This document shows positions 1 through 64,000 of a stretch of DNA of 64,000 bases, one piece after another. The DNA comes from Symbiodinium natans. Its lineage: Eukaryota; Sar; Dinophyceae; Suessiales; Symbiodiniaceae. A model generated the notes under the pieces. The model was not told the DNA's origin, did not search any database, and saw only the letters and a list, made by a program, of their open reading frames with translations. The DNA is taken from positions 62,001 through 126,000 of the forward strand of contig CAJNDS010000054.1 of the NCBI GenBank assembly GCA_905221605.1. The letters are read 5' to 3'. Within the stretch, counting starts at the first letter, position 1. Each line of letters begins with the position of its first letter. Position numbers and translations under genes: made by a program.

Positions 1-136
1 ATCGGGTTAAGGGGTATGGGTTTGGAGTATGTTGGATTTGTCTTCGACAGTTTTGAGTTCTAGCTTGCTCTGAGCCCCGGGCCATTCAGGGTTTAGGGTT
101 TGGGTGCGGGATTTTGGGTCCCCTGAATCCTAATAG

Positions 137-188
137 GGTTTAGGGTTTAGGGTTTAGGGTTTAGGGTTTAGGGTTTAGGATTTAGGGT
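137..188 (+). repeat. Interstitial telomere-like array (TTTAGGG)n
   Basis: About seven near-perfect TTTAGGG copies with G-rich strand on plus. It is the first of many such tracts; it precedes a non-repetitive stretch and is matched by C-rich copies at about 350-415, the pattern seen throughout the window. Confidence 0.95.
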
Positions 189-440
189 TTAGGGTTTATC
201 CCAATTCCTAAGCTGAAGCCTCAACCGCGCGTCCCACGCAGGGGGAGCTCTTCCCGCCTTTGAGCGCTGTTCATGCTGGTGGGCGGCCAAGAGTTCATCT
301 TGTCTCTACGATTTAGGGATTGGGCTTAAGGTCCCCAAATCCTAAGACCCTAAGACCCTAAAACCCTAAACACCCTAAACACCCTAAACGCCCTAAACAC
401 CCTAAAAAACCCTAAATCTACAGCTCGCCCTGCCCTTCAG

Positions 441-549
441 TCGATCTTGGCAGCTTGTACTAGGGAAGTGTGTGGGCCCACTGCAACACCCTGCAAGATT
501 GCATCTGTGAGGCCGAGCCCCAAAACCTGCACCTCGAACCCGAAGCGGC
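441..549 (+). CDS. Candidate internal exon, function unknown
   Basis: 109 bp, open from an acceptor ending CCCTTCAG to a donor GTTTAGGG. The reading starts SILAACTREVCGPTATPC. C-rich CCCTAAA-like repeats lie upstream and the G-rich array at 550-660 begins at the donor itself. No family recognised. Confidence 0.5.
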
Positions 550-662
550 GTTTAGGGTTTAGGGTTTAGGGTTTAGGGGTTAGGGTTAGGGGTTAGGGGT
601 TAGGGGTTAGGGGTTAGGGGTTAGGGGTTAGGGGTTAGGGGTTAGGGGTTAGGGGTTAGGGT
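550..662 (+). repeat. Telomere-variant array, TTTAGGG then TTAGGGG
   Basis: Starts as TTTAGGG and switches to a run of TTAGGGG-type units (GGGGTTA period 7). Homogenisation of a variant within one array points to local tandem expansion. Its first bases form the putative splice donor of the exon at 441-549. Confidence 0.95.
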
Positions 663-715
663 TTCCACGAGCCTGATCTGGTACCCGGAGCCCTGAACCT
701 CTCAACCTAGCCCAG

Positions 716-745
716 AAATCTACACCTCAAGCCCTGAACTGCGAG
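716..745 (+). CDS. Candidate short exon before an A-family element
   Basis: Ten codons (KSTPQALNCE) between CCCAG and GTAGCCCAG. The donor is the first base of an A-family hairpin element. Short, so weak alone; its value is the exact abutment with the element. Confidence 0.35.
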
Positions 746-848
746 GTAGCCCAGTAGTACCCTTTACACTTTTTTTGGTTCCGGGTTCCCTTATCAAGTA
801 ACCGACCCAAAAAAGGGTACCCTTATTATGAGATGGTTGCTGTGGAGC
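746..848 (+). mobile_element. A-family introner-like foldback element
   Basis: Begins GTAGCCCAGTAGTACCC and contains GGTTCC.GGGTTCCCTTAT.AAGTAACC and AAAGGGTACCC, then GATGGTTGCT. The same word order recurs at 6,109, 11,893, 12,877, 42,146, 55,329 and 55,557. The halves are partly complementary. Confidence 0.6.
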
Positions 849-1901
849 TTTGCTCTCTTCTTATGCGACACGTACTTCGCAGGTACTTCGTGCACCCTGA
901 GCCCTATATAATCCTGAAACCCTCAACCCCGCCAAACCTTCCTAAGCACTGTAAACCCTGTAAACACTGTAGGCCCTAAACCCTAAACCCCAAACCCTAG
1001 GTGCTGTGTGTGCCGGGCTCATCGATCGCGCCTCACGCCTGGCACGTGGCAAGGACGGGCAGCTCGGGTCCCTCCCAGCCGGGGGGTTTGGGGGGTGTAG
1101 GATTTAGGGTTTAGGGTGTTTTAGGGTTTAGGGCTTCGGGGCTTTGCCCCCTCTCTGGCTAACCCTTGAACCCTTAAGCCCTAAGCCCGAAACCCTAAAA
1201 TCTAAGCCCCAAATCCTAAAACCGAACAGTCGATCCTGCCCTCTGAAGATGTGCCATGGAGTGCTTCAGGGCCTTTTCAGTAGCCGACCGCGTTCCACAC
1301 GATCCTTGGGGGCTAAATGAACCCTGGAAGGGTTTATGGTTCCCAAGGACGGTCTTCTTTTCAGGGTTCCCTATGATCACAGACGTACCGAACAAAAGGG
1401 TCATAGGGTTTAGGGTTACAGGGTCATAGGGTCTAGTAGTTTAGGTGAATGGTTTAGGGTGATAGGGTTTAGCGTATAGGGTTATAGGGTCCAGTAATTC
1501 AGTGAATCTCCAACCATGTTTCCAGTCAAGTTGTCCTGCCCTTCGCGCAGCACAGGACACTCAACTTGCATTTGAGGCGGCGGAATTCAACGAGGCCTGA
1601 TTTCGGGGAGGGCTCGGGGAGCTCCTTAAAAGGGGGCGCCCGAGGGTCTGCAGGCTTGAGCTCCTGTACTTGTGCAGGTGGTGATGCAGCGCCTGGAGGC
1701 GGGTCTATGCGGCGTGTTGGGTCTTTGAAGGTGTCAGGCTCTTCGTTGTTTTGGGGTTCCTTCGCCGAATCGTCACTCCTCGATGATCGCCGCTCTTTCT
1801 TCTCCCTTCCCTCCCCTCCCTCCCTTCCCCCCTCCCCCCCTCCCCCCCTCCCCTGCAGATCCTGGAACCCTAATGCTCTCAAAAACCCTAAACCCTAAAC
1901 C

Positions 1902-1988
1902 CTGGCGAAGGAGAAGTTTTTCCTCTCGCCCAAGATCTTTGAGGCCATGGACCAAGACAACAGCAGCACACTCAGCAGACCTCTCTAG
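1902..1988 (+). CDS. EF-hand-like exon fragment
   Basis: The frame from 1902 reads LAKEKFFLSPKIFEAMD followed by DQDNSSTLS, then RPL and TAG at 1986. The segment F-x-x-MD-x-DNSSTLS matches the first half of an EF-hand Ca2+-binding loop (D, D, N/S at positions 1, 3, 5 and a hydrophobic residue at position 8). It lies between CCCTAAA repeats and a GGCAG|GTACGG donor-like site. Whether the TAG is a true end or intronic is unclear. Confidence 0.5.
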   Translation: MAKEKFFLSPKIFEAMDQDNSSTLSRPL

Positions 1989-2293
1989 ACCATGGCAGGT
2001 ACGGAAGGTGCTGACGTTTAGGTTCAGGGTTTGGGGTTTACTCTCTTGCCCTAATCCAAAACTTTACCCGAACTGCAGGGAACAAGCCCAAAATCCCTGA
2101 GGACGCTCAAATCTCAGATTTCGGAAGCCTCACACTTAAAATCGGCTTAAGAAGCTTGGGGGTTTCAGGTTCGGTGCGTTAAGTTGCGGAGTTTTGGGGC
2201 TTAGCCGGTCTTTGGGGTTTCCTAAAGAAGCTCAAGTTCTCCTTAGGTGCCTTGCATTCATCAGGGGCCACCGGCGTGCTCAGTGTAATATAG

Positions 2294-2407
2294 GGGTCGG
2301 AAAATTTACGAATATTATTTCCTTTTGGTCCCTGTATTATTATAATGACCCCCCCAAAACCCTGTTCGAATTATTAAGGCCCCTTTGTTATATGAAGAGC
2401 AGGGCAT
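2294..2407 (+). mobile_element. E-family dispersed element, copy 1
   Basis: GGGGTCGGAAAATTTACGAATA...CCCCCCAAAACCCTGTTCGAATTATT..GGCCCCT...AGGGCATA. It matches copy 2 at 10,767-10,885 word by word over about 115 bp, with substitutions but the same order of blocks. Confidence 0.6.
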
Positions 2408-2512
2408 AACACCATAAACTCTAAACCCTTAACCCTAAACCCTAAACCCTGAACTCTAAACCCGAAACCCTAAACCGTAAACCCTAAAACCTGAACCCTA
2501 AACCCTAACACA
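2408..2512 (+). repeat. C-rich telomere-like tract
   Basis: Degenerate CCCTAAA copies immediately upstream of the EF-hand-like exon at 2,521, forming the 3' end of the inferred intron. Confidence 0.85.
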
Positions 2513-2520
2513 ACCCCGGT

Positions 2521-2604
2521 ACCGAAATCGGAGACCCTCGAGACGAAAGTTTTCAAGGTGGCGAGCTGTCGATCTCAGAGTTCGTGGAGGCAGGCGGTTC
2601 CAAG
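2521..2604 (+). CDS. EF-hand-like exon (GELSISEFVEAGG)
   Basis: Open frame TEIGDPRDESFQGG followed by GELSISEFVEAGGSK. G-E-L-S-x-S-E-F-V-E is the second half of an EF-hand loop and the start of its exiting helix. The acidic ligands at positions 1 and 3 are poorly conserved. It ends at AAG|GATTTGGGGG, a possible GA donor, followed by TTTAGGG repeats. Together with 1,902-1,988 it suggests a Ca2+-binding domain encoded across neighbouring exons. Confidence 0.5.
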
Positions 2605-2789
2605 GATTTGGGGGTTTAGGGTTTAGGGTTTAGGGTTTAGGGTTGCGGCTGAGAGCATAGAGATACAGACGCAGGCTATAGGTTCGCGGGTTGGCTTTTT
2701 AGGGCTTTAGGGTTTTCACGTGCGTTGTTTTTCGCGTGTATAGGGTTTTGGCCTAAACCCGAAACCCTAACCCTAAACCCGAAACCCTG

Positions 2790-2852
2790 GTCAAGGGCTC
2801 TCCTGTCCGAGACATATTGAAGCAGCATGATGGTGGCTTTGTGCTTCTCGCA
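2790..2852 (+). CDS. Candidate exon, VKGSPVRDILKQHDGGF
   Basis: Open segment from about 2,790, after CCCTAAACCCGAAACCCTG, to CTTCTCGCAG|GTGTTT. It reads VKGSPVRDILKQHDGGF then VLLA. The 5' boundary is not clear. No family recognised. Confidence 0.35.
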
Positions 2853-2989
2853 GGTGTTTGTACTCTTCAACTGGGGCGGTCCCTCACCCCGCCACCAAGC
2901 AAACCTAAGCCCTTAACCCTAAACTAGGGGAGCATCCGGTACAAAGGTTTAAATTCAAGACTAGGGCTTAGGGTTTAGGGGTTTAAGAA

Positions 2990-3045
2990 AGCTGATTTAG
3001 GAGTTGTTTTTTTTTTTTTTTTGGGGGGGGGGGGGGGGGTGGGGG
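2990..3045 (+). repeat. T-run/G-run junction (about 17 T then 17 G)
   Basis: Poly-T directly followed by poly-G. Similar T(n)G(n) blocks occur near 14,920, 19,985, 25,587 and 34,790, usually inside a similar AT-rich frame, so the block is part of a repeated element. Confidence 0.8.
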
Positions 3046-3296
3046 TGGAGGAACCAAGCCAGAAGAGTTGCTGTGACCTAAACCCAAGATCCCAAACCCT
3101 CAGCCCTGGCAAGGTCCGTTCCTGATTAGTAGCCGCTCTCTCGTGCGCAGGGGATGCGGAACATCGACATGTACAAGGACCGTGCTTGAAGGTCGCTGGT
3201 AGTGTTCGTTTGGGGTATGGCCGCCCTTGTTCTGTAAATGGGTTCACAATTGGGGTAGGTACATGTGATTTTTGGGTTTAGGGTTTAGGTTGGGAT

Positions 3297-3401
3297 GTTC
3301 TCCCTTATACTAGTAGTCCTTGATAGGGGTTATAGTAGGGCTTAGTAGGGGGTACTATAATCTTAGTCAAGGACTGTTAGGCCAAGGGGGAACATCCCAA
3401 G
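3297..3401 (+). mobile_element. C-family introner-like hairpin
   Basis: Terminal inverted repeats GTTCTCCCTTATACTA.AGTCCTTGA ... TCAAGGACTGTTAG...GGGGGAACATCCCAAG. It starts with GT and ends with AG. Other copies are at 4,869, 30,904, 34,657, 36,149 and 44,687. Confidence 0.7.
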
Positions 3402-3712
3402 GTTTGGGGTTAGGGTTTACGGTGTTCCACCAAAGGTTACGGCGCATGGTTCTCTTGGAGCTGTTGTGTTCAATGCTTGACTGCAAGCCTGACCCTACCA
3501 CAGCTGCCACCAGGAACCCGAAAAAAAACAGGGGACCTACGGACCTACCGCAGCCAGAAGGCTTTGTATTCGTCAACATGCAGTGCAGGTACCATGCCAT
3601 GCCAACCTAAGGACCTAATGCTTTAGGGACCAGTTGGGGGTGTCTTGCGAACGTTTGCTCATTGAAGGGGGTGTGTCTCGTGAGAGGGCCGGTGGTTAGT
3701 CGTAAGGGGCCC

Positions 3713-3760
3713 TAGGGTTTAGGGTTTAGGGTTTAGGGTTTAGGGTTTAGGGTTTAGGGT
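3713..3760 (+). repeat. TTTAGGG array
   Basis: About six perfect TTTAGGG copies, followed by a degenerate F-family-like block at about 3,770-3,838. Confidence 0.95.
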
Positions 3761-4028
3761 AGGGTCGGAGTTCTAGGTATTCCCCTTGGGGGGTATTTTA
3801 TTGTGTTCCCCCACATTGGGTTGAGGAGGGTCATATTGTGCTGGTGCATGGCCTAAACCCTCAACCCTCAACCCTCGACCCTACCCCAAAACATGCAGCG
3901 GAGGGCTCGGAACAACAAGGAAGGGGTCACGAAAGCCATCCGCAGCGGATCCCATCGCAGCGGATCCCCATCGCGGCAGCAAGGGCGTGGGCAAAAACAC
4001 GCGCCATCACTCTAAACCCTAAACACAG

Positions 4029-4111
4029 AAAGGTGCGCCCATGTGTGCTCGCGAAGTCGTTTTCGCGCTGCGATGCGCGCCAGATGCGCTGGCGATGCAC
4101 AGCAGCCGGAT
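4029..4111 (+). CDS. Candidate exon, KGAPMCAREVVFALRCAP
   Basis: After CTAAACACAG the frame reads KGAPMCAREVVFALRCAP and continues about 9 codons to a possible donor AT|GTGGAC. Codon usage is GC-rich and it is bordered by C-rich telomeric copies. No family recognised. Confidence 0.45.
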
Positions 4112-4728
4112 GTGGACATTCATTCCTTAGGGAGGAAGCCACTGACTTAGTGCTTCGGACAGACCAGCACCAAGAAGCCCATTGCTTCACTTATATATCG
4201 TGTATCTGCTGAATCGTTGGACTTAAAGCATTGCGATCCTGCTTCGCGATGTTTGAGTTGTGCCTGAATTGAATTTGCAACGCTTGCTTGTTTCGTGGTT
4301 TTCCGAAGCCTAAACCCTAAACTCCAAACCGTAAACCTTCATCCCTATTACTAAACTTCAACCTTGCGAATGGGGTTTAGGGTTTAGGTTTTAGGGTTTA
4401 GGGTTTAGGGCCTATAACCCCTACGCCCCTAAACCCTCTGTACCACCCCCAGACCCCTCAGCCCTGAGCTCCCTCAACCTTGAAAGCTACACGTTCACAG
4501 CCACCTTGGGGATTTCCGAAGATAGGGGTACCCCTTACATACCCAAAATACAAAGTTAAAATCCTTTTGAAGGAGCCTCTTCAAAAGGTCCCCCCAGTGC
4601 TTTTGGAAACCCCCTCATACGCACCCTCAACCCCAAACCCTAAACCCTAAACCCTAAACCCTAAGCCCTAAACCCCTCATAAGTCTCCTTAAACCCCTGG
4701 TCGGATGTGCCTGCCGTGCCGGATGCAG

Positions 4729-4784
4729 GAGTTTCGTCACGAGCGCGTGCCGGAAGATGTGCTTCGATACCCAGTTTGCAGACG
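4729..4784 (+). CDS. Candidate exon, EFRHERVPEDVLRYPVCR
   Basis: Acceptor GGATGCAG, open 18 codons plus 2 nt, donor CG|GTTTGGGG. Upstream are CCCTAAA repeats, downstream TTTAGGG repeats. Confidence 0.5.
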
Positions 4785-4868
4785 GTTTGGGGGGATGTAA
4801 GGGCTTGGTTTAGGGTTCAGGGTTTAGGCTTTCGGGTTTAGGGTTAGGGTTTAGGGTTTGGGGTGGAT

Positions 4869-4942
4869 GTTCTCCCTTTACTAACAGTCCTGAGTAGTAC
4901 CCTCTATTATACCTAAGCAAGAAAAAGGGTGAACATCCCAAG
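4869..4942 (+). mobile_element. C-family introner-like hairpin, short copy
   Basis: GTTCTCCCTTTACTAACAGTCCT ... GGGTGAACATCCCAAG. Shortened centre relative to the copy at 3,297, same GT and AG ends. Embedded directly in TTTAGGG repeats. Confidence 0.65.
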
Positions 4943-5483
4943 GATTCGGGTTTTAGGGTTTAGGGTTCGGGTCTATGTCTAAGGTTTTAGCCTAAAGCCC
5001 CAAACCCTGGGTTTGCGGTTCAAAGTTTGCAGGGTGTGAGTCAGGGTCAGGGTGTCAGGGATCCCTGTTTAGGTTTTAGGTTTTAGGGTTTAGGGTTTAG
5101 GGTTTAGGGTTTAGGGTTTAGGGCAGTTGCGTTGCTTGTGCTTCGGGTTTCGGGAATTTAGGTGTTTGGGCTAGGGTTTCCCAGCCTAGTCTTGATCACA
5201 AAGCCTGTTGTTGTTTCGGCTTCGGACTTTAAAGTTCTGCATCGGCTCATATCTCATTTGGGTTTAGGGTGTGGTGTTTAGGGTTTAGGGTCTAGGGTTT
5301 AGTGTTTAGGGTGAAGAAGTGCAATCCTATTTTGTCTTTGGTCTCGTCCTCAAGCCCAAATCCCTGAAGCTTCTTAAGGGCTAGGGATTTGGACCAAACC
5401 GGGGTGACGCCGACTATGCAGCCAGAGCAAAGACCACCAAGAGCAACCATGGTTTAGGGCTGATGGGTGCTGGATGGCATCTC

Positions 5484-5670
5484 CAACCCTAAACCCTAAA
5501 CCCTAAACCCTAAGCCCTAAACCCTAAACCCTAAACCCTAAACCCTAAACCCTAAACCCTAAACCCCAAACCCTAAACCCTAAACCCTAAACCCTAAACC
5601 CTAAACCCTAAACCCTAAACCGAAATTTAAACCCTAAACCCTAAACCCTAGACCCTAAACCCTACAACCT
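5484..5670 (+). repeat. Long C-rich telomere-like array
   Basis: More than 20 near-perfect CCCTAAA copies, immediately upstream of the exon at 5,688. Confidence 0.97.
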
Positions 5671-5687
5671 CGAGCTAACCGACCCAG

Positions 5688-5757
5688 GCTTCGAATGATT
5701 GTTGCCGACTTGGCCCAGCGACTCTTTCAGGAGGCATGGTGCCTTCGCCTCTTCGTT
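5688..5757 (+). CDS. Candidate exon, LRMIVADLAQRLFQEAWC
   Basis: 70 bp between ACCCAG and GTTTAGGG. Reads LRMIVADLAQRLFQEAWC then LRLFV, an amphipathic helix. The telomere-like array 5,758-5,935 starts at the donor. Confidence 0.55.
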
Positions 5758-5935
5758 GTTTAGGGTTTAGGGGTTTAGGGGTTTAAGGGTTTAGGGGTTT
5801 AGGGGTTAGGGGGTTTAGGGGTTTAGGGGTTTAGGGGTTTAGGGGTTTAGGGGTTTAGGGGTTTAGGGGTTTAGGGGTTTAGGGGTTTAGGGGTTTAGGG
5901 GGTTTAGGGGTTTAGGGGTTTAGGGTTCAGGGTTT
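5758..5935 (+). repeat. TTTAGGGG variant array
   Basis: About 20 copies of an 8-bp variant TTTAGGGG rather than the 7-bp unit. The opposite strand of the same inferred gene region (5,484-5,670) carries the 7-bp unit, so the two arrays expanded independently. Confidence 0.95.
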
Positions 5936-5998
5936 AGTGTCATGGGGTCTTGGTTGAGACCCTCAGCCCTGAAGTTACTAGAAGCTGCTCTTGCGCAG

Positions 5999-6053
5999 CA
6001 GTCCCACGCCCAAGCCCCGCTCCGCAGCTGCGTGGTCGAAAGCTCTCGAAGGG
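5999..6053 (+). CDS. Candidate exon, QSHAQAPLRSCVVESSRR
   Basis: Acceptor TTGCGCAG, open 55 bp, donor G|GTTTAGGG. No family recognised. Confidence 0.5.
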
Positions 6054-6108
6054 GTTTAGGGTTTAGGGTTTAGGGTTTAGGGTTCAATCTTTAGCTGTTT
6101 TCGGCTTG

Positions 6109-6218
6109 GTAGCCCAGTGGTGCCCTTTACCCTTTTTTTGGTTCTGGGTTCCCGAATAAAAGTAACCAACCCCAACAGGGTACCCATATTATTATGAGAT
6201 GGTTACTGGGCGACCAAG
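6109..6218 (+). mobile_element. A-family introner-like element
   Basis: GTAGCCCAGTGGTGCCC ... AACAGGGTACCC...GATGGTTACTGGGCGACCAAG. Ends pair as an imperfect inverted repeat; starts GT and ends AG. Confidence 0.7.
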
Positions 6219-6594
6219 TTGGTCACCCCCAGTTGGGATCCACCCCCCCCCCCCCAATCCCTGCCATCGGGACTGCTATGGTGTTATGAATGAGACCCTA
6301 AACCCTAAACCCTGTTAGGGTTCGAAGTGTAAAGAGAAGAAGAAATCGCATTTCGGACTCAACCTGCCAGGCAGAATAAAATGGTTTTACCGGGTATCTT
6401 TTCGCTGGCATCCCCTCTGCCAGGGTGTATACTTGGGGTCCCTTATTTCGTAAATTCCCATTTTGATGAAGAGCCTGGACCCTAAACCTAAACCCTAAAC
6501 CCTAAACCCTGCAAGGCACGAGAGATCTAGCTGGTAATTACCCAGCATGACCTCGATCCGGACCCGAGCTTCCTGATGCGAAAACCTTGGTCAG

Positions 6595-6651
6595 GTTGAC
6601 GTGAATGGCGATGGTACCTTGACAGTCGAGGCCCTTCATGAAACACAGGGT
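6595..6651 (+). CDS. EF-hand loop exon (DVNGDGTLTVEAL)
   Basis: After TTGGTCAG the frame reads VDVNGDGTLTVEALHETQ. D-x-N-x-D-G-x-L-T matches EF-hand loop positions 1, 3, 5, 6, 8 and 9. Position 12 is Ala instead of Glu, with Glu at 11, so metal binding may be weakened. A donor CAG|GGTTCC is possible. A GTGTTN minisatellite follows at 6,660. Confidence 0.6.
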
Positions 6652-6659
6652 TCCAATAG

Positions 6660-6820
6660 GTTTGTTGTTGTGTTAGTGTTAGTGTTCGTGTTCGTGTTTG
6701 TGTTCGTGTTCGTGTTCGGGTTCGTGTTCGTGTTTGTGTTAGTGTTAGTCTTGGTGTCAGTGAGTGTGAGTGTTAGTGTGAGTGTTAGTGTTATTGCTAG
6801 TGTCAGTGCTAGTGTTACTA
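6660..6820 (+). repeat. GTGTTN hexamer minisatellite
   Basis: Tandem GTGTTC/GTGTTA/GTGTGA units; translates as VLVFVF or TNTNTN in the two strands. Not coding. Confidence 0.9.
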
Positions 6821-7148
6821 GCTGGGCCTTTCGGGGTTTTAAGTTTCCCCTGCGTTGTTGCGGTTTCATTACATCCCTTAGTAAAAGGCCCCCTTGCCCC
6901 CGTAACCCCCCAAAACCCCCACTTTGGCGTAGGGGTTTCGTTTAGCCCGGCCCCGCAGTTCGATGGCTTTGAGCGTTCTGTAGAAACCCTGATGCCCAGA
7001 ACCATGCGCTAAAAGCCCAAAACCCCGATTGTCCGTAGTGCCCTAATTTTTTGTTCAGCCCTGGAACCAGCAGCCCAACCTTATACCACAAAATCCCTTA
7101 ACTCTTAAGCCCTAAACTCTGAACCCTGAACCCTTAAACCCTAAACCC

Positions 7149-8138
7149 TAAACCCAATCGCCTGATGTGAACTGGCCCTCGACATCGGCGTCCGCGTCGA
7201 GCCGGGGGCCAAGATGGAGGGTCAGCGCAAGGGAAGTTAGGAATAGTAAGGTTTGCCACAGCCTTCGGGCTGTGCAGTGCGGTCAGCGTCTGCCGGCCTG
7301 ACTCCCAATGGAGTGGGGCACCGCCGGCCCATGTTATCAGAACCTGCGGCCCGAATGACGCATCGGCATACGCCTGCAAAGCTGAAGCAGTAACAGCCCT
7401 AGGGTACTGTTGCATGCTTCCACAGTCGTCAGCAGCAGGACCAAACAACAGGCATTGTTGCGGCGAAGCTCGAAGATGCTTCAACACACCTTTGCCTATC
7501 ACGACTGAGTCCCTGGGGCGTTTTGTGCTCCACTGGGACATGCGGTACACAGGGAAGCTCAACTCAGGACGAGCCCTCGCCGTGAGCCACAGAAGTTCGC
7601 GCAGCCCGAACATCATCAGGATTGACCGCATCATCCCTTGACTCACGATCGTCAAAGCGTTCTTTTCAGTTAGTGCATGGAGACCCGGACGTTCCAACAA
7701 CCTCAGTGTGACGAGCGAGCAACTCTCCAATGTACTTCGCTTGTCCGATTAGTCGGCCTTTCTCGCTTGAAGCGACTTCAAGTCCACAATATATTGCACT
7801 GTTTCGTTTTCGGAGTGCGTAAACTCAGAGCACTCCCAAGTGCTTTTGACAAAGCTCAGAAAGACCTCCCTTTTAGCCTTGGGTCCCACAACCAACAAGT
7901 CATCAACGTGCCAGCACACAACTGCAACAATCTCATGCCCGCCCTGGATGGTCCATATCTTTGATAGAGCAGCGACGCCCGAGTGGCTAAGGAACAAGGT
8001 GTGCCATGGTGACATCAAGCTCCTTGCTTGCGTATTTGAAGGGTGCGGAGTGGTACAAGGACTTACAGGGACGATGCAGAACATCTTCCTGCTGGAGTCT
8101 GGTGCTGCCAAGCTTGGCGTTCTAGGCCCCGAGAGCAT
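7149..8138 (-). pseudogene. Ty1/copia-type pol remnant (RT and RNase H)
   Basis: Minus strand. The upstream piece (8,138-7,749) contains VVCWHVDDLLVVGPKAKR, the reverse transcriptase active-site strand in the HVDD form of copia YVDD. The downstream piece (7,730-7,150, another frame) has LTARARPELSFPVYRMSQ, WSTKRP, then AYADASFGP and SGRQTLTALHSPKA, the copia thumb/connection and RNase H block with its catalytic-type D. The two pieces lie in different frames, the RNase H end is cut near 7,240 and no integrase, gag or LTRs are evident, so the element is dead. It is antisense to the surrounding exons and probably lies in an intron. Confidence 0.8.
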
Positions 8139-8648
8139 TCGTGTGGCTCTTGTGCATTGGAGCCTTTCTGGACTTCACATTGTCATTGGCAACCAGGCAT
8201 CGACCCAGGCATCTCGAGGGCACGCCGGCCAATGATGTTTCAGCTCTGGGAGCTCCGCTGCACGAAGTCCTCACGCTCTAGCCGCTTGGCACAGTGATGT
8301 GGTAAGTAGTTGGCTCCTTCAGTTTCACTGGTTCGGGCCTCATCAATAGCTGTAAAAAGTAGCATGCTGGGCTTGAGTTAGGAGTTCGACGCACCCGTCG
8401 GATTTACGATGATCTGGGGCTATCAATAGCAATAACGCTTTGCCTTGAGGGCTGCAGTTTTCGTAGATGATTAACTTCAGCCATGAGTCTTCGTTGACCT
8501 TCGTCAGGGTGTCCGAGGGGCCCCGTCGCAGCAGTGAAGAGGCACGCCCTGACCTTGGTTTCGCATCTTCTTACTTGAGCGGCCCCCCAAAACCCCTAAG
8601 CCGGAAACCCTGAAGCCCGACAAAACCCTAAAGCGCAAAATGCCCCAG

Positions 8649-8751
8649 AAGACACAGCCTGCCGCTGAATTCGTCCTTTTCCGGAGAATACTCGGAAAGT
8701 GGATGGTCTGCAATGTGGCGGCCGGCCAGCAGACTAGCGCCCGCGGGCAGG
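8649..8751 (+). CDS. Candidate exon, KTQPAAEFVLFRRILGKW
   Basis: Acceptor ATGCCCCAG, open 34 codons, donor CAGG|GTTTGCC. Reads KTQPAAEFVLFRRILGKW then MVCNVAAGQQTSARGQ. Good codon-like composition; no family recognised. Confidence 0.55.
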
Positions 8752-8926
8752 GTTTGCCTACCTCTATGTGATTCTTTCATTGCTGCGTTGCCCGATCTGA
8801 GCAGGTCAGAGTTGAGTCGGAGTCGGAGTCGAATCTGTGTCTGAGCGGCCTCTTGCAATTGAGCGGCCAAAGTCAAGAACAAAAGGCGTGTTCCGCTAAG
8901 TTTTTTCGCAGCGTGCCGAATGTCCA

Positions 8927-8986
8927 GCTTAGTGCGTTTGTGTGTTGGTGTGTTTGTGTGTTCGTGTGTTTGTGCGTATGTGCATG

Positions 8987-9017
<31 letters not shown>

Positions 9018-9668
9018 CTGTGTCTGTGTGTCTGTGTCTGTGTGTCTGTGTGTCTGTGTGTCTGTGTGTGTGTGTCTGTGTGTGTGTGTGTGCGCGTGTG
9101 TGCGCGTGTGTGCGCGTGTGTGCGCGTGTGTGCGCGTGTGTGCGCGTGTGCGCGCGTGTGCACGCGTGTGCGCGCGTGCGCGCGCGTGCGCGCGCGCGTG
9201 CGCGCGCGTGCGCGCGCGTGCGCGCGTGTGCGCGCGTGTGCGCGCGCGTGCGCGCGTGTGGAGCCGCGCGTGTGAGCGCGTGTGCGTGTGCGCGTGTGAG
9301 GCGTGTGAGCGCGTGTGCGCTCGTGTGCGCGCGTGTGAGCGCGTGCGCGTGTGCGCGCGTGTGCGCGCGTGTGCGCGCGTGTGCGCTGGCGCGCGTGTGC
9401 GCGCGTGAGCGCGCGTGCGCGCGCGTGAGCGCGCGCGTGAGCGCGCGCGTGAGCGCGCGCGTGAGCGCGCGCGTGAGCGCGCGCGTGAGCGCGCGCGTGA
9501 GCGCGCGCGTGAGCGCGCGTGTGAGCGCGCGTGTGCGCGTGTGCGCGTGTGCGCGTGGGTGCGTGTGCGCGTGTGCGCGTGTGCGCGTGTGCGCGTGGGT
9601 GCGTGGGTGCGTGGGTGCGTGGGTGGGTGGGTGGGTGGGTGGGTGGGTGGGTGTGTGTGTGTGTGTGT

Positions 9669-9745
<77 letters not shown>

Positions 9746-10262
9746 TGTGCGCCTGTGGTGCGCGTGTGCGCGTGTGCGCGTGTGCGGTGTGTGCGCGTGC
9801 GCGTGTGCGCGTGTGCGCGTGTGCCGTCGTGTGCGCGTGTGCGCATGGGGCGCGTGGTGGGTGGGTGGGTTTGGGGTGGGTGGGTGGTGGTGGGTGGGTG
9901 GGTGTGGTGTGCGTGTGTGTGTGTGTGTGTGTCTGTGTGTGTCTGTGTGTGTCTGTGTGTCTGTGTGTGTGTGTGTGTGTGTGTGTCTGTGTGTGTCTGT
10001 GTGTGTCTGTGTGTGTCTCTGTGTGTCTGTGCGCGTGTGCGCGTGTGCGCGTGTGCGCATGGGCGCGTGGGTGGGTGGGTGGGTGGGTGGGTGGGTGTGT
10101 GTGTGTGTGTGTGTGTGTCTGTGTGTGTCTGTGTGTGTCTGTGTGTCTGTGTGTGTCTGTGTGTCTGGGTGCCTGTGCCTGTGCCTGTGCCTCTGTCTGT
10201 GCCTGTACCTGTGTCTGTGTGTCTGTCCGTCTTGTCTGTCTGCGTATCTCTGTGTGTGTGTA
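8927..10262 (+). repeat. 1.3-kb GT/GC microsatellite block
   Basis: Alternating purine-pyrimidine DNA graded from (GT)n with CTGTGT interruptions through GCGTGT, GCGCGTGA and GGGT units and back. All six frames stay open for hundreds of codons, giving Cys/Val/Arg or His/Thr low-complexity readings of up to about 500 codons that are not genes. The tract is strongly Z-DNA-prone. Confidence 0.98.
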
Positions 10263-10506
10263 AGGAGGAAGAGAAAGATACTAATCCGAGGGAGGGGAGG
10301 AGACACGAAGGGTGCTCTCAAGACAAGGGGGCCATATCAAAACAGGGAGCCCAACGGGGTTCTGGGAGCTTTGGGTTTGCTCTGGGACTTGGTGGGCATA
10401 CTGTGCTGACCATGCAGCGACTGAGCAGTGTCCTAAACCCTAAACCCTAAACCCTAAACCCTAAACCCTAAACCCTCCTGACACCTTCCGCATGCATCTC
10501 TGCCAG

Positions 10507-10548
10507 GAAATCGGCGTGGCCATCCGGCGGAGGAGGACGGAGGCCTGC
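10507..10548 (+). CDS. Candidate exon, EIGVAIRRRRTEAC
   Basis: 42 bp from CTCTGCCAG to TGC|GTAACA. Reads EIGVAIRRRRTEAC in phase 0-0. CCCTAAA array at 10,434-10,477 is upstream. Confidence 0.45.
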
Positions 10549-10695
10549 GTAACAGCATGGCATCCGATATCCTTTCTCTTTAGGGCCAGGTTCCCGATTT
10601 TGACACACCTTAAACACAAGCAGATCTTTCCGGTTCTCCTCGCTTGCCACCTAGCCGGCCGTACATGAATTGTTGGGTACGGGCCAGAACTGCAG

Positions 10696-10761
10696 GCTCT
10701 TCGGCGGCAGCAGAAGCGGCAGTGGTTTCGTGGTGGCCTTGGTGAAAGCAAAACAGATGGG
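10696..10761 (+). CDS. Candidate exon, ALRRQQKRQWFRGGLGES
   Basis: Acceptor GAACTGCAG, open 22 codons, donor GG|GTAGTA. The E-family element follows at 10,767. Confidence 0.5.
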
Positions 10762-10766
10762 GTAGT

Positions 10767-10885
10767 AAAGGGGTCGGAAGAGTTACCAATAGCATTCCCT
10801 TCTTGTCCCTTTGTAAGTTTTCTCTAATCACCCCCAAAACTCTATTCCAATGATTCTTCAGGCCCCTATAGTAGGCTCATATTAC
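10767..10885 (+). mobile_element. E-family dispersed element, copy 2
   Basis: GGGGTCGGAAGAGTTACCAATAGCATTCCC...CACCCCCAAAACTCTATTCCAATGATT..GGCCCCTATAG...CAGGCATA, paralogous to 2,294-2,407. Confidence 0.6.
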
Positions 10886-11310
10886 CAGGCATATGGCTTT
10901 TTGGCCGTTTTGGGGTCTAGGGCCTATAGGGCCTTAGAGGGAGAATGCCTTAACTTAAGCCTGCTGGGATTGCTGAGCGATGTCGTTTTGTTCCAAGTAT
11001 GTTGACAAGCTTTTCTTTACCCAATAAGGTTTGAGGGCAGAGATGGGTTTGCTAGGGGCATGTGGGGTTGTGTGTGTGTGTGGAATGCATACCCACTTGC
11101 AAGGGTGAATGGGTTGTTACAAGTAGGGTTATAAGTACATCTGTCAGTCAAGGTGTACATTCTGCCTTACTTAAGAGCCCTAGTGACCCTAGTGATAAGT
11201 ACCCACGAACGTTCAGACCTGTAGATCCTAAACCCCAAACCCCAAGCCCTTCAACCCAAACCCGAAACCCCAAACCCTAAACCCCAAACCCGAAACCCAA
11301 AAGTCCCAAG

Positions 11311-11375
11311 GGCTTGCATCAATTGAGACGGGCTGTTGTTTCCTTGGTCCGGAACTTTAAGGGCCACAGGCAAAG
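11311..11375 (+). CDS. Candidate exon, LHQLRRAVVSLVRNFKGH
   Basis: Acceptor AGTCCCAAG after a CCCAAA-rich tract, open, consensus donor AG|GTATGTG. Reads LHQLRRAVVSLVRNFKGH then RQR, a basic amphipathic stretch. One of the best boundary matches. Confidence 0.6.
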
Positions 11376-11592
11376 GTATGTGTCAGGCTTCAGTGCCTCT
11401 TGTGGACTTGAGGGTTCGGGGTTTAGGGACTTTGGGGGCTCCGGGTTCAAGACTTTTTGCCGCGTGTTGGGCAGGTTCGCTGGTCTTGGGAAGCAAGGGT
11501 TCTAGGCCGGTTAGGGTGTTCGGTTGCTGTTTTCCTACTTCAACGGAGTCAAACTTGGACTCCGGGTACCGCCGTGTTTTGGGGTACATACG

Positions 11593-11706
11593 GGGGTTTC
11601 CGAAAGGAGTACCTTCTTGGGGTTCAGTAGCAGGGAATCCTATTATTCGGGGGACTCTATTAGGGGTCCCTTATTTTCGTAAACTCCCGTATGGAATACC
11701 CTAGTC
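11593..11706 (+). mobile_element. D-family foldback element
   Basis: Left end ATACGGGGGTTTCCGAAAGG and right end TTATTTTCGTAAACTCCCGTATG are complementary. Related ends appear at about 4,510-4,615, 13,330, 21,275, 30,012 and 30,360. Confidence 0.6.
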
Positions 11707-11892
11707 CCTAAACCCTAAACCCTCCCTAAACCCTAAACCTAAAACCTAAACCCTAAACCCTAACTCTCGTAAACCCCATATGGAATACCCCTAGTTGTGG
11801 GAAGATTGCCATATCCAGAGCTGGAAGTAGCGACCAGAGGCGCCCACCCAGACGGAACGGCTGCATAGAAGCCTTGGAAACGCCATACCTTT

Positions 11893-11994
11893 GTAGCCCA
11901 GTGGTGCCCTTTTCCCCTGTTTTGGTGAAGGTCCCCTTATGAACCAACCGAAAGAAGGGTGCCCGTATTATAATATGGTTCCTGGGCTACCAAG
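11893..11994 (+). mobile_element. A-family introner-like element, clean copy
   Basis: GTAGCCCAGTGGTGCCC ... GGGTGCCC...ATGGTTCCTGGGCTACCAAG. The termini GTAGCCCAG and CTGGGCTAC are exact complements. It begins with GT and ends CAAG. Confidence 0.75.
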
Positions 11995-12042
11995 ATACCC
12001 GCAAGGCTTAGGGTTTTGGATGAAGAGCCCCGAAACTCCCTG

Positions 12043-12231
12043 AACAATGGGTAGTTCTAAGTAGGGTTTTCAGTACCGCAATCAAGGTCATGATATAGGC
12101 ATAGGGTTACCTCACTTATAACCCTACTTATACTTGCCCTGAACCCTATACCCTATACCCTAAGCCCTAAACCCTAAACCCTAAACCCCTAAACCCTAAA
12201 CCCTACTTCTACTCGCCCATGAACCTTCAAG
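12043..12231 (+). mobile_element. B-family introner-like element with internal telomeric insert
   Basis: GGGTAGTTCTAAGTAGGGTT ... ACCCTACTTCTACTCGCCCATGAACCTTCAAG. CCCTAAA copies are inserted in the right arm at about 12,163-12,208. Confidence 0.6.
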
Positions 12232-12255
12232 TAGGTGGACTGTGTTGGTGTCCAG

Positions 12256-12323
12256 GGAAGCAGATTTCCTCGATTCAGCAGACGCCGGCGCCTCAGGAAG
12301 CCAAGTCATCTGGACTTCCCAGG
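12256..12323 (+). CDS. Candidate exon, three open frames
   Basis: Between GTGTCCAG and G|GTGAGG. All three frames are open; EADFLDSADAGASGSQVI looks most protein-like. Downstream TTTAGGG, upstream CCCTAAA. Confidence 0.45.
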
Positions 12324-12662
12324 GTGAGGGTGCCAGGGTTTAGGGTTATGAGTAAGGCAAGCCGTATTATAACCTGAACTAATTATAAGTATGGTACTCA
12401 TAACCCTACTTGCAGCTACCGATGAGCCTTGACAGCGGGTTTGTGAAGCAGTTTCAGGGCTGCAGGGCCTTTGCGTGACAATTCAAACGTGCAACCAGGC
12501 GGTGCCAAGCTTTTTGTCGCTAAGACCTGCCCTAATTATAGGGATTGGGGGAGTGCGGGAACTCAGTGGAAGCCTACACCTTAAACCCTAAACCCTAAGC
12601 CTAAACCCTCAGCCCTAAACCCTTACTTCTTTTCCCTAATTGGGGCTTGTTGCTGATCCCAG

Positions 12663-12870
12663 AGCCTCCTTGTTGATTTAGCAGCAGAACGTCAGCCAGT
12701 ACAGAAGTATACTTCATACCCTCTAAACCCAGCACTCTTCACATCTGTTTTGGGTCCGATGACTTCTGCTGAAGCACTGTTGCGCAAAGGGTGGGCATGC
12801 AGAAGGAGGGCGGCAGCAAGGCTCATGAGAACGCGGTCGGGCTCCCGGCTTGCTGCATTTAAGGACCTCA
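12663..12870 (+). CDS. Candidate long exon, SLLVDLAAERQPVQKY
   Basis: After GATCCCAG the frame stays open for 83 codons, starting SLLVDLAAERQPVQKYTS and later SAEALLRKGWACRRRA. It runs into an A-family element at 12,877 (GTAGGACCCAGAG), whose GT may be the donor. A 68-codon antisense ORF also exists; the plus reading fits the splice pattern. Confidence 0.5.
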
Positions 12871-12876
12871 TAATAT

Positions 12877-12980
12877 GTAGGACCCAGAGTAGGCCCAAAT
12901 TCCCCCTTTTTTAGGGTTTAGGTTCCCTTATAAGCCCCGACAAGGGCACCCTTTTCGTTCCTAGGTTACTCTCGGGTCAT
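12877..12980 (+). mobile_element. A-family element (GTAGGACCCAGAG subtype)
   Basis: GTAGGACCCAGAGTAGGCCC ... GGTTCCCTTATAAGCCCC..AAGGGCACCC..TTCCTAGGTTACTCTCGGGTC. Outer arms complementary; a TTTAGGG copy sits in the loop. Confidence 0.6.
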
Positions 12981-13403
12981 AACAGTGAAAAAAAGGCTTT
13001 TTGTTCATGCTGAGAATTGCATGGTCTTCATGTGCCTGGTTGTTAGAGTGAGCGGGGTTTGGCGTTAAGCACTAGTAGTTAATCACTACTAGTAACAACA
13101 ATGACTTCTTGCCACGAAGAATGATGCTGGTGACAACAACATTGTTGGAAGTACTTAAATCATAGTCGTAATTGTTGTTCTCTTTTTGGTGGTAGTCGCA
13201 GTCGTGGTCACAGCACACGTAACAGCAGTGAAGTTGGGGTGGAGGGCTTGGCAAAGTGCTGGCCAACACTTCGAAGCTGTCGCGAACTTTTTCAGCTTCC
13301 CCACATGCCCTAGCACGCCCCCGATGTCAAAAACCCCATGTGGGGGTTTCCGAAAACACGGGATCCCTAACATAGACCCCTACCTTCGGAACCCCCTTGT
13401 CAG

Positions 13404-13502
13404 CCCCTCCAAAAAGCCGCCCTGAAGACGCAGGTGAAGGAGGCCAAGCAGGAGGAAGTCCAAGCACGGGCACGCGAAATGAAGCGCAGCGGGATCCTTT
13501 GA
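13404..13502 (+). CDS. Candidate exon, coiled-coil-like KTQVKEAKQEEVQARAR
   Basis: After CTTGTCAG, reads PLQKAALKTQVKEAKQEE then VQARAREMKRSGIL and TGA at 13,500. Strongly helical, Lys/Glu-rich. The stop is directly followed by GTGGCG, so the true donor may be upstream (a GC donor is possible). Confidence 0.5.
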   Translation, partial: PLQKAALKTQVKEAKQEEVQARAREMKRSGIL

Positions 13503-13619
13503 GTGGCGGATGTGCCCTAAACCCTAAACCCTAAACCTTAAACCCTAAACCCTGCGGGGGTTCTTAGCAGGGAGGTTCTTAGCAGGGAAGTGAGGGAATC
13601 AGGCACCTTGTATTTCTCG

Positions 13620-13708
13620 GTAGGCCCTTGGGGACATGTATATTTTTTGCCTGCCTAAGAAGATTATATTTAGGAGTATTTTTCAGAGGGCTTTCAGGGC
13701 CCTCCCAG
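13620..13708 (+). mobile_element. F-family introner-like element
   Basis: GTAGGCCCTTGGGGACATG...TTCAGAGGGCTTTCAGGGCCCTCCCAG. Starts GT and ends AG, with GGCCC-type complementary ends. Other copies at 33,507, 44,951, 50,210 and 53,358. Confidence 0.65.
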
Positions 13709-13899
13709 TTCCCTAAAGAGTTAGGGTTTAGGGTTTAGGGTTTAGGGTTTAGGGTTGAAGGGATGATGTAGGGTACCTAAGTCCTTCCTTCCCTACTCTG
13801 GTGTAGTTGTTCCTGCTGTTGTCGCAATTGGTGGCCTTGCGATACTGTAAGGTGCCCACCGCAAGGTGGGTGGGGGCGGGGTTTGGAGATCATGACCAC

Positions 13900-14120
13900 T
13901 GATGCAGCCAGCAACGAGCTGCTGGCAGGCGATGTTTCCCAGGGCAGGAGAGAAGCTCAGAGTGGAGGTTCCCCCCACAGCTTTGTTCAAGAACTTGAAG
14001 TTGGTGCACTTTCCCAACAAGCAGGAAGCAGATGCCTCCGCGCAGCGAAACGCCGCTTCGAAACGTACTCCATGCCAACTGGCAGAGCCATGCTGTGCTT
14101 CCCAACCCTGATAAACACTG
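13900..14120. other. Open region, coding strand uncertain
   Basis: Non-repetitive, about 53% GC, open on both strands. Minus reads FIRVGKHSMALPVGMEYV from a CTGCAG acceptor at about 14,121; plus reads ALFKNLKLVHFPNKQEAD. No repeats; probably one exon but the strand is not resolved. Confidence 0.4.
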
Positions 14121-14728
14121 CAGGGGTACAAGGAAGGACCCCGAGAAGGGACCCTGAGTCGTATTCCCCGATATCATCCCCATATACCTTATAGGCTCTG
14201 CGTACCTAAGTAGCCCCTAAAGAACCCCGAAATAACCACTAAGGTCGCTTATTAGGGTGTTTACTCCTTTGATACACTCTGTCACAAGCGCCGAACGGGT
14301 TTAAGGTTGAAGTTCCGGACCCCTAAACCCCTCCAAGTAAATCCTAGCCCCAAATTCAACCCAAAACCCTAAACCCTTTAAGGGTAGGGTTTGCGGTTTA
14401 GGGCTCAGGGCTGGGGTTTCTTGTGCTTGTAGGGTTTATAGGATTTGTAGAGCTGACAGGGCTTATAGGCTTTGAAGGGTTTAGAGTATAGTTCGGTATT
14501 TTTATGGGCCTTAATACGGTCCTTACCTCCTTTCAAGGGTTCTGAAGTATGGACCCTTGGATTGTATCGGGTATATGAAGGGAGCATGTAACTATTCTAA
14601 AATTAGCGTATAGGGTAAACCCTAAACCCTAAACCCTAAACCCTAAACCCTAAACTCCAAACCCTAAACCCTAAACCTAAACCCTAAACCCTAGACCCTA
14701 AACCCTGGTCTGTCGATTTGGCGACCAG

Positions 14729-14809
14729 TACTCGCCCAAGGCCTGGAGTGGCAGGCAGAGGTGGAGAAAATCCATCTTCCGGACGCCTCGGCCGCGAGTC
14801 TGCAGATGG
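14729..14809 (+). CDS. Candidate exon, LAQGLEWQAEVEKIHLPD
   Basis: Acceptor GCGACCAG, donor G|GTAATA. Reads LAQGLEWQAEVEKIHLPD then ASAASLQM. Flanked by CCCTAAA on the left and TTTAGGG on the right. Confidence 0.55.
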
Positions 14810-14891
14810 GTAATATAGGGGCCGGGTTTAAGGTTTAGGGTTTAGGGTTTAGGGTCTAGGGTCTAGGGTTTAGGAATGAGGTTTTTAGGGT

Positions 14892-14990
14892 TTAGGTGCC
14901 TTAATAGATAAGAATACGTTTTTTTTTGGTTTGGGGGGGGGAGGGGGGGGGTGTGTTATTACAGTATTTTTATACAGGAACTATAAGGGG
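14892..14990 (+). mobile_element. T(n)G(n) element
   Basis: ATAGATAAGAATACG, T-run, G-run, then GTTATTACAGTATTTTTATACAGG.ACTATAAGGG. The same frame occurs at 19,965-20,056 and partly at 34,755-34,835. Confidence 0.5.
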
Positions 14991-15003
14991 GTATGAAAGC
15001 CAG

Positions 15004-15077
15004 GCGCCATAGACTTGCAAGCGTTCATAGCAGCAACGGAGGTGGACCTGGACGTGGGCGTGTCCGTCACCTTGGGC
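15004..15077 (+). CDS. Candidate exon, IDLQAFIAATEVDLDVGV
   Basis: After AAAGCCAG, reads (A)IDLQAFIAATEVDLDVGV then SVTLG. It runs to TAA at 15,078; a GC donor at G|GCTAAG is possible. Confidence 0.45.
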
Positions 15078-15500
15078 TAAGCAGCCAGATGCAGAAGAGC
15101 ACTTTCCGTTGGCGTTTTGTGCGTGTCCAGCGTATGAGTAGGGTTTATGTAGCAGGGTAGGTTAGCTTCTGGAATACGATAACATAAGGGAGTCTTGTAG
15201 AAATAGCAAACATTGCAGGGCCGCTGATAGGTGATTTGTTTATGTTGCTTGGGCGTTTGAGGCCCGGGCCTATGTGGAAGCCAGAAGATTCCTTCCGCCG
15301 AGTTCGTCACCTCATCCCTACAGTGCTATACAGATGAACTGAGACCCCTGGTGTGCTGAAAGTCGAGCATCCGGGACGTGACGGTGGTGAAGACCAGTCT
15401 CCGCACTTCTTGCAGATGCAACGGTCACGGGCCCTCGCCTGTCGAGGGGGTTTCAGACCCCTGATCTGCCACGACGAAGGAGGAGCGCTCGCTTTCCCAG

Positions 15501-15552
15501 GAGCGTGAAAGTTGAGAGCCGCGACTGGCCCACAGCGAGCCACAACTGCACT
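15501..15552 (+). CDS. Candidate exon with consensus GTAAGT donor
   Basis: Acceptor CTTTCCCAG, reads SVKVESRDWPTASHNCT, donor ACT|GTAAGTTC. The following intron to 15,606 is only 54 bp and has no telomeric repeats. Confidence 0.6.
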
Positions 15553-15606
15553 GTAAGTTCTGGTATTCTGGGAGTACCCGGAGGAGAAGTCTCCGCAGTG
15601 CAACAG

Positions 15607-15742
15607 GAAGCGCAACAGAGGGGCCATTGTTTTGAGAAGTGACCACATGCACGGCAGCTTCCATCCTATCGCTGCAGCACTGGAATTGTATGAGACGGGC
15701 GACCCTAGCTTCCGAAAGCACGCATGCTCAAGATCAGCGAGG
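15607..15742 (+). CDS. Candidate exon, KRNRGAIVLRSDHMHGSF
   Basis: 136 bp after GTGCAACAG, open 45 codons: KRNRGAIVLRSDHMHGSF, HPIAAALELYETGDPSF, RKHACSRSAR, to donor G|GTCCCTTTTGGGG. One of the longest exon-like frames. The antisense strand also carries 98- and 113-codon ORFs here; the splice-site fit favours plus. Confidence 0.55.
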
Positions 15743-16420
15743 GTCCCTTTTGGGGATCCTTGTTATGAGGTGCCGTACTACAGAGGGGACCCAAAAAGGG
15801 ACCCTAATTACTGTAGAGAACTACCCACTTGTTGCCCTTAAACATCCAGAGCCCTAGAGTGGGCGGGCATCCAAAGCGAGCCCACTCGCTTCGAGAGTCG
15901 CCGTGGTGTTTCACCCTGACGCCCTTCAAACTCTCTCCACCCCTCCCCCCCCTCCCTCAAACCCCACCAGTAATAAGCTCAAACCCTGAACATCCTTTAA
16001 CCTGAAATCCTTGAATCCTACACCCTGAACCCTAAACCCCAAACCCTGACACATCCTTTAAACTTCAAACCCTAAATCCTACACCCTGAACCCTGAACCC
16101 TGAACCCTGCACTCTGTTTCCTTGCCCACAAACTCGTGGTGTTCTTTCTGCGCCACGAAGTGGCAGCGCCGGCCCTTCTCAAGATTGGATCCTCCGGGTT
16201 TAGGGTTTAGGCTTGAGGGTTTAGGGTTTAGGGATCGGACTAGGGTTTCGGGTTCAGGGTTTAGGCTTTAGGGCTTAGGTCTCCATGTACTTTGCTGCCT
16301 TTCCTACCGCTGCTTAGGGATATCGGACTTCAAGTCTTCCTTGGGGTTTGGGGATCAGGTATTCAGAGTGCAGGGCCTGCGGTCGTAGGATTTCCTTTAT
16401 TGTCGATACTGGTGTTGCAG

Positions 16421-16462
16421 CTGAGAGGCAACCTTTGGGTGATGCTCTTGGCTTCCGGGGTG
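16421..16462 (+). CDS. Candidate exon, LRGNLWVMLLASGV
   Basis: Acceptor GGTGTTGCAG, 14 codons phase 0-0, donor GTG|GTTTAGGG opening a TTTAGGG array. Confidence 0.5.
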
Positions 16463-16575
16463 GTTTAGGGTTTAGGGTTTAGGGTTTAGGGTATAGGGTT
16501 TAGGGTTTAGTGTTTAGGGTGCTTAGCACCTATGGACCTAAATGACCTACAAGCCACTCTTGTGTGATCTATCAG

Positions 16576-16608
16576 GTAGAACTGGCAGGGACACTTCGGA
16601 ATAAGGAA
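16576..16608 (+). CDS. Candidate exon, VELAGTLRNKE
   Basis: 33 bp between CTATCAG and GAA|GTTTTC. Reads VELAGTLRNKE, phase 0-0. TTTAGGG repeats lie about 50 bp upstream. Short, so confidence is limited. Confidence 0.4.
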
Positions 16609-16765
16609 GTTTTCTGTTTCAAGTCACGACAGATCTGTTGTCATGGCGGGGCCCAGCCCCCAACTCCGAAGCCCAAAACCCCAAACCCCAAACCCCAAAC
16701 CCCAAACCCCAAACCCTGAGTTGAGTGTTGTGAGGGCCTAAGCCCTCTGTGCATGTAGCTTCCAG

Positions 16766-16792
16766 GTATCTATGATGCCGACATGAATGCGG
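16766..16792 (+). CDS. Candidate microexon, IYDADMNA
   Basis: 27 bp between CTTCCAG and GCG|GGTTTAGGG. IYDADMNA resembles the start of an EF-hand loop (D-x-D-x-N), in keeping with the other EF-hand-like exons, but is too short to be sure. Confidence 0.35.
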
Positions 16793-16889
16793 GTTTAGGG
16801 TTCTTGGGTTTTTGAGGTTTTGGGTTTGGGGTTTCAGGCTTCCCTGTTGACCCTGAAACTGGCCCATGAGACACCAATCCCCGTGCCAG

Positions 16890-16920
16890 CTTGGCTTTGT
16901 TAGCTGGTGGCAACTCAACA
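16890..16920 (+). CDS. Candidate exon, LGFVSWWQLN
   Basis: CCGTGCCAG acceptor, donor A|GTAAGCC. Here the intron starts with CCCTAAA copies rather than TTTAGGG, an exception to the usual polarity. Confidence 0.45.
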
Positions 16921-17208
16921 GTAAGCCTAAACCCTAAACCCTAAACCCGAAATCAAGTGCCATGACTACGTACTAGCACTCACATCCTTCCAGAAGCCCC
17001 AGATTTCCCAGACACTCGACAGCCTACGTACAGGAGAGGGGAGGGAGGGCCCCGACAATTAGGGGAACCTAGTTTGGGGTTCGTAGCACAAGTTATGGGT
17101 TTAGGGTTTAGGGTTTAGGATTTGAGGTTTAGGGTTTAGGATTGAAGGTTCAGGACTAGCAGTATGTAGGGCTGCAAGAGTGACCCCTGCCCGATTTTAG
17201 GAATGCAG

Positions 17209-17309
17209 TCTCTGATCCTTCCCAACAGCCCTGAGCTGAACCTTTGGATGTTTGGGGTCAACTCCACCTACATCGACGATGGAGCGCCAAAGGCCGGCCT
17301 CTTTTTGAG
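17209..17309 (+). CDS. Candidate exon, SLILPNSPELNLWMFGVN
   Basis: Acceptor GAATGCAG (or TTTTAG eight bases earlier), donor AG|GTTTCAGG. Reads SLILPNSPELNLWMFGVN then STYIDDGAPKAGLFL. Very protein-like and bounded downstream by the 120-bp TTTAGGG array. Confidence 0.6.
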
Positions 17310-17334
17310 GTTTCAGGTTTAGGGTTTGGGGGGC

Positions 17335-17459
17335 TAGGGTTTAGGGTTTAGGGTTTAGGGTTTAGGGTTTAGGGTTTAGGGTTTAGGGTTTAGGGTTTAG
17401 GGTTTAGGGGTTAGGGGTTAGGGTTTAGGGTTTAGGGTTTAGGGTTTAGGGTTTAGGGC
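17335..17459 (+). repeat. TTTAGGG array
   Basis: About 17 copies with two TTAGGGG variants. Lies at the 5' end of the intron after exon 17,209-17,309. Confidence 0.97.
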
Positions 17460-17604
17460 AGGTTTTTGGGCTTGGGGGTTGAGGGCCACATAAGGTTCTA
17501 GGGTAAAGGGTTGCATTCTGGGCTTTTGGAAGATAGAGTGCCAACGGCCCCTCATTTCTCTACACCCTGAAGCCCACCCGGTATCTACACGCCAATATGT
17601 ACAG

Positions 17605-17681
17605 GAACACCATACAGAGCAATAATAAACCGACTTCATATCAAGCTCAAAAGCTTCGGGGATTGTGGCTCAAGTTTTGAG
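17605..17681 (+). CDS. Candidate exon, TPYRAIINRLHIKLKSFG
   Basis: Acceptor ATGTACAG, donor GAG|GTTTGTG. Reads TPYRAIINRLHIKLKSFG then DCGSSFE. Confidence 0.5.
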
Positions 17682-17784
17682 GTTTGTGTGGAGCGTAGGC
17701 TTTGGGGTTTAGGTTTGGCGTTGCAGGGCTTGGGGTGTTAGGGTTTTGGGGCTTTGAGACCTGCGGTCCCACATCCCCGCCCAG

Positions 17785-17834
17785 CAAGGCCTGAACCCTT
17801 CAAACCCAGACCACGAAAAGGCACAAGGCGTCGG
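17785..17834 (+). CDS. Candidate exon, RPEPFKPRPRKGTRRR
   Basis: Acceptor CCGCCCAG, donor CGG|GTGACA. Basic, Pro-rich reading; an alternative frame is also open. Confidence 0.45.
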
Positions 17835-17995
17835 GTGACAGGCTACACCACCCTAACCCCCAACTCTAAACACCAAACCCGAAACCCTAAACCCGAAACC
17901 CCAAACCCTAAACCCTAAACCTCAAATCCTAAACCCTAAACCTCACACCCTAAACCCTGAACCCTAAACCGGTAGGGAAGCTTCAGCCTTGGCAG

Positions 17996-18049
17996 GAAGC
18001 GCCCCTCAACTGGGTTCTCGGCGCGCCACGCGACAGCAAGCTGGTGCTG
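17996..18049 (+). CDS. Candidate exon, EAPLNWVLGAPRDSKLVL
   Basis: Acceptor TTGGCAG, 18 codons, donor CTG|GTTTAGGG; phase 0-0 follows in phase from 17,785-17,834. The left flank is a 100-bp CCCTAAA tract and the right flank a TTTAGGG tract: a model example of the architecture. Confidence 0.6.
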
Positions 18050-18427
18050 GTTTAGGGCCAGGACCTAGGGTTTAGGGTTTAGGGTTTGGGGTTCAGGGTT
18101 CCGGGTTTATGGTTTGGGGCTTAGGGTTCAGGGTTTAGGGTTTAGGAAGGCCCTTGGGATATTTTATATTTCCACACTGGGTTAAAGAGGAGCCTTTGTA
18201 GGAAGCATGTTTTCAGAGGGCTACACTACAGGGGTTTTACTTTGTGGGCGTATGCATGTTCAGGTTTTTTTCGTCCCCAAACTCTAAACCGTAAGCCCTA
18301 AATTAAACCTTAAACCCTAAACCCTATGGCTTGTTTTGTAAAGTCTGGTGCTTAGAGGTTTTGGGGTGTCGGGGGCTCAAAGAAAGTTCTGGAGCACAGG
18401 GATTTAGGAGGATCGGGGCTTGAGGGT

Positions 18428-18525
18428 TAACCCTAAACCCTAAACCCTAAACCCTAAACCCTAAACCCTAAACCCTAAACCCTAAACCCTAAACCCTAAA
18501 CCCTAAACCCTAAACCCTAAACCTG
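18428..18525 (+). repeat. CCCTAAA array
   Basis: Fourteen perfect CCCTAAA copies. The region 18,050-18,800 otherwise holds degenerate telomere-like copies and an F-like remnant at 18,148-18,240; no convincing exon. Confidence 0.97.
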
Positions 18526-19320
18526 CTGATTCACCCCTGAAACCCTACTCCTGAAACCCGAAGCCGCATGCCCGGAACCAAATCTAAGTCCCTTCGAGTA
18601 ACCCTAAACCCTAAACCCTAAACCCTAAGCCCTAAACCCTAAACCCTGAACCCCAAACAACCAAATCGAAGACCCTGAAAAACCGAACCCTCCCCCTAAA
18701 AAACCCTGAGCTGAGAACCCTATAAACCCTAAAACCCGAAAACCCTAAAACCCCCAAACCTCAAACCCTAAAACCCCTAAACCCCAAAAACCCCGTAAGC
18801 CGTAAATACTGAGGCTGTGTGCTGAGCTCTCTGCCGTACTTACAACGCGCGAGCCCGAGCTCAACGCTTCATTTTAGGTTCAGGGCACATAGGGCATCGA
18901 GTTTATTTAGGGTTCAGGGTCACTTAGGTTGAGGGTTTAGGGTTGTAAGGTTTAGGGTTGTGGGGTTTAGGACCCCCAAAGGGGGCAACCATAGGGTTTA
19001 GGGTTTAGGGTTTAGGGTTTCGGGTTTAGGGATTAGGGTTTAGGGTTTTGGGTTTTGGGTTTTGGGGTCTCGGGGGGCCTTGAGGATCTTGTGGGCGGAG
19101 TTGCGTGGTCTGGGAATGCAGCTCGAGCCAGCGGCCAAGTCAAGATGATTGTATCTGGGCTCTCAAGCCACAGCCCCTTTCTGGATCCTTGTTGGTTATA
19201 GTGTCACAATTTTTTTGAATTTCCCAAATAGGAAAAACAAGTGATGATTTGAATATATAAACGAAACAAGGAAGCAGTTTTGGCCGGTCCTTGCTGCTCG
19301 CACACTACAACCATTTAGCT

Positions 19321-19500
19321 TGAACCCTTGACCTCCTCAGTACCGAGGTTGTCAGTGATGATCCTGATGTAACCCCTTTCGTATTGTTTTTTTAACGCTA
19401 CCCCAGCTACCTGTTCTAGTTGAATGGAATCCCTCAACCCTAGATTCTCCCTAATACTACAGCCCCACAAACACTGATCGGTCTCCTTGTTTCGTCGCAC
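19321..19500 (-). other. Unassigned minus-strand ORF, 61 codons
   Basis: Reads RRNKETDQCLWGCSIREN then LGLRDSIQLEQVAGVAL, with mixed protein-like composition and no repeats. Splice context on minus not evident. Could be an old transposon or chance. Confidence 0.3.
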
Positions 19501-19840
19501 GAGCCGGATTTCAAGGGGCCGCTCACACCCCTTAGGCCCCTGAGTTCATGCAACTCCAAAACCCTGAACTGGACAGACCCCCAGACGGTTTGGTGTCTTG
19601 CCTCTGGCTCATATATATGTGTTCGGCCAGTTCAGTTCTAGATACTCCGCCTCCGCAAAAGCTCGTTTTCCGGCTTCCCCTGCATCCTAAAACCTGAACC
19701 CGAAAGCCGATTCCGCATGAGCCTACCCTGCAGGTTTAGGGTTTAGGGTTTATTAGAGTTTAGGGTTTAGGGTTTAGGGTTTAGGGTTTAGGGTTTAGGG
19801 TTCCGGGTAGAGTCGAAATACCCGTTCTTCGGACTCGCAG

Positions 19841-19950
19841 AAGCGCAGCTCAGGTTGGGCACGGTCTTCGCACGGCGAGCTTTCTTGAGCCCAAGAAACT
19901 CCGACGGAAATCTTACTTGCTGCGAGGGCCTCAGCCCCCCTCATTTCAAG
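19841..19950 (+). CDS. Candidate exon, AQLRLGTVFARRAFLSPR
   Basis: After GGACTCGCAG the frame is open about 40 codons: AQLRLGTVFARRAFLSPR, NSDGNLTCCEGLSPPHF. The 3' boundary is unclear; a T(n)G(n) element starts at about 19,965. Confidence 0.5.
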
Positions 19951-20378
19951 AAAGAATATAGGGGCCTCAACAATTAAGATAGGTTTTTTTTTTTGAGGGG
20001 GGGGGGGAGGCTGATTGTCGTATTTTTGTATACACGGGCCATAAGGGAATACTACTAGTAATTATTCCGAGCCCTATATTATGCCTTTCGGGGTACATAA
20101 AGATAACAGGCAAGGCTAACAATGCCATCTACGATTATTGGGGTTAGTACGCGGGCCCCTCCCTAGATGGGCAGTTCTCAACAATTATGCTCCCTTGTTG
20201 GGGCACCCTAAATGATGCGGGCGGGCCTTATACTGAGGACCCCCAAAAGAGGGGAACTATAGGGTTTAGGGTTTAGGGTTCAGGGTTTAGGGTTTAGGGT
20301 TTAGGGTAATTTTGAGAGGTGACCATCTAGTTGAAGGTGTAAGGGTAATTACTGGGGTCCCGGAGCGCGTGAGATCAG

Positions 20379-20418
20379 ACTGCCGGAGCGGGTTCATGGT
20401 GTACTTAGAGCCAGCAGG
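20379..20418 (+). CDS. Candidate exon, LPERVHGVLRASR
   Basis: Acceptor GAGATCAG, donor AGG|GTTTAGGG. Thirteen codons after a 1-nt start phase. A B-family hairpin begins 35 bp downstream at 20,453. Confidence 0.5.
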
Positions 20419-20452
20419 GTTTAGGGTTTAGGGTTGAAGGTGTTACTTGGAG

Positions 20453-20586
20453 GTTCATGGTACTCATTAACCAAATATAACTGTACTTTTTAACTGTACT
20501 TATAGCCATATTAGGGCACTTGAGGGGCTCATAAGTGGGTTATAAGTACAGTTGTAATTGGTTAATACGTACCATGAACCTCCAAG
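20453..20586 (+). mobile_element. B-family introner-like hairpin
   Basis: GTTCATGGTACTCATTAACC.A.ATAACTGTACTT ... AAGTACAGTTGTAATTGGTTAATACGTACCATGAACCTCCAAG. Long, near-complementary arms, GT start and AG end. Same subtype as 37,199 and 49,244. Confidence 0.8.
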
Positions 20587-20638
20587 TAGGGGTGCTTAGA
20601 ACAAGCAGGGCTTAGGGTGACGCCGAGGCCTTCTCCAG

Positions 20639-20670
20639 AGCCTCTTAAACTCGCTGTTCCGCTTTAACGG
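20639..20670 (+). CDS. Candidate exon, SLLNSLFRFNG
   Basis: Acceptor TTCTCCAG, donor GG|GTAAAAGG; reads SLLNSLFRFN plus 2 nt. Confidence 0.45.
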
Positions 20671-21127
20671 GTAAAAGGAGGGACCCCTAGAAGGGCAACC
20701 TTAATCTTATATATTCCCCTATATATCTTCTATATATATATATACACATCATATACACATATATATATATACCTTATATAGTCCCTGTATAGCGAAGTAG
20801 CGGTTATATTGGGTATGTTTGCTTGGGAAGAAAGAGGGAGGGTAGTGGATCAAAAGCATGGCTTGGTTGAGTTGGCTTTGGCTGGGACATAGCAATCGTT
20901 GCAGCATACGCGCCAAGCTTTGAAAAACGTTGGAGGGTTGGGGCGGAGCAGCCCCCCCCCCCTCCGTCAGCTCAAGCCTTTCAGATTGCCGAACGCTTGT
21001 TGGATTCAAACATCTTGATTATCAATTGTAATAATAATTGTAAAATTGCCATTCATATTATTACAATTATTACAACTATTGTGAAGCGAAGGGGAGAGCT
21101 TCCCCAAGATCAAAACGGAACCCGCAG

Positions 21128-21170
21128 GCTTTCTGAGTTCCGGGCCAACTCGGTAGCCTTGCTGTTGAAG
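21128..21170 (+). CDS. Candidate exon, LSEFRANSVALLLK
   Basis: Acceptor ACCCGCAG, one start-phase base, 14 codons, donor AAG|GTGTCA. The preceding 60 bp is a TAATTATTACAATT palindromic AT tract. Confidence 0.5.
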
Positions 21171-21602
21171 GTGTCAGGGGTTCCAGGGTGAGAAGCAAGA
21201 AAACGCGACCATGCAAATACTGAAAATCCGGGCCCGGGCCTGGACCTGCATGTGTTGAAACGCACACTCCTATATGGGGGTTTCCGAAAAATTAGGGGTA
21301 TCTTGTTGGGGTCCTTTATATAAGGGAATCGTCTAGGGGGCTGGGGCTTAGGCCGGTTTAGGGATACATGTTCCTCCATCAGGTGTATGAATACAACGAC
21401 CCCTTGCTTGTAGCCTTTACTCATAAGAACCCATATCAAAAACCTCTAAACCCTAACCCTAAACCCTAAACCCTAAACGAACCCTGAACCTTATACCCCA
21501 TTTCTGAGAGTAGCTGAGGTTGGCCTTGGCCCCACTTGAGGGCACTGGCCCAGCGGGTGAATTCAGGCCGGCCAGCTGATTTCATGGGGTGGGGGTGGGG
21601 TC

Positions 21603-22027
21603 CCCCTAAGCCCTAAGCCCTAAGCCCTAAACCCTTATAAACCCTAAACCCTTATAAACCCTAAACCCTTATAAACCCTAAACCCTTATAAACCCTAAAC
21701 CCTTATAAACCCTAAACCCTTATAAACCCTAAACCCTTATAAACCCTAAACCCTTATAAACCCTAAACCCTAAACCCTAAACCCTAAACCCTAAACCCTA
21801 AACCCTAAACCCTAAACCCTAAACCCTAAACCCTAAACCCTAAACCCTAAACCTAACCCTAAACCCTAAACCCTAAACCCTAAACCCTAAACCCTAAACC
21901 CTAAACCCTAAACCCTAAACCCTAAACCCTAACCTAAACCCTAAACCCTAAACCCTAAACCCTAAACCCTAAACCCTAAACCCTAAACCCTAAACCCTAA
22001 ACCCTAAACCCTAAACCCTAAACCCTA
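21603..22027 (+). repeat. Largest telomere-like array (425 bp)
   Basis: Starts with a homogeneous block of a 17-bp unit, CCCTTATAAACCCTAAA, about eight times, then changes to about 35 perfect CCCTAAA copies with two single-base-shift units. Lies at the 3' end of an inferred intron, ending 10 bp before an exon acceptor. Confidence 0.98.
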
Positions 22028-22036
22028 GCCGTGCAG

Positions 22037-22118
22037 GCTCCGTGGGCCTTCCGGGTGGACGTGGAGATGGTTCATAGGGCCCAATGCCTCTCAAAAGCTC
22101 TTGCACTCATGAGCCGAG
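22037..22118 (+). CDS. Candidate exon, APWAFRVDVEMVHRAQCL
   Basis: Acceptor CCGTGCAG directly after the big CCCTAAA array; reads APWAFRVDVEMVHRAQCL then SKALALMSR; donor G|GTTGCG. A strong coding-like frame. Confidence 0.6.
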
Positions 22119-22225
22119 GTTGCGCAACCACCGATCTATCGTGACCCGAAGGGTTGAGGGTTGGGGTTTAGGGTTCAGAAAGCCTCATTGCCCAACCGCC
22201 CTAAAGCCCTGAGGAATGAGGCCAG

Positions 22226-22267
22226 CCTAACAAACTTCAAAATAATTTCGCCCAAAATACCCCCACG
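22226..22267 (+). CDS. Candidate exon, PNKLQNNFAQNTPT
   Basis: Acceptor GAGGCCAG, 14 codons phase 0-0, donor ACG|GTAACT. Confidence 0.5.
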
Positions 22268-22375
22268 GTAACTACGTCCACCTGCCCTGAAGTAAGGGGC
22301 ATATTGGCCCACCCTAAGCCCTCAACCCTAAACCCTAAACCATGGGATCTAAGAACAAACACGCTTCTCGGCCAG

Positions 22376-22450
22376 GCCCTGTGGGGGCGGCTACGCCGAT
22401 TCAGCGTGCGACGAGTCGCTTCTGGTGGGCTTCCCCTGGGCTTTTTGAGA
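22376..22450 (+). CDS. Candidate exon, ALWGRLRRFSVRRVASGG
   Basis: Acceptor CTCGGCCAG, exactly 25 codons, donor AGA|GTGTTTAGGG, phase 0-0. Basic reading ALWGRLRRFSVRRVASGG then LPLGFLR. Confidence 0.55.
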
Positions 22451-22920
22451 GTGTTTAGGGTTTAGGGTTTAGGGTTTAGGGTTTAGGGTTTAGGGTGTGG
22501 GTTTCGCATAGGGTACTCTGGAGAGTCTGGCTGTCCCGAAAAGTTGGAAGGCGCCCATCCAAGTTTTCCGCCCAACTCGAACTTTGGCTTGGACAGCTTT
22601 CAAATTTCAGTTCTTCCAACTTGATCCAAACTTTGAGCTGATTCCAACTTAAGTTTAGCAATTCCCTGCGCACATTGGATCCACGCAATCTTTTTGATCT
22701 TTAGTTAGAAAGTCCGTGTGCTCTGAACAAAAATTTCAAAAAATCAGCTTGTTTGTGTTCCAGTGCCTCAACTTGAAAATTACAGTTGTTGATGAACAGT
22801 TTCTGTGTTCTTTGTGCTTCTCTCAGCTTGGAAATGAAAGTTGTTCATGCTCACGCGCCTGTTAGCGGCCTTGTGTAAAACGCTAGTTTCTTCACTTGTT
22901 GGTGAATTGCTGCGGTTTTC

Positions 22921-22955
22921 TTGTCGGGGGGGGGGGGGGGGGGGGGGGGGTGGGG
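22921..22955 (+). repeat. Poly-G run (about 27 G)
   Basis: Longest G homopolymer in the window; G-quadruplex-prone and a likely assembly weak point. The next 500 bp (23,030-23,450) is AT-rich with TTTGTCT and TATACATA repeats and holds no supported gene. Confidence 0.95.
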
Positions 22956-23670
22956 TTGGGGGGGTTTGTGGGTAAAATGACAAGTCGCAAGGGGCTTTGA
23001 AAATTGACCCTCTCAAAATGACAAATCGCAAGGTATGTCTTCATTTGTCTTTATTTGTCTCTACTTGTCATTATTTGTCTTCACTCGTCTAGATATGTCT
23101 ATACATATATATATATATATGTATATGCATGTCTTTGTGTGTCTTTGTGTGTGTGTCTGTTTTATACAAGGAAACATATATAGATGTGTTTACTTATTTG
23201 TGTATTTATATTTGTTTGTTCATGTTTGTATTCGTATTCGTGTGGTCTATTACATACACATATTCATATACATATACGTATACATATACATATACATCTG
23301 CATCTACATGTTCGTGTACGTGTACATGTGCATACTTAGTCTTTTTCTGTATATGTACATTTTGTACAGTAATATTTTTGCTGTTTTTACATACAATATA
23401 CATATTTATACATTTCTACACTTTGCATAGTTCTAAAGGTTATCAGGTAGCAGGGTCTAGGACCTCTTCTAGGGGTCTCTCCTAGCATCCCTTAGTGTGT
23501 GCCATTGCACCTTCAACCAGCTCCTATGCACGAAGCGAAGCTTTCTGGGTTCAGGGCCTATGGTTTAGGGGTTGAGGGGTTTAGGGGTTTAGGGGTTTAG
23601 GGGGTATGGGTTTAGGGTTTTAAAGGTTAGGGGTTTGGGGGTTTAGGGATTTACTACGTATGCTCCGCAG

Positions 23671-23709
23671 TCTTACCTTTTTTCCCACTTCTATTCTGCG
23701 CACTTGAAA
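23671..23709 (+). CDS. Candidate exon, SYLFSHFYSAHLK
   Basis: Acceptor GCTCCGCAG, 13 codons, donor AAA|GTTCATG. Confidence 0.4.
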
Positions 23710-23902
23710 GTTCATGTTTTTTTCAAGTAGGGTTAGATACACATGGATTCAGACTACTATATGCGTTTACCTCACTTATGACTTTACTTAAACGAGCCTT
23801 TTGAGTGGAAGATGCTGCAAGCCACAAGTCATCATTGTGTCTGCCACACGGACACTAGATTTAGATATACATATACATGTGGCAAGAAGAACCAAAGTGC
23901 AG

Positions 23903-23941
23903 ATGGAGAAGAACGACTTCTCTCCCCTATACATCAGCCAG
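23903..23941 (+). CDS. Candidate exon, MEKNDFSPLYISQ
   Basis: Acceptor AAAGTGCAG, 13 codons, then an A-family-like block (GATGCCCAGTAGCACCC). The Met is not claimed as a start. Confidence 0.4.
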
Positions 23942-24064
23942 GATGCCCAGTAGCACCCTTCTTCTTTTGTCTCTAGTTTCGGACCCTGTGCAAACCTGGC
24001 TACATAAACGAGGGCAACCTTTCTCCCCCTGAGTCACCCCTAAACCCTCAACCCTAAACCCCAG

Positions 24065-24113
24065 GCGGATACGCACCTTGAGCGAAGGGGGCCTGGAGGA
24101 GGAGGAAGCCACG
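24065..24113 (+). CDS. Candidate exon, RIRTLSEGGLEEEEAT
   Basis: Acceptor AACCCCAG, one start-phase base, 16 codons, donor ACG|GTAGGG. Confidence 0.5.
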
Positions 24114-24600
24114 GTAGGGCCGGCGACAAGGCAACGACACGGAAATGAAGTCCCTGTAGGGTGAATCGGGCTTAGGGGTTATAAGTAAGTACCACTTATT
24201 TTACGCAAACGAAATTCATGATAAATTAAAAAGTATCGGCCTAAACCCGAAGCCTTATACGTCCTAGACCCTAAATCCCACCTTTGGGGCTGTAGGGTTA
24301 CAGGCCCCATTTATGTCGCACTTGCGTCGTTCGATGTCCAGAGGTCAATATATGGCTCAGTGGTAGGATGGCAAGCCTGTCGACGATGTTGAAGGTAACC
24401 TATATTTGAACCTGAATTAAGGTACGTCTAACCCAACTTTTAACTACTCCTGAGCCTCCAAGTAGTGAAAGCAGGGCTGTGGGTTTGCAGTTTCGGGTCT
24501 TGGGTAGTAGCTTCGCATGCATCTTTCTTGGGGGGTTGAAGTCCTGATGTGCTACAATTACACCTCCTTTAGAAAGTACATACTTCACGTCCAGGGTTTA

Positions 24601-24617
24601 GGGTTAGGGTTTAGGGT

Positions 24618-24663
<46 letters not shown>

Positions 24664-24690
24664 GGTTTAGGGTTTAGGGTTTAGGGTTTA
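24601..24690 (+). repeat. GGGTTGA variant array
   Basis: Eight homogeneous GGGTTGA units sandwiched between TTTAGGG copies; another locally fixed telomere-repeat variant. Confidence 0.95.
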
Positions 24691-24939
24691 TTTAGGGTTA
24701 ATCCCTAAACCCAAAGCCCCAAACCCTTGAGCCCTTAACCTTTCAGTCCGTGACCCCAAACTTAGGGTTTCCAGATCCCGCTATCGGTCTTGAATCGGGA
24801 ATGAGCACCTACATACGTACATAGCTCCTTGGACAAGCCCAAATTCCCCAATTGTTTAGGGCTCAGGGCTTAGGGTTTAGGGTTGATAACCCTGCTTATC
24901 ACAAGCCGACCCTCAAGTAGCCAGGGCACCTGCACCCTA

Positions 24940-25014
24940 AACCCTAAACCCTAAACCCTAAACCCTAAACCCTAAACCCTAAACCCTAAACCCTAAACCC
25001 TAAACCCTAAACCC
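24940..25014 (+). repeat. CCCTAAA array
   Basis: Eleven perfect copies upstream of a candidate exon 25,030-25,071 (acceptor CAAGCAG, donor CAG|GTGGGT). Confidence 0.97.
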
Positions 25015-25029
25015 AAGTATTGCAAGCAG

Positions 25030-25071
25030 CTGCTGCCAGGGACTCCTATCCACCAACGTTGTGGGAGGCAG
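25030..25071 (+). CDS. Candidate exon, AARDSYPPTLWEA
   Basis: Between GCAAGCAG and GTGGGTTTGG; two frames are open (LLPGTPIHQRCGRQ or AARDSYPPTLWEA). Confidence 0.4.
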
Positions 25072-25917
25072 GTGGGTTTGGGGCTTTGCGGGTTCAATTA
25101 GGGGTAGGGGTCTGTTAGGGTCTAGGGTTTAGGGTTTCCGGCTTTGTGTTGGTGGCTCCTTACTTTTCTGCGTGCTAGACAGCTGTAGTTACAAGTTGAA
25201 GCTGCATGCTGCACAGCTAGAGCTGTGTATCAGTTCTCTAGAGCCTAAACCGTGCTTGCAACCTACCACAGAGTCGCAACCCTCAGCTCCCAAATTCCTA
25301 AACTCTAAACCTCTAAGCCCTGAACCCCTACATAAACCCCAAAACCCTAAACCCAAAATTCCCCAAACCCTGGCCCTGAACCCTAAACCAGGGCACCATT
25401 TCGGCGGTCATGTCATGCAAAAGATCGAACCCCTGAGCCCCGAAACCCGTAAACTCAGAACCTCATGTACTCTTCGCCGCCAGGCTTGAGGGTTTAGGGA
25501 TTAGGGTTTAGGGTGTAGGTTTTCGGCTTGAAGGTTTATCAAGGGCCTAAGGGAGGGAGCCTTATAAGTGACCTTGGGGTTCTTTTTTTTGGGGGGGGGG
25601 GGGGGGGGGGGTTGGGGTTGTTAAAGGGCTACTTGGGTATGTACATAAAAGGAATAAGCAGGGGTTATATAGGGGAATTCCAGGGGTCCCTCCTTGTACC
25701 CCTTAAGTTTAGGTCCACTCGGCAGCGGGGATGCCAGTGGTACCTGAGGGCCGTGGCTGTTCCCGCCGATCGAGCGCCCTCGCCAGCAGAAACCCTCCAA
25801 ACCCGTAGACCTCCGAACTTGAACCCTAGGCCCTGGATTGCTGATGCCCTAAACCCTTAAGCTAAACCCTAAATCTTATAAACCCTAGACCCTGAACCCT
25901 AAACCCTAAACTCCCAG

Positions 25918-25984
25918 GCGGCTTTCAAGTTCGATTTTTGGCTTAGCATGCTTCTTCGAGGACTGCAATCTTGGCGCAGCTTGG
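25918..25984 (+). CDS. Candidate exon, AAFKFDFWLSMLLRGLQS
   Basis: Acceptor ACTCCCAG after CCCTAAA copies, 22 codons plus 1 nt, donor G|GTTCAGG. Reads AAFKFDFWLSMLLRGLQS then WRSL: hydrophobic/aromatic. Confidence 0.55.
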
Positions 25985-26712
25985 GTTCAGGGTTTTGGGG
26001 TTTGGGGTTTGGCGTTTGGGGTCTAGGAGTCTGGGAGTCTGGGATGTGGGGGATAGGGTTTTGGGTGGTTTCGGGTTTAGGGGTGTGAGTGCCTATTCAA
26101 GGTTTAGGCTTCAGGTTTTAGGGCCTTAGGGTTTAGGGTTTAGGGTTTAGGATTTAGGGTTTAGGGTTTAGGGTTTAGGGTCGTAAACTACAGGGGCTTC
26201 GGGTTCTGCATCTTGAAGGTAAGTGCAGCCGGAAGTCGGTGCGATGAAAGTGAGTCGATACCTGGGTAGTTTTTGCGGTTTAGGGCACAGGGTTTAGGGT
26301 TTAGGGTTTGGTTTAGGGTCTAGGGTCTAGGGTCTAGGGTCTAGTGTCTAGGGTTTAGGGTTTAGGGTTTAGGGTTTAGGCGTGGTGCAGGGGCGAAAGG
26401 GGATGCTATTGGTAACTTTTCAGGCTTGTGTTGAGGCCCCGATGCCGTCATAGTGGCTTGGGTTTCAAAGAAACTGCGTCCTGCCCAAATGAGAATTCTT
26501 CAGGAGACTAGTACGGTATGGGGGGGGGGCGGGGGGCGCTCTGAGGTGCATAGAGTGGCTGCGGGTTCGCTAATGAGTTCGGCAAGTTAAGATGACTACA
26601 GCTGGCAGTTGTAACTAGTGAAGTAGGAAGCCAAAATTGCAACGCAGCATAGGGAAACTGGTGCCACGTACATGTCTTCATCTCTGTACTGGAAGATAAG
26701 ATAAAGACGCAG

Positions 26713-26732
26713 CATGTGAACCTCTGCATAAG
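26713..26732 (+). CDS. Candidate microexon, HVNLCI
   Basis: 20 bp between AAGACGCAG and AG|GTAACA. An upstream segment 26,650-26,695 (HRETGATYMSSSLYWK after CAACGCAG) may be another exon. Confidence 0.35.
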
Positions 26733-26832
26733 GTAACATTAGGTGCTTAGGCCAATTTCATCCCGCTGTGCATACACACCTACGTGAGCCCAGGCTCGAA
26801 GAAACACGGTGACAAACACACCTTGAATGCAG

Positions 26833-26905
26833 ACTCCTTCTCCAGGAATTGGCGTGGTGTTCTTCTGGCGTGCCGGCTATGAGGCCAGAATTGCTTGGGG
26901 CCCCC
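26833..26905 (+). CDS. Candidate exon, TPSPGIGVVFFWRAGYEA
   Basis: Acceptor TTGAATGCAG; reads TPSPGIGVVFFWRAGYEA then RIAWGP. 3' boundary unresolved before TAG at about 26,908. Confidence 0.5.
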
Positions 26906-27670
26906 ATTTATAGCTGCTCTGATCTATATAGAAGTTTCTTGTTTTGTTTGGCGCAATGCGGGTAATGGCGAGGTTCCCAGTTACAGTCTTGTTTGGGTTT
27001 CTTGGGCTTTGATAAGGTGAGCCGTAAGCTTTGATAAGGCGAGCCGTAAGCCCTACCCCAACCTAAGCTAGGCGTATTGAAGAACCAAACCCTAAACCCT
27101 AAACCCTAAACCCACCACTGAAGCCTGCTTCAGGCCCCTGTGACTACTGCCGGGACCTTGGCAGTGGCAGCTGGTGCTTAACTTAGGGATACTTGGCAAT
27201 AATTACTTATATTTTTTGTGCATTTGAATCCCTAAGAAACAGCTTTATTATCATAATAGTAATAATAATTATTATGATTCTTCTTCTTATTATAGTTTGT
27301 GCCAGGGTTGCAAGTTCAGTATATTTAAGACGAGGGGAGGGGCTGCTTCTGCGGTTTTGTTGCGGCTCTCCAGGGCACGTCTTCTGCAGAGTTGATTTAT
27401 AAGGTTCCTTAAGGGAGGGGGGGGTTCTTCACGAAACGTACCTCTTCTTCTAGGGCTCTTATAGGGTTTAGGGTTTAGGGTTTGGGGTTTGGGGTTTCGG
27501 GTTTAGGGTTTAGGGTTTAGGGTTTAGGGTTTAGGGGCTCTGAAGGGAGGGGGGGTTCAAGAAGGGTGTGTAACCCAACGTTCCCTAATACTGCCCACCA
27601 CTCTCTACGGCTGCCGAAGCTTCCCTAAGGTTCAAGGGTACCTACCGCACATGAGGCCCCCTCCCTTAAG

Positions 27671-27750
27671 AACTCTATCACTTGAGGAAGGAACACGAAT
27701 CATTTACATGTCACGAGGAGGAGGCTCGACCCTTGACCGTAGATCGCGGG
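27671..27750 (+). CDS. Candidate exon, LYHLRKEHESFTCHEEEA
   Basis: Acceptor CCCTTAAG, donor GGG|GTTTTG. Reads LYHLRKEHESFTCHEEEA then RPLTVDRG. Confidence 0.5.
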
Positions 27751-28103
27751 GTTTTGGGTTCAAGGCTTGAAGTTCAAGGGTTTGAGGGTTCGGTTTTGAT
27801 TTTAGGGTAAGAGTTTGGTCGTGTTAGAGTCTAAGGTTCTTGTTGCTTTCTAGGCGATAGGTTGGGTTTAGATTAGGGCTTTGCGCATTCGACCTTGAGG
27901 CCCTTGTATGCTGTCCACAGATGAACCTGAAAGCACCCTCCACAGGTTATACCTCCTCGAGCCCAAATTTTCCCACCAGCGCGAGTATTGAATCACCCCA
28001 AAACCTGAATAGCTATTCTGAACCCTCAACCTTCAACTATACAACTCTCCCCTCCCGGCGCCCGAGCGAACAAATCGGCCTTTGCAAAGCGTGCCTGCTG
28101 CAG

Positions 28104-28169
28104 GTGGCACCACTGTTTCTCATTGTCTCCCTGCTGTCAAACATGGCCACGGGCTTGGCAAAGGCACAG
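28104..28169 (+). CDS. Candidate membrane exon, VAPLFLIVSLLSNMATGL
   Basis: Acceptor CTGCTGCAG, 22 codons phase 0-0, donor CAG|GTTTCT. Its hydrophobic stretch VAPLFLIVSLLSNMATGL would suit a transmembrane helix. Upstream, 27,921-28,100 is also open after GTCCACAG. Confidence 0.55.
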
Positions 28170-28400
28170 GTTTCTCACTGAAACCCTAAGCCCAAAACCC
28201 TCAACCCTGAACCCTAGCAAAGGCACCTGTGGAGTACCTTTTCAGGATAGTATACTATGCTCCCCTTTTGCTAGCCCAAAAAGGAGCTACGTAGGAGCCT
28301 TCGAATTTCAGTCCAGGTAGCTGCCAGGCTGCAACCTCAGGTTATCCCGGGTGGGGGGAGGAGTCATCCCTGGCTCCTGAATCTCCACCTCAAGAGGAAA

Positions 28401-28545
28401 TGTGGTCATAGTTGGATATCATCTTACATTTTTAAAGCGTACTTAAACCCTATAAGGAATACCTCCAGAGGATCTTGGTCACAGTTGGGTATCATCTTAC
28501 ATACTTAAGGGTACTTAAACCCTATAAGGAATACAAATTTAAGTT
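28401..28545 (+). repeat. Direct tandem duplication, about 75 bp x 2
   Basis: GGTCAYAGTTGGRTATCATCTTACAT..TTAA.G.GTACTTAAACCCTATAAGGAATAC occurs twice in succession with a few differences. Confidence 0.85.
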
Positions 28546-28686
28546 GTTAATACGATCTCAACCATGAATTAGGGATCCTACATGCGATTGGGCCCTCGAA
28601 AAAACAAGGTGCACCTCAATCCTCTTTTGACAATGAATCTAGGGGCTTGTTTTGGTTGAGCTATTTAGGGACTCAGGGTTTTTCAG

Positions 28687-28753
28687 GGTTTTACGGCCTG
28701 CATGGGGCTGTTAGAGAGGTGCTCCTGAAGAGGGTCTCTGCGATGTCTGGGAC
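28687..28753 (+). CDS. Candidate exon, FYGLHGAVREVLLKRVSA
   Basis: Acceptor GTTTTTCAG, donor AC|GTAGAA; reads FYGLHGAVREVLLKRVSA then MSG. Confidence 0.5.
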
Positions 28754-28878
28754 GTAGAACACACCATGAAGCATCGAAACCCTAAACCTAAACCCTAGAA
28801 CCCCATGATGACCCCGGAAACCCTAGTCACCCTGGTCCTGTAGTACCCTTCGCCGCCTTGGGGTGAACGTGGAGTCAG

Positions 28879-28952
28879 AAGATTTCGTGTGGGCACAGAA
28901 AGCTCCATATCCCGCCCTGAAGTCCGCTCTTTGTACTGCTGTGGCCCTTAGG
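28879..28952 (+). CDS. Candidate exon, DFVWAQKAPYPALKSALC
   Basis: Acceptor GGAGTCAG, 2 nt plus exactly 24 codons, donor AGG|GTTTGGGG. Reads DFVWAQKAPYPALKSALC then TAVALR. Confidence 0.6.
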
Positions 28953-29128
28953 GTTTGGGGTCCTCTTTTGGGACGTTCCCCCTTCATTCCCCGAGACCCC
29001 TAAACCTAAACCCTAGTTAAACCCCGAATCCCTTAAACCCTAAACCCCAAACCTTAAACCCCTACACCCTAACCCCTACACCCTAAACCCTAAGCCCTAA
29101 ACCCACGGCCCCGAGGTTTGTGGACCAG

Positions 29129-29184
29129 CCATCCTCAAAGAACAGTATCGCAGCGGAGAGGCCCCCCTTCTCGGCTCTTGCTGG
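29129..29184 (+). CDS. Candidate exon, ILKEQYRSGEAPLLGSCW
   Basis: Acceptor TGGACCAG, 2 nt plus 18 codons, donor TGG|GTCCGA. Alternatively phase 0 (PSSKNSIAAERPPFSA) with donor AG|GTCCCC, which would join 28,879-28,952 in phase. Confidence 0.5.
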
Positions 29185-29602
29185 GTCCGATAGGTCCCCT
29201 AAACCCTAAACCCTAAACCCTAAGCCCCAAACCCCAAACCCTAAACCCTTTAGGTCCTAAATTCGGCCCTGGCGGCGCCCTCAACCCTAAAGTGCCTCGT
29301 GTTCAGCCAGCTAGGCCACAGGGTGTCAAGGGCTGAGTTCGGGCTTTGGGCTTGAGGTGCCCAGGGTTTAGCAGCTTACAGTGGGTTTAGGGTTGGTTTG
29401 GGGTTTAGGGTTTGGGGTTTGGGGTTTAGGGTTTAGGATTTTAGTGTTCAGGGTTTCATAGCAGAACCCACTTTAAACCCTAGACCCAGAACCCTAAACC
29501 CTCAGCCCGTTCAGGGTCCAGGCTTCGTGCCCCAAAACCCTAAACCCCTAAACCCTGAACCTCGGCGTACCCTAAACCCTAAACCCTCAACCTCGAAGCC
29601 AG

Positions 29603-29677
29603 GTGGGAGTTGTGGTCTTGTGCGTGGTCTTCATTGTCATCGGCCGTCATATGGACCAGAGGGCCGGCTGGCTTAAG
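29603..29677 (+). CDS. Candidate transmembrane exon, VGVVVLCVVFIVIGRHMD
   Basis: Acceptor CGAAGCCAG. Reads VGVVVLCVVFIVIG then RHMDQRAGWLK: a 14-residue hydrophobic core followed by a charged juxtamembrane segment. The 3' end (possibly a GA donor G|GATTC) is uncertain. A TTTAGGG array follows at 29,713. Confidence 0.55.
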
Positions 29678-29712
29678 GGATTCTGGGGGTTTTCGGGAGG
29701 GACCCCTAGAAG

Positions 29713-29792
29713 GGTTTAGGGTTTAGGGTTTAGGGTTTAGGGTTTAGGGTTTAGGGTTTAGGGTTTAGGGTTTAGGGTTTAGGGTTTAGGGT
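29713..29792 (+). repeat. TTTAGGG array
   Basis: Eleven perfect copies. Confidence 0.97.
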
Positions 29793-30219
29793 ACACCGAT
29801 GTAACCCCTGTCTACCTAAGTAGCCCCCAAAAGAACCCCTGAATAACCCCCAAAGTCCCTTACAAAGGGTCCCTCTTTAGTCCCTTGAAAGGATGTAGGG
29901 CTCTCTAAACCCTAAACCCTCAACCCTAAACCCTAATGTAGGGCTCAGGGGTTTAGGGCTTCTAAGTGAGCAGGGACCTTCGGAGTGGACTACCCTCTAC
30001 AAGCCTTGTATCATATGAGGGTTTCCGAAATGTGTTTAGGGTTTGGGGGTTGAGGGTTTTGGGTTTAGGGTTTTAGGTTTTAGGGTTTAGGGTTATAGGG
30101 GTACCCTGTTCGGGGGGTTCCGAAAAATTGAGCATGGTGATGATGATGCACATGACGGCGGCGAAGACGGAACATTCGAGCACTGCTCCAGGCGCCAGGG
30201 CATCCAGATCCTCTTGCAG

Positions 30220-30335
30220 GCAGCAGGAGGATCACGACGACGTTTACTACGAAGGGAGCATATGGAACAATTCGGCGGTGCATGTTCTGGCTTGGCATGC
30301 TTCTGATGCTGGCACTCCTGGTGATGATGCATCAG
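30220..30335 (+). CDS. Candidate transmembrane exon with GC donor
   Basis: Acceptor CTCTTGCAG, 2 nt plus 38 codons: SRRITTTFTTKGAYGTIR, then RCMFWLGMLLMLALLVMM and HQ. A clear membrane helix (MFWLGMLLMLALLVMM) preceded by basic residues. Ends CAG|GCATCT, best explained as a GC donor, a known dinoflagellate feature. A D-family element starts at about 30,347. Confidence 0.6.
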
Positions 30336-30612
30336 GCATCTATCTAAGTCTCCATTGTAGTATTTTGGGGTCTGTTTTTGGGTTTCCTTATTTTCGTAAA
30401 CCCTTATTTACATACAGCCCCTATATACCTAAGTAGCCTGTACAACCCCCAGTCCTTGTAAGAGTCTGTCCTTTAAGCCTCGACCTGGCACAGGTTCGGC
30501 ATTCAGTGTGGAGGGCTTAGGGTTTTAGCGCAACCCCTCCCACAACGACCCGCAAGAACAAGGTCGACACCCCAACCCTACAGCCCCTGAACTCTTAACC
30601 CCTTTACCCAAG

Positions 30613-30658
30613 GTGAGGTTCAGTTGCGGGTTCCTCAACGTGCTGATGAATCTGCGGG
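30613..30658 (+). CDS. Candidate exon, VRFSCGFLNVLMNLRG
   Basis: Acceptor TACCCAAG, 15 codons plus 1 nt, donor G|GTCTAGG. Reading resembles a membrane-associated segment. Confidence 0.5.
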
Positions 30659-30903
30659 GTCTAGGATATCGAGAAAAACACACACATATGTAATATGTAT
30701 GTATTTATTTCTGTTTGTGTGTTAAGATACACATACAGTATACATGTTAAACAAGGAATGTTTCCTTAAGTAGCATAGGGGCATTTTCACTTTTTCAGGC
30801 ACAGGGCTGTCTCTACCAGGTAGGGTTAAGCGGGCGCTCAGTCAGCCGTGGGGCCTTTCAAATCACGGGCAAGATAAGTGGCCCGAGGCTTTGCTTTTGG
30901 TGT

Positions 30904-30998
30904 GTTCCGCCTTATACTAAGAGTCCCTAATAGGGGTGTCAATGGGAGTACTATAATCCCCTTTTAAGGACTGTTAGCATAACGGGGAACATCCCAAG
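30904..30998 (+). mobile_element. C-family introner-like hairpin
   Basis: GTTCCGCCTTATACTAAGAGTCC ... AAGGACTGTTAGCATAACGGGGAACATCCCAAG; arms complementary. Directly followed by a B-family element at 31,011. Confidence 0.75.
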
Positions 30999-31010
30999 CT
31001 ATACTTGAAG

Positions 31011-31120
31011 GTTCATGGGTGGTTAAAAGAAGAAGGGTGATAAGTACCTCAATGAAGGTTGGAGCATAGCTATAGGTTACCTTACCTATAACCCTCTTTA
31101 TAACTACCCTAAACCTTAAG
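31011..31120 (+). mobile_element. B-family introner-like hairpin
   Basis: GTTCATGGGTGGTTAAAAGAAGAAGGGTGATAAGTACC ... TTACCTATAACCCTCTTTATAACTACCCTAAACCTTAAG. GT start, AAG end. Confidence 0.7.
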
Positions 31121-31384
31121 GCCTCAGATCCAAACAACCCTAGAACACCAAAGGTTTGGGGTTTAGGGTTTAGGGTTTAGGGTTTAACACCCTACAACCC
31201 TAATACCCGAAAACCCTATGTGGCGTGGAGCCCTGAACCCTAAACAAGGGAGGCAGGGGGCTGGATGAGGTTCAGGGTTTAGGGTTTAGGGTGTAGGGTT
31301 TAGGGTTTAAGGGGTTAGGGCCTGGGGTTAGGGTTTAGGGTTTAGGGTTCCATTTAGAAGCCAAGGAACCCCTGCGTACTACAG

Positions 31385-31412
31385 CTGCAATAGAATGTGC
31401 CGAGAATTTCGG
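31385..31412 (+). CDS. Candidate exon, CNRMCREFR
   Basis: Acceptor TACTACAG, one start-phase base and nine codons, donor CGG|GTACCT. Confidence 0.4.
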
Positions 31413-31864
31413 GTACCTTCTTTAGACGACTGACAGGGTACCCCTTAGAATCCCAAGATAATGATAAATCCCTAGATCATGATGATGTGAATTCTACCCC
31501 CCAAATTCATGTGGGGTGCTTTGTAATTAGACAAAAGGGGATTCTGTTTTCTTGGGGGTCTATACCAGGAGTCCTACATTCGCGTAAACTCGCATGTTCT
31601 AGTTCAGCAGGCCCTCACAGTAGCCACTCGGCCTCCCCAAGAGATAGGGTTTAGCGTATATAGGGTTTGTAGGGTTTACAGGGTTTATAGGTTTTATAGT
31701 TTATAGGGTTTAGGATTTATAGGGTTTATAGGGGTTTATAGGGGTTTATAGTTTTAGGGTTTTACAGGGTTTATAGGGGTTTATGGTTTACAGGGTTTAG
31801 GATTCAAAGTCCGGGGCTTGGGGGGTCGCAAGCCCCCAAAGATTGGCGGAGCACCTCCCCGCAG

Positions 31865-31945
31865 ATGATTCACAACAAGTTCAAGGGGCACTTGACGATC
31901 CGGCCCGGCACCTGGAAGAACTCGCTGGATCTTAGTGGGGAATGA
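31865..31945 (+). CDS. Candidate exon, MIHNKFKGHLTIRPGTWK
   Basis: Acceptor CTCCCCGCAG. Reads MIHNKFKGHLTIRPGTWK then NSLDLSGE and TGA at 31,943. Either a terminal exon or an exon with a GA donor (GGG|GAATGA). Confidence 0.55.
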   Translation: MIHNKFKGHLTIRPGTWKNSLDLSGE

Positions 31946-32145
31946 GGCAAAATTTGGTACCCTATATATAAGCCCTTAAAGGGTAGACAGTACCCTAGAT
32001 GATCCCTTAAAGGGTATACCTTGCGGCCCTGATTCCCTGAGAAAGGCTTAGGGCCTTGGAGTTCAGGGCCCTTAGGGATGTAGGGCTTGGAGCTCAGAAT
32101 TTAGGATGGGTTTACGGTCAATCGGGCTCTGGGTTCAATTTTCAG

Positions 32146-32224
32146 TTCAAGGTGGAGTGTCAGATAAGTCCTTGCATGTTGTGTCCCGGAACATTTCAAC
32201 CCAGCAGCTTGGATCCCACACGAA
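32146..32224 (+). CDS. Candidate exon, FKVECQISPCMLCPGTFQ
   Basis: Acceptor AATTTTCAG, 26 codons plus 1 nt, donor A|GTTTAGGG. Cys-rich start FKVECQISPCMLCPGTFQ. Confidence 0.5.
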
Positions 32225-32360
32225 GTTTAGGGCCAAACGCCCTCGGAGCAGCAACACGCACAAAGCCACGCGCACACACCCTAGAGACTCGCAGGCAGAC
32301 AGCTGAGAAGCAAGGCGCGCGCACAGACACACACACACACACACGCACACACGCACACGC

Positions 32361-32396
<36 letters not shown>

Positions 32397-33327
32397 GCAT
32401 TAGAGAGAGCCCGAGCTGGGGTTACTAAGACCTCGACCCAAAACCCTGTCCGAAGCCCCCAATTCTGTGAACCCATCTGAACCCTAAGACCCTAAAACCC
32501 TAATACCCTAAAACCCTGAACACCAAACAACTGTCGTCCGGAGTGGGTCAGGACAGTTTCATGGTAGTTGTTGTTTCTGAACAGCCCCCTTCAAACAGTC
32601 CTCCCTAGACCCCAAACTGGCGCTTGCTTAGGTATCCTGAAGTGTCAACACGCTAAACTCAAGAATCCAAGCTCCAAACCCTAAACCCTATACAAACCCT
32701 AAGCTTGAACACGCCAAACGCCAAATGCCAGACCCTAAATCCTAAACCCTGAATGAACCCTAAGTCCTAATCCCTACATCCTAAACCCTTATCCGGAACC
32801 CTAAATCCTAACCTAAATCCTAAACCCGAAACCCTAAATCCTAAACCCGAATTCCTAAACCCTATACCCTAAATCCTAAACCCACGTCAAGGATCCTGAA
32901 TCCCTGGGACTTGAAGCATCTCGGTGGCTTTCAGTGGGGCGGTTTCGGATGTCATGTTCGGCTTGGTGTTTAGGGCTTGGGGCTTAGGGTGCGGGGTTTA
33001 GGGTTTGGGGTTTAGGGTTTCAGGGTTTCAGGATCTCAGATTTCAGGGTTTCAGGGTTTCAGGGTTTCAGGGTTTCAGGGTCTCAGGGTTTCGGGGCTTC
33101 TGCTTGGGGTTTTAGGGTTTCAGGGTTGCAGGGCTTCCGGGCTTCCGGCTCAGAATGCACGGTTTAGGGTTTCTGCACTTTTGAAAACAACCGCTACCCA
33201 AAGCTCTTCGGATGGCAGGGTTAGGGTGTTTAGGGTTTAGGGTTTAGGGTTTAGGGTTTAGGGTTTAGGGTTTAGGGTTTAGGGTTCCGGGATGCGCGGC
33301 GAATCTTCTGAAATCCCATTCTCTCAG

Positions 33328-33387
33328 CTTCGGATCGAATTCAGGGGCCCAAAACAAGACATAAGCAGAAGGATCCTACAAACAAGG
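33328..33387 (+). CDS. Candidate exon, LRIEFRGPKQDISRRILQ
   Basis: Acceptor TTCTCTCAG, exactly 20 codons, donor AGG|GTTTTTC, phase 0-0; the next exon 33,435-33,506 is also phase 0-0, separated by only 47 bp. Confidence 0.55.
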
Positions 33388-33434
33388 GTTTTTCGGTATC
33401 CCCCTTATAGGGGACCCTTGTGCCCCAACTGCAG

Positions 33435-33506
33435 GATCCTGATGTTTATGTGGTTTTTTGGGCCCCTAGAGTTCTCAACCAGCTGGCAAGCACTGCAGAC
33501 ACCTTG
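33435..33506 (+). CDS. Candidate exon, DPDVYVVFWAPRVLNQLA
   Basis: Acceptor CAACTGCAG, exactly 24 codons, donor TTG|GTAGACCCC. The donor is the first base of an F-family element. Reads DPDVYVVFWAPRVLNQLA then STADTL. Confidence 0.65.
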
Positions 33507-33600
33507 GTAGACCCCTTGGGATAGTTTCATATTTTCCTTACTGGGTTTAAGAGGATCATACTCAGGAATATGTTTCAGAGGGTTTTGAGGGCCATCCTAG
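33507..33600 (+). mobile_element. F-family introner-like element
   Basis: GTAGACCCCTTGGGATAGTTTCATATTTTCC...AATATGTTTCAGAGGGTTTTGAGGGCCATCCTAG. GT start coincides with an exon end, AG end. Confidence 0.7.
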
Positions 33601-34414
33601 ATACCCCTCGCCCTGAAACGAAAGCAACTCTACACCCTCAACCCTGAACCCTCAAGCCCCCAAACTCCCCGAAAACCTTGGCCCAGCTTGGAAGTGACAC
33701 AGCGTATGAGGGTTCGAGAAGTTCTTAGAGAGAAGGTAATGAGTTGAAGGTTTATTTGGTTTAACCTTGGGGGTTTAGGGAGTTTAGGGGTTAGGGCTAG
33801 GGATTTTGGGAGTTTTTAGGGAGTTTAGGGTTCAGGGCTAGGGGTTAGGGAGTTTTGGTTTTAGGACTAGGAATTTGAGGGCTTAGGGTTTTAGAGGTTT
33901 AGGGAGTTCAGGAGGTTAAGCCTCACACCAAGAGCTCCAGGGCCCATCCCCTGCTTCCCTGACCCAGTGGTACCCCTTGACCCCCCTAAACCCTAAACCC
34001 TAAACCCCTAAACCCCTAAACCCCTAAACCCCTAAACCCTATATAAACCCTGGGTTCTAGGTTCCTGCATGAAAAGTAACCAGGCCCCACCAAACCCTAA
34101 ACCCAAAACCCAAAACCCTAAACCCTAAACCCTAAACCCTAAACCCTAAACCCTAAGCCCGTACTGAAATCGGGGCAAGCCAAAGCCTTAATGCCTCTAG
34201 GGCCCGTGTTTCTTCTTGGGCTTGAGATCTTGTAGGCCTCAAGCCCTTATTCACTCTAAGCCCGCAACCCCAAAATCAGAATCCCAAGCCCTCAACCCCC
34301 CACACCCGCCAAAACCCCAACACCCTAAACCCTAGCCCTAAACCCTAAACTCCCAAACCCTAGCCCTAAACCCTAAACCCTAAACCCTAAAGTCCATGAA
34401 TACCAGTTAAACAG

Positions 34415-34484
34415 CCAGCGATCCGAGGAACGGGGAGGGCTGGGCCGGGGGCCCTGCCGCCCCAACACCTCTTCGTTTCACGAT
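34415..34484 (+). CDS. Candidate exon, PAIRGTGRAGPGALPPQH
   Basis: Acceptor AGTTAAACAG, 23 codons plus 1 nt, donor T|GTAGGG leading into TTTAGGG. Confidence 0.45.
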
Positions 34485-34613
34485 GTAGGGTTTAGGGCTT
34501 AGGGTTTAGGGTTTAGGGCTTAGGGTTTAGGTTTAGGGTTTAGGGCTTAGGGCTTAGTGTTTAGGGCTTAGGGCTTAGGGTTTAGGGTTTAGGGAACCTG
34601 TGTGCCGTTGTAG

Positions 34614-34656
34614 GTTTACCTTCCATGCTTACTACTATTTGCTTGAAGACTTGGAT
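34614..34656 (+). CDS. Candidate exon, FTFHAYYYLLEDLD
   Basis: Acceptor CCGTTGTAG, one start-phase base and 14 codons, donor GAT|GTTTCCCC. The C-family hairpin at 34,657 begins exactly at the donor. Confidence 0.6.
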
Positions 34657-34748
34657 GTTTCCCCTTCTACTAACAGTCCTTAAGAGGGATGAGAATCGGG
34701 GGTACTTTAATCCATATTCAGGACTGCTAAAAGAGGGAACCAATTAAG
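34657..34748 (+). mobile_element. C-family introner-like hairpin
   Basis: GTTTCCCCTTCTACTAACAGTCCTTAAG ... ATTCAGGACTGCTAAAAGAGGGAACCAATTAAG. Immediately abuts the exon 34,614-34,656. Confidence 0.7.
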
Positions 34749-34988
34749 GACCCCAGTAAATTACCCTAATAATTTCTTTTGCGGCGGTGGGGGGGGGGGG
34801 AATTTTTAAGCAAATAACAATTCAGGTACAGGAGTTACTTTAGGTAGGTTCTTCAGGAATCCACCCAAGCCCTTAGTTACGCCCGAAGATTTACAGGTCC
34901 TGACATCCCTGGTTCCTCAACTCCCTCACCCAGCTTACCGAAGATACCTCATACACACAATCAGGTACCCTTAACCCACCAATCGCAG

Positions 34989-35042
34989 AAGTATGGTTTA
35001 CGGGAGAGGTGCAGGGATAGGGGTTGCAAGTCGGGACTTTGG
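34989..35042 (+). CDS. Candidate exon, KYGLRERCRDRGCKSGLW
   Basis: Acceptor CAATCGCAG, exactly 18 codons, donor TGG|GTTTAAAG. Confidence 0.5.
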
Positions 35043-35122
35043 GTTTAAAGTTTAAAATGAAACCCCTCAACCTTCATCTCCGGGACCCAAAACCCTCAAC
35101 CCTACAACCCCTCAGCATCCAG

Positions 35123-35250
35123 GAGCATTGGTACCTAGGCTAATAAAGAGCAGCACACTGCATATTTCTTGCACCTTGCACGAGTCATGTCCTGAATCAT
35201 ATATTAAGTTGTTCCAGTTGAAGCCAAAAAACCGTAAATCGAATGCCCTC
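35123..35250 (+). CDS. Candidate long exon, ALVPRLIKSSTLHISCTL
   Basis: After GCATCCAG open for 42 codons to TAG at 35,251: ALVPRLIKSSTLHISCTL, HESCPESYIKLFQLKP. 3' boundary uncertain. Confidence 0.45.
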
Positions 35251-35276
35251 TAGAGCCCTGCCCTCTTACAATCCAG

Positions 35277-35366
35277 TAAGGGGCTTTGGGTCGTTTCATG
35301 GAAGAAGCCAGCCGCAACGCTCGCACCCCCTAAGACTCAATCAGCAAAGGAATTTGCGTTCACAGG
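35277..35366 (+). CDS. Candidate exon, KGLWVVSWKKPAATLAPP
   Basis: Acceptor CAATCCAG, donor GG|GTTTCGGG. Reads KGLWVVSWKKPAATLAPP then KTQSAKEFAFT. Confidence 0.55.
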
Positions 35367-35490
35367 GTTTCGGGTTCAGGGCCTTAGGGTTTCAGGTTTC
35401 GGGGTTTCGGGTCTTTGGGTTTAGGGTTTTAGGGTTTAGGGTCTTGGCGGGTTCTGGTGTTCTGGGATCATGTAAACGCGGACGCCGCAG

Positions 35491-35531
35491 TACAGAACCC
35501 CGAGCTACTGTTGGCGCATATGTCGAAGGCA
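35491..35531 (+). CDS. Candidate exon, QNPELLLAHMSKA
   Basis: Acceptor CGCCGCAG, 2 nt plus 13 codons, donor GCA|GTCTAG. Confidence 0.45.
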
Positions 35532-35789
35532 GTCTAGGGAGACCAATTCGACCAGTACTTCTAAGTAAGGCTCTAGGTAGGTAACCGCATCCAAAGCCGA
35601 ACTGTTGCTACCCATGATTCTTCAAGTCTAGTAGGCTAATTCCTCCCTCAGCAAGGGGAAAGATGCTCCCTAAACCCTAAGCCCTAAGCCCTAAGCCCTA
35701 AGCCCTAAGCCCTAAACCCTAAACCCTAAACCCTAAACCCTAAACCCTAAGCCAAGAATGGACCCTTATTACTGAACCCCAATCTTCAG

Positions 35790-35849
35790 GGTGTGGTCGT
35801 CTCTGCGCTCATTTGGTGCGTGACATTTCTGTGCGCCTTTGAGACTAAG
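35790..35849 (+). CDS. Candidate transmembrane exon, GVVVSALIWCVTFLCAFE
   Basis: Acceptor AATCTTCAG. Reads GVVVSALIWCVTFLCAFE then TK; the frame stays open to about 35,900. An 18-residue hydrophobic run typical of a membrane helix. 3' end unresolved. Confidence 0.5.
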
Positions 35850-36040
35850 ACTTCAAAACATCTGCTTAAGGCTCTTTGTGTTTGGAGTGGGGTGGAGGTT
35901 AATAGAGTTAGAGGCTAGGTTTCAGAGTTTAGGGTGGACAGTTCATGGTTTCGAGTTTGGGGTTTATAGGGGTTAGTGCTTGCGAGTGCCACTCCGAGGC
36001 TACGAGGCTACGCTCTGTTCGCTCTGGGGTCCGCTGCTAG

Positions 36041-36103
36041 ATGCCATTAAATGTAGTTCCATGGGCAGAGGTTGATCTGAATATCCGAGTTATGGTCCTT
36101 GGT
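36041..36103 (+). CDS. Candidate exon, MPLNVVPWAEVDLNIRVM
   Basis: Acceptor CGCTGCTAG, exactly 21 codons, donor GGT|GTTCAG. Reads MPLNVVPWAEVDLNIRVM then VLG. The Met is the first codon but a start is not proven. Confidence 0.6.
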
Positions 36104-36148
36104 GTTCAGGGTCCCCTTTTGGTGGGAATGTACTAGATATGTTGGGAT

Positions 36149-36240
36149 GTTCCCCTTATACTAACAGGAATTAAGTACCCCGGTATTATAATCCCCATTC
36201 AGGACGGTTAGTATAAGGGGGGATCATCCCAATGCTACAG
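36149..36240 (+). mobile_element. C-family introner-like hairpin
   Basis: GTTCCCCTTATACTAACAGGAATTAAG ... ATTCAGGACGGTTAGTATAAGGGGGGATCATCCCAATGCTACAG; near-perfect arms. Confidence 0.75.
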
Positions 36241-36465
36241 TAAAGACCCTTACGAGAGGCTTACAGATCAGGTCAAAAGCCCCTTTCAAGCCAAGAACAT
36301 GCCCACACGGAGGAGCCTCACTACCTCGCCCTAACCCCTAAACCCTAAACCCCTAGAACCCTAAAGTAGCTCGGCAACAACTTGTACCGCAGGTTATAGC
36401 AGACGTAAGTGTAGGCAGCTTGAGATTTAAGAGCTGACTCTTCACTGTTCCGCTTTCTGAAACAG

Positions 36466-36498
36466 AGACAGAGACACAGAATACGGAGAGTCAAGCAG
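36466..36498 (+). CDS. Candidate exon, RQRHRIRRVKQ
   Basis: Acceptor CTGAAACAG, 11 codons, donor CAG|GTGTTAG. Confidence 0.4.
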
Positions 36499-36691
36499 GT
36501 GTTAGACTTAGACACTTTATCGTTTTTGTTTGGCAGTTTTTGTGCAATGGGTGCACCGGGTGCTAAATGCGCCCTGCTCGAACCTAGTCTAAGATGGTCC
36601 GATCAGACGCTGCGACGGTCGAGCCCAGGCTATATCGACTGAAGCAAGCTGCGTATGCCACGAGTTCAAGCAAGTATATCTCTTGAATCAG

Positions 36692-36843
36692 ATCTGATCC
36701 TGAACCATCCTGAGTCGAACCTTCACGGTGAACTCCAAGAATTTCCTGCCTCGGCATCCGGCAGGTACTATGCCTACAAGGTCGCCCGGCGCAACAACTG
36801 GCTCCAGCCGATTATCAAGACCAGGACTTTCCAAGGGGCCACG
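36692..36843 (+). CDS. Candidate long exon, LILNHPESNLHGELQEFP
   Basis: Acceptor TTGAATCAG, 2 nt plus 50 codons, donor ACG|GTGGGG. Reads LILNHPESNLHGELQEFP, ASASGRYYAYKVARRNNW, LQPIIKTRTFQGAT. A donor AG|GTACTA at 36,765 would split it. A long TTTAGGG array follows. Confidence 0.6.
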
Positions 36844-36872
36844 GTGGGGTGGTGGCACGTGGGAGGGGGGGG

Positions 36873-36982
36873 TTAGGGTTAGGGTTTAGGGTTTAGGGTT
36901 TAGGGTTTAGGGTTTAGGGTTTAGGGTTTAGGGTTTAGGGTTTAGGGTTTAGGGTTTAGGGTTTAGGGTTTAGGGTTTAGGT
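36873..36982 (+). repeat. TTTAGGG array
   Basis: About 15 perfect copies, 30 bp after the donor of exon 36,692-36,843. Confidence 0.97.
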
Positions 36983-37146
36983 TCAGGGTTGTTCAAAGGT
37001 GTAGGCGCTTTGGGTTTCGGATGCCAGCTGTCGATCGCGTCATGACCTTTCTTGCGGTCCTGCTGCACACTGCACTGCCTACTCGTCGCTAGCCCTTAGC
37101 TCCAAAACAGCGATGCCTCCGGAGGTGTCAAGCATTGCTTTCTCAG

Positions 37147-37198
37147 CACCAGCCCATCATGGATGAACGTCTTCACTCCTGGCAATCTGTACCTGGAG
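37147..37198 (+). CDS. Candidate exon abutting a B element
   Basis: Acceptor TTTCTCAG, reads TSPSWMNVFTPGNLYLE (or HQPIMDERLHSWQSVP in another frame), donor GAG|GTTCATGG, the first base of the B element. Confidence 0.5.
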
Positions 37199-37294
37199 GT
37201 TCATGGTACTTACTAACCAATTTATAATTGCACTTACTGTACTGATAACCATATTAGGGCACTTCAGGGCTTATGAGTACCATGAACCTCCAAG
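37199..37294 (+). mobile_element. B-family introner-like hairpin
   Basis: GTTCATGGTACTTACTAACC...TATGAGTACCATGAACCTCCAAG; exact terminal complementarity GTTCATGGTACT/AGTACCATGAAC plus CTCCAAG. Confidence 0.8.
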
Positions 37295-37405
37295 TAATAA
37301 CCCTCAACCCCCGCAGAATCATGCCCTGCCCTCCCCTAAGTCCCTAAACCCCAAACCCTAAACCCCAAACCCTAAACCCTAAACCCTAAACCCTACTCCA
37401 AGCAG

Positions 37406-37488
37406 CCCCGAAGACCTCGGCAGGCAGCCACAGGAGTTCTACAGCGACTACTCCTCCGCCATCCCGGCCAGGGACCCCTGAGACACGA
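37406..37488 (+). CDS. Candidate exon, two plausible frames
   Basis: Acceptor CCAAGCAG, donor GA|GTGCAG. One frame reads PEDLGRQPQEFYSDYSSA then IPARDP and TGA; another PKTSAGSHRSSTATTPPP stays open to the donor. Confidence 0.45.
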
Positions 37489-37715
37489 GTGCAGGGGTTT
37501 GGGACTTGGGGGTAGGTTTTTTTGCCCTAAAGCCAGACCCGAACCCCGAACCCCCAACCCCGAACCCCGATCCTGCGTGTAGGGGGTTTCGGCGCTGGAA
37601 CGCTGGAGCGGGTTCGGGGGGGGGGGGGGGGGGGTGGCCGTGGGGGTTTAGGGTCAGAGCGCTGTTGTGGACAATGTTCGCCCCTTGTTGGAGATTGTGG
37701 TGGTCTCTGTGATAG

Positions 37716-37830
37716 TGCGTGTATATATATATATATATATGAGAGAGAGCTACCTTGCGGGTCCATTTAGCTCATGTATTTCTTGTATATAAATATATAC
37801 AGAATTAAAGCACTTTAAATGAAGTTTTTT
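37716..37830 (+). repeat. G-family AT-rich dispersed element (plus copy)
   Basis: TATATATATATATGAG..AGCTACCTTGCGGGTCCATTTAGC. Shares its start with 40,130-40,335 (minus) and 58,695-59,050 (plus). Confidence 0.5.
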
Positions 37831-37971
37831 GAAAAAACCAGTTGGCCTCCTTTGAAGTACTTGAGTTACCTCCTTTTGCGGGTTTAAGTTTCAAAAAATG
37901 AGGCGATGTGAATTATTTGAAATATTTGAAGTGTTTATAAAGTTTAAACCAAATAGGTCGAAATCCTACAG

Positions 37972-38128
37972 ACCTCAGCCTATGCAGACTTCAAGAAAGT
38001 CGCCGAAAAGGCCATAGAGGATGCCAAGCGAGCGGCGCAGGAGGTGGAAAAGATGGAGGGCCCCGTGCACTTCTCCATGACGCTGTCCAGAGCCGCGGCG
38101 AGTTCCAGGTTCATTAAGACGCCGCAAG
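37972..38128 (+). CDS. Candidate exon, TSAYADFKKVAEKAIEDA
   Basis: Acceptor AATCCTACAG, exactly 52 codons plus 1 nt, donor G|GTCTCT. Reads TSAYADFKKVAEKAIEDA, KRAAQEVEKMEGPVHFSM, TLSRAAASSRFIKTPQ. Long amphipathic helix rich in Ala/Lys/Glu. One of the most convincing single exons. Confidence 0.7.
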
Positions 38129-38210
38129 GTCTCTGACCTTCTGCGGCCTCAAGGTTGGTTCTAGTTAACTTGAACTTCAGTGCTTGACCAAAAGTCGGAC
38201 TGCCATTCAG

Positions 38211-38264
38211 CCTGCGGTCCGCATCACGCAGTGCCTCCTTCTCGGCCTCCGGAAACTCCGTCAG
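38211..38264 (+). CDS. Candidate exon with GC donor, PAVRITQCLLLGLRKLRQ
   Basis: Acceptor GCCATTCAG, exactly 18 codons, then CAG|GCTTAC, consistent with a GC donor. Confidence 0.5.
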
Positions 38265-38347
38265 GCTTACTAGGCTCGAACTACCACTTGGCTGGCTCGC
38301 TGCCGAGCCGCTCTGGAGGTCGGGTTGATGTTCGCTCCGTAACGCAG

Positions 38348-38439
38348 CCTCCTCCCTCGCAGCCTGGCTCCAGTCCGATACAGGCAGATGCGCGTTTTGT
38401 CCGCAAGTCTGTTGTGCAATGGATGTGCAAGGGCGGCCA
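38348..38439 (+). CDS. Candidate exon, ADARFVRKSVVQWMCKGG
   Basis: Acceptor GTAACGCAG, 30 codons plus 2 nt, donor CA|GTTGAG. Joins in phase to 38,491-38,536 (CA+A = CAA). Confidence 0.55.
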
Positions 38440-38490
38440 GTTGAGTTGAAGAAGGTGTCTTGAATTTGCCACGTGGGCGTCGGAAAGCAG

Positions 38491-38536
38491 AAGCGCCATC
38501 AGCGGGCGGCAGTTGCCAGCGTTGTTTGGCTTCAGG
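38491..38536 (+). CDS. Candidate exon, SAISGRQLPALFGFR
   Basis: Acceptor GGAAAGCAG; in the phase left by 38,439 it reads SAISGRQLPALFGFR; donor AGG|GTTGAG. Confidence 0.5.
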
Positions 38537-38770
38537 GTTGAGACTGGTGTATGGTCCAAGGCGGCGGTCAAACCGCTCAGGAGCAGTGATTTCATAAGTT
38601 AGGTACTCAAAAGTTGGGTGGGTGACAAGCCGTAAGCCCTCATACGGGATGTTAGGGGCCCTAATCCACATTTTAATTTCAAGGGATGGACTGCGATCCG
38701 AGATTTCCCACATTTGAGATGGTCTCATACCTTGCTACAGCCACGACTCCATTCTTGGAAGCGTGCGCAG

Positions 38771-38812
38771 ACCTCTCAGATGTGATCAACGCCAACACCG
38801 TCAGCAAAGAAG
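38771..38812 (+). CDS. Candidate exon, LSDVINANTVSKE
   Basis: Acceptor CGTGCGCAG, 2 nt plus 13 codons, donor G|GTCACT; the frame may extend to CTGCAG. Confidence 0.45.
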
Positions 38813-39429
38813 GTCACTTGAAACTGCAGGGTCAGACCGAACGCAGCTGATCCGCAAACCGGCTATTATATGGGTAGTTGATCTAAATGCCTGTTTCCTG
38901 CTGTGGCACGCACAGACCACACTCAGACGATCTTACCAAGACCCACAGGCTACAGGGTTGACTCGGTTCTGTGTTGTACAATATTAAGGGCACGCAGATC
39001 TATCACAGAATGTGGTGACACGGCACGCTGGGCAAACGTGCTGTGCTGCTGTCAGATAGAGAGCCCCAGTCTGATACTTCTGCTCAGTTCTTACCTGCAG
39101 TTCATTCTTACCTAGATTCCAAGATGCGTGCGCCAGGACCAGCAAGGCCTGAGCTGCCCACGAAGAATTCCACGATTCTCATGCCTTTGATCGAAGTCCG
39201 TGTCATGTATGTCCAGATTCCATGGTTTCAACAGACTTAGGACAGCGATGCCACAACGAGCACTGTGCCACAACTCAAGAAAGACGGTTTCGGAGCTCGC
39301 TTGCATGTTTGAATCTGTGCTGAATGTCGATCTTAGCGGAAGAGCGTGCTCGGATGGATGCACTTGGCAAGTGGCGGTTTTCAACAGTTTTCAGCAGTTT
39401 CTGTGTCCCGAGCCTTAGTGCTTTCGTAG

Positions 39430-40110
39430 TTTCTTCTGATGTTCATGTCTTGCACGCCACAGAATTCCCCACATCAGGAGCGTGTGAAAATATTTACTAT
39501 GTTTCTGCAACACGTATTGTTTTCATGTGTGATGGCATAGTGATTTCGAAATTTAATCTGATTGTCTGTGCGCCGCAGAATTCCCTGCATCAGGAGCGTG
39601 TATTGTGATTGCCCAGTCATGTCGTCGTTTGCGCTTGATTTTTATGTGCTGTGAGCAACAAAATTAATTCCCTGCACCAGAAGCTTGCATCCACAAATAC
39701 TGTATTTCTGCAACACTCATGGAGATACGAGAAAGCCGATCCAGCATCCCGCAGGTCTAGGCTCATAGCCCCGCGCCATTTCTCTCACGACGCTCCCAGT
39801 ACGTACACAATATTATTTACGCTTTAAGATTCATAGGGTTTTGGGTTCAGGTTGAAATGCCCAGTGGCTTGTTCGTGTGTGAGCGCCAACAGCGGCTCTT
39901 GATCCATCAAGCAATTCTCTGGAACTGTCAGAGCATTCTCGGGGCTGGTTTAGAAGCAGCCCCAAACTGTTGATGTCCGAATAGGTCATGAGATCAAAGT
40001 AACGGTTCTCAAAACCAGGATACGCAAAGAAAATCACATGTGAAAACAATACCTGTTGCAGACACGATGTGAATTTTTCTACACGCTCCTGACGTAGGGA
40101 ATTCTGTGGC
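39430..40110. repeat. Repeated GCCGCAGAATTCCCTGCATCAGGAGCGTGT unit
   Basis: CGCCRCAGAATTCCC.RCATCAGGAGCGTGT occurs at 39,455, 39,575 and (variant) 39,655 in plus and at about 40,075-40,110 inverted. No TTTAGGG repeats from 37.4 to 40.4 kb. Unassigned ORFs here (38,903-39,240 plus; 39,831-40,187 minus) are not supported. Confidence 0.55.
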
Positions 40111-40129
40111 GCACCAGACATGAAAATCA

Positions 40130-40335
40130 GAATAAAACTACGCTGCGGGGTGTTCTGTGGCCCAAACCGTATATGAACGGTGCGCAATTAACGGGCATGT
40201 AAGTATAAACATACACTTACTGTGTATGAAAATCATGTCTATATTTCGTTTTTTCGAGCTGAAAAGAAAACGCAATGCTAAAGAAACCTTAAGGGGGCTG
40301 GGCTCATGTGCATATATATACATATATATATATAT
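40130..40335 (-). repeat. G-family AT-rich dispersed element (minus copy)
   Basis: In minus: TATATATATATGTATATATATG.ACATGAGCCCAGCCCCCTTAAGG.TTCTTTAGC, alignable with 58,695 onward (TATATGAGCCCGCCGCCTTAAGGGTCTATTTAGC) and sharing a similar downstream reading. Confidence 0.55.
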
Positions 40336-40734
40336 ATGTCTATAAACAATATGTACGCTTTGTGTGCATATGTATTCGTGTATGTGTTACCCAACGTTGA
40401 GAGTCGTTTGGCTCTTTTGATGGGCTTTCTATTGCAATACGTCTTCCAAAACCCTAAACCCTAAACCTTAAACCGTTTCCATTCCAGTAGTTGTTTCCTG
40501 ACGGTTTGACGGTCCTATGGGCCGCTTCTGGGTCTGATAAGACCTTGCTTAGAGATCGTAGGGCTCGGGCTCAAAAGGATCCACCCCCCTGCATGTGCTA
40601 CTGGGTGGTGGTTGGATGTATGATGGGGGTTTCGGGTTTAAAGCTTAGGGCTTAGGGTTTAGGGTTTACGGTTTAGGGTTTAGGGCATAGGGTTTAGGGG
40701 TTAGAGGGGTTGTAAGAAGAACAGGTGACTGCAG

Positions 40735-40789
40735 ACAACTTTGAAGCTTGTTTCCGAGTCAAGGCAAAGAGGCGCCTGACGTTCTTTTG
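40735..40789 (+). CDS. Candidate exon, NFEACFRVKAKRRLTFFW
   Basis: Acceptor GACTGCAG, 2 nt plus 17 codons plus 2 nt, donor TG|GTTTAGGG. Confidence 0.5.
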
Positions 40790-41405
40790 GTTTAGGGTTT
40801 AGGCTTTGGGCTTTGGGATTTGGGCTTTGGGCTTTGGGCTTTGGGCTTTGGGCTTTGGGCTTTAGGCCTAGGCTTCAGGCGTTTTTACGCGAGGCTGATG
40901 TACTCCTACTTGCGTAGCTCTAACATAAGACCCAGTTCTTCAACGTCCGGACCATGGTCCTAAGTCTAAACCACAAACCACAACATGTGACCTAATTCTG
41001 TGCACCAAACAACACTAAACCCTTACTCCCTGAAGCTCTTGCCTCAACAGCTCCGCAGACAATTAAGTTCTTGTTGGAACCACCACTGAGACCCCTAAAT
41101 TTTCAGCCTTCAAGCATCGTGGCCCTCAACTTTCAACCCCAAACCCCAAGTAACGCGAAGCCCGAAACCCTACCCGAAACCCTACACTGTGTAGGTGATT
41201 TTGTGGGTTGGGACAGCTCCACCCTGAACCCAAAACCCTAAACCACTTCAACCCTATAAACCCTGCACCCTAAACCCCTCAGCCCGAACCCCTAAACCCC
41301 AAATTTAGGGTTTGCTAAACCTAAACCCGAAACCCTAAATCCTAACCCCTAAACCCTAAACCCGAAACCCTAAACCCTAAACCCTAAACCCTAAACCCTA
41401 TCAAG

Positions 41406-41460
41406 GCCCTCTCGGGTCTCATCTCGGGCGCCACCTATTTCGAGGGGCGCCGGCCTGAGG
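41406..41460 (+). CDS. Candidate exon, ALSGLISGATYFEGRRPE
   Basis: Acceptor CCTATCAAG after CCCTAAA copies, 18 codons plus 1 nt, donor G|GTTCTG. Confidence 0.55.
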
Positions 41461-41571
41461 GTTCTGTGTGGAGTTCTAGTATTTGTGGTTCCCGCTTGAA
41501 GGTTCAGGGTTTCGGGTTTAGGGTTTAGGGTTAGGGTTTAGGGTGTGGTTACTACTTGAAGGTTCATGGGT

Positions 41572-41661
41572 AGTTATAAGTAGGGTTGTAAGTATCGTAA
41601 CTCATACTATGCCCGTAGCTAGGGCACTTATAGCCCTACTTACAACAACCCAGCTGCAAAG
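41572..41661 (+). mobile_element. B-family introner-like element
   Basis: GTTCATGGGTAGTTATAAGTAGGGTTGTAAG...CTTATAGCCCTACTTACAACAACCCAGCTGCAAAG; right terminus diverged. Confidence 0.7.
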
Positions 41662-41704
41662 TAGTGACCTTGATAAAGTAGCCCTTGTGTTGGGGGAGTT
41701 GGAA
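41662..41704 (+). CDS. Candidate exon after a B element, SDLDKVALVLGELE
   Basis: Starts at the AG end of the B element, one start-phase base and 14 codons, donor GAA|GTTCGG. Confidence 0.5.
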
Positions 41705-42087
41705 GTTCGGGGTTGGGGTTTGAACGGTTTCCGGCTGCAGGGTTTCTAGCGCTCCAGGATGTTCGGGGCTTCAGGGCGCCCAGTAGGACCCTAAACCCTA
41801 AACCCTAATCCCCTAGACCCTAAACCCTAAACCCCTATTGCAAGGGCAAGCTCCCAGACTTAGGGCCGTCAGGGCTCATTAAGGGGGGGGGGGGGGGGTT
41901 AGGGCGGACTTCAGAGTTTAGGGTCGGTTGCCTAAAAAACCGGGAATGTGACTCGGTTATGCTGTGGCCTAGGTCGTGATAGAGCCTAGACCCTAAACCC
42001 TAAACCTTAAACCCTAAACCCTACACCCTAGACCCTAAACCCTAAACCGTAAACCCAAGAAACAAGCGACAACCCTCAACTGGTCAG

Positions 42088-42145
42088 AGGCTTCTGGTCG
42101 GGGACCTGGCTCTGGGGAATTGTCCTTGCACTCCTAGGACACAGA
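42088..42145 (+). CDS. Candidate hydrophobic exon, GFWSGTWLWGIVLALLGH
   Basis: Acceptor CTGGTCAG, donor AGA|GTAGGCCC, the first base of an A-family element. Reads GFWSGTWLWGIVLALLGH then R, a likely membrane segment (an alternative frame is also open). Confidence 0.55.
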
Positions 42146-42308
42146 GTAGGCCCTTATACCCTTACTTTAGGCTTTTTAGGGTTTAGGGTTTAAGGTTTCA
42201 GGGTTTAGGGCCTGTTTAGGGTTAGGTTCCCTTCTAAGCCCCTTTCAACCAAAAAGCGGCACCCTCTTTAGTCCTGGGTTGCTCTTGGTCCGGTCTCTTT
42301 CTTCCGAG
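42146..42308 (+). mobile_element. A-family introner-like element with telomeric insert
   Basis: GTAGGCCC...TTTAGGG copies...GGTTCCCTTCTAAGCCCC..AAAGCGGCACCCTCTTTAGTCCTGGGTTGCTCTTGG...CCGAG. Spans exactly between two candidate exons. Confidence 0.6.
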
Positions 42309-42442
42309 GTACCTGGGCTTACCCGTAGGGGAGGTGCTCTTCAACAAAGGGGTGACCCTGAAGACGGGTCAGGCGGGGGTGTGGACCTGTCGAAGCACCA
42401 AAGTTGACCCGAGAGTTCGGGCTGGGCTTAAGGAACTTAAGG
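42309..42442 (+). CDS. Candidate long exon, YLGLPVGEVLFNKGVTLK
   Basis: 134 bp; reads YLGLPVGEVLFNKGVTLK, TGQAGVWTCRSTKVDPRV, RAGLKELK; donor G|GTAATTTC. The acceptor (TTCCGAG, or CCCGTAG 20 bp later) is ambiguous. Excellent coding character. Confidence 0.6.
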
Positions 42443-42924
42443 GTAATTTCGGGGTTTGGGGTATTTAGGGCTTAGAGGTTTAGGGTATTTGGGGCTTATT
42501 TGGGGCTTGGGGCTTAGGGCTTCTAAGTTTTGGCATGATCGGTCTTTTTTGTCCGTTCTTGTCCTTATTTGGCTTAGGAGGATCCTGTTTTTAGGCTTTG
42601 AAGCACCAAGATGGCTACCTTGGTTTAGGGTTTAGGGTTTAGGGTTTAGGGTTTAGGGTTTAGGGTTTAGGGTGAAGACATGGTGCGGGAGTCTAAGCCT
42701 TTTCGTCAGGGGATGAAGACTCGTACCCCCAGGGTTGTACCCCCTAAAGGTTGCCCTAAACCCTAAACCCTAAACCCTAAACCCTAAACCCCTAAACCCC
42801 TAAACCCCTAAACCCCTAAACCTCTAAGCTCTTTGAAAAGGGTCCTCCAAACCCAAGGGTACAACTTTACGGGTGCAAGGTAGAGTCCCATGATTCCGTG
42901 GGTTCCTCCAAGAAGTTCCTTTAG

Positions 42925-42966
42925 AGGCCCTCGAAGTGCTTGTGGCTGCTGCTGCGCAAATGTGAT
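42925..42966 (+). CDS. Candidate exon, RPSKCLWLLLRKCD
   Basis: Acceptor TCCTTTAG, exactly 14 codons, donor GAT|GTTCATG. Confidence 0.45.
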
Positions 42967-43177
42967 GTTCATGTATTCTGTGATGTCTCTGTGGGTCGTA
43001 GTAGCTCATGTGGTTCGACGCGACATTTCGAAAGGTTCAGGGCTCATGGACCATAAGCCCTAAACCCTTAACCCTAAACCCTACAAAGACGGCCATTGGT
43101 CCCAAACACAGCAGTGCGTCCGCACCACACGAGCATCTAGAATCTAGAATCTAGACACTGCAAATCTGACGATCCAG

Positions 43178-43263
43178 GGCCGCCCAGCAAAGAAGCACAC
43201 AGCTTGTGATCCCAAAATGAGATCCTTAACCGGAACATCAGACCCTGCACCCGAGCACTCTTG
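43178..43263 (+). CDS. Candidate exon, GRPAKKHTACDPKMRSLT
   Basis: Acceptor CGATCCAG, 28 codons plus 2 nt, donor TG|GTAGCCC. Reads GRPAKKHTACDPKMRSLT then GTSDPAPEHS. Confidence 0.55.
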
Positions 43264-43534
43264 GTAGCCCTAAAGGTAACCTAGGTTTAGGGTTTAGGGT
43301 TTAGGGTTTAGGGTTTAGGGTTTAGGGTTTAGGGTTTAGGGTGGTTCGTTGAGGGTACCCTTGTTCTAGTATGGTCGCTGGGCTCCCAAGCACAACCACC
43401 TTAAACTTCACTAAACTTGGCACCCCAGTGGTACCCGTTTCCCTGATTGGTTCAAGGTTCCCTTATCAAGTAGCCAACAAAATGGTGCCCCTAAACCCTA
43501 AACCCTAAACCCTAAACTCCAAACCCTGAACTCT

Positions 43535-43840
43535 CATTGTGGTTCCTGGGCTACCGTATTAATATGAGTGCGGAGTTCCCCAACCCTAAACCCTAAACCT
43601 TAAGCCCCCATTACAACATGGTTCCTGGGCTACCATAGTAAATGAGAGCGGAGTTCCCCAACCCCTAACCACTAAACCTTCATCCCCATTATAGTCTGAC
43701 CCTAAACCTTAATCCCCCATAATTATATTTTATGAGAGCCCTAAGGCCCGAAACCCCAAACCATAAACCCTAAACCCTCATTATAATCAGGTTCCTGGGC
43801 TACCATACTTTTTGAGAGCGGAGTTCCCCCTAAAACACTA
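43535..43840 (+). repeat. Three tandem A-family right ends
   Basis: GGTTCCTGGGCTACCRTA.T...GAG.GCGGAGTTCCCC occurs at about 43,545, 43,620 and 43,792, each separated by CCCTAAA copies. Confidence 0.8.
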
Positions 43841-43945
43841 AGGCCCTTGGACCCTAAGGCCCTAAACCCTAAGCCCTAAACCCTAAATCCTAAACCCTAA
43901 ACCCTAAACCCTAAACCCCCAAACCACTAAACTCCGCGCGCGCAG

Positions 43946-44005
43946 AAGCTGGGGATTGGTATGGTGTGCTTTCTCACGGCGGTCCGTGGCCCAGAGATGG
44001 TTGAG
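43946..44005 (+). CDS. Candidate exon, KLGIGMVCFLTAVRGPEM
   Basis: Acceptor GCGCGCAG, exactly 20 codons, donor GAG|GTTTAGGG, phase 0-0, followed by a TTTAGGG array. Confidence 0.65.
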
Positions 44006-44316
44006 GTTTAGGGTTTAGGGTTTAGGGTTTTGGGTTTTGGGTTTAGGGTTTAGGGTTTAGGGTTTAGGAGTTAGCGTTTAGGGTTTAGGGTTGAGGTTTC
44101 TTTATGGGTTTGCGGTTTAGGCCATAGGGTTTAGGACCTTGAAACCCCAACTGATCCTAAACCCCAAAGCCGGGAAGTCCTTTGAGGGCCTGTCAAGGTT
44201 GAGGCCTTCTGCTTGAGGGCTCAGGGCTGGGTCTTTTTTGTTTTCAGGCTTTGGTGGTGGGCTTCCGAGATCCTAAACCCTGAGCCCGCAACCCTTGACG
44301 AAGTGCCGTGTTCAAG

Positions 44317-44340
44317 TGTGCGGGTCTACGCTGCTTTGAG
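44317..44340 (+). CDS. Candidate microexon, CAGLRCFE
   Basis: Acceptor GTTCAAG, eight codons, donor GAG|GTTTCT; in phase with 43,946-44,005. Confidence 0.4.
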
Positions 44341-44425
44341 GTTTCTGGAAGTTCTGGTGACTCAGGCTACGTAAGCTCTGGCTCAGGGGCTTTAGGGCTT
44401 TGGGGCTTTGGGGTTTAGGGTTTAG

Positions 44426-44460
44426 CCTTTGTTTTTTTACTTCGTCGGCGCATGCCGGAT
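44426..44460 (+). CDS. Candidate exon, PLFFYFVGACR
   Basis: Acceptor GGTTTAG (from a telomere-like copy), donor AT|GTGAGTC. Confidence 0.4.
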
Positions 44461-44686
44461 GTGAGTCTTGGGAGTGCATGCTGGAAGCTCCGAGCCTCCA
44501 ATCGGGCTAGTGCAATTCCGAGGTAGGATAAGGGGGACCCTGAAAAGGGAACCCTTCTGAACCCTCTTCTGGCTCTCTTAAAGGTTCCCTTATAAACCCC
44601 TTTAAGCAAGAAAGGGCACCCTCTTTTAATCCTCGGTTACTGGGCAACCTAGATGCCCTGCCAGGGTTGGGTAGATAGTTGGGCTG

Positions 44687-44868
44687 TTCCCCCCTTATTC
44701 TAGCAGTCCTTACTAGGGATTCTAGTACCCCCCCCCCCCCCCCCTACTCTCATCCCTAGTAAGGGCTGCTCGTATCAGTCCTTTATGGGGATCAGAATCA
44801 TCGGGATTACAGCACCCTCCCTAGTAGAATCCCAATTAAGGGCTGCTAGCATAAGGAGGAACATCCTG
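44687..44868 (+). mobile_element. Compound C-family hairpin
   Basis: GTTCCCCCCTTATTCTAGCAGTCCTTACTAGGG, a C-run, CCCTAGTAAGGGCTGC..., then a second fold ending AATTAAGGGCTGCTAGCATAAGGAGGAACATCC: one element nested in another. Confidence 0.65.
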
Positions 44869-44919
44869 AACGTATAGAGTTCAGAGGCCAGAGGCTTACT
44901 CTCTGAGAAAACCCCTTCA

Positions 44920-44950
44920 GCTTGAGGAGGGCTCCAACAAGAGTTCTCTA
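44920..44950 (+). CDS. Candidate exon abutting an F element
   Basis: Acceptor CCCCTTCAG, LEEGSNKSSL plus 1 nt, donor AG|GTAGGCCC. Confidence 0.5.
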
Positions 44951-45114
44951 GGTAGGCCCTCGGGATTATTTCTTATGTTCCCTAGTTGGGTTTAGGGTTT
45001 AGGGTTTAGGGTCTAGGGTCTAGGGTTTAGGGTCTAGGGTTTAGGGTCTAGGGTTTAGGGTTTAGGGCTTAGGCTTTAGGAGTATCTTTCAGAGGGTTCA
45101 AAGGGCCAGCCTAG
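44951..45114 (+). mobile_element. F-family element as exact intron, with telomere array inside
   Basis: GTAGGCCCTCGGGATTATTTCTTATGTTCCCTAGTTGGG, then a dozen TTTAGGG/TCTAGGG copies, then AGGAGTATCTTTCAGAGGGTTCAAAGGGCCAGCCTAG. Comparison with 13,620 and 33,507 shows the array was added within the element. Confidence 0.75.
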
Positions 45115-45157
45115 AAGGCCCAAGGCCTCGACGGCCTCAACCCCTCCCCCAGCCACA
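45115..45157 (+). CDS. Candidate exon after an F element
   Basis: Begins at the element's CCTAG end; reads KAQGLDGLNPSPSH or, in the phase left by 44,950, EGPRPRRPQPLPQP; donor A|GTAAAC. Confidence 0.45.
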
Positions 45158-45262
45158 GTAAACCCGAAGCCCGAAGCCCTAAACCCTAAACCCTAAACCC
45201 TAAACCCTAAACCCTAAACCCCAAACTGGAACCTTTCGGAACGCCTGATATGGATGCTGCAG

Positions 45263-45327
45263 TTCCTGTCCCTCGTCTTCTCCTTGGAGGGAACTCGACG
45301 CCCCTGGCTAAGATGCGGCACTCAAGG
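45263..45327 (+). CDS. Candidate exon, PVPRLLLGGNSTPLAKMR
   Basis: Acceptor ATGCTGCAG. Reads PVPRLLLGGNSTPLAKMR then HSR in phase 2-0 (donor AGG|GTAGAA), or FLSLVFSLEGTRRPWLRC in phase 0. The first links in phase to the next four exons. Confidence 0.55.
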
Positions 45328-45421
45328 GTAGAATCTTCATGGAGGGTACTTGAAAACCCTAGCTCCTAAACCCTAAACCCTAAACCTGAACCCTAAACCT
45401 TGAGGGTTTACTTGGTTTCAG

Positions 45422-45454
45422 GACGGAGGGGTTAGAGCCCAAAAAACTTCAGAT
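45422..45454 (+). CDS. Candidate exon, DGGVRAQKTSD, consensus donor
   Basis: Acceptor TTGGTTTCAG, 11 codons, donor GAT|GTGAGTTT. Phase 0-0. Confidence 0.55.
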
Positions 45455-45648
45455 GTGAGTTTGGGGCCTGAGGAAGGTTTAGGGCTTCGTGTTCAAGGTT
45501 TAGGGTGCAGGGTTGTAACTTAGGGGTCAATCATAAGGAGGGACAGTGGGTTCTGTAAACAATCTCATGCGTTGAAAATTTTCGATCAGGGCTCAGTGGA
45601 GGGATAGGCTGGGGGGATGGGGGGTGGGATTGGTTGGGTTGGGTTCAG

Positions 45649-45697
45649 TTCTCGGAGCCGACAAATCGTGTGAAGAATATCCTTGCCAGCCTTCTCT
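45649..45697 (+). CDS. Candidate exon, FSEPTNRVKNILASLL
   Basis: Acceptor GGGTTCAG, 16 codons plus 1 nt, donor T|GTGAGC. In phase with its neighbours. Confidence 0.6.
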
Positions 45698-45900
45698 GTG
45701 AGCCCGGAACTCCGAAGTACCCGAACTACCATGACTTGCAACTCGCTTGAACTCTACCAAGGCCTACACGAAGCCCTACGAAGCCCCCGGAAGTCATCCT
45801 AAACCCTAAGCCCCAAGCCCTAAACCATAAGCTCTACTGAGCCCCCCTCCCCCCCTAAAATTTGAACCCTTTAGCCTGGACCCTAAACTCTACGATCAAG

Positions 45901-45944
45901 CCATAGGCTTCGACTGCCGCTACTTCGTCCCGGCGTCTTCCACG
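45901..45944 (+). CDS. Candidate exon, IGFDCRYFVPASST
   Basis: Acceptor CGATCAAG; CC completes the codon left by 45,697; 14 codons; donor ACG|GTAGGC. Confidence 0.6.
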
Positions 45945-46026
45945 GTAGGCGCACAGCTAGGGTTATGCAGCTACACAGGGTTTAGGGTTTAGGGTTTAGG
46001 GTTTAGGGGTGGAGGGTTCCTTCTAG

Positions 46027-46082
46027 GGGTCCTTCGGGTTTGGGTTGCTGGTTATGTCGGCTTTGCTCACGATCGATCGGAA
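46027..46082 (+). CDS. Candidate hydrophobic exon, GSFGFGLLVMSALLTIDR
   Basis: Acceptor TCCTTCTAG, 18 codons plus 2 nt, donor AA|GTGAGATG. Likely membrane segment; continues the phase of 45,901-45,944. Confidence 0.6.
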
Positions 46083-46302
46083 GTGAGATGCCGACTTGTC
46101 ATGGGTAGTTATAAAGTATGGCAACCTATATGGTCATTTCTCTACAATATGGTCCCTTTTGGGGTCCTTATTTTTCAGGCGGACCCTCTTATTTCGGGTA
46201 CCCAAAAAGGGCCCTGCTTTAGAGAACTGACCGTATGTTAACCTTAATTTGGGTGCACTTCTGATCCCCAGTACGTATTCGAACGGCCCATGAACCTTCA
46301 AG

Positions 46303-46375
46303 CAGCCCAGCACCCCCTCATCGGTGCCCGTGCGACTCACAGGGCATGGGGGTCGAGCGACCATGGCCATCTGGG
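46303..46375 (+). CDS. Candidate exon after a B-family right end
   Basis: Starts at GAACCTTCAAG, the typical B terminus; QPSTPSSVPVRLTGHGGR then ATMAIW, or an alternative frame; donor G|GTTTGGGG. The B element would be about 46,098-46,302 with an insertion. Confidence 0.5.
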
Positions 46376-46525
46376 GTTTGGGGTTTAGGGTTTGGGGTTT
46401 AGGGTTTAGGGTTTAGGGGTTTAGGGTTTAGGGTTTCAGGAACCCTAGACCCTAAACCCTAAACTTAACGTGTGCAGGTACCCTAGACCTTAAGCCCGAG
46501 AGTCCGAAACCCAGCTGCTTCCCAG

Positions 46526-46558
46526 TGCCGCAGCGAGGCTCAAGGAGTCAGTCACAAG
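46526..46558 (+). CDS. Candidate exon, CRSEAQGVSHK
   Basis: Acceptor CTTCCCAG, 11 codons, donor AAG|GTGACC. Confidence 0.45.
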
Positions 46559-46681
46559 GTGACCCCCAGACTCAGCAACCACGCGAACCCTAACCCCCAA
46601 ACCCTAAACCCCAAACCCTAAACCCCAAACCCTAAACCCTAAACCGTCAAGACCGACCTGAACCCGTCAAACCCCCAACAG

Positions 46682-46783
46682 AGAGCCAGTAGCCATGGTG
46701 AAGCCCAGCCACGAGCTGCTACAGGGCCTCCGTGAGTACATGGAAGAGGAGGCTACCACAATGCGGATACAACATCTTACAGG
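46682..46783 (+). CDS. Candidate exon, MVKPSHELLQGLREYMEE
   Basis: Acceptor CCCAACAG; reads EPVA, MVKPSHELLQGLREYMEE, EATTMRIQHLTG; donor possibly GA (GG|GATGATG). Helical, acidic. Confidence 0.6.
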
Positions 46784-47064
46784 GATGATGTTTCAGGGGT
46801 TTACTCCTCATCTTTTTATGGTGACCGTCATTTTTGCATGTTCATCGCGGTTCGGCTTATGGGTTCTTTTGATGGTTCGGCTTAGAAGGGTTTTTTCAAG
46901 GCTCGGCCGAAGGGTTTTTGACCTTGGCTTGAGGTTGCTCGGGGGGGGGGGGGTTGGCTGTTGCAGGTAGCCACGCGTTGTTACAAGGTGCAGGGTCCAG
47001 GGCAGAATGGCTCTGAATCCCATTAATAAGCCCTACACCTAAACCCGAGCTGAACCTAAGTCAG

Positions 47065-47142
47065 CGGAGAGAGGACTTCTTGCTGGAGATCTCTTGCTGG
47101 GCCTGGCAGTATTGCATAAAGCCGCTCGGGCAGCACTGCACA
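47065..47142 (+). CDS. Candidate exon, RREDFLLEISCWAWQYCI
   Basis: Acceptor CTAAGTCAG, exactly 26 codons, donor ACA|GTCCCC. Reads RREDFLLEISCWAWQYCI then KPLGQHCT. Confidence 0.6.
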
Positions 47143-47517
47143 GTCCCCAAACCTGCGGTTCAGGATTTAGGGTTTAGGGTTTAGGGTTGTAGGGCGTTAG
47201 GCTCTAGAGTAGAGGGTTCAGGGTTTTGGGTGTTTCCGAACACAAGGGGGCTTCTGTTTGGGGGTTTAGGGGTTATAGAATTTAGGGGTACGCTTTGTGG
47301 GGGGCCAAAACCCAAACTACGCCCTACACCCGACAAGGCCCCAGAGCCCCTGCAAGCGAGGCGGTAGGAAGTGCTTCGATCGCATGTTCCCTCCAGTTTA
47401 GGGTGCCAAATGTGAGTATATTCCTTTGTGGTGGGGGAACCCTAAACCCTAAACCCTAAACCCTAAACCCTAAGCCCTAAACCCTAAACCCTAAAAAAAA
47501 AGCCTACACCGCGACAG

Positions 47518-47553
47518 CGCATAGTGAAGGGGCCAACTCCGACCCCTGCAGAG
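47518..47553 (+). CDS. Candidate exon, RIVKGPTPTPAE
   Basis: Acceptor CGCGACAG, 12 codons, donor GAG|GTCCATTTTCG; phase 0-0. Confidence 0.5.
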
Positions 47554-47622
47554 GTCCATTTTCGCAAACGTCCGTATAGAAACATCCACAGGCTTAGGAA
47601 TCGGAGCCCTGTTAAAACCCCA

Positions 47623-47735
47623 AGACCCTAAGACCCTAAGACCCTAAGACCCTAAGACCCTAAGACCCTAAGACCCTAAGACCCTAAGACCCTAAGACCC
47701 TAAGACCCTAAGACCCTAAGACCCTAAACCCTATA
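47623..47735 (+). repeat. CCCTAAGA variant array
   Basis: Fourteen nearly identical 8-bp CCCTAAGA units; a different locally homogenised relative of the telomeric unit. Confidence 0.97.
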
Positions 47736-47770
47736 AGCCTTAAACCCGAAGTACCAAATCCGGCATTCAG

Positions 47771-47835
47771 CGGAGGTTCCCACATGAAGCGCCCAGCCAG
47801 TGGGAACACCCTCTGGAGTTCACGCCTCCTGGCTT
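47771..47835 (+). CDS. Candidate exon, RRFPHEAPSQWEHPLEFT
   Basis: Acceptor GGCATTCAG, 21 codons plus 2 nt, donor TT|GTTTAGGG. Reads RRFPHEAPSQWEHPLEFT then PPG. Confidence 0.6.
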
Positions 47836-47934
47836 GTTTAGGGGTCTGTTGGGGGGTTTGGGGGTTTAGGTTCAGGGTTAGGGTTTAGGGTTTAGGGTTT
47901 AGGGTTAGGGTTTAGGGTTTAGGGAAGCCCCCAG

Positions 47935-48047
47935 AAAGCAAGTGGGAAACCAACCGTTTCCGGTTCAAGGACACTGCATGGAGAGTACCGGGAGATCTTC
48001 GAGGGTCGCGCTGCCGAGTTCTGCGAGCAGGCCAAGACCAGATGCAG
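47935..48047 (+). CDS. Candidate exon, LHGEYREIFEGRAAEFCE
   Basis: Acceptor CCCCCAG, 37 codons plus 2 nt, donor AG|GTTTAC. Frame contains LHGEYREIFEGRAAEFCE then QAKTRC; another frame (KWETNRFRFKDTAW) is also open from a nearby AAAG. Confidence 0.55.
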
Positions 48048-48137
48048 GTTTACTTGAAGGTTCATGGGTAGGGTTTTGGGTTTTTGGGGTTTAGGGTTTA
48101 AGGTTTGGGGTTTAGGGTTTAGGGCTACTACTTGAAG

Positions 48138-48241
48138 GTTCATAGGTAGTTGTCAGTAGGGCTAGATTAGAGGTAATGTGCATTATAACCTTAGTTAAGG
48201 TACTGAAAAACCTTACTTGCAACTACCCAGGAACCTTCAAG
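48138..48241 (+). mobile_element. B-family introner-like hairpin
   Basis: GTTCATAGGTAGTTGTCAGTAGGG...CCTTACTTGCAACTACCCAGGAACCTTCAAG. A lone left end of a second copy lies at 48,050-48,068. Confidence 0.75.
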
Positions 48242-48838
48242 TAATGAACTTCAAGTAAGGCTTAAGGTGTTTTCTGAGTATGGGGCTGAGGGTTTAGGGT
48301 TCAGGGTTTCTGTTCTGTTTTGGTTTAGGGCTATATATTCGAGTACCATCGAGTAACCTGCCTGTGTGAGAATGGTTAGTGCACCCAATACTTAAAGCAC
48401 CCTGAACCTTTTGCGGTTAAACAATAGGTTACTGTAGGTCAATCTGATCCGCTGTGTGATGCAGATACCAAACCCTAAACCCTAAACCCTAACCCATCAT
48501 GGCACCTGGATTGGCCTAGACCGCTTTGGAGATCCCCAACTACCCCCCGCCCCCCCCGCTCCCCAAACCCTCACATCACATTCCTGAGCCCTGAGGCTCG
48601 CCACCAGAACCCTGCACCCCCAAACCCTTTAAGTCCTAAACCCTGAGCCCTAGCTCACTAAACCCTAAACACGCTAAACCCTGAATCCAAAAGATCTAAA
48701 CTTTTCAGCCCGAACCCTGCACACCTAAACCCCTTAACACGGCTGAAGGCCCTCTTGGATCTCCTAAACCCTAACCCCTAACCCCCAACCCCTAAACCCT
48801 AAACCCTAAACCCGAAACCCTAAACCCTAACCTGACAG

Positions 48839-48898
48839 GAAGGCCTTGATCTTCAAGAGTTGCTTGAGGGCGTGGCTGCAATTCGCATGCAGATGGGA
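48839..48898 (+). CDS. Gene A exon: EF-hand-like LDLQELLEGV
   Basis: Acceptor CCTGACAG, exactly 20 codons (EGLDLQELLEGVAAIRMQ then MG), donor GGA|GTTTTTTTT. L-D-L-Q-E-L-L-E-G matches the end of an EF-hand loop and exit helix. First of four exons that join in phase and end at a stop. Confidence 0.65.
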
Positions 48899-49048
48899 GT
48901 TTTTTTTGAGGGGAGGGCGGGGGGGTCTCGGGTTTAGGGTTTTGGGTTAGGGTTTTGGGTTTGGGGTTCAGGGTTTAGGGTTTAGGGTTTAGGGTTTAGC
49001 GTTTAGGGTTTAGGGTTCAGGGCTCAGGGTCAGGGTTCAGGGTTTAAG

Positions 49049-49078
49049 GTGCCCGACAAGCGCAGCGGGGCCAGCATG
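49049..49078 (+). CDS. Gene A exon with GC donor, VPDKRSGASM
   Basis: Acceptor GGTTTAAG, ten codons phase 0-0, donor ATG|GCATAG (GC). In phase with 48,839-48,898 and 49,227-49,243. Confidence 0.55.
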
Positions 49079-49226
49079 GCATAGGGCTTACGGCCATGAA
49101 GCAGGGTTTATATTTCTGTTCTTGGTGAGTGTATATAAGGTTCCTTTGCAATATTGGGGAGTGTATATACCTGGTGTTTTTTTTGGGGTACAAGAAATTT
49201 AGACCCTACTTCATGAATACCTAAAG

Positions 49227-49243
49227 CCTAACTATAATTGGAG
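49227..49243 (+). CDS. Gene A microexon, PNYNW
   Basis: Acceptor CCTAAAG, five codons plus AG, donor AG|GTTCATTG. The donor is the first base of a B element; AG plus the T after the element makes AGT (Ser). Confidence 0.55.
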
Positions 49244-49377
49244 GTTCATTGTACTTATTAACCAAGTACAACTGTACTTATGATTGTACTTATAACCATC
49301 TCAGGGCACCTACGGGGCTGATGAAGTGGGTTTTAAGTACAGTTAGAATTGGTTAGCAAGTACCACGAACCTCCAAG
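49244..49377 (+). mobile_element. B-family element acting as an exact intron
   Basis: GTTCATTGTACTTATTAACCAAG..CAACTGTACTT ... AAGTACAGTTAGAATTGGTTAGCAAGTACCACGAACCTCCAAG. Arms complementary for over 40 bp. Removal joins 49,243 to 49,378 in frame. Confidence 0.8.
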
Positions 49378-49510
49378 TAAACCCTATAGGGCGATCAAGC
49401 ACGTGGAGGAGGTTCTCTCGGAGCTGCGTGCTTTGGAGCGGGGGATTCAGGCCGAGGAGGAGGCTCGGCGCGAGAGGCCACGCCTAATACAGCAGCCCTG
49501 TAGCCAGTGA
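49378..49510 (+). CDS. Gene A last exon, helical C-terminus
   Basis: After the B element: KPYRAIKHVEEVLSELRA, LERGIQAEEEARRERPRL, IQQPCSQ, TGA at 49,508. Long charged amphipathic helix, coiled-coil-like. No internal ATG is needed because it is an internal/terminal exon. Best-supported 3' end of an upstream gene. Confidence 0.7.
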
Positions 49511-50118
49511 AGGCTCGGATGCTACGGAAGGGAATGCTGAAACCCTAGAACCCCTACCCTAGACCCTGATCCCTAACCCTACTCACGTCACCCTTATGGT
49601 TTTGTTTGTGAAGGTTTTCGGAGGCCACCTAAGTCTACCTGAGTATCCCTGTGCATCTGAGCTGAGGGGGGGGGGGTTCCGAAAACCAGGGTTCGTCCTA
49701 CCATGCTTGAGGATCTTAAGTTAAGGGGACCCTATAGTTCTTTGGTAGGGTTTAGGGTTAAGAGTTTGAGGTTAACAGGGAACATAGGTGTCTCTCGGTA
49801 GGCCCGACAGAAGGGTTTATTGCCCCAAAGCCTCCAACCCCAAAGTCCTCCTAGACCCCTGAACCCTTGCAACCCTAAACCCTAAACTCTACGCCCTAAC
49901 CCCAATAAGCCTTGAGCCCTAAATCCTGAAACCCTCAACCCTAAGTTTATATACCCTTTTCTTGAAATGAAGGAGCCCTACACCATAAATCTCTACATCC
50001 CAAACTGCCGGGTTTGTAGTTTAGGGTTTCAGGTAAGGGCCTTTAGGGCCCTTCGGGTCTTAGATTTCAGGCCTTTAGGGCCCTTTACAGCCCTTGGGGG
50101 CCCAAAGAAGTTGCCAAG

Positions 50119-50174
50119 GCCAGTCTCCGGGATGACCCAGGCTCAACGCGCGCCGGGGGCCTCAGTCAGCTGGG
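50119..50174 (+). CDS. Candidate exon, ASLRDDPGSTRAGGLSQL
   Basis: Acceptor AGTTGCCAAG, 18 codons plus 2 nt, donor GG|GTTAGGG. Lies between gene A and gene B. Confidence 0.4.
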
Positions 50175-50209
50175 GTTAGGGTTCAGGGCAGTTAGGGTTT
50201 AGGGTTTAC

Positions 50210-50325
50210 GTAGGCCCTTGGTGTTATATATATATATATATATCTATACCCCTATTGGGCTAAAGACTTCAGAAGAGGATCCTATCTAGGAATATATTCA
50301 AAGGGTTTGAGGAAGGGTCCCTATA
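50210..50325 (+). mobile_element. F-family introner-like element
   Basis: GTAGGCCCTTGGTGTTATATATATATA...CCTATTGGGCTAAAGACTTCAGAAGAGGATC..AGGAATATATTCAAAGGGTTTGAGGAAGGGTCCC. Right end less clear. Confidence 0.6.
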
Positions 50326-51252
50326 AACCTTATCAAAAAACTCTCAAACGCTAAACGCTAAGGGTTAAGGGAATATACTTTAACAATTATGGTCTATACC
50401 TTTTTTTGAGGGGTATATACCAGGATTACCCTGGGCACGGTTCCTTTCGCATGTGTTTTGGGCGTAGGGGGGCGGATGTGGGTTCAGTCTAGGGCGTAGG
50501 GTTTATAGGGTTTGGGCTTTAGGGTTAAGGGTTTTCAGTGTTTAGGATCGGGGCGAGGATAATGGAAGCCCTGACAACACAGCGCAGGGCCCTAAGTCCC
50601 TCAATTCGAAATTGAAACCCCACATAGTTCAAAAGGCTTAGCCCTTAGACCCCGCTGAACATCATAAACCCGAAGCCCTATAGGTATTCCACATGCAGCG
50701 GCTTAATCTTTATCCATCTGTACTTCTGAGATGAACTCACCCAAAAGCCAGTTCTGAATAACAAATAGGGCCCGACATTCGTCCGGCCCCAAAGAACCCT
50801 ACACCCTGACCCCGAAGCTCTCGATTTCACACCAGCATCGCACTCACTGAAAGAGGCCTTAATCGACTCGCTCACTGTTGCTTGGCAGAAATTCTGTTTT
50901 TGGGCAGCACCCTGGATTGCTTAGAGCTTGCACTTTAGCAGCCCGAAACCTACTTGTTGCGTAGCTCATGGCAACAGTTTGTTTTTTAGGAGTCTTAGGT
51001 ACAAGAGGGGTCTGGTCTAGGTCTTCGCACGCATTTAGCGTCGATTCTCGTAATTACAAGTCTATATGGACTTGGGTTTAGGGTTCACGGTTTAGGGTTT
51101 AGGGTTTAGTTTAGGGTTTCGGGTTTAGGGTTTGGCTATTGGTTTTGGTTTGCGGCTGGTCCCCTGCAAGTCATGTGGTTGAAGTGTTGGGAAGGGAAGT
51201 GTTAGATGCCTCGTTGCTTCATGGCGTAGAGCTTTATGGGGTGGGTTGGGGG

Positions 51253-51316
51253 AGTTTAGGGTTTAGGGTTTAGGGTTTAGGGTTTAGGGTTTAGGGTTTA
51301 GGGTTTAGGGTTTGGG
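51253..51316 (+). repeat. TTTAGGG array
   Basis: Nine copies. From 50,330 to 51,800 there are telomeric copies, an (A)n-rich block with C-run at 51,450-51,540 and weak ORFs only. Confidence 0.95.
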
Positions 51317-51814
51317 GTTTAGGGTTGGGGGAGTCTCGCAAGGCAAATGCAACGTCTTCCCCATAGGTATGGGATGGTGATCAGAGCTCATGCGGGCATT
51401 TGCCCAAAGTAGGGCACTACCAGCATGCTTATTGCGGGATTCCACCCACACCCCCCCCCCCCCTCCCCAAAAGAAAAAAAAGAAAAATAATATGTAAATA
51501 AGTAAAAAAGAAAAACAATGTATGTATGTATATATATATAAGATAGTTTTTGCCACACTTTGTGGGGCTGACAATGTGGTTTGAGCCCCTTCCGAAAAAG
51601 TGCAACCCACAATTTGGGAAACCCCGAATTCCGCAAATATCTCTGAAGCTCCAATATCCCTGACTGAAGGACCGTTCTTTATCTCCTATTCTGACCCTAA
51701 GACACTTTAAAGAATATTGATTCTGACCCTAAGACACTTTAAAGAATAACCCTAAACCTTAAACCGTAAACCCCAAGACACTTTAAAGAATATGTTCAAC
51801 TATGCGACTTGGAG

Positions 51815-51886
51815 ACCACAAAAGGCCTCCGAGGACTACTTGTCCTTCTGATCCTCGGCGGCAAGCTCCGGCACTCCCGGCCTAGG
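51815..51886 (+). CDS. Candidate exon, TTKGLRGLLVLLILGGKL
   Basis: After ACTTGGAG; reads TTKGLRGLLVLLILGGKL then RHSRPR, a hydrophobic stretch bounded by basic residues. An overlapping frame (NYATWRPQKASEDYLSF) is also open. Boundaries weak. Confidence 0.35.
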
Positions 51887-52602
51887 ATTTAGGGTTTCGG
51901 GTTTAGGGTAGGGTGAAGGGTTTCAGGGTGTAGGGTCTACGGATTTTGTATTTGTTTTTGACTCTCTCTCTCTCTCTCACTGAAGAGGGTTTAGGGTCAA
52001 GGGAATATCCTAACCCTCTAAACCCAAACAAACTTAAAGGCCTACAGTTATGCTCGATCCCCCTATGTACGTACCTGTGCGGGGGTAGGCCAGGTGCAGT
52101 TTCGGTCATACCCGGTTAGCTGGGGTGTAGGGTCTTGCTGTGTAGGGGTTTAGGTTTTGGGTCTAGGGCTTAGCTGGTCCAAAGTGTGCTTCTTCTAAAG
52201 GGGCTGGAGGTTGGGGAGTTCATCTTGAGCGTCTGATTTAGAGTTGACAGAACCCTGAACCCTACACGTCGAACGGGCTGCGTGAGTTGTTGGGTAGTAT
52301 GTTGCCTTTTTATAAGTACAGGGCTACTCCCGCAGGTCCCGCACATCGTGCGGAGTAAACCCTCAACCCCAAGCCCGAAACTCATGCAGAGAGCTGTTCT
52401 GGGTGCTAGGACTTCAGGACTTCAGGGTCATGCAAAAACCCAGGTGCAGGCACGAAGCGCCAGAGCCCAATCCCTGGGCCGTCAGCCCTGAACCCTGAAC
52501 CCTATGGCCCCGAATCCCTAAAGAGGGTTTAGGGTTTAGGGTGTAGGGTTTAGGGCTTCGGGTCCCAAACTCTTAGCCCAGAAGTAGGCGAGTGGGAGGC
52601 AG

Positions 52603-52660
52603 ATTCATGCAGCAAGTGCGGCAGCGGCGAGATTGGGCCGAAGGCTTGCGTGGAGGAAGG
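52603..52660 (+). CDS. Candidate exon, IHAASAAAARLGRRLAWR
   Basis: Acceptor GGGAGGCAG, 19 codons plus 1 nt, donor G|GTTTTATGG. Just upstream of the gene B start. Confidence 0.45.
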
Positions 52661-52832
52661 GTTTTATGGTTTCAGGCTTTTATAGGGCTTGGTCTCCTCA
52701 TGATTGTAGGGTTTAGGGTTTGGGGTTTATGGTTTAGGGTTTAGGGTTTACGGTTTAGGGCTCTAGTTGCTGCATGAGGATTCAGCCTTCATGCTTCAGC
52801 CCAAAGCCCCTGCAGCTTAGAGAGCTGTCACG

Positions 52833-52887
52833 ATGCCAGGCAGGGAGGTCGTACCCCTGCCAGACCTGGAGGACGTCCTGCTTGGAG
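52833..52887 (+). CDS. Gene B first coding exon
   Basis: ATG chosen because TAG at 52,818-52,820 is in frame upstream. Reads MPGREVVPLPDLEDVLLG plus G, donor G|GTGAGATT. The G joins AC of exon 2 to give Asp. The 5'UTR part may start at an acceptor CCCTGCAG at 52,815. Confidence 0.65.
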
Positions 52888-53170
52888 GTGAGATTCTGTT
52901 TGGGGGGAGGGTTTCAGGGTTTAAGGGTTTTAGGGTTTAGGGTGTAGGGTTTAGGGCCGGGATTCTGTTGGGGAAGGGATTAAGGGTTTGGGTTTTACGG
53001 TTTAATTCGGCCTGGAGGTGCGATTCGAGTTGGGGAGGTTGAACTTTGGATGCAGGGTCGGGATTTTGGTACCCTAAACCCTACAACGTAAAACCCCAAA
53101 ACCCTAAAACCCTAAAATCCCAAAATCCTAAAATCCTAAAACCCTAAAGCCCTAAACCCTATAGCGTCAG
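52888..53170 (+). other. Model intron: TTTAGGG at 5' side, CCCTAAA at 3' side
   Basis: Starts GTGAGATTCTG, has TTTAGGG-like copies at 52,915-52,955, then CCCTAAA-like copies at 53,080-53,160, and ends CGTCAG. The two sides are complementary. It is bracketed by two exons that join in phase, so it is the clearest example of the intron architecture. Confidence 0.65.
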
Positions 53171-53250
53171 ACGCCGGCAGCGAAGGCGGTGACGGCGCGT
53201 CCCCTCCCAGGGCTGTGCCCGTACGCGGCCTTCCGAAGGTCGTGGAGGAG
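53171..53250 (+). CDS. Gene B exon 2, AGSEGGDGASPPRAVPVR
   Basis: AC completes the codon from exon 1, then 26 codons: AGSEGGDGASPPRAVPVR, GLPKVVEE; donor GAG|GTGTGC. Confidence 0.65.
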
Positions 53251-53357
53251 GTGTGCAGAGACCCTTGAGTGGGGATAGGAAGTAGAGTGTTTAGGGTTTA
53301 GGGTTAAGGGTTTAGGGTTTGGGGTTTAGGGTTTGGGGTTTAGGGTTTAGGGTTTAG

Positions 53358-53449
53358 GTAGGCCCTTGGGGCATTTTTATTTCTTCCCTTGTTGGGTTTG
53401 AGGGGGTCATGTTCAGGAAGATTTTCAGGGCGTTGTAAGGGCCGCCTAG
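53358..53449 (+). mobile_element. F-family introner-like element
   Basis: GTAGGCCCTTGGGGCATTTTTATTTCTTCCC...AGATTTTCAGGGCGTTGTAAGGGCCGCCTAG. A 12-bp in-phase candidate microexon (LWLL) follows, ending at TTG|GTGAGTGT. Confidence 0.65.
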
Positions 53450-53670
53450 TTATGGTTGTTGGTGAGTGTATATTAGATTCCATTCGACTTCTTCGTATTG
53501 GAGTGTGTGTGTGTGTGTGTGCGCGCATGTGCGCATGTGTTCCTGATGCGTAGGGGTGTCCTTTGAAAAAGTACTAGCAATAAAAGCACAATTCATCTAG
53601 GGGTTTGTTTCAGAGTCCTTCAGAGTAAGGTTCCTTTCGTAACCGCCAGGGGTACCTAAATTAGATCCAG

Positions 53671-53721
53671 CCTCATATGAGGTTGGCTTTCCACCTTGCT
53701 TGGCTCCACTTCTCCCCCCAG
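53671..53721 (+). CDS. Gene B candidate exon, PHMRLAFHLAWLHFSPQ
   Basis: Acceptor TAGATCCAG, exactly 17 codons, donor CAG|GTATCA; phase 0-0, consistent with exon 2. Confidence 0.6.
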
Positions 53722-53786
53722 GTATCACTTTGCACCAAACGCGGCGAGGAATCAGCGTTTAGGGTTCAGAGTTTAGGGTTTGAGTT

Positions 53787-53840
53787 TAGGGTTAGGGATG
53801 ACGACCTCGGGGTTGGTGAAGTTGAACTTGCTGTGCAGGA
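53787..53840 (+). CDS. Gene B candidate segment, C2-like DDDLGVGEVELAV
   Basis: Open DDDLGVGEVELAVQDIVD. D-D-D-L-G-x-G-E-V-E-L matches a C2-domain loop plus strand, which in that family binds Ca2+ and phospholipid. The acceptor (GGGTTAG) and phase relative to its neighbours are uncertain. Confidence 0.35.
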
Positions 53841-53902
53841 CATCGTTGACCCAACTTAGCTGTACATATACGTATATATATATATATATAATACAATATT
53901 TG

Positions 53903-53933
<31 letters not shown>

Positions 53934-54005
53934 TATTTAACACAATACATAGATTCCCTTCAAAAAGAGTGGTATGTGTTCTATACCTTCAGTATTGGAA
54001 TTGAG

Positions 54006-54029
54006 ATTCTCCGCTCTGACTTCGTCAAG
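54006..54029 (+). CDS. Gene B candidate microexon, ILRSDFVK
   Basis: Acceptor GGAATTGAG, eight codons, donor AAG|GTACGG; phase 0-0. Confidence 0.45.
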
Positions 54030-54345
54030 GTACGGGGTTACTAGCATACCCTAGGTAGGCTCTGGGATGCTTATTCTAAGGGTTGTTCCATGGTCTGAGG
54101 GGTTTAGGGTTTAGGGTTTAGGGTTTAGGGTTTGGGGTTTAGGGTTTAGGGTTTAGGGTTTAGGGTTAGGGTTTAGGGCCCTTAGTATGGTCCCTTACCT
54201 CCTTTAAAGGGCTCCGAAGCATGGGCCCTTGGTTTGTTTTGGGAAAAACATCAAGGGTTCCCTTTTACGGGCCCATATAAAGAGACTATGCAACTACCCT
54301 TAGACCTATAACCCTAAACCCGAAACCCGAACCCCTATGATTCAG

Positions 54346-54385
54346 AAGTTTGGAGACCTGGGGAGGACGACCTGGAGAACATGGA
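54346..54385 (+). CDS. Gene B candidate exon, KFGDLGRTTWRTW
   Basis: Acceptor ATGATTCAG, 13 codons plus 1 nt, donor A|GTGAGC. Confidence 0.5.
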
Positions 54386-54772
54386 GTGAGCGATTCGGAC
54401 AAAAGAAGTGTGGCGGGGGTGAGGAGCACGCACGCAGAAGTCGAGCAAGTCACCTTTGGGCTTTGTAAAGCAGAGTAAAAAGCTCTACAACCCCAGAACC
54501 TAAAACACAAGAACCCCGCCCCCACCGCCCAAAAAACAAGTTGAACCCTCCGCACTGAAGCCCCTCAACCCCGCACCCCCAAACCCCCAAAACACCTAAA
54601 GCGGATAGCAGTTCGGCGACAGCATGCTGTCGAGAGTTGCCCTTTGAATTCGGCAATGCATAATGCATGACAGCGTGCACGTGTCCGAAAATGCGCCGGT
54701 TTAGGGTTTAGGGGTTTAGGGTTTAGGGTTTCGGGTTCTAGGTTTTGGGGTTTAGGGTTTAGAGGACTGAAG

Positions 54773-54874
54773 GTTCATGGGTAGTTATAAGTAGGGTTGC
54801 AAGTACCTTAAGTAAGGTGAAAATATTGTTTCTTCACCCATAACCCTACTTAGAACTGCCCGTGAACCTTCAAG
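54773..54874 (+). mobile_element. B-family introner-like hairpin
   Basis: GTTCATGGGTAGTTATAAGTAGGGTTGCAAG...CATAACCCTACTTAGAACTGCCCGTGAACCTTCAAG. The exon at 54,875 starts at its AG end. Confidence 0.8.
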
Positions 54875-54914
54875 TATGGTGACTGTTGAATCTCCAAAAT
54901 CTGTCAGACCCGAG
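54875..54914 (+). CDS. Gene B exon, MVTVESPKSVRPE
   Basis: Starts at the B element end; one start-phase base and 13 codons; donor GAG|GTGAAG, leaving phase 0 for 55,247. Confidence 0.6.
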
Positions 54915-55246
54915 GTGAAGACAGTTTTGAGGTGACTAAACTGCTACTTCCAGTACAGCTGGTGTAATATTCAGTTGACAGTTTATACAAAAAAGAGATA
55001 TAAACACATATACATGTACGTGGTGGTTTCCGAAAATAGGGGACCCCTAAAGTAAACCTTCAAGGTAGTAGGATTCCCTTATAATCAGCACCCCAATCGG
55101 TGCCCCTAATTTCGGAAGCCCCCCTAAACCCTAAACCCTCAACCCTCAACCCTAAACCCTAACCCTCAACCCTAAACCCTAAACCCTAAACCCTGAACCC
55201 TAAACCCTAACCCTCAACCCTAAACCCTAAACCCTAAACCCTCTAG

Positions 55247-55328
55247 AACCTTTCAAAACATCAGTTCATCCTGTTCGGCCAGATCACGCAGCCGAATCTT
55301 CTCCGAAAAGCCTGCGCTAGGACTCAGA
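55247..55328 (+). CDS. Gene B exon, NLSKHQFILFGQITQPNL
   Basis: Acceptor CCCTCTAG after CCCTAAA repeats; 27 codons plus A; donor A|GTAGTCCC, the start of an A-family element. Reads NLSKHQFILFGQITQPNL then LRKACARTQ. Confidence 0.7.
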
Positions 55329-55463
55329 GTAGTCCCTTGTTCCCTTTTTAGGGTCTAGCTTCCCTTATCAGCCCCTTTAAAAACCAAGAAGGAACCCCTA
55401 AACCCTAAACCCTAAACCCTAAACCCTAAACCCTAAACCCTTTCTCTTGGGTCTCGTTTCAAG
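55329..55463 (+). mobile_element. A-family intron with CCCTAAA array in its 3' part
   Basis: GTAGTCCCTTGTTCCC...GCTTCCCTTATCAGCCCC..AACCAAGAAGGAACCCC, then six CCCTAAA copies and CTTGGGTCTCGTTTCAAG. Lies exactly between two exons that join in phase. Confidence 0.7.
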
Positions 55464-55556
55464 ACACACATCCGCACCCTGTTGCCGAAGGCTACTTCGT
55501 GGCATCGGTGATTCGCATCCTCCTGGCCGATCCGACACGCTCTTGCGGTGTTCTGG
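55464..55556 (+). CDS. Gene B exon, THPHPVAEGYFVASVIRI
   Basis: AC completes the codon begun by 55,328, then 30 codons (THPHPVAEGYFVASVIRI, LLADPTRSCGVL) and G; donor G|GTAGTG. Confidence 0.7.
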
Positions 55557-55675
55557 GTAGTGACTAGGATGCCCAGTAGTGCCCTTGTTCCCTTTTGTGG
55601 GGGTTTCGGTTCCCTTCTAAACCCTTTTTAGCAAAAAGGGCACCCTTTGTCATCCCAGGTTACTGCGCAACCTAG
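55557..55675 (+). mobile_element. A-family element as an exact intron
   Basis: GTAGTGACTAGGATGCCCAGTAGTGCCC ... AAAAAGGGCACCCTTTGTCATCCCAGGTTACTGCGCAACCTAG. All 119 bp is element sequence; removing it joins G to GT (Gly) and keeps the frame. Confidence 0.8.
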
Positions 55676-55726
55676 GTCATAAGGGGGGAGTCCTTAGGCA
55701 AATACTAGTAGATCCAATCGACAAAG
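55676..55726 (+). CDS. Gene B exon, HKGGVLRQILVDPIDK
   Basis: GT completes Gly, 16 codons, plus G; donor G|GTATCC. Confidence 0.65.
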
Positions 55727-56038
55727 GTATCCTAAACGCTGAAGCCAGTTTTTTGGGGCTTCGTGCTGTGCATCTTTAGAGTACGAGGGTTCCCTTCACA
55801 TACACCTAATATGGCCCCCTTTCATTCCCTTATTGGGACCTTTCAAAAAGGGGCCCCCCAAAACCAAGGGCACAGCCTTGGAGGTCCGAGGTAGGGTCCC
55901 ATGATCTACGCCTTACGTGTCTGACACCCATTCAACAAAAGAGAAGCTATACGTCGGGTAACAAGCACCGCCAGGTTATCATGCTGAAACCCCCTAAAAC
56001 CCGCCTTTAACTCTAAGTTGTTCAGAAACGGTTTTCAG

Positions 56039-56100
56039 GCGAAGGGTTCTGGGTATCGGGCGCCCTCCTCCGTGACCATATTGGCTTCATGGGATGCAGG
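56039..56100 (+). CDS. Gene B candidate exon, AKGSGYRAPSSVTILASW
   Basis: Acceptor GGTTTTCAG, 20 codons plus 2 nt, donor GG|GTTTCGG. Confidence 0.5.
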
Positions 56101-56332
56101 GTTTCGGTTGGCCTGTTAGCCCAAGTTGAGGATTTAGGGTTTGTGCATACACCTGCAAGTCCTGCGACCCCTAAACATCCCCCCCCCCCCGCCCGCCAGC
56201 CCTGCAAGCCCTAAAGCTTCAGGGTTTACAGGGCTTGGAACCCCAAACTCTAAACCCTACACCCTACACCCTAAGCCCTAAACCCTAAACACTGACGCCA
56301 ACGGCTGCAAGTGTCATGAGGAGGGTGACCAG

Positions 56333-56405
56333 AACGCGAGCCACTTGACGCTGGTCAGCTGTGCGGGGGCCTAGCTGCTCCCAGGGGCATCTTGGGGCTG
56401 TCAGG
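56333..56405 (+). CDS. Gene B candidate exon, REPLDAGQLCGGLAAPRG
   Basis: Acceptor GTGACCAG, 2 nt plus 23 codons plus 2 nt, donor GG|GTTTCAG. Confidence 0.45.
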
Positions 56406-56715
56406 GTTTCAGTTTAGGGCTTAGGGTTTAGGGTTTAGGGTTTAGGGTTTGGGGTTTGGGGTTTGGGGTTTAGGGTTTAGGGTTTAGGGTTAGAGTTTGG
56501 GTTGCATGTTTGGGGTTTGGGGTTTAGGGTAGGGGGTTGTGTTTCCAAACCGTTCACCCTACCCTGAACCCTAAGTCCGAGAGCTGGATATATATATATA
56601 TATATATACATACATATATATATATATATATTTATTTATATTTGTATATGTTCCCAAGAGGGTCCTACCGAGAGTCATACCTAGGAATATCAGAGGGTTT
56701 TAAGATCCATTCTAG

Positions 56716-56752
56716 TATAGAACCTAAATCCTGCTCGCAAAGCAGACACCGG
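56716..56752 (+). CDS. Gene B candidate exon, IEPKSCSQSRHR
   Basis: Starts at the ATTCTAG right end of an F-like element, one start-phase base and 12 codons, donor CGG|GTCCC; phase fits 56,333-56,405. Confidence 0.5.
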
Positions 56753-57016
56753 GTCCCATGGACCCCAAAACGAACTGATTAAGTCACCAGTTGCAGGGGA
56801 GATGAAGGGCGGACACTGTGTCACTGCGCACTGCATTCCCTGAGCCCTAAACCCAAGCCCGAAACCCTAAACCCTAAGCCCTAAGCCCTGAGCCCTAAAC
56901 CTCACAGGATTCACAGGTCTTGCAGGGTTCTAAGGTTTTCAGTCCCGGGAGGCTGAACCCTTAGCTAGCGCCCAAGCTTGCAAGTGTAGTCCCCAAACCC
57001 TAACCTTAAACCCCTG

Positions 57017-57110
57017 GTGCTTAGTAGGGAACGAGGGAATTAGGGCCCTATATATACCCTTTAAGGGATTCTATGTGGCCCTCATTCCCTCATTCCCTAC
57101 TAAGAACCAG
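57017..57110 (+). mobile_element. H-family hairpin with GT and AG ends
   Basis: GTGCTTAGTAGGGAACGAGGGAATTAGGGCC ... GGCCCTCATTCCCTCATTCCCTACTAAGAACCAG: 27-bp near-perfect arms, starts GT, ends CAG. Related halves at about 13,560 and 31,940. Confidence 0.7.
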
Positions 57111-57146
57111 CTAAACGTGTTTTGGAACATTGTACCAATCCTGCAG

Positions 57147-57204
57147 TGAAGGGCACTTCTATGAGGAGCAGAGAGAGACGGAGAGAGAGAGAGAGAGAGC
57201 AAGA
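57147..57204 (+). CDS. Gene B candidate exon, EGHFYEEQRETERERERA
   Basis: Acceptor AATCCTGCAG, one start-phase base and 19 codons ending in a GA repeat, donor AGA|GTAAAC. An alternative frame from the H element end reads LNVFWNIVPIL. Confidence 0.45.
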
Positions 57205-57418
57205 GTAAACCCACAACTAAAGCTGTGTCACTTGTAGGTAAAAGACTCAGTTTAGGGGTTCGGGGGGTTTGGTTAGGGGTTCATGGCTTTGAAAAACCCC
57301 CTCGTTTAGGGGTTTGGGTGGGTTAAGTATAGGGGTTCATAACTTAAAAAATTTACAGTAAACCCTCAACCCGAAACCCTAAACCTAGTTTAGGGACTCA
57401 GAGCTGTTTTTCTGGAAG

Positions 57419-57508
57419 GTGCCGCTGTCCACTTGCTCTTGCTCTGCCTCCCCTTCAAGGGGATCTCGCAGCACCCGGCGATGCGCCTTGGCGGCGAATG
57501 AACTTAGG
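57419..57508 (+). CDS. Gene B candidate exon, VPLSTCSCSASPSRGSRS
   Basis: Acceptor TTCTGGAAG, exactly 30 codons, donor AGG|GTTTAGGG. Confidence 0.45.
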
Positions 57509-57837
57509 GTTTAGGGTTTAGGGTTTAGGGTTTAAGGTTTCGGGTTTAGGGTTTAGGGTTTAGGGTTTAGGGTTCAGTGAATTGTGGAAGGTTTAGGGCG
57601 GTGCTTTCCTCACAAGAACTGAGTTTCAAGTGTTTTTGGTGTCCAGATCCAGGCCTCTGTTTAGTTTTCTTATATTGGGCGGGACGCTGCCGGTCATAGT
57701 TAGGTTGAACGGCTCATCTAAACCCTATACCCTTTAAACTCTTTCAACTTATGGGATCGCGTACTACCCCCCGGCCTCCACTCACCCGACAGTTTGCCTT
57801 ATTGACAGTATGCTTCTTCACCCAATGAACCAAGCAG

Positions 57838-57860
57838 ACGTTGAGGATTGACAGCCTGGG
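57838..57860 (+). CDS. Gene B candidate microexon, TLRIDSL
   Basis: Acceptor CCAAGCAG, seven codons plus 2 nt, donor GG|GTAAAT. Confidence 0.35.
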
Positions 57861-58148
57861 GTAAATACCTCAAGAGGCTTCTATGGTTGCGCCGCTTTTT
57901 GGTGAAACAGTGTCCGGAACCCTAAACCCTAAATATTCTGGTACCTAGGCGCAAGAGTTCAAACTTTTTTCGGAAGCCACGACTCGAAGCCCCACCGCGC
58001 CCTAAGCATGTGGGGATCACCGAATATCCACGATGACACCAAGCACTCAACCCTAGGAAGCACGAATATCAATTAGGGCGTTTTAGGGTTTAGGGTTGAG
58101 GGTTGAGGATTTAGGGTTTAGGGTTCAGGGGCGAGGGATGTCTGGCAG

Positions 58149-58281
58149 GATTCAGCTGCCGCAGACGCTGAAGGAGGACGAGCGTATTGACCTTGAGTGG
58201 CACCAGCTATCAAAGCATTCTCATTTGAGTCGTTTGGATTCGCCCTCCGTTTCTGTGTCATCCGAGATGCACGGATCCTGA
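58149..58281 (+). CDS. Gene B likely terminal exon
   Basis: After TCTGGCAG: IQLPQTLKEDERIDLEWH, QLSKHSHLSRLDSPSVSV, SSEMHGS, TGA. 43 codons of mixed, non-repetitive composition. If instead read from ATG at 58,138 it would give MSGR first. Confidence 0.6.
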
Positions 58282-58566
58282 TTGCCCTGAACTCAAGCCC
58301 CAAATCCCTGAAGCCCTAAACCCTAAACCCTACACCCTGAACCCTAAACCCTAAACCCCTAAACCCTAACCCCTAAACTTTCAAGATTTAGGGTGTAGAG
58401 CTTAGGGCTCAGGGCTTAACCATGAACCCAAAGCCCTTAAGCGCCCCAAACCCGCAACTCCAGTAGAAGAGGACCCCGAAAGGGCTAGGGCTTAGGGTTA
58501 AGGTTCAGGGTTCAGGGTTTAGGGATTAGGGTTTAGGGTTCTAATCCTAAACCCTAAAGCATCCAG

Positions 58567-58667
58567 TAGAAGAGGACGTGCGCGCCGAACCGATGGAGCA
58601 TGGGCCGCGGACGTCGTATCGCGCCGGACTCGGTGGAAGCCAGGATTCTGATATCTTTCTGATGAGG
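58567..58667 (+). CDS. Candidate exon, EEDVRAEPMEHGPRTSYR
   Basis: Acceptor AGCATCCAG, 2 nt plus 33 codons, donor AGG|GTTTAGGG. Reads EEDVRAEPMEHGPRTSYR, AGLGGSQDSDIFLMR. Last exon-like segment before the character of the DNA changes; it may belong to a third gene. Confidence 0.55.
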
Positions 58668-58694
58668 GTTTAGGGTGAGTGTTTAGGGCTGAGA

Positions 58695-59050
58695 GCTCCT
58701 GAGTAGTATACATATATGTATATATATGAGCCCGCCGCCTTAAGGGTCTATTTAGCTTTGGGTTTTTCTTATTGCGTTAAAAGAGCGAATATAAATATCG
58801 TAATACAAAAACACATATTTACACCTACATATGGCACACAAATCTCATGCCCAGCGATTCTAGGCCTAGCCGCACGCCATTACGAACTGCGAATTTCTGA
58901 TTATTCTTATTTCATTTGCTTCTCTTTGCTATCTGTGTATGCGTGTTCTTTTTTCAGCCTGCGTGAAAAAGTCGCTGTTTGGCTGCGGCTTCAGAAAGAC
59001 TCTGGCATTCGTACGTGCTGTGAAATTACCCTGCACGTTTAAGTTAAGCA
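58695..59050 (+). repeat. G-family AT-rich dispersed element
   Basis: TATACATATATGTATATATATGAGCCCGCCGCCTTAAGGGTCTATTTAGC followed by a segment open for about 100 codons (MYIYEPAALRVYLALGFS). The inverted copy at 40,130-40,335 translates similarly at its start, so this is a repeat rather than a host gene. Confidence 0.5.
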
Positions 59051-59219
59051 CATCTGTAAGCCCCCTACGTCCCATCTGCAGCCTGCCCCCTTCCCCCCCT
59101 ACTCCAACCCCCTACCCCATCACCCTCAACACGACCCCTTCCCACAATTTACTACACCCACACCACTCGCACCTAACCCCTCCTACCCCTCCTCTCACAC
59201 CCCTTCACTCCAAACTACC

Positions 59220-59475
59220 TGAAGTTATCATAACTATAATAACTTCAACTTCCCCATCATAAGTTATCATAATTATGATAACTTGAACTTCCCGATCAAA
59301 ATTATCATAACTATGAAAAACTTTAAGTTCTTAATCTCAGGGTATGATGATTATGATAAGCAACTTTTCATAATTATCATAAGTTATCATAATTATGATA
59401 AGTTATCATAAGTCATCATAATTACGATAAGGTATCATAATTATGATAAATTGTGATAGTTATCACAAGTTATCC
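59220..59475 (+). repeat. TTATCATAATTATGATAA palindromic tandem repeat
   Basis: AAGTTATCATAATTATGATAACTT and variants repeated about nine times; each unit is self-complementary. Confidence 0.9.
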
Positions 59476-59784
59476 TCCTCGCCCTTTCCAGTTAAAAGTG
59501 CTTACGGCTGAAAGACCTTAGTACATAAAACTGTACTAAAGCGCAAAGAGAACAATGCTTACGATACAGAGACTTTGGTACACTATGATGCGTCAGGACA
59601 CAATGAAATTATGCTTGCGATCTATACATTGCGCCCTTTGAGATAGTTGAGAAAGAAAAAAGTGGCCGCGTGCCAATATTAATTGCTTGTAACGGGGCCG
59701 CGGCCTACATACGACATACCCCGCTACAGGGGGTATGTATTCATGGTCGGGGTTTTGCGACAGACCTGTTTGTTGTTGTCTGCA

Positions 59785-59940
59785 GGTTCCAAGTCTTGCT
59801 TATCGGGGGGTAAGTGTTCGTAAGTTTCAAGGAGCAAATATAAGTATCCCTGAATTTGAAACCCCCTTAAACTCTTACAGGCTGAGAACGCGGAGTGGTT
59901 CCAAGTCTTGCTTATCGGGGGGTAAGTGTTCGTAAATTTC
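59785..59940 (+). repeat. Direct duplicate of a 45-bp unit
   Basis: GGTTCCAAGTCTTGCTTATCGGGGGGTAAGTGTTCGTAARTTTC at 59,785-59,829 and 59,898-59,941. Confidence 0.9.
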
Positions 59941-59950
59941 ACCAAAAACA

Positions 59951-60757
59951 TGACAATTTTCCCGCGGAATATGTGTCAGTGGAGCCGTGCTAACACAAAA
60001 AAGCATGACACATTTTTCTCGGAATATGTCTCACCAGAGTTCTGTTAGCACCAGAAACATGACACTTTTGTTCCGCAGAAAACGTGTCATTAGAGCTCTG
60101 CTAACACAAAAAACATGACACATTTTCCGCGGAATATGTGTCAGTAGAGCCGTGCTAACACAAAAAAGCATGACACATTTTCCGCGGAATATCTGTCACC
60201 AGAGTTCTGCTAGCACCAAAAACATAACATTTCTTTCGCAGAATATGTGTCAGTAGAGCTCTGCTAACACAAAAAACATGACACATTTTTCGTGGAATAT
60301 GGGTCAGTAGAGCCGTGCTAACACACAAAAGCATGACACATTTTTCGCGGAATATGTCTCACCAGAGTTCTGTTAGCACCAGAAACATGAATTTTTTCCG
60401 CAGGAAATGCGTCATTAGAGCTGTGCTAATCCAAAAAACATGACACATTTTCCGCGGAATATGTGTCAGTAGAGCCGTGCTAACACAAAAAAACATGACA
60501 CATGTTCCGCAGAGTATGTGTCACCAGAGTTCTGCTAGCACCAAAAACATGACAGTTTTTCCGCAGAATATGTGTCAGTAGAGCTGTGCTAACACAAAAA
60601 ACATGACACGTTTTCCACGGAATATGTGTCAGTAGAGCCGTGCTAACACAAAAAAGCATGACACATTTTTCGCGGAATATGTGTCACCAGAGTTCTCTTA
60701 GCACCAGAAACATGACATTTTTTCCGCAGAATATGTGTCAGTAGAGCTGTGCTAACA
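59951..60757 (+). repeat. Palindromic satellite, left array, orientation 1
   Basis: About 15 units of roughly 54 bp: a 26-bp dyad GACACATTTTCCGCGGAATATGTGTC plus a spacer. Spacers alternate between AGTAGAGCYGTGCTAACACAAAA and ACCAGAGTTCTGYTAGCACCARAA in a three-unit order, giving a higher-order period of about 160 bp. Confidence 0.95.
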
Positions 60758-60970
60758 CAGAACTCTGGTGAGACATATTCCGCGAAAAATGTGTCATGCT
60801 TTTTTGTGTTAGCACGGCTCTACTGACACATATTCCGCGGAAAACGTGTCATGTTTTTTGTGTTAGCAGAGCTCTACTGACACATATTCTGCGGACAAAA
60901 ATGTCATGGTTTTGGTGCTAACAGAAGTCTGGCGACACATATTCAACATATTCCGCGAAAAAGGTGTCAC
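60758..60970 (-). repeat. Palindromic satellite, inverted block
   Basis: Same 54-bp units in reverse orientation; the switch occurs within a spacer at about 60,757, giving a large head-to-head palindrome. Confidence 0.93.
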
Positions 60971-60994
60971 CAGCATTTTAAACATCCGGAAACT

Positions 60995-61135
60995 CCACCC
61001 CTCCACCCCCCTCCACCCCCCTCCACCCCCCCTCCACCCACCACCCCTCCACCCCTCCACCCCTCCACCCCACCCCTCCACCCCTACCCCTCCCCACTCC
61101 CCACCTCCCCCCACCCCCCCACCCCCCCACGCATG
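60995..61135 (+). repeat. CCACCCCTC minisatellite
   Basis: Pyrimidine-rich CACCCCTC/CACCCCC units. Its reverse complement recurs at 63,235-63,352. Confidence 0.95.
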
Positions 61136-61804
61136 CGCGGGACACCACAACGAAGAGGGTGTTAACACCACCAAGAAGCAGGATGTCACAACTCCTGGTG
61201 GTTTGAAGGCAATCCACAAACCGTGATATCGCAACCGCTTATTAAGGTTACAAATTACCAAAATTCCAAACCAGAGTTGGGGCCCTAACAGAACACCAAA
61301 CAATCTTGAACACACATTCAGTTGCAATATCTCTCATCTAACTCTAAACCCTTAACCCTAAAACCCCAAGCGACCAGCGGCATGGCTGCATATTTTGCAG
61401 AGAGCGCTTGATGCCACAAGAGGGCGCTAGCCACAAGATGGGTACCGGCCCTTGTTTTCACCTAGACCTACTTCGGGTTCAGGGTTTAGGGTTTAGGGTT
61501 TAGGGGTTATATAGGGTTGAGGGTTTAGGGTTTCATAGTTAAACGGTGCATATATATATATATATACATATGGTCACCCCCCCATGATCCACGCGTGTCC
61601 TTTTCTTGCTTGCCGTTCTGCACCTGTGCTACTTACACCTGTAGTTGACATGAAAGCACACCGGTATTTACGATCCTTTCTTGTCTTGCCATGTCTGAAG
61701 CTACAACTTGTCATCCATTACGTCTAGTTTCAAACAACAGAAGCCGCTTGTGGATTTGGTTTTGTGCGGTTTGCACATCTCTGTCATCCACTCTATAATC
61801 TAGA

Positions 61805-61915
61805 CCCGGGAGTAACCTAGGAATACAAAGGGTGCCCTTTTTTTGGTTTTAAGAGGATTATATGGAAACCCCAACCAAAAAAAAGGAAAAAGGGGCATAC
61901 TCCCGTTCCTAGCAA
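61805..61915 (+). mobile_element. Diverged A-family-like hairpin
   Basis: CCGGGAGTAACCTAGGAATACAAAGGGTGCCC ... AAAAAGGGGCATACTCCCGTTCCTAG; complementary ends and the AGTAACCTAGG/GGGTGCCC words of the A family. Confidence 0.5.
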
Positions 61916-62133
61916 TAGCTATCAATATCCACCTTCTTGAACTTCAACATTATTCATTAATTAGAGAAAACGGTTATAAACCTTTTTATAACTTATAATG
62001 CATAAACATAAAAAAGAAGTGAAGGGGTTTATATAAAGCAGCTAACACAAGAAGCGGACTACATATTGAAGTTAGAGACGAACTAGCGGGGACAGAGACA
62101 TGCTCAAGGGACACGCAAGGACTATAAATAGCG

Positions 62134-62599
62134 TATGAGAATCCTGACGGGGCTCATCAAAATGGTTCTATTTTATACGTTGCTGGGACTAAAAGCGGTA
62201 GACGTGATTATAGTCAGCGTTACAAAGATGTAGATAAGTTCATTCAAGACGGTTATATTGAAATAGATGGTTAAAAACTACTGGAATTACTGATATTATA
62301 AGTCATAGTTTCGGTTCAGCATCGGGACAACAATCAAACAACGATTATCGTAATGTATTGCAGAAGTCGTAGTTATCGTTCTCCTTTTGTATCAGGACAA
62401 CGACCAGAAGACACCTGGACAAAATTTAAGAATACGAAAAGCAGGAGACCCCGTTAGTATGTTTGATAAAGGAAGTATAACATCAAACGAATCAACATTA
62501 GACCATCTACAAAATCATTCTTATGAAGATGTAGGCAATGCTAAAGACAAAGCAGGAAATCTACCTATAACCGAAGAAGAGATTTTTACAACAGTTTAA
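62134..62599 (+). pseudogene. Frameshifted lipase-like (alpha/beta hydrolase) gene
   Basis: Three plus-strand frames in the order expected for a class-3-lipase-like fold. 62,134-62,271: GSILYVAGTKSGRRDYSQ and RYKDVDKFIQDG (beta strand plus G-T turn). 62,286-62,373: ITDIISHSFGSASG, with S in the nucleophile-elbow position of HSFGS. 62,387-62,599: RKAGDPVSMFDKGS, with D of GDPVS as the acid, and QNHSYEDVG, with H as the base. The pieces are joined by two frame changes and a TAA at 62,272. AT-rich, unlike the GC-balanced exons to the left, so probably of different origin. Family assignment is from motif order only. Confidence 0.5.
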
Positions 62600-62820
62600 T
62601 TCAAAGATCTGATATTCATAATGCTTCATAAGAAAGCAACAACATACGAACAAATAGAGAAACCGAAGAAGAGAAGAAAGTCAAACAACATGCTTACGAA
62701 GAGATAAGAAAGCTCGTTGAGAATAAATGAAGTAGAAGAAGCAGCTAAGGAGGTGAAAGGTAAGAAGAAGAACAATAGTCAAGACATTTCATACAGCTTC
62801 AAATTATTTGATTAAATATA
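62600..62820 (+). pseudogene. AT-rich, Lys/Glu-rich degenerate coding remnant
   Basis: Plus-strand readings such as RETEEEKKVKQHAYEEIR and EAAKEVKGKKKNNSQDIS are interrupted by stops and frame changes. Codon style matches the lipase-like pieces, so it may be the next part of the same decayed element. Confidence 0.35.
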
Positions 62821-63234
62821 AGTTTAAAGTATGTGTAACTAAAACATCTCTGCTATGTACATACACGGGAAACTTTTAGTCCCGAAGATATCCTCAATGA
62901 TAATTTATGTTTTCAATTACACAATGGTAGTTCCCATATTAAATGTCAAGGGTTTAAGAATAAAACGATTGTTGGATTTAAGCCATTGCGTGGCCTCTTC
63001 TCACAATTTCTATACTTGTTGTTCAAATATGTGGGAAACTTAACAATTGAGTTAGAATTCGTAACTTCTGCATCAAAACTGACACGGTTGCGATATCCAC
63101 CAACACGCAAGACTAGTTGCGCTATCCGCGTTCTCAAGCCTCCTCAGTTGTAATAACCACTTTCTTGGTTTTGTTATCCTCCAACTGGTTGTGATCCTTT
63201 AATCTCACCCGGAGGGGCTCCCCTCCACCTGTGC

Positions 63235-63352
63235 GGGTGGAACGGGGGGTGGAGGGGTGGAGGGGTGGGTAGGGGGGGAGGGGTGGGTAGGGGTGGAGGT
63301 GGAGAGGAGGGGTGGAGGGGTGGTGTGGAGGTGGGGAGGTGGAGGGGTGGCA
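63235..63352 (-). repeat. GGGGTGGAG minisatellite (inverse of 60,995-61,135)
   Basis: Purine-rich counterpart of CCACCCCTC, placed symmetrically on the other side of the lipase-like region. Confidence 0.95.
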
Positions 63353-63439
63353 AATACGAAAACATGCGGATTTAAACTGGTCTTTTATACTACCTCTCTT
63401 GCCGTGGCAGGTTGGCCGCCCTCCACTTATTTAAAAAAA

Positions 63440-64000
63440 CGTCACCGTAACAGAACTCTGGTGACACATATTCCGAGGAAAATGCGTCATGCTTGTTTGT
63501 GTTAGCGCGGCTCTACTGACACATATTCCGCGGAAAACGTGTCATGTTTTTTGTGTTAGCACAGCTCTACTGACACATATTCTGCGGAATAGCTATCATG
63601 TTTTTGGTGCTAGCAGAACTTTGGTGACACATATTCTGCGGAAAATGTGTCATGTTTTTTTGTGTTAGCACGGCTCTACCGACACATATTCCGCGGAAAA
63701 TGTGTCATGTTTTTTGTGTTAGCACAGCTCTACTGACACATATTCTGCGGAAACAAAGTGTCATGTTTCTGGCGCTAACAGAACTCTGGTGACACATATT
63801 CCGCGAAAAATGTGTCATGCTTTTTTGTGTTAGCGCGGCTCTGCTGACACATATTCCGCGAAAAATGTGTCATGTTTTTTGTGTTAGCAGAGCTCTACTG
63901 ACACATATTCTGCGAAAAAAATGTTGTGTTTTGGTGCTAACAGAATTCTGGTGACACATATTCCGCGGAAAATGTGTCATGCTTTTTTGTGTTAGCACGG
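63440..64000 (-). repeat. Palindromic satellite, right array, runs off the window
   Basis: About ten 54-bp units in the orientation opposite to 59,951-60,757, with the same spacer alternation. The array is cut by the window end. Confidence 0.95.

Follow-up and report, generated by a model that had tools for sequence, protein, structure and literature searches.

Arrays of the telomere-type unit TTTAGGG lie just past the splice donor and, less strictly, arrays of the complementary CCCTAAA lie just before the acceptor, both in a BART-domain gene of the window (the whole analysed stretch of 64,000 nucleotides) and around dynein exons elsewhere in the genome. In the following, the two orientations are abbreviated as G (TTTAGGG) and C (CCCTAAA). 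The proposal of the sequence-only reading, that repeat orientation is non-random relative to introns, thus holds for both sets of exons, in which it is far from random.

By direct count, TTTAGGG occurs 442 times and CCCTAAA 390 times in the window, with 197 and 175 tandem pairs (overlapping starts), respectively. Exact rotations of the 7-mer cover 15.6% of the window, compared to 1.5% in one order-1 resampled control, and telomere-type repeat makes up 14.4% of 196 kb sampled at 20 loci. The genome holding the window is that of a dinoflagellate closest to Symbiodinium and comprises 759 Mb. TTTAGGG is described as the telomere repeat of several dinoflagellates (PMC11453091). The position of the arrays is interstitial, as the window begins 62 kb into its contig and tandem copies of the unit are found inside the contig. 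In the two putative intergenic stretches examined (Table 1), repeats were at chance level; the gene 5′ of the stretch 38135..40430 was inferred from its reading frame only. A self-comparison of the window with exact arrays masked yielded 78 pairs, 57 of them within a satellite region at 59-64 kb.

The exons of the BART gene were mapped by tblastn (queries P0001-P0005) and a frame check. Its 534-nt coding sequence is split into 12 exons, and the encoded protein matches PF11527 (E=9.7e-11) and is 86% identical to a protein of Symbiodinium microadriaticum, with 100% of the query covered. Intron borders were picked by the analyst among frame-keeping options and are therefore partly by construction; with frame and homology kept, an AG acceptor could be assigned to all 11 introns, the next base being G in ten cases. 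Because of the AG|G acceptors, short repeats at the borders say nothing about target-site duplications. Seven donors are GC, three GT and one GA; GC and GA donors have been reported as frequent in Symbiodiniaceae (PMC11453091). As far as borders partly set by construction allow, the introns appear to fit the dinoflagellate spliceosomal type with a GT, GC or GA donor and an AG acceptor.

Table 1. Features of the window discussed in the text (G, TTTAGGG blocks; C, CCCTAAA blocks)
Feature	Position	Strand	Remarks
Putative exon of the sequence-only reading	5688..5757	+	flanked by C array (5485-5669) and G array (5758-5937); position and arrays confirmed
Putative exon of the sequence-only reading	17996..18049	+	AG precedes, G array follows; no homology in joined queries
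Putative exon of the sequence-only reading	22376..22450	+	no homology in one joined query
Putative intergenic stretch past inferred stop codon	38135..40430	.	repeat coverage 0.65%, chance level
Putative exon of the sequence-only reading	43946..44005	+	position confirmed; outside BART match
BART-domain gene (ARL2_Bind_BART, PF11527)	46695..54389	+	12 coding exons, intact 177-aa frame, start to stop
BART exon 1	46695..46751	+	homology/frame
BART intron 1	46752..47073	+	GC-AG; G then C
BART exon 2	47074..47120	+	homology/frame
BART intron 2	47121..47775	+	GC-AG; G then C
BART exon 3	47776..47823	+	homology/frame
BART intron 3	47824..47969	+	146 nt; GC-AG; G blocks only
BART exon 4	47970..48030	+	homology/frame
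BART intron 4	48031..48838	+	GC-AG; G then C; folding z = -8.9
BART exon 5	48839..48877	+	homology/frame
BART intron 5	48878..50118	+	GC-AG; block order GCGCG, last G
BART exon 6	50119..50151	+	homology/frame
BART intron 6	50152..50855	+	GC-AG; G then C
BART exon 7	50856..50876	+	21 nt; homology/frame
BART intron 7	50877..51824	+	GT-AG; G then C; donor to first G block 197 nt
BART exon 8	51825..51849	+	homology/frame
BART intron 8	51850..52598	+	GA-AG; block order GCGCG, last G
BART exon 9	52599..52643	+	homology/frame
BART intron 9	52644..52839	+	196 nt; GC-AG; G blocks only
BART exon 10	52840..52887	+	homology/frame
BART intron 10	52888..53164	+	GT-AG; G then C; given as 52,888-53,170 in the sequence-only reading
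BART exon 11	53165..53250	+	homology/frame
BART intron 11	53251..54365	+	GT-AG; G then C
BART exon 12	54366..54389	+	with stop codon; homology/frame
Stretch past last array-flanked segment	58700..64000	.	repeat coverage 1.5%, chance level

In all 11 BART introns the first telomere-type block is TTTAGGG (binomial p=0.001), which bears out the earlier claim that introns start G-rich. That they end C-rich was only partly confirmed, since the last block is CCCTAAA in seven introns (p=0.55 alone) while in the other four TTTAGGG blocks come last, 38-79 nt upstream of the acceptor. These four join the exception to the rule already noticed near 16,920. Both orientations are present in nine introns; CCCTAAA is absent from the other two (146 and 196 nt). 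Within 150 nt of the donors, 469 G-array bases but no C-array base were counted, and within 50 nt of the acceptors 94 C-array and 19 G-array bases. After masking of the arrays, G skew was still higher at the 5′ than at the 3′ end in nine of the 11 introns (p=0.007), degenerate units staying unmasked.

A similar arrangement was detected around 47 dynein exons (three Pfam families) located elsewhere in the genome, 24 of which have an array within 400 nt upstream and 26 downstream. The nearest block was C in 18 and G in six cases upstream, and G in 18 and C in eight downstream (Fisher p=0.002); within 150 nt the counts were C14/G5 and G15/C6 (p=0.010). Base counts of the arrays within 100 nt agreed (upstream C610/G150, downstream G577/C77), while the downstream G bias reverses past 150 nt. 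Pooling of dynein and BART exons gave C25/G10 upstream and G29/C8 downstream (p=4e-5). The exceptions thus amount to six of 24 upstream and eight of 26 downstream blocks; two of the exceptional matches contain stop codons, the remaining ones none. Neither the 16 array-free dynein exons (p=0.25) nor the 31 others with arrays masked (p=0.35) revealed a significant G-after/C-before skew in their flanks, so that outside the arrays there is no sign of a general splicing grammar with this polarity.

Across the window, gaps of exon size (60-180 nt) are more frequent at C-to-G than at G-to-C switches (56/87 vs 29/87; Fisher p=7e-5), as they are in 18 other 10-kb loci analysed strand-blind (110/183 vs 62/183; p=7e-7), while three further 8-kb loci showed a weak difference (20/34 vs 14/32). 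In the window and the 18 loci, C-to-G gaps of 60-200 nt have a higher GC content (0.579, n=167) than other gaps (0.524, n=303). When block labels were shuffled, the observed C-to-G fraction was reached in none of 5000 runs, but the G-to-C fraction in only one of 5000, because adjacent blocks share labels; therefore the comparison of C-to-G with G-to-C, and not the shuffle, is the appropriate test. In a six-frame test, C-to-G gaps could not be separated from resampled sequence by their open frames (2.29 observed, 2.21 expected). Exons are therefore proven by homology and not by openness, within the window only for the BART gene. The five clear cases of the sequence-only reading, four segments and one intron, were found where described, the intron with a shifted end (Table 1). 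Its view that the short plus-strand segments are exons was confirmed for those of the BART gene; in joined queries, no homology was found for 17996..18049 and 22376..22450.

We consider it an even chance that the introns of many genes have been colonised by telomere-type repeats and that splicing fixes the strand allowed beside an exon. The cause would probably act on each array locally and not by the two ends of an intron pairing with each other. With its branch-like CTAAA and its C/T run, CCCTAAA would suit the region upstream of an acceptor; it also has no G and hence contains neither a donor nor an AG. By contrast, TTTAGGG carries an acceptor-like TTTAG|G and might be risky upstream of an exon, while its G-runs could serve as intronic enhancers beside the often non-GT donors of the BART gene. 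In human introns, G-rich and C-rich intronic motifs are described as splicing enhancers which offset weak signals (PMC2481429). The arrays may then expand locally, each independently, either as an active aid to splicing or merely tolerated in one orientation. For 15 hand-picked arrays of variant units, no complementary tandem pair was detected within 3 kb, as expected if every array expands alone; single complementary units were found near ten. In BART intron 2, for example, CCCTAAGA is repeated 12 times on the C side, and its complement was not found within 3 kb. Points against local constraint are the weaker 3′ side (C last in 7/11), the dynein exceptions and the lack of skew outside arrays. 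A more far-reaching version appears rather doubtful: the repeat might be an exon-marking code, with the flanking arrays (CCCTAAA upstream, TTTAGGG downstream of the exon) read as splicing signals, possibly through telomere-repeat-binding proteins, to compensate for the weakness of GC and GA donors. In that case, at least a tenth of the genome would be splicing signal built from telomere sequence.

The polarity could also stem from insertion, each inserted piece carrying a G array first and a C array second, with exons as the uninterrupted remainder. Such an insert might be an introner-like element that ends in telomere-type repeats, or arise from the fusion of two telomere-capped break ends. 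Telomere fusions read G to C, and this polarity is matched by the G-then-C order of seven of the 11 BART introns. The 12 exons within only 534 nt of coding sequence, the introners with inverted repeats described in dinoflagellates (PMC7789003) and the array neighbours 180-400 nt apart, among which G-to-C is the commonest class (33/88 in the 18 loci), fit insertion as well. On the other hand, G-to-C junctions are not specially close (<30 nt in 46/183, C-to-G in 36/183), and neighbours 60-180 nt apart are, C-to-G aside, roughly even (G-to-C 62, GG 64, CC 48; 18 loci). Since variant units are also not mirrored as tandem arrays (0/15) and repeats drop to chance level in the putative intergenic stretches (two only), polar insertion is unlikely.

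Pairing of the G-rich start with the C-rich end of an intron, by which the intron is looped out, was the cause suggested by the sequence-only reading. The presence of both orientations in nine BART introns, with G first and C last in seven, is compatible with it. Folding energies were better than those of dinucleotide shuffles (10-20) in five of eight BART introns tested (z -2.8 to -8.9), but not in the other three (z between -0.3 and 0.7). Among introns folded alone, end-to-end pairs made up 103/197 in intron 2, 76/254 in intron 4 and 52/94 in intron 10, but 0/390 in intron 11. For the BART pre-mRNA, the minimum-energy fold (span 1000) places 174 of 909 G-array bases in pairs with the preceding intron's C array, across the exon; 81 pair with the C array of their own intron and 84 with C arrays elsewhere, the remainder with none of these. 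At span 300 the first two values were 159 and 87. Thus, in the model of this one gene, the exon-spanning partner is favoured. Furthermore, two introns lack C blocks, G blocks come last in four, all 15 variant-unit arrays lack a complementary tandem pair nearby, and array lengths are not correlated across putative introns (rho 0.00, n=92; 0.21, p=0.09 for 67 spans <1.5 kb). Intron-end pairing is weakened by these data and seems quite improbable. The exon-spanning preference of the predicted fold raises the converse notion of exon looping, in which the two arrays flanking an exon (C on the 5′ side, G on the 3′ side) would base-pair with each other. Such a loop could expose or conceal the exon, promote skipping or circular RNA, or couple array growth via a DNA hairpin. 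The distance is short (median gap 106 nt, 105 proxies), the partner would be transcribed first, and the lengths of the two arrays are correlated for exon proxies overall (rho 0.47, n=166; 0/2000 in permutations within loci), for GC-rich proxies (0.38, n=105) and in an additional 24 kb (0.50, n=20, p=0.02), while G-to-C neighbours in general show no such correlation. However, at 60-180 nt the latter correlated too in one of 12 settings (rho 0.30, p=0.02), and the effect fades as the length filter is tightened (28 nt: rho 0.19, p=0.12; 35 nt: rho 0.27, p=0.046). It is absent from homology-confirmed exons (dynein rho 0.07, n=14; BART 0.24, n=10), and a mix of true exons and chance gaps may therefore produce the proxy correlation. 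Inverted repeats flanking exons usually promote skipping or circularisation, which would be costly on many exons. Exon looping is the least probable of these explanations and very unlikely to account for the arrangement.

A simple repeat whose strand order follows the exons offers a natural experiment, both on the reading of weak splice sites by the spliceosome and on the ways in which repeats come to be tolerated or useful. The strand order predicts that arrays within 150 nt of the donor are in G orientation in mapped introns and that inverting arrays would alter splicing. The C-to-G switch could aid dinoflagellate gene prediction because it marks very short exons (21-86 nt in BART). The literature searched contained no telomere-type arrays of such arrangement at intron ends. 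In fish, AC and GT repeats reportedly sit at opposite intron ends, in introns spliced independently of U2AF2. A statement that no genome with complementary repeats in these positions has been described would therefore be too strong, although the fish repeat is a different one (PMC7404189). The AC/GT repeats, like those of the window complementary simple repeats within introns, are said to form a stable cross-intron structure enforcing splice-site choice (PMC7404189). What separates the two systems is the 7-nt telomere-type unit, the many GC and GA donors of the dinoflagellate introns, and the pairing of intron ends, which is not the favoured reading here and competes with exon-spanning pairing; the predicted fold of one gene did not preferentially close the intron (81 G-array bases paired within their own intron, 174 with the preceding one). 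The introners of Amoebophrya, a parasite of the dinoflagellate lineage, are described as repeated introns with hairpin-capable inverted repeats of 8-20 nt near both ends and unusual splice sites (PMC7789003), whereas the arrays of the window consist of tandem telomere-type units. They are inverted in 7/11 BART introns, and variant units are mirrored as tandem arrays in 0/15. No BART intron matched another in the self-comparison of the window with exact arrays masked, and within this scope the introns are not copies of one repeated element. In euglenid nonconventional introns, RNA structure is reported to join the intron ends and borders are not conserved (PMC4770533, PMC6221363); this type was rejected, since all BART introns can be placed, partly by construction, with AG acceptors and GC, GT or GA donors. 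Human GGG/CCC motifs promote splicing of weakly marked introns, but are described as short and to some degree interchangeable, with an enrichment 5′ of weak pyrimidine tracts, and they show neither telomere-type arrays nor a strict G-after-donor order (PMC2481429). With interstitial telomeric repeats the arrays share (TTTAGGG)n away from chromosome ends; unlike plain repeats of this kind, they are ordered around exons, constitute 14.4% of the sample and fall to chance level in two putative intergenic stretches.

Guessed exons joined from 43.9-49.5 kb matched BART-domain proteins (E=2e-25). Exons were placed by tblastn with the matched proteins, and the borders were then set such that frame and homology were kept. 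The resulting BART-domain gene (PF11527; 46,695-54,389, plus strand) possesses 12 exons, a start and a stop codon and an unbroken frame of 177 aa. Its exons comprise 21-86 nt, its introns 146-1,241 nt. As placed, the 11 donors are GC (seven), GT (three) and GA (one), while all 11 acceptors are AG, followed by G in ten cases; the borders were picked among frame-keeping options and some could shift by a few bases. The joined protein is 86% identical to its counterpart in Symbiodinium microadriaticum over 100% of the length (E=9.5e-93), 73% to that of Effrenium and 70% to that of Durusdinium (97% covered each), and 65% to that of Polarella (77% covered). Judged by these homologies, segments of the window are real exons in one gene, BART. 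The sequence-only reading had placed exons at switches from CCCTAAA repeats (C arrays) to TTTAGGG repeats (G arrays); one of its examples, an intron, falls within BART and was corroborated by homology, whereas its four example exons were not. Within BART intron 5, a C-to-G gap (the stretch from a C array to the next G array, an exon proxy) with an open frame lies mid-intron at 49,942-50,019. It is perhaps a cryptic or alternative exon; a Pfam search with this frame gave no match.

In all 11 BART introns, the telomere-type block nearest the donor is a G array. On the acceptor side, the last block is C in seven and G in four introns, no significant bias by itself (p=0.55). The order of blocks is G then C in seven introns, G only in two and GCGCG in two. 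Within 150 nt of the donors, 469 G-array bases and no C-array bases were counted, within 50 nt of the acceptors 94 C- and 19 G-array bases; deeper in the introns both are present. From the donor-side versus the acceptor-side counts, it follows that the polarity is stricter at the 5′ than at the 3′ side of the introns.

An independent test was performed on three dynein heavy-chain families of the same genome, using the flanks of 47 exon-sized matches in coding orientation (AAA_6, 26 of 37 matches; DHC_N2, 14 of 29; AAA_8, 7 of 17). Omitted were long matches, some short matches (C1768, C1831, C1572, C2525) and one match on contig C1768 that overran the retrieved sequence. Ion_trans matches, the best of which were long, intron-poor frames, were left unused and their flanks do not enter the counts. 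Within 400 nt upstream, the nearest array was C in 18 and G in six of the 24 exons having one; downstream it was G in 18 and C in eight of 26 (upstream versus downstream, p=0.002). Together with the G-first order in BART, this bears out the earlier claim that repeat orientation is non-random with respect to introns. Within 150 nt, 14 C and five G arrays upstream were opposed to 15 G and six C downstream (p=0.010). The array bases within 100 nt amounted to 610 C and 150 G upstream and to 577 G and 77 C downstream; beyond 150 nt downstream, there was more C than G. Sixteen of the 47 exons revealed no array within 400 nt, and within one family some dynein copies lie in very long open frames, one of 3,242 residues on contig C2492; arrays are therefore absent from some genes. 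On contig C1812, matches to three dynein domains span about 86 kb and perhaps belong to one gene.

Strand-blind counts were made in 18 other 10-kb and three later 8-kb loci, a non-random set picked by coordinate from long contigs; one of the later loci (L065) falls within the C1812 dynein region. In the 18 loci, 110 of 183 C-to-G gaps measured 60-180 nt, compared to 62 of 183 G-to-C gaps, in agreement with the dynein counts. The later loci gave a weaker difference (20 of 34 versus 14 of 32). In an open-frame test, C-to-G gaps did not differ from resampled sequence.

The whole assembly (2,543 contigs, 759,417,921 bases; the window is C54, bases 62,001-126,000) contains 1,185,204 starts of the 21-mer (TTTAGGG)3 on one strand and 1,184,385 on the other; its reversed-sequence control gave 41 and 33. 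With 3.42 per kb, the window is typical of the genome (3.12 per kb). Exact telomere-type 7-mers covered on average 14.4% (range 0.4%-31%) of 20 loci picked by coordinate (196 kb), which are repeat-richer than the genome (4.70 versus 3.12 per kb). Scaled from locus density, the repeats are estimated to make up about 10-14% of the genome; the chance part of the coverage is about 1.5%, as determined with one resampled window. Coverage was at chance level in the two putative intergenic stretches considered, 0.65% in the one from about 38,134, a stop codon inferred from the reading frame alone, to 40,430, and 1.5% at 58,700-64,000.

Pairing of the arrays was considered as an explanation of this polarity. 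According to the sequence-only reading, the intron ends pair and loop the intron out. BART introns of up to 820 nt were folded against 10-20 dinucleotide shuffles, the three longer ones being left out; five of these eight folded better (z -2.8 to -8.9), in keeping with that proposal, and three did not. In the predicted minimum-energy fold of the BART pre-mRNA with a maximum span of 1,000 nt, 174 G-array bases pair with the C array one intron upstream, thereby looping the exon, 81 with that of their own intron and 84 with other C arrays; 570 of 909 pair with no C array or stay unpaired. A maximum span of 300 nt gave 159, 87 and 0 pairs, respectively. Fifteen variant-unit arrays of the window, hand-picked from the tandem-repeat list and by reading of the sequence, provided a further test. 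Within 3 kb of these arrays, no tandem pair of the complementary unit was present, although single complementary units occurred near ten of them. The unmirrored arrays thus speak against both terminal repeats inherited together and stems kept by selection. The lengths of the arrays at the two ends of putative introns were uncorrelated (rho 0.00 for 92 spans; rho 0.21, p=0.09, for the 67 spans below 1.5 kb), and those of arrays flanking exon proxies were correlated (rho 0.47 for 166 proxies; rho 0.50 for 20 in a later sample). The latter correlation, at first judged strong, failed in confirmed exons, namely BART (rho 0.24, n=10) and 14 dynein exons hand-chosen from array-rich genes among the 47 (rho 0.07). 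Since it is absent there, no conclusion was drawn from it, and it survives only as support for a rival explanation.

Beyond the observed polarity, the favoured mechanism is that splicing sets the orientation one array at a time. CCCTAAA, being devoid of G, has neither a donor nor an AG and supplies CTAAA and C/T runs. TTTAGGG brings an acceptor look-alike (TTTAG/G) as well as G-runs possibly backing weak donors. The flanks of the 16 array-free dynein exons show no significant pre-existing G/C skew, which counts against a general splicing grammar; tolerance, with arrays in the wrong orientation being removed, may therefore account for everything.

Further features of the window are compiled in the table. 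Joined putative exons at 1,900-6,640 (plus strand) contain EF-hand-like pieces (EF-hand_1, E=3.9e-6), perhaps of an ion-channel-like gene. Whole-frame Pfam scans of the first 15 kb (three frames) and the next 15 kb (one frame) gave no match; hand-joined exons from 12-38 kb had no homolog, one joined piece giving chance PDB matches only. Neither Rfam at gathering thresholds nor a spliced-leader pattern, allowing up to three mismatches, matched in the window. WHVDDLLVVG in the minus-strand frames resembles a copia-type reverse transcriptase motif. Two of the three MITE-like families match on both strands, in the manner of palindromes.

Repeats and other features of the window
Feature	Position	Strand	Remarks
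Satellite, units of about 54/109/163 nt, motif TGACACATATTCCGCGG	59,940-60,944 and 63,448-64,000		opposite orientations flanking a 2.5-kb insert
Two open frames	7,137-8,174	-	no Pfam match
Short dispersed MITE-like family 1	745-842, 6,108-6,208, 11,889-11,994		within array-rich regions
Short dispersed MITE-like family 2	20,443-20,588, 37,190-37,278, 49,235-49,377		within array-rich regions
Short dispersed MITE-like family 3	3,290-3,401, 30,897-30,998		within array-rich regions
AT-rich stretch, unlike rest of window	62,010-62,850		81-residue open frame 62,354-62,596; no Pfam match
GT/GC-rich microsatellite block, 1.2 kb	8,932-10,164		from tandem-repeat list

Among the openly accessible papers listed, no title or abstract opening describes such telomere-type arrays in introns of dinoflagellates or algae. 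The sections considered of a dinoflagellate-genome review (PMC11453091) do not mention oriented intronic repeats of this type, and the string 'telomer' is absent from a Symbiodiniaceae comparison. The closest known case are the AC/GT introns of fish, as described in a review (PMC7404189). The introners of Amoebophrya (PMC7789003) and the introns of euglenids have hairpins in common with the present introns, but not the repeats.
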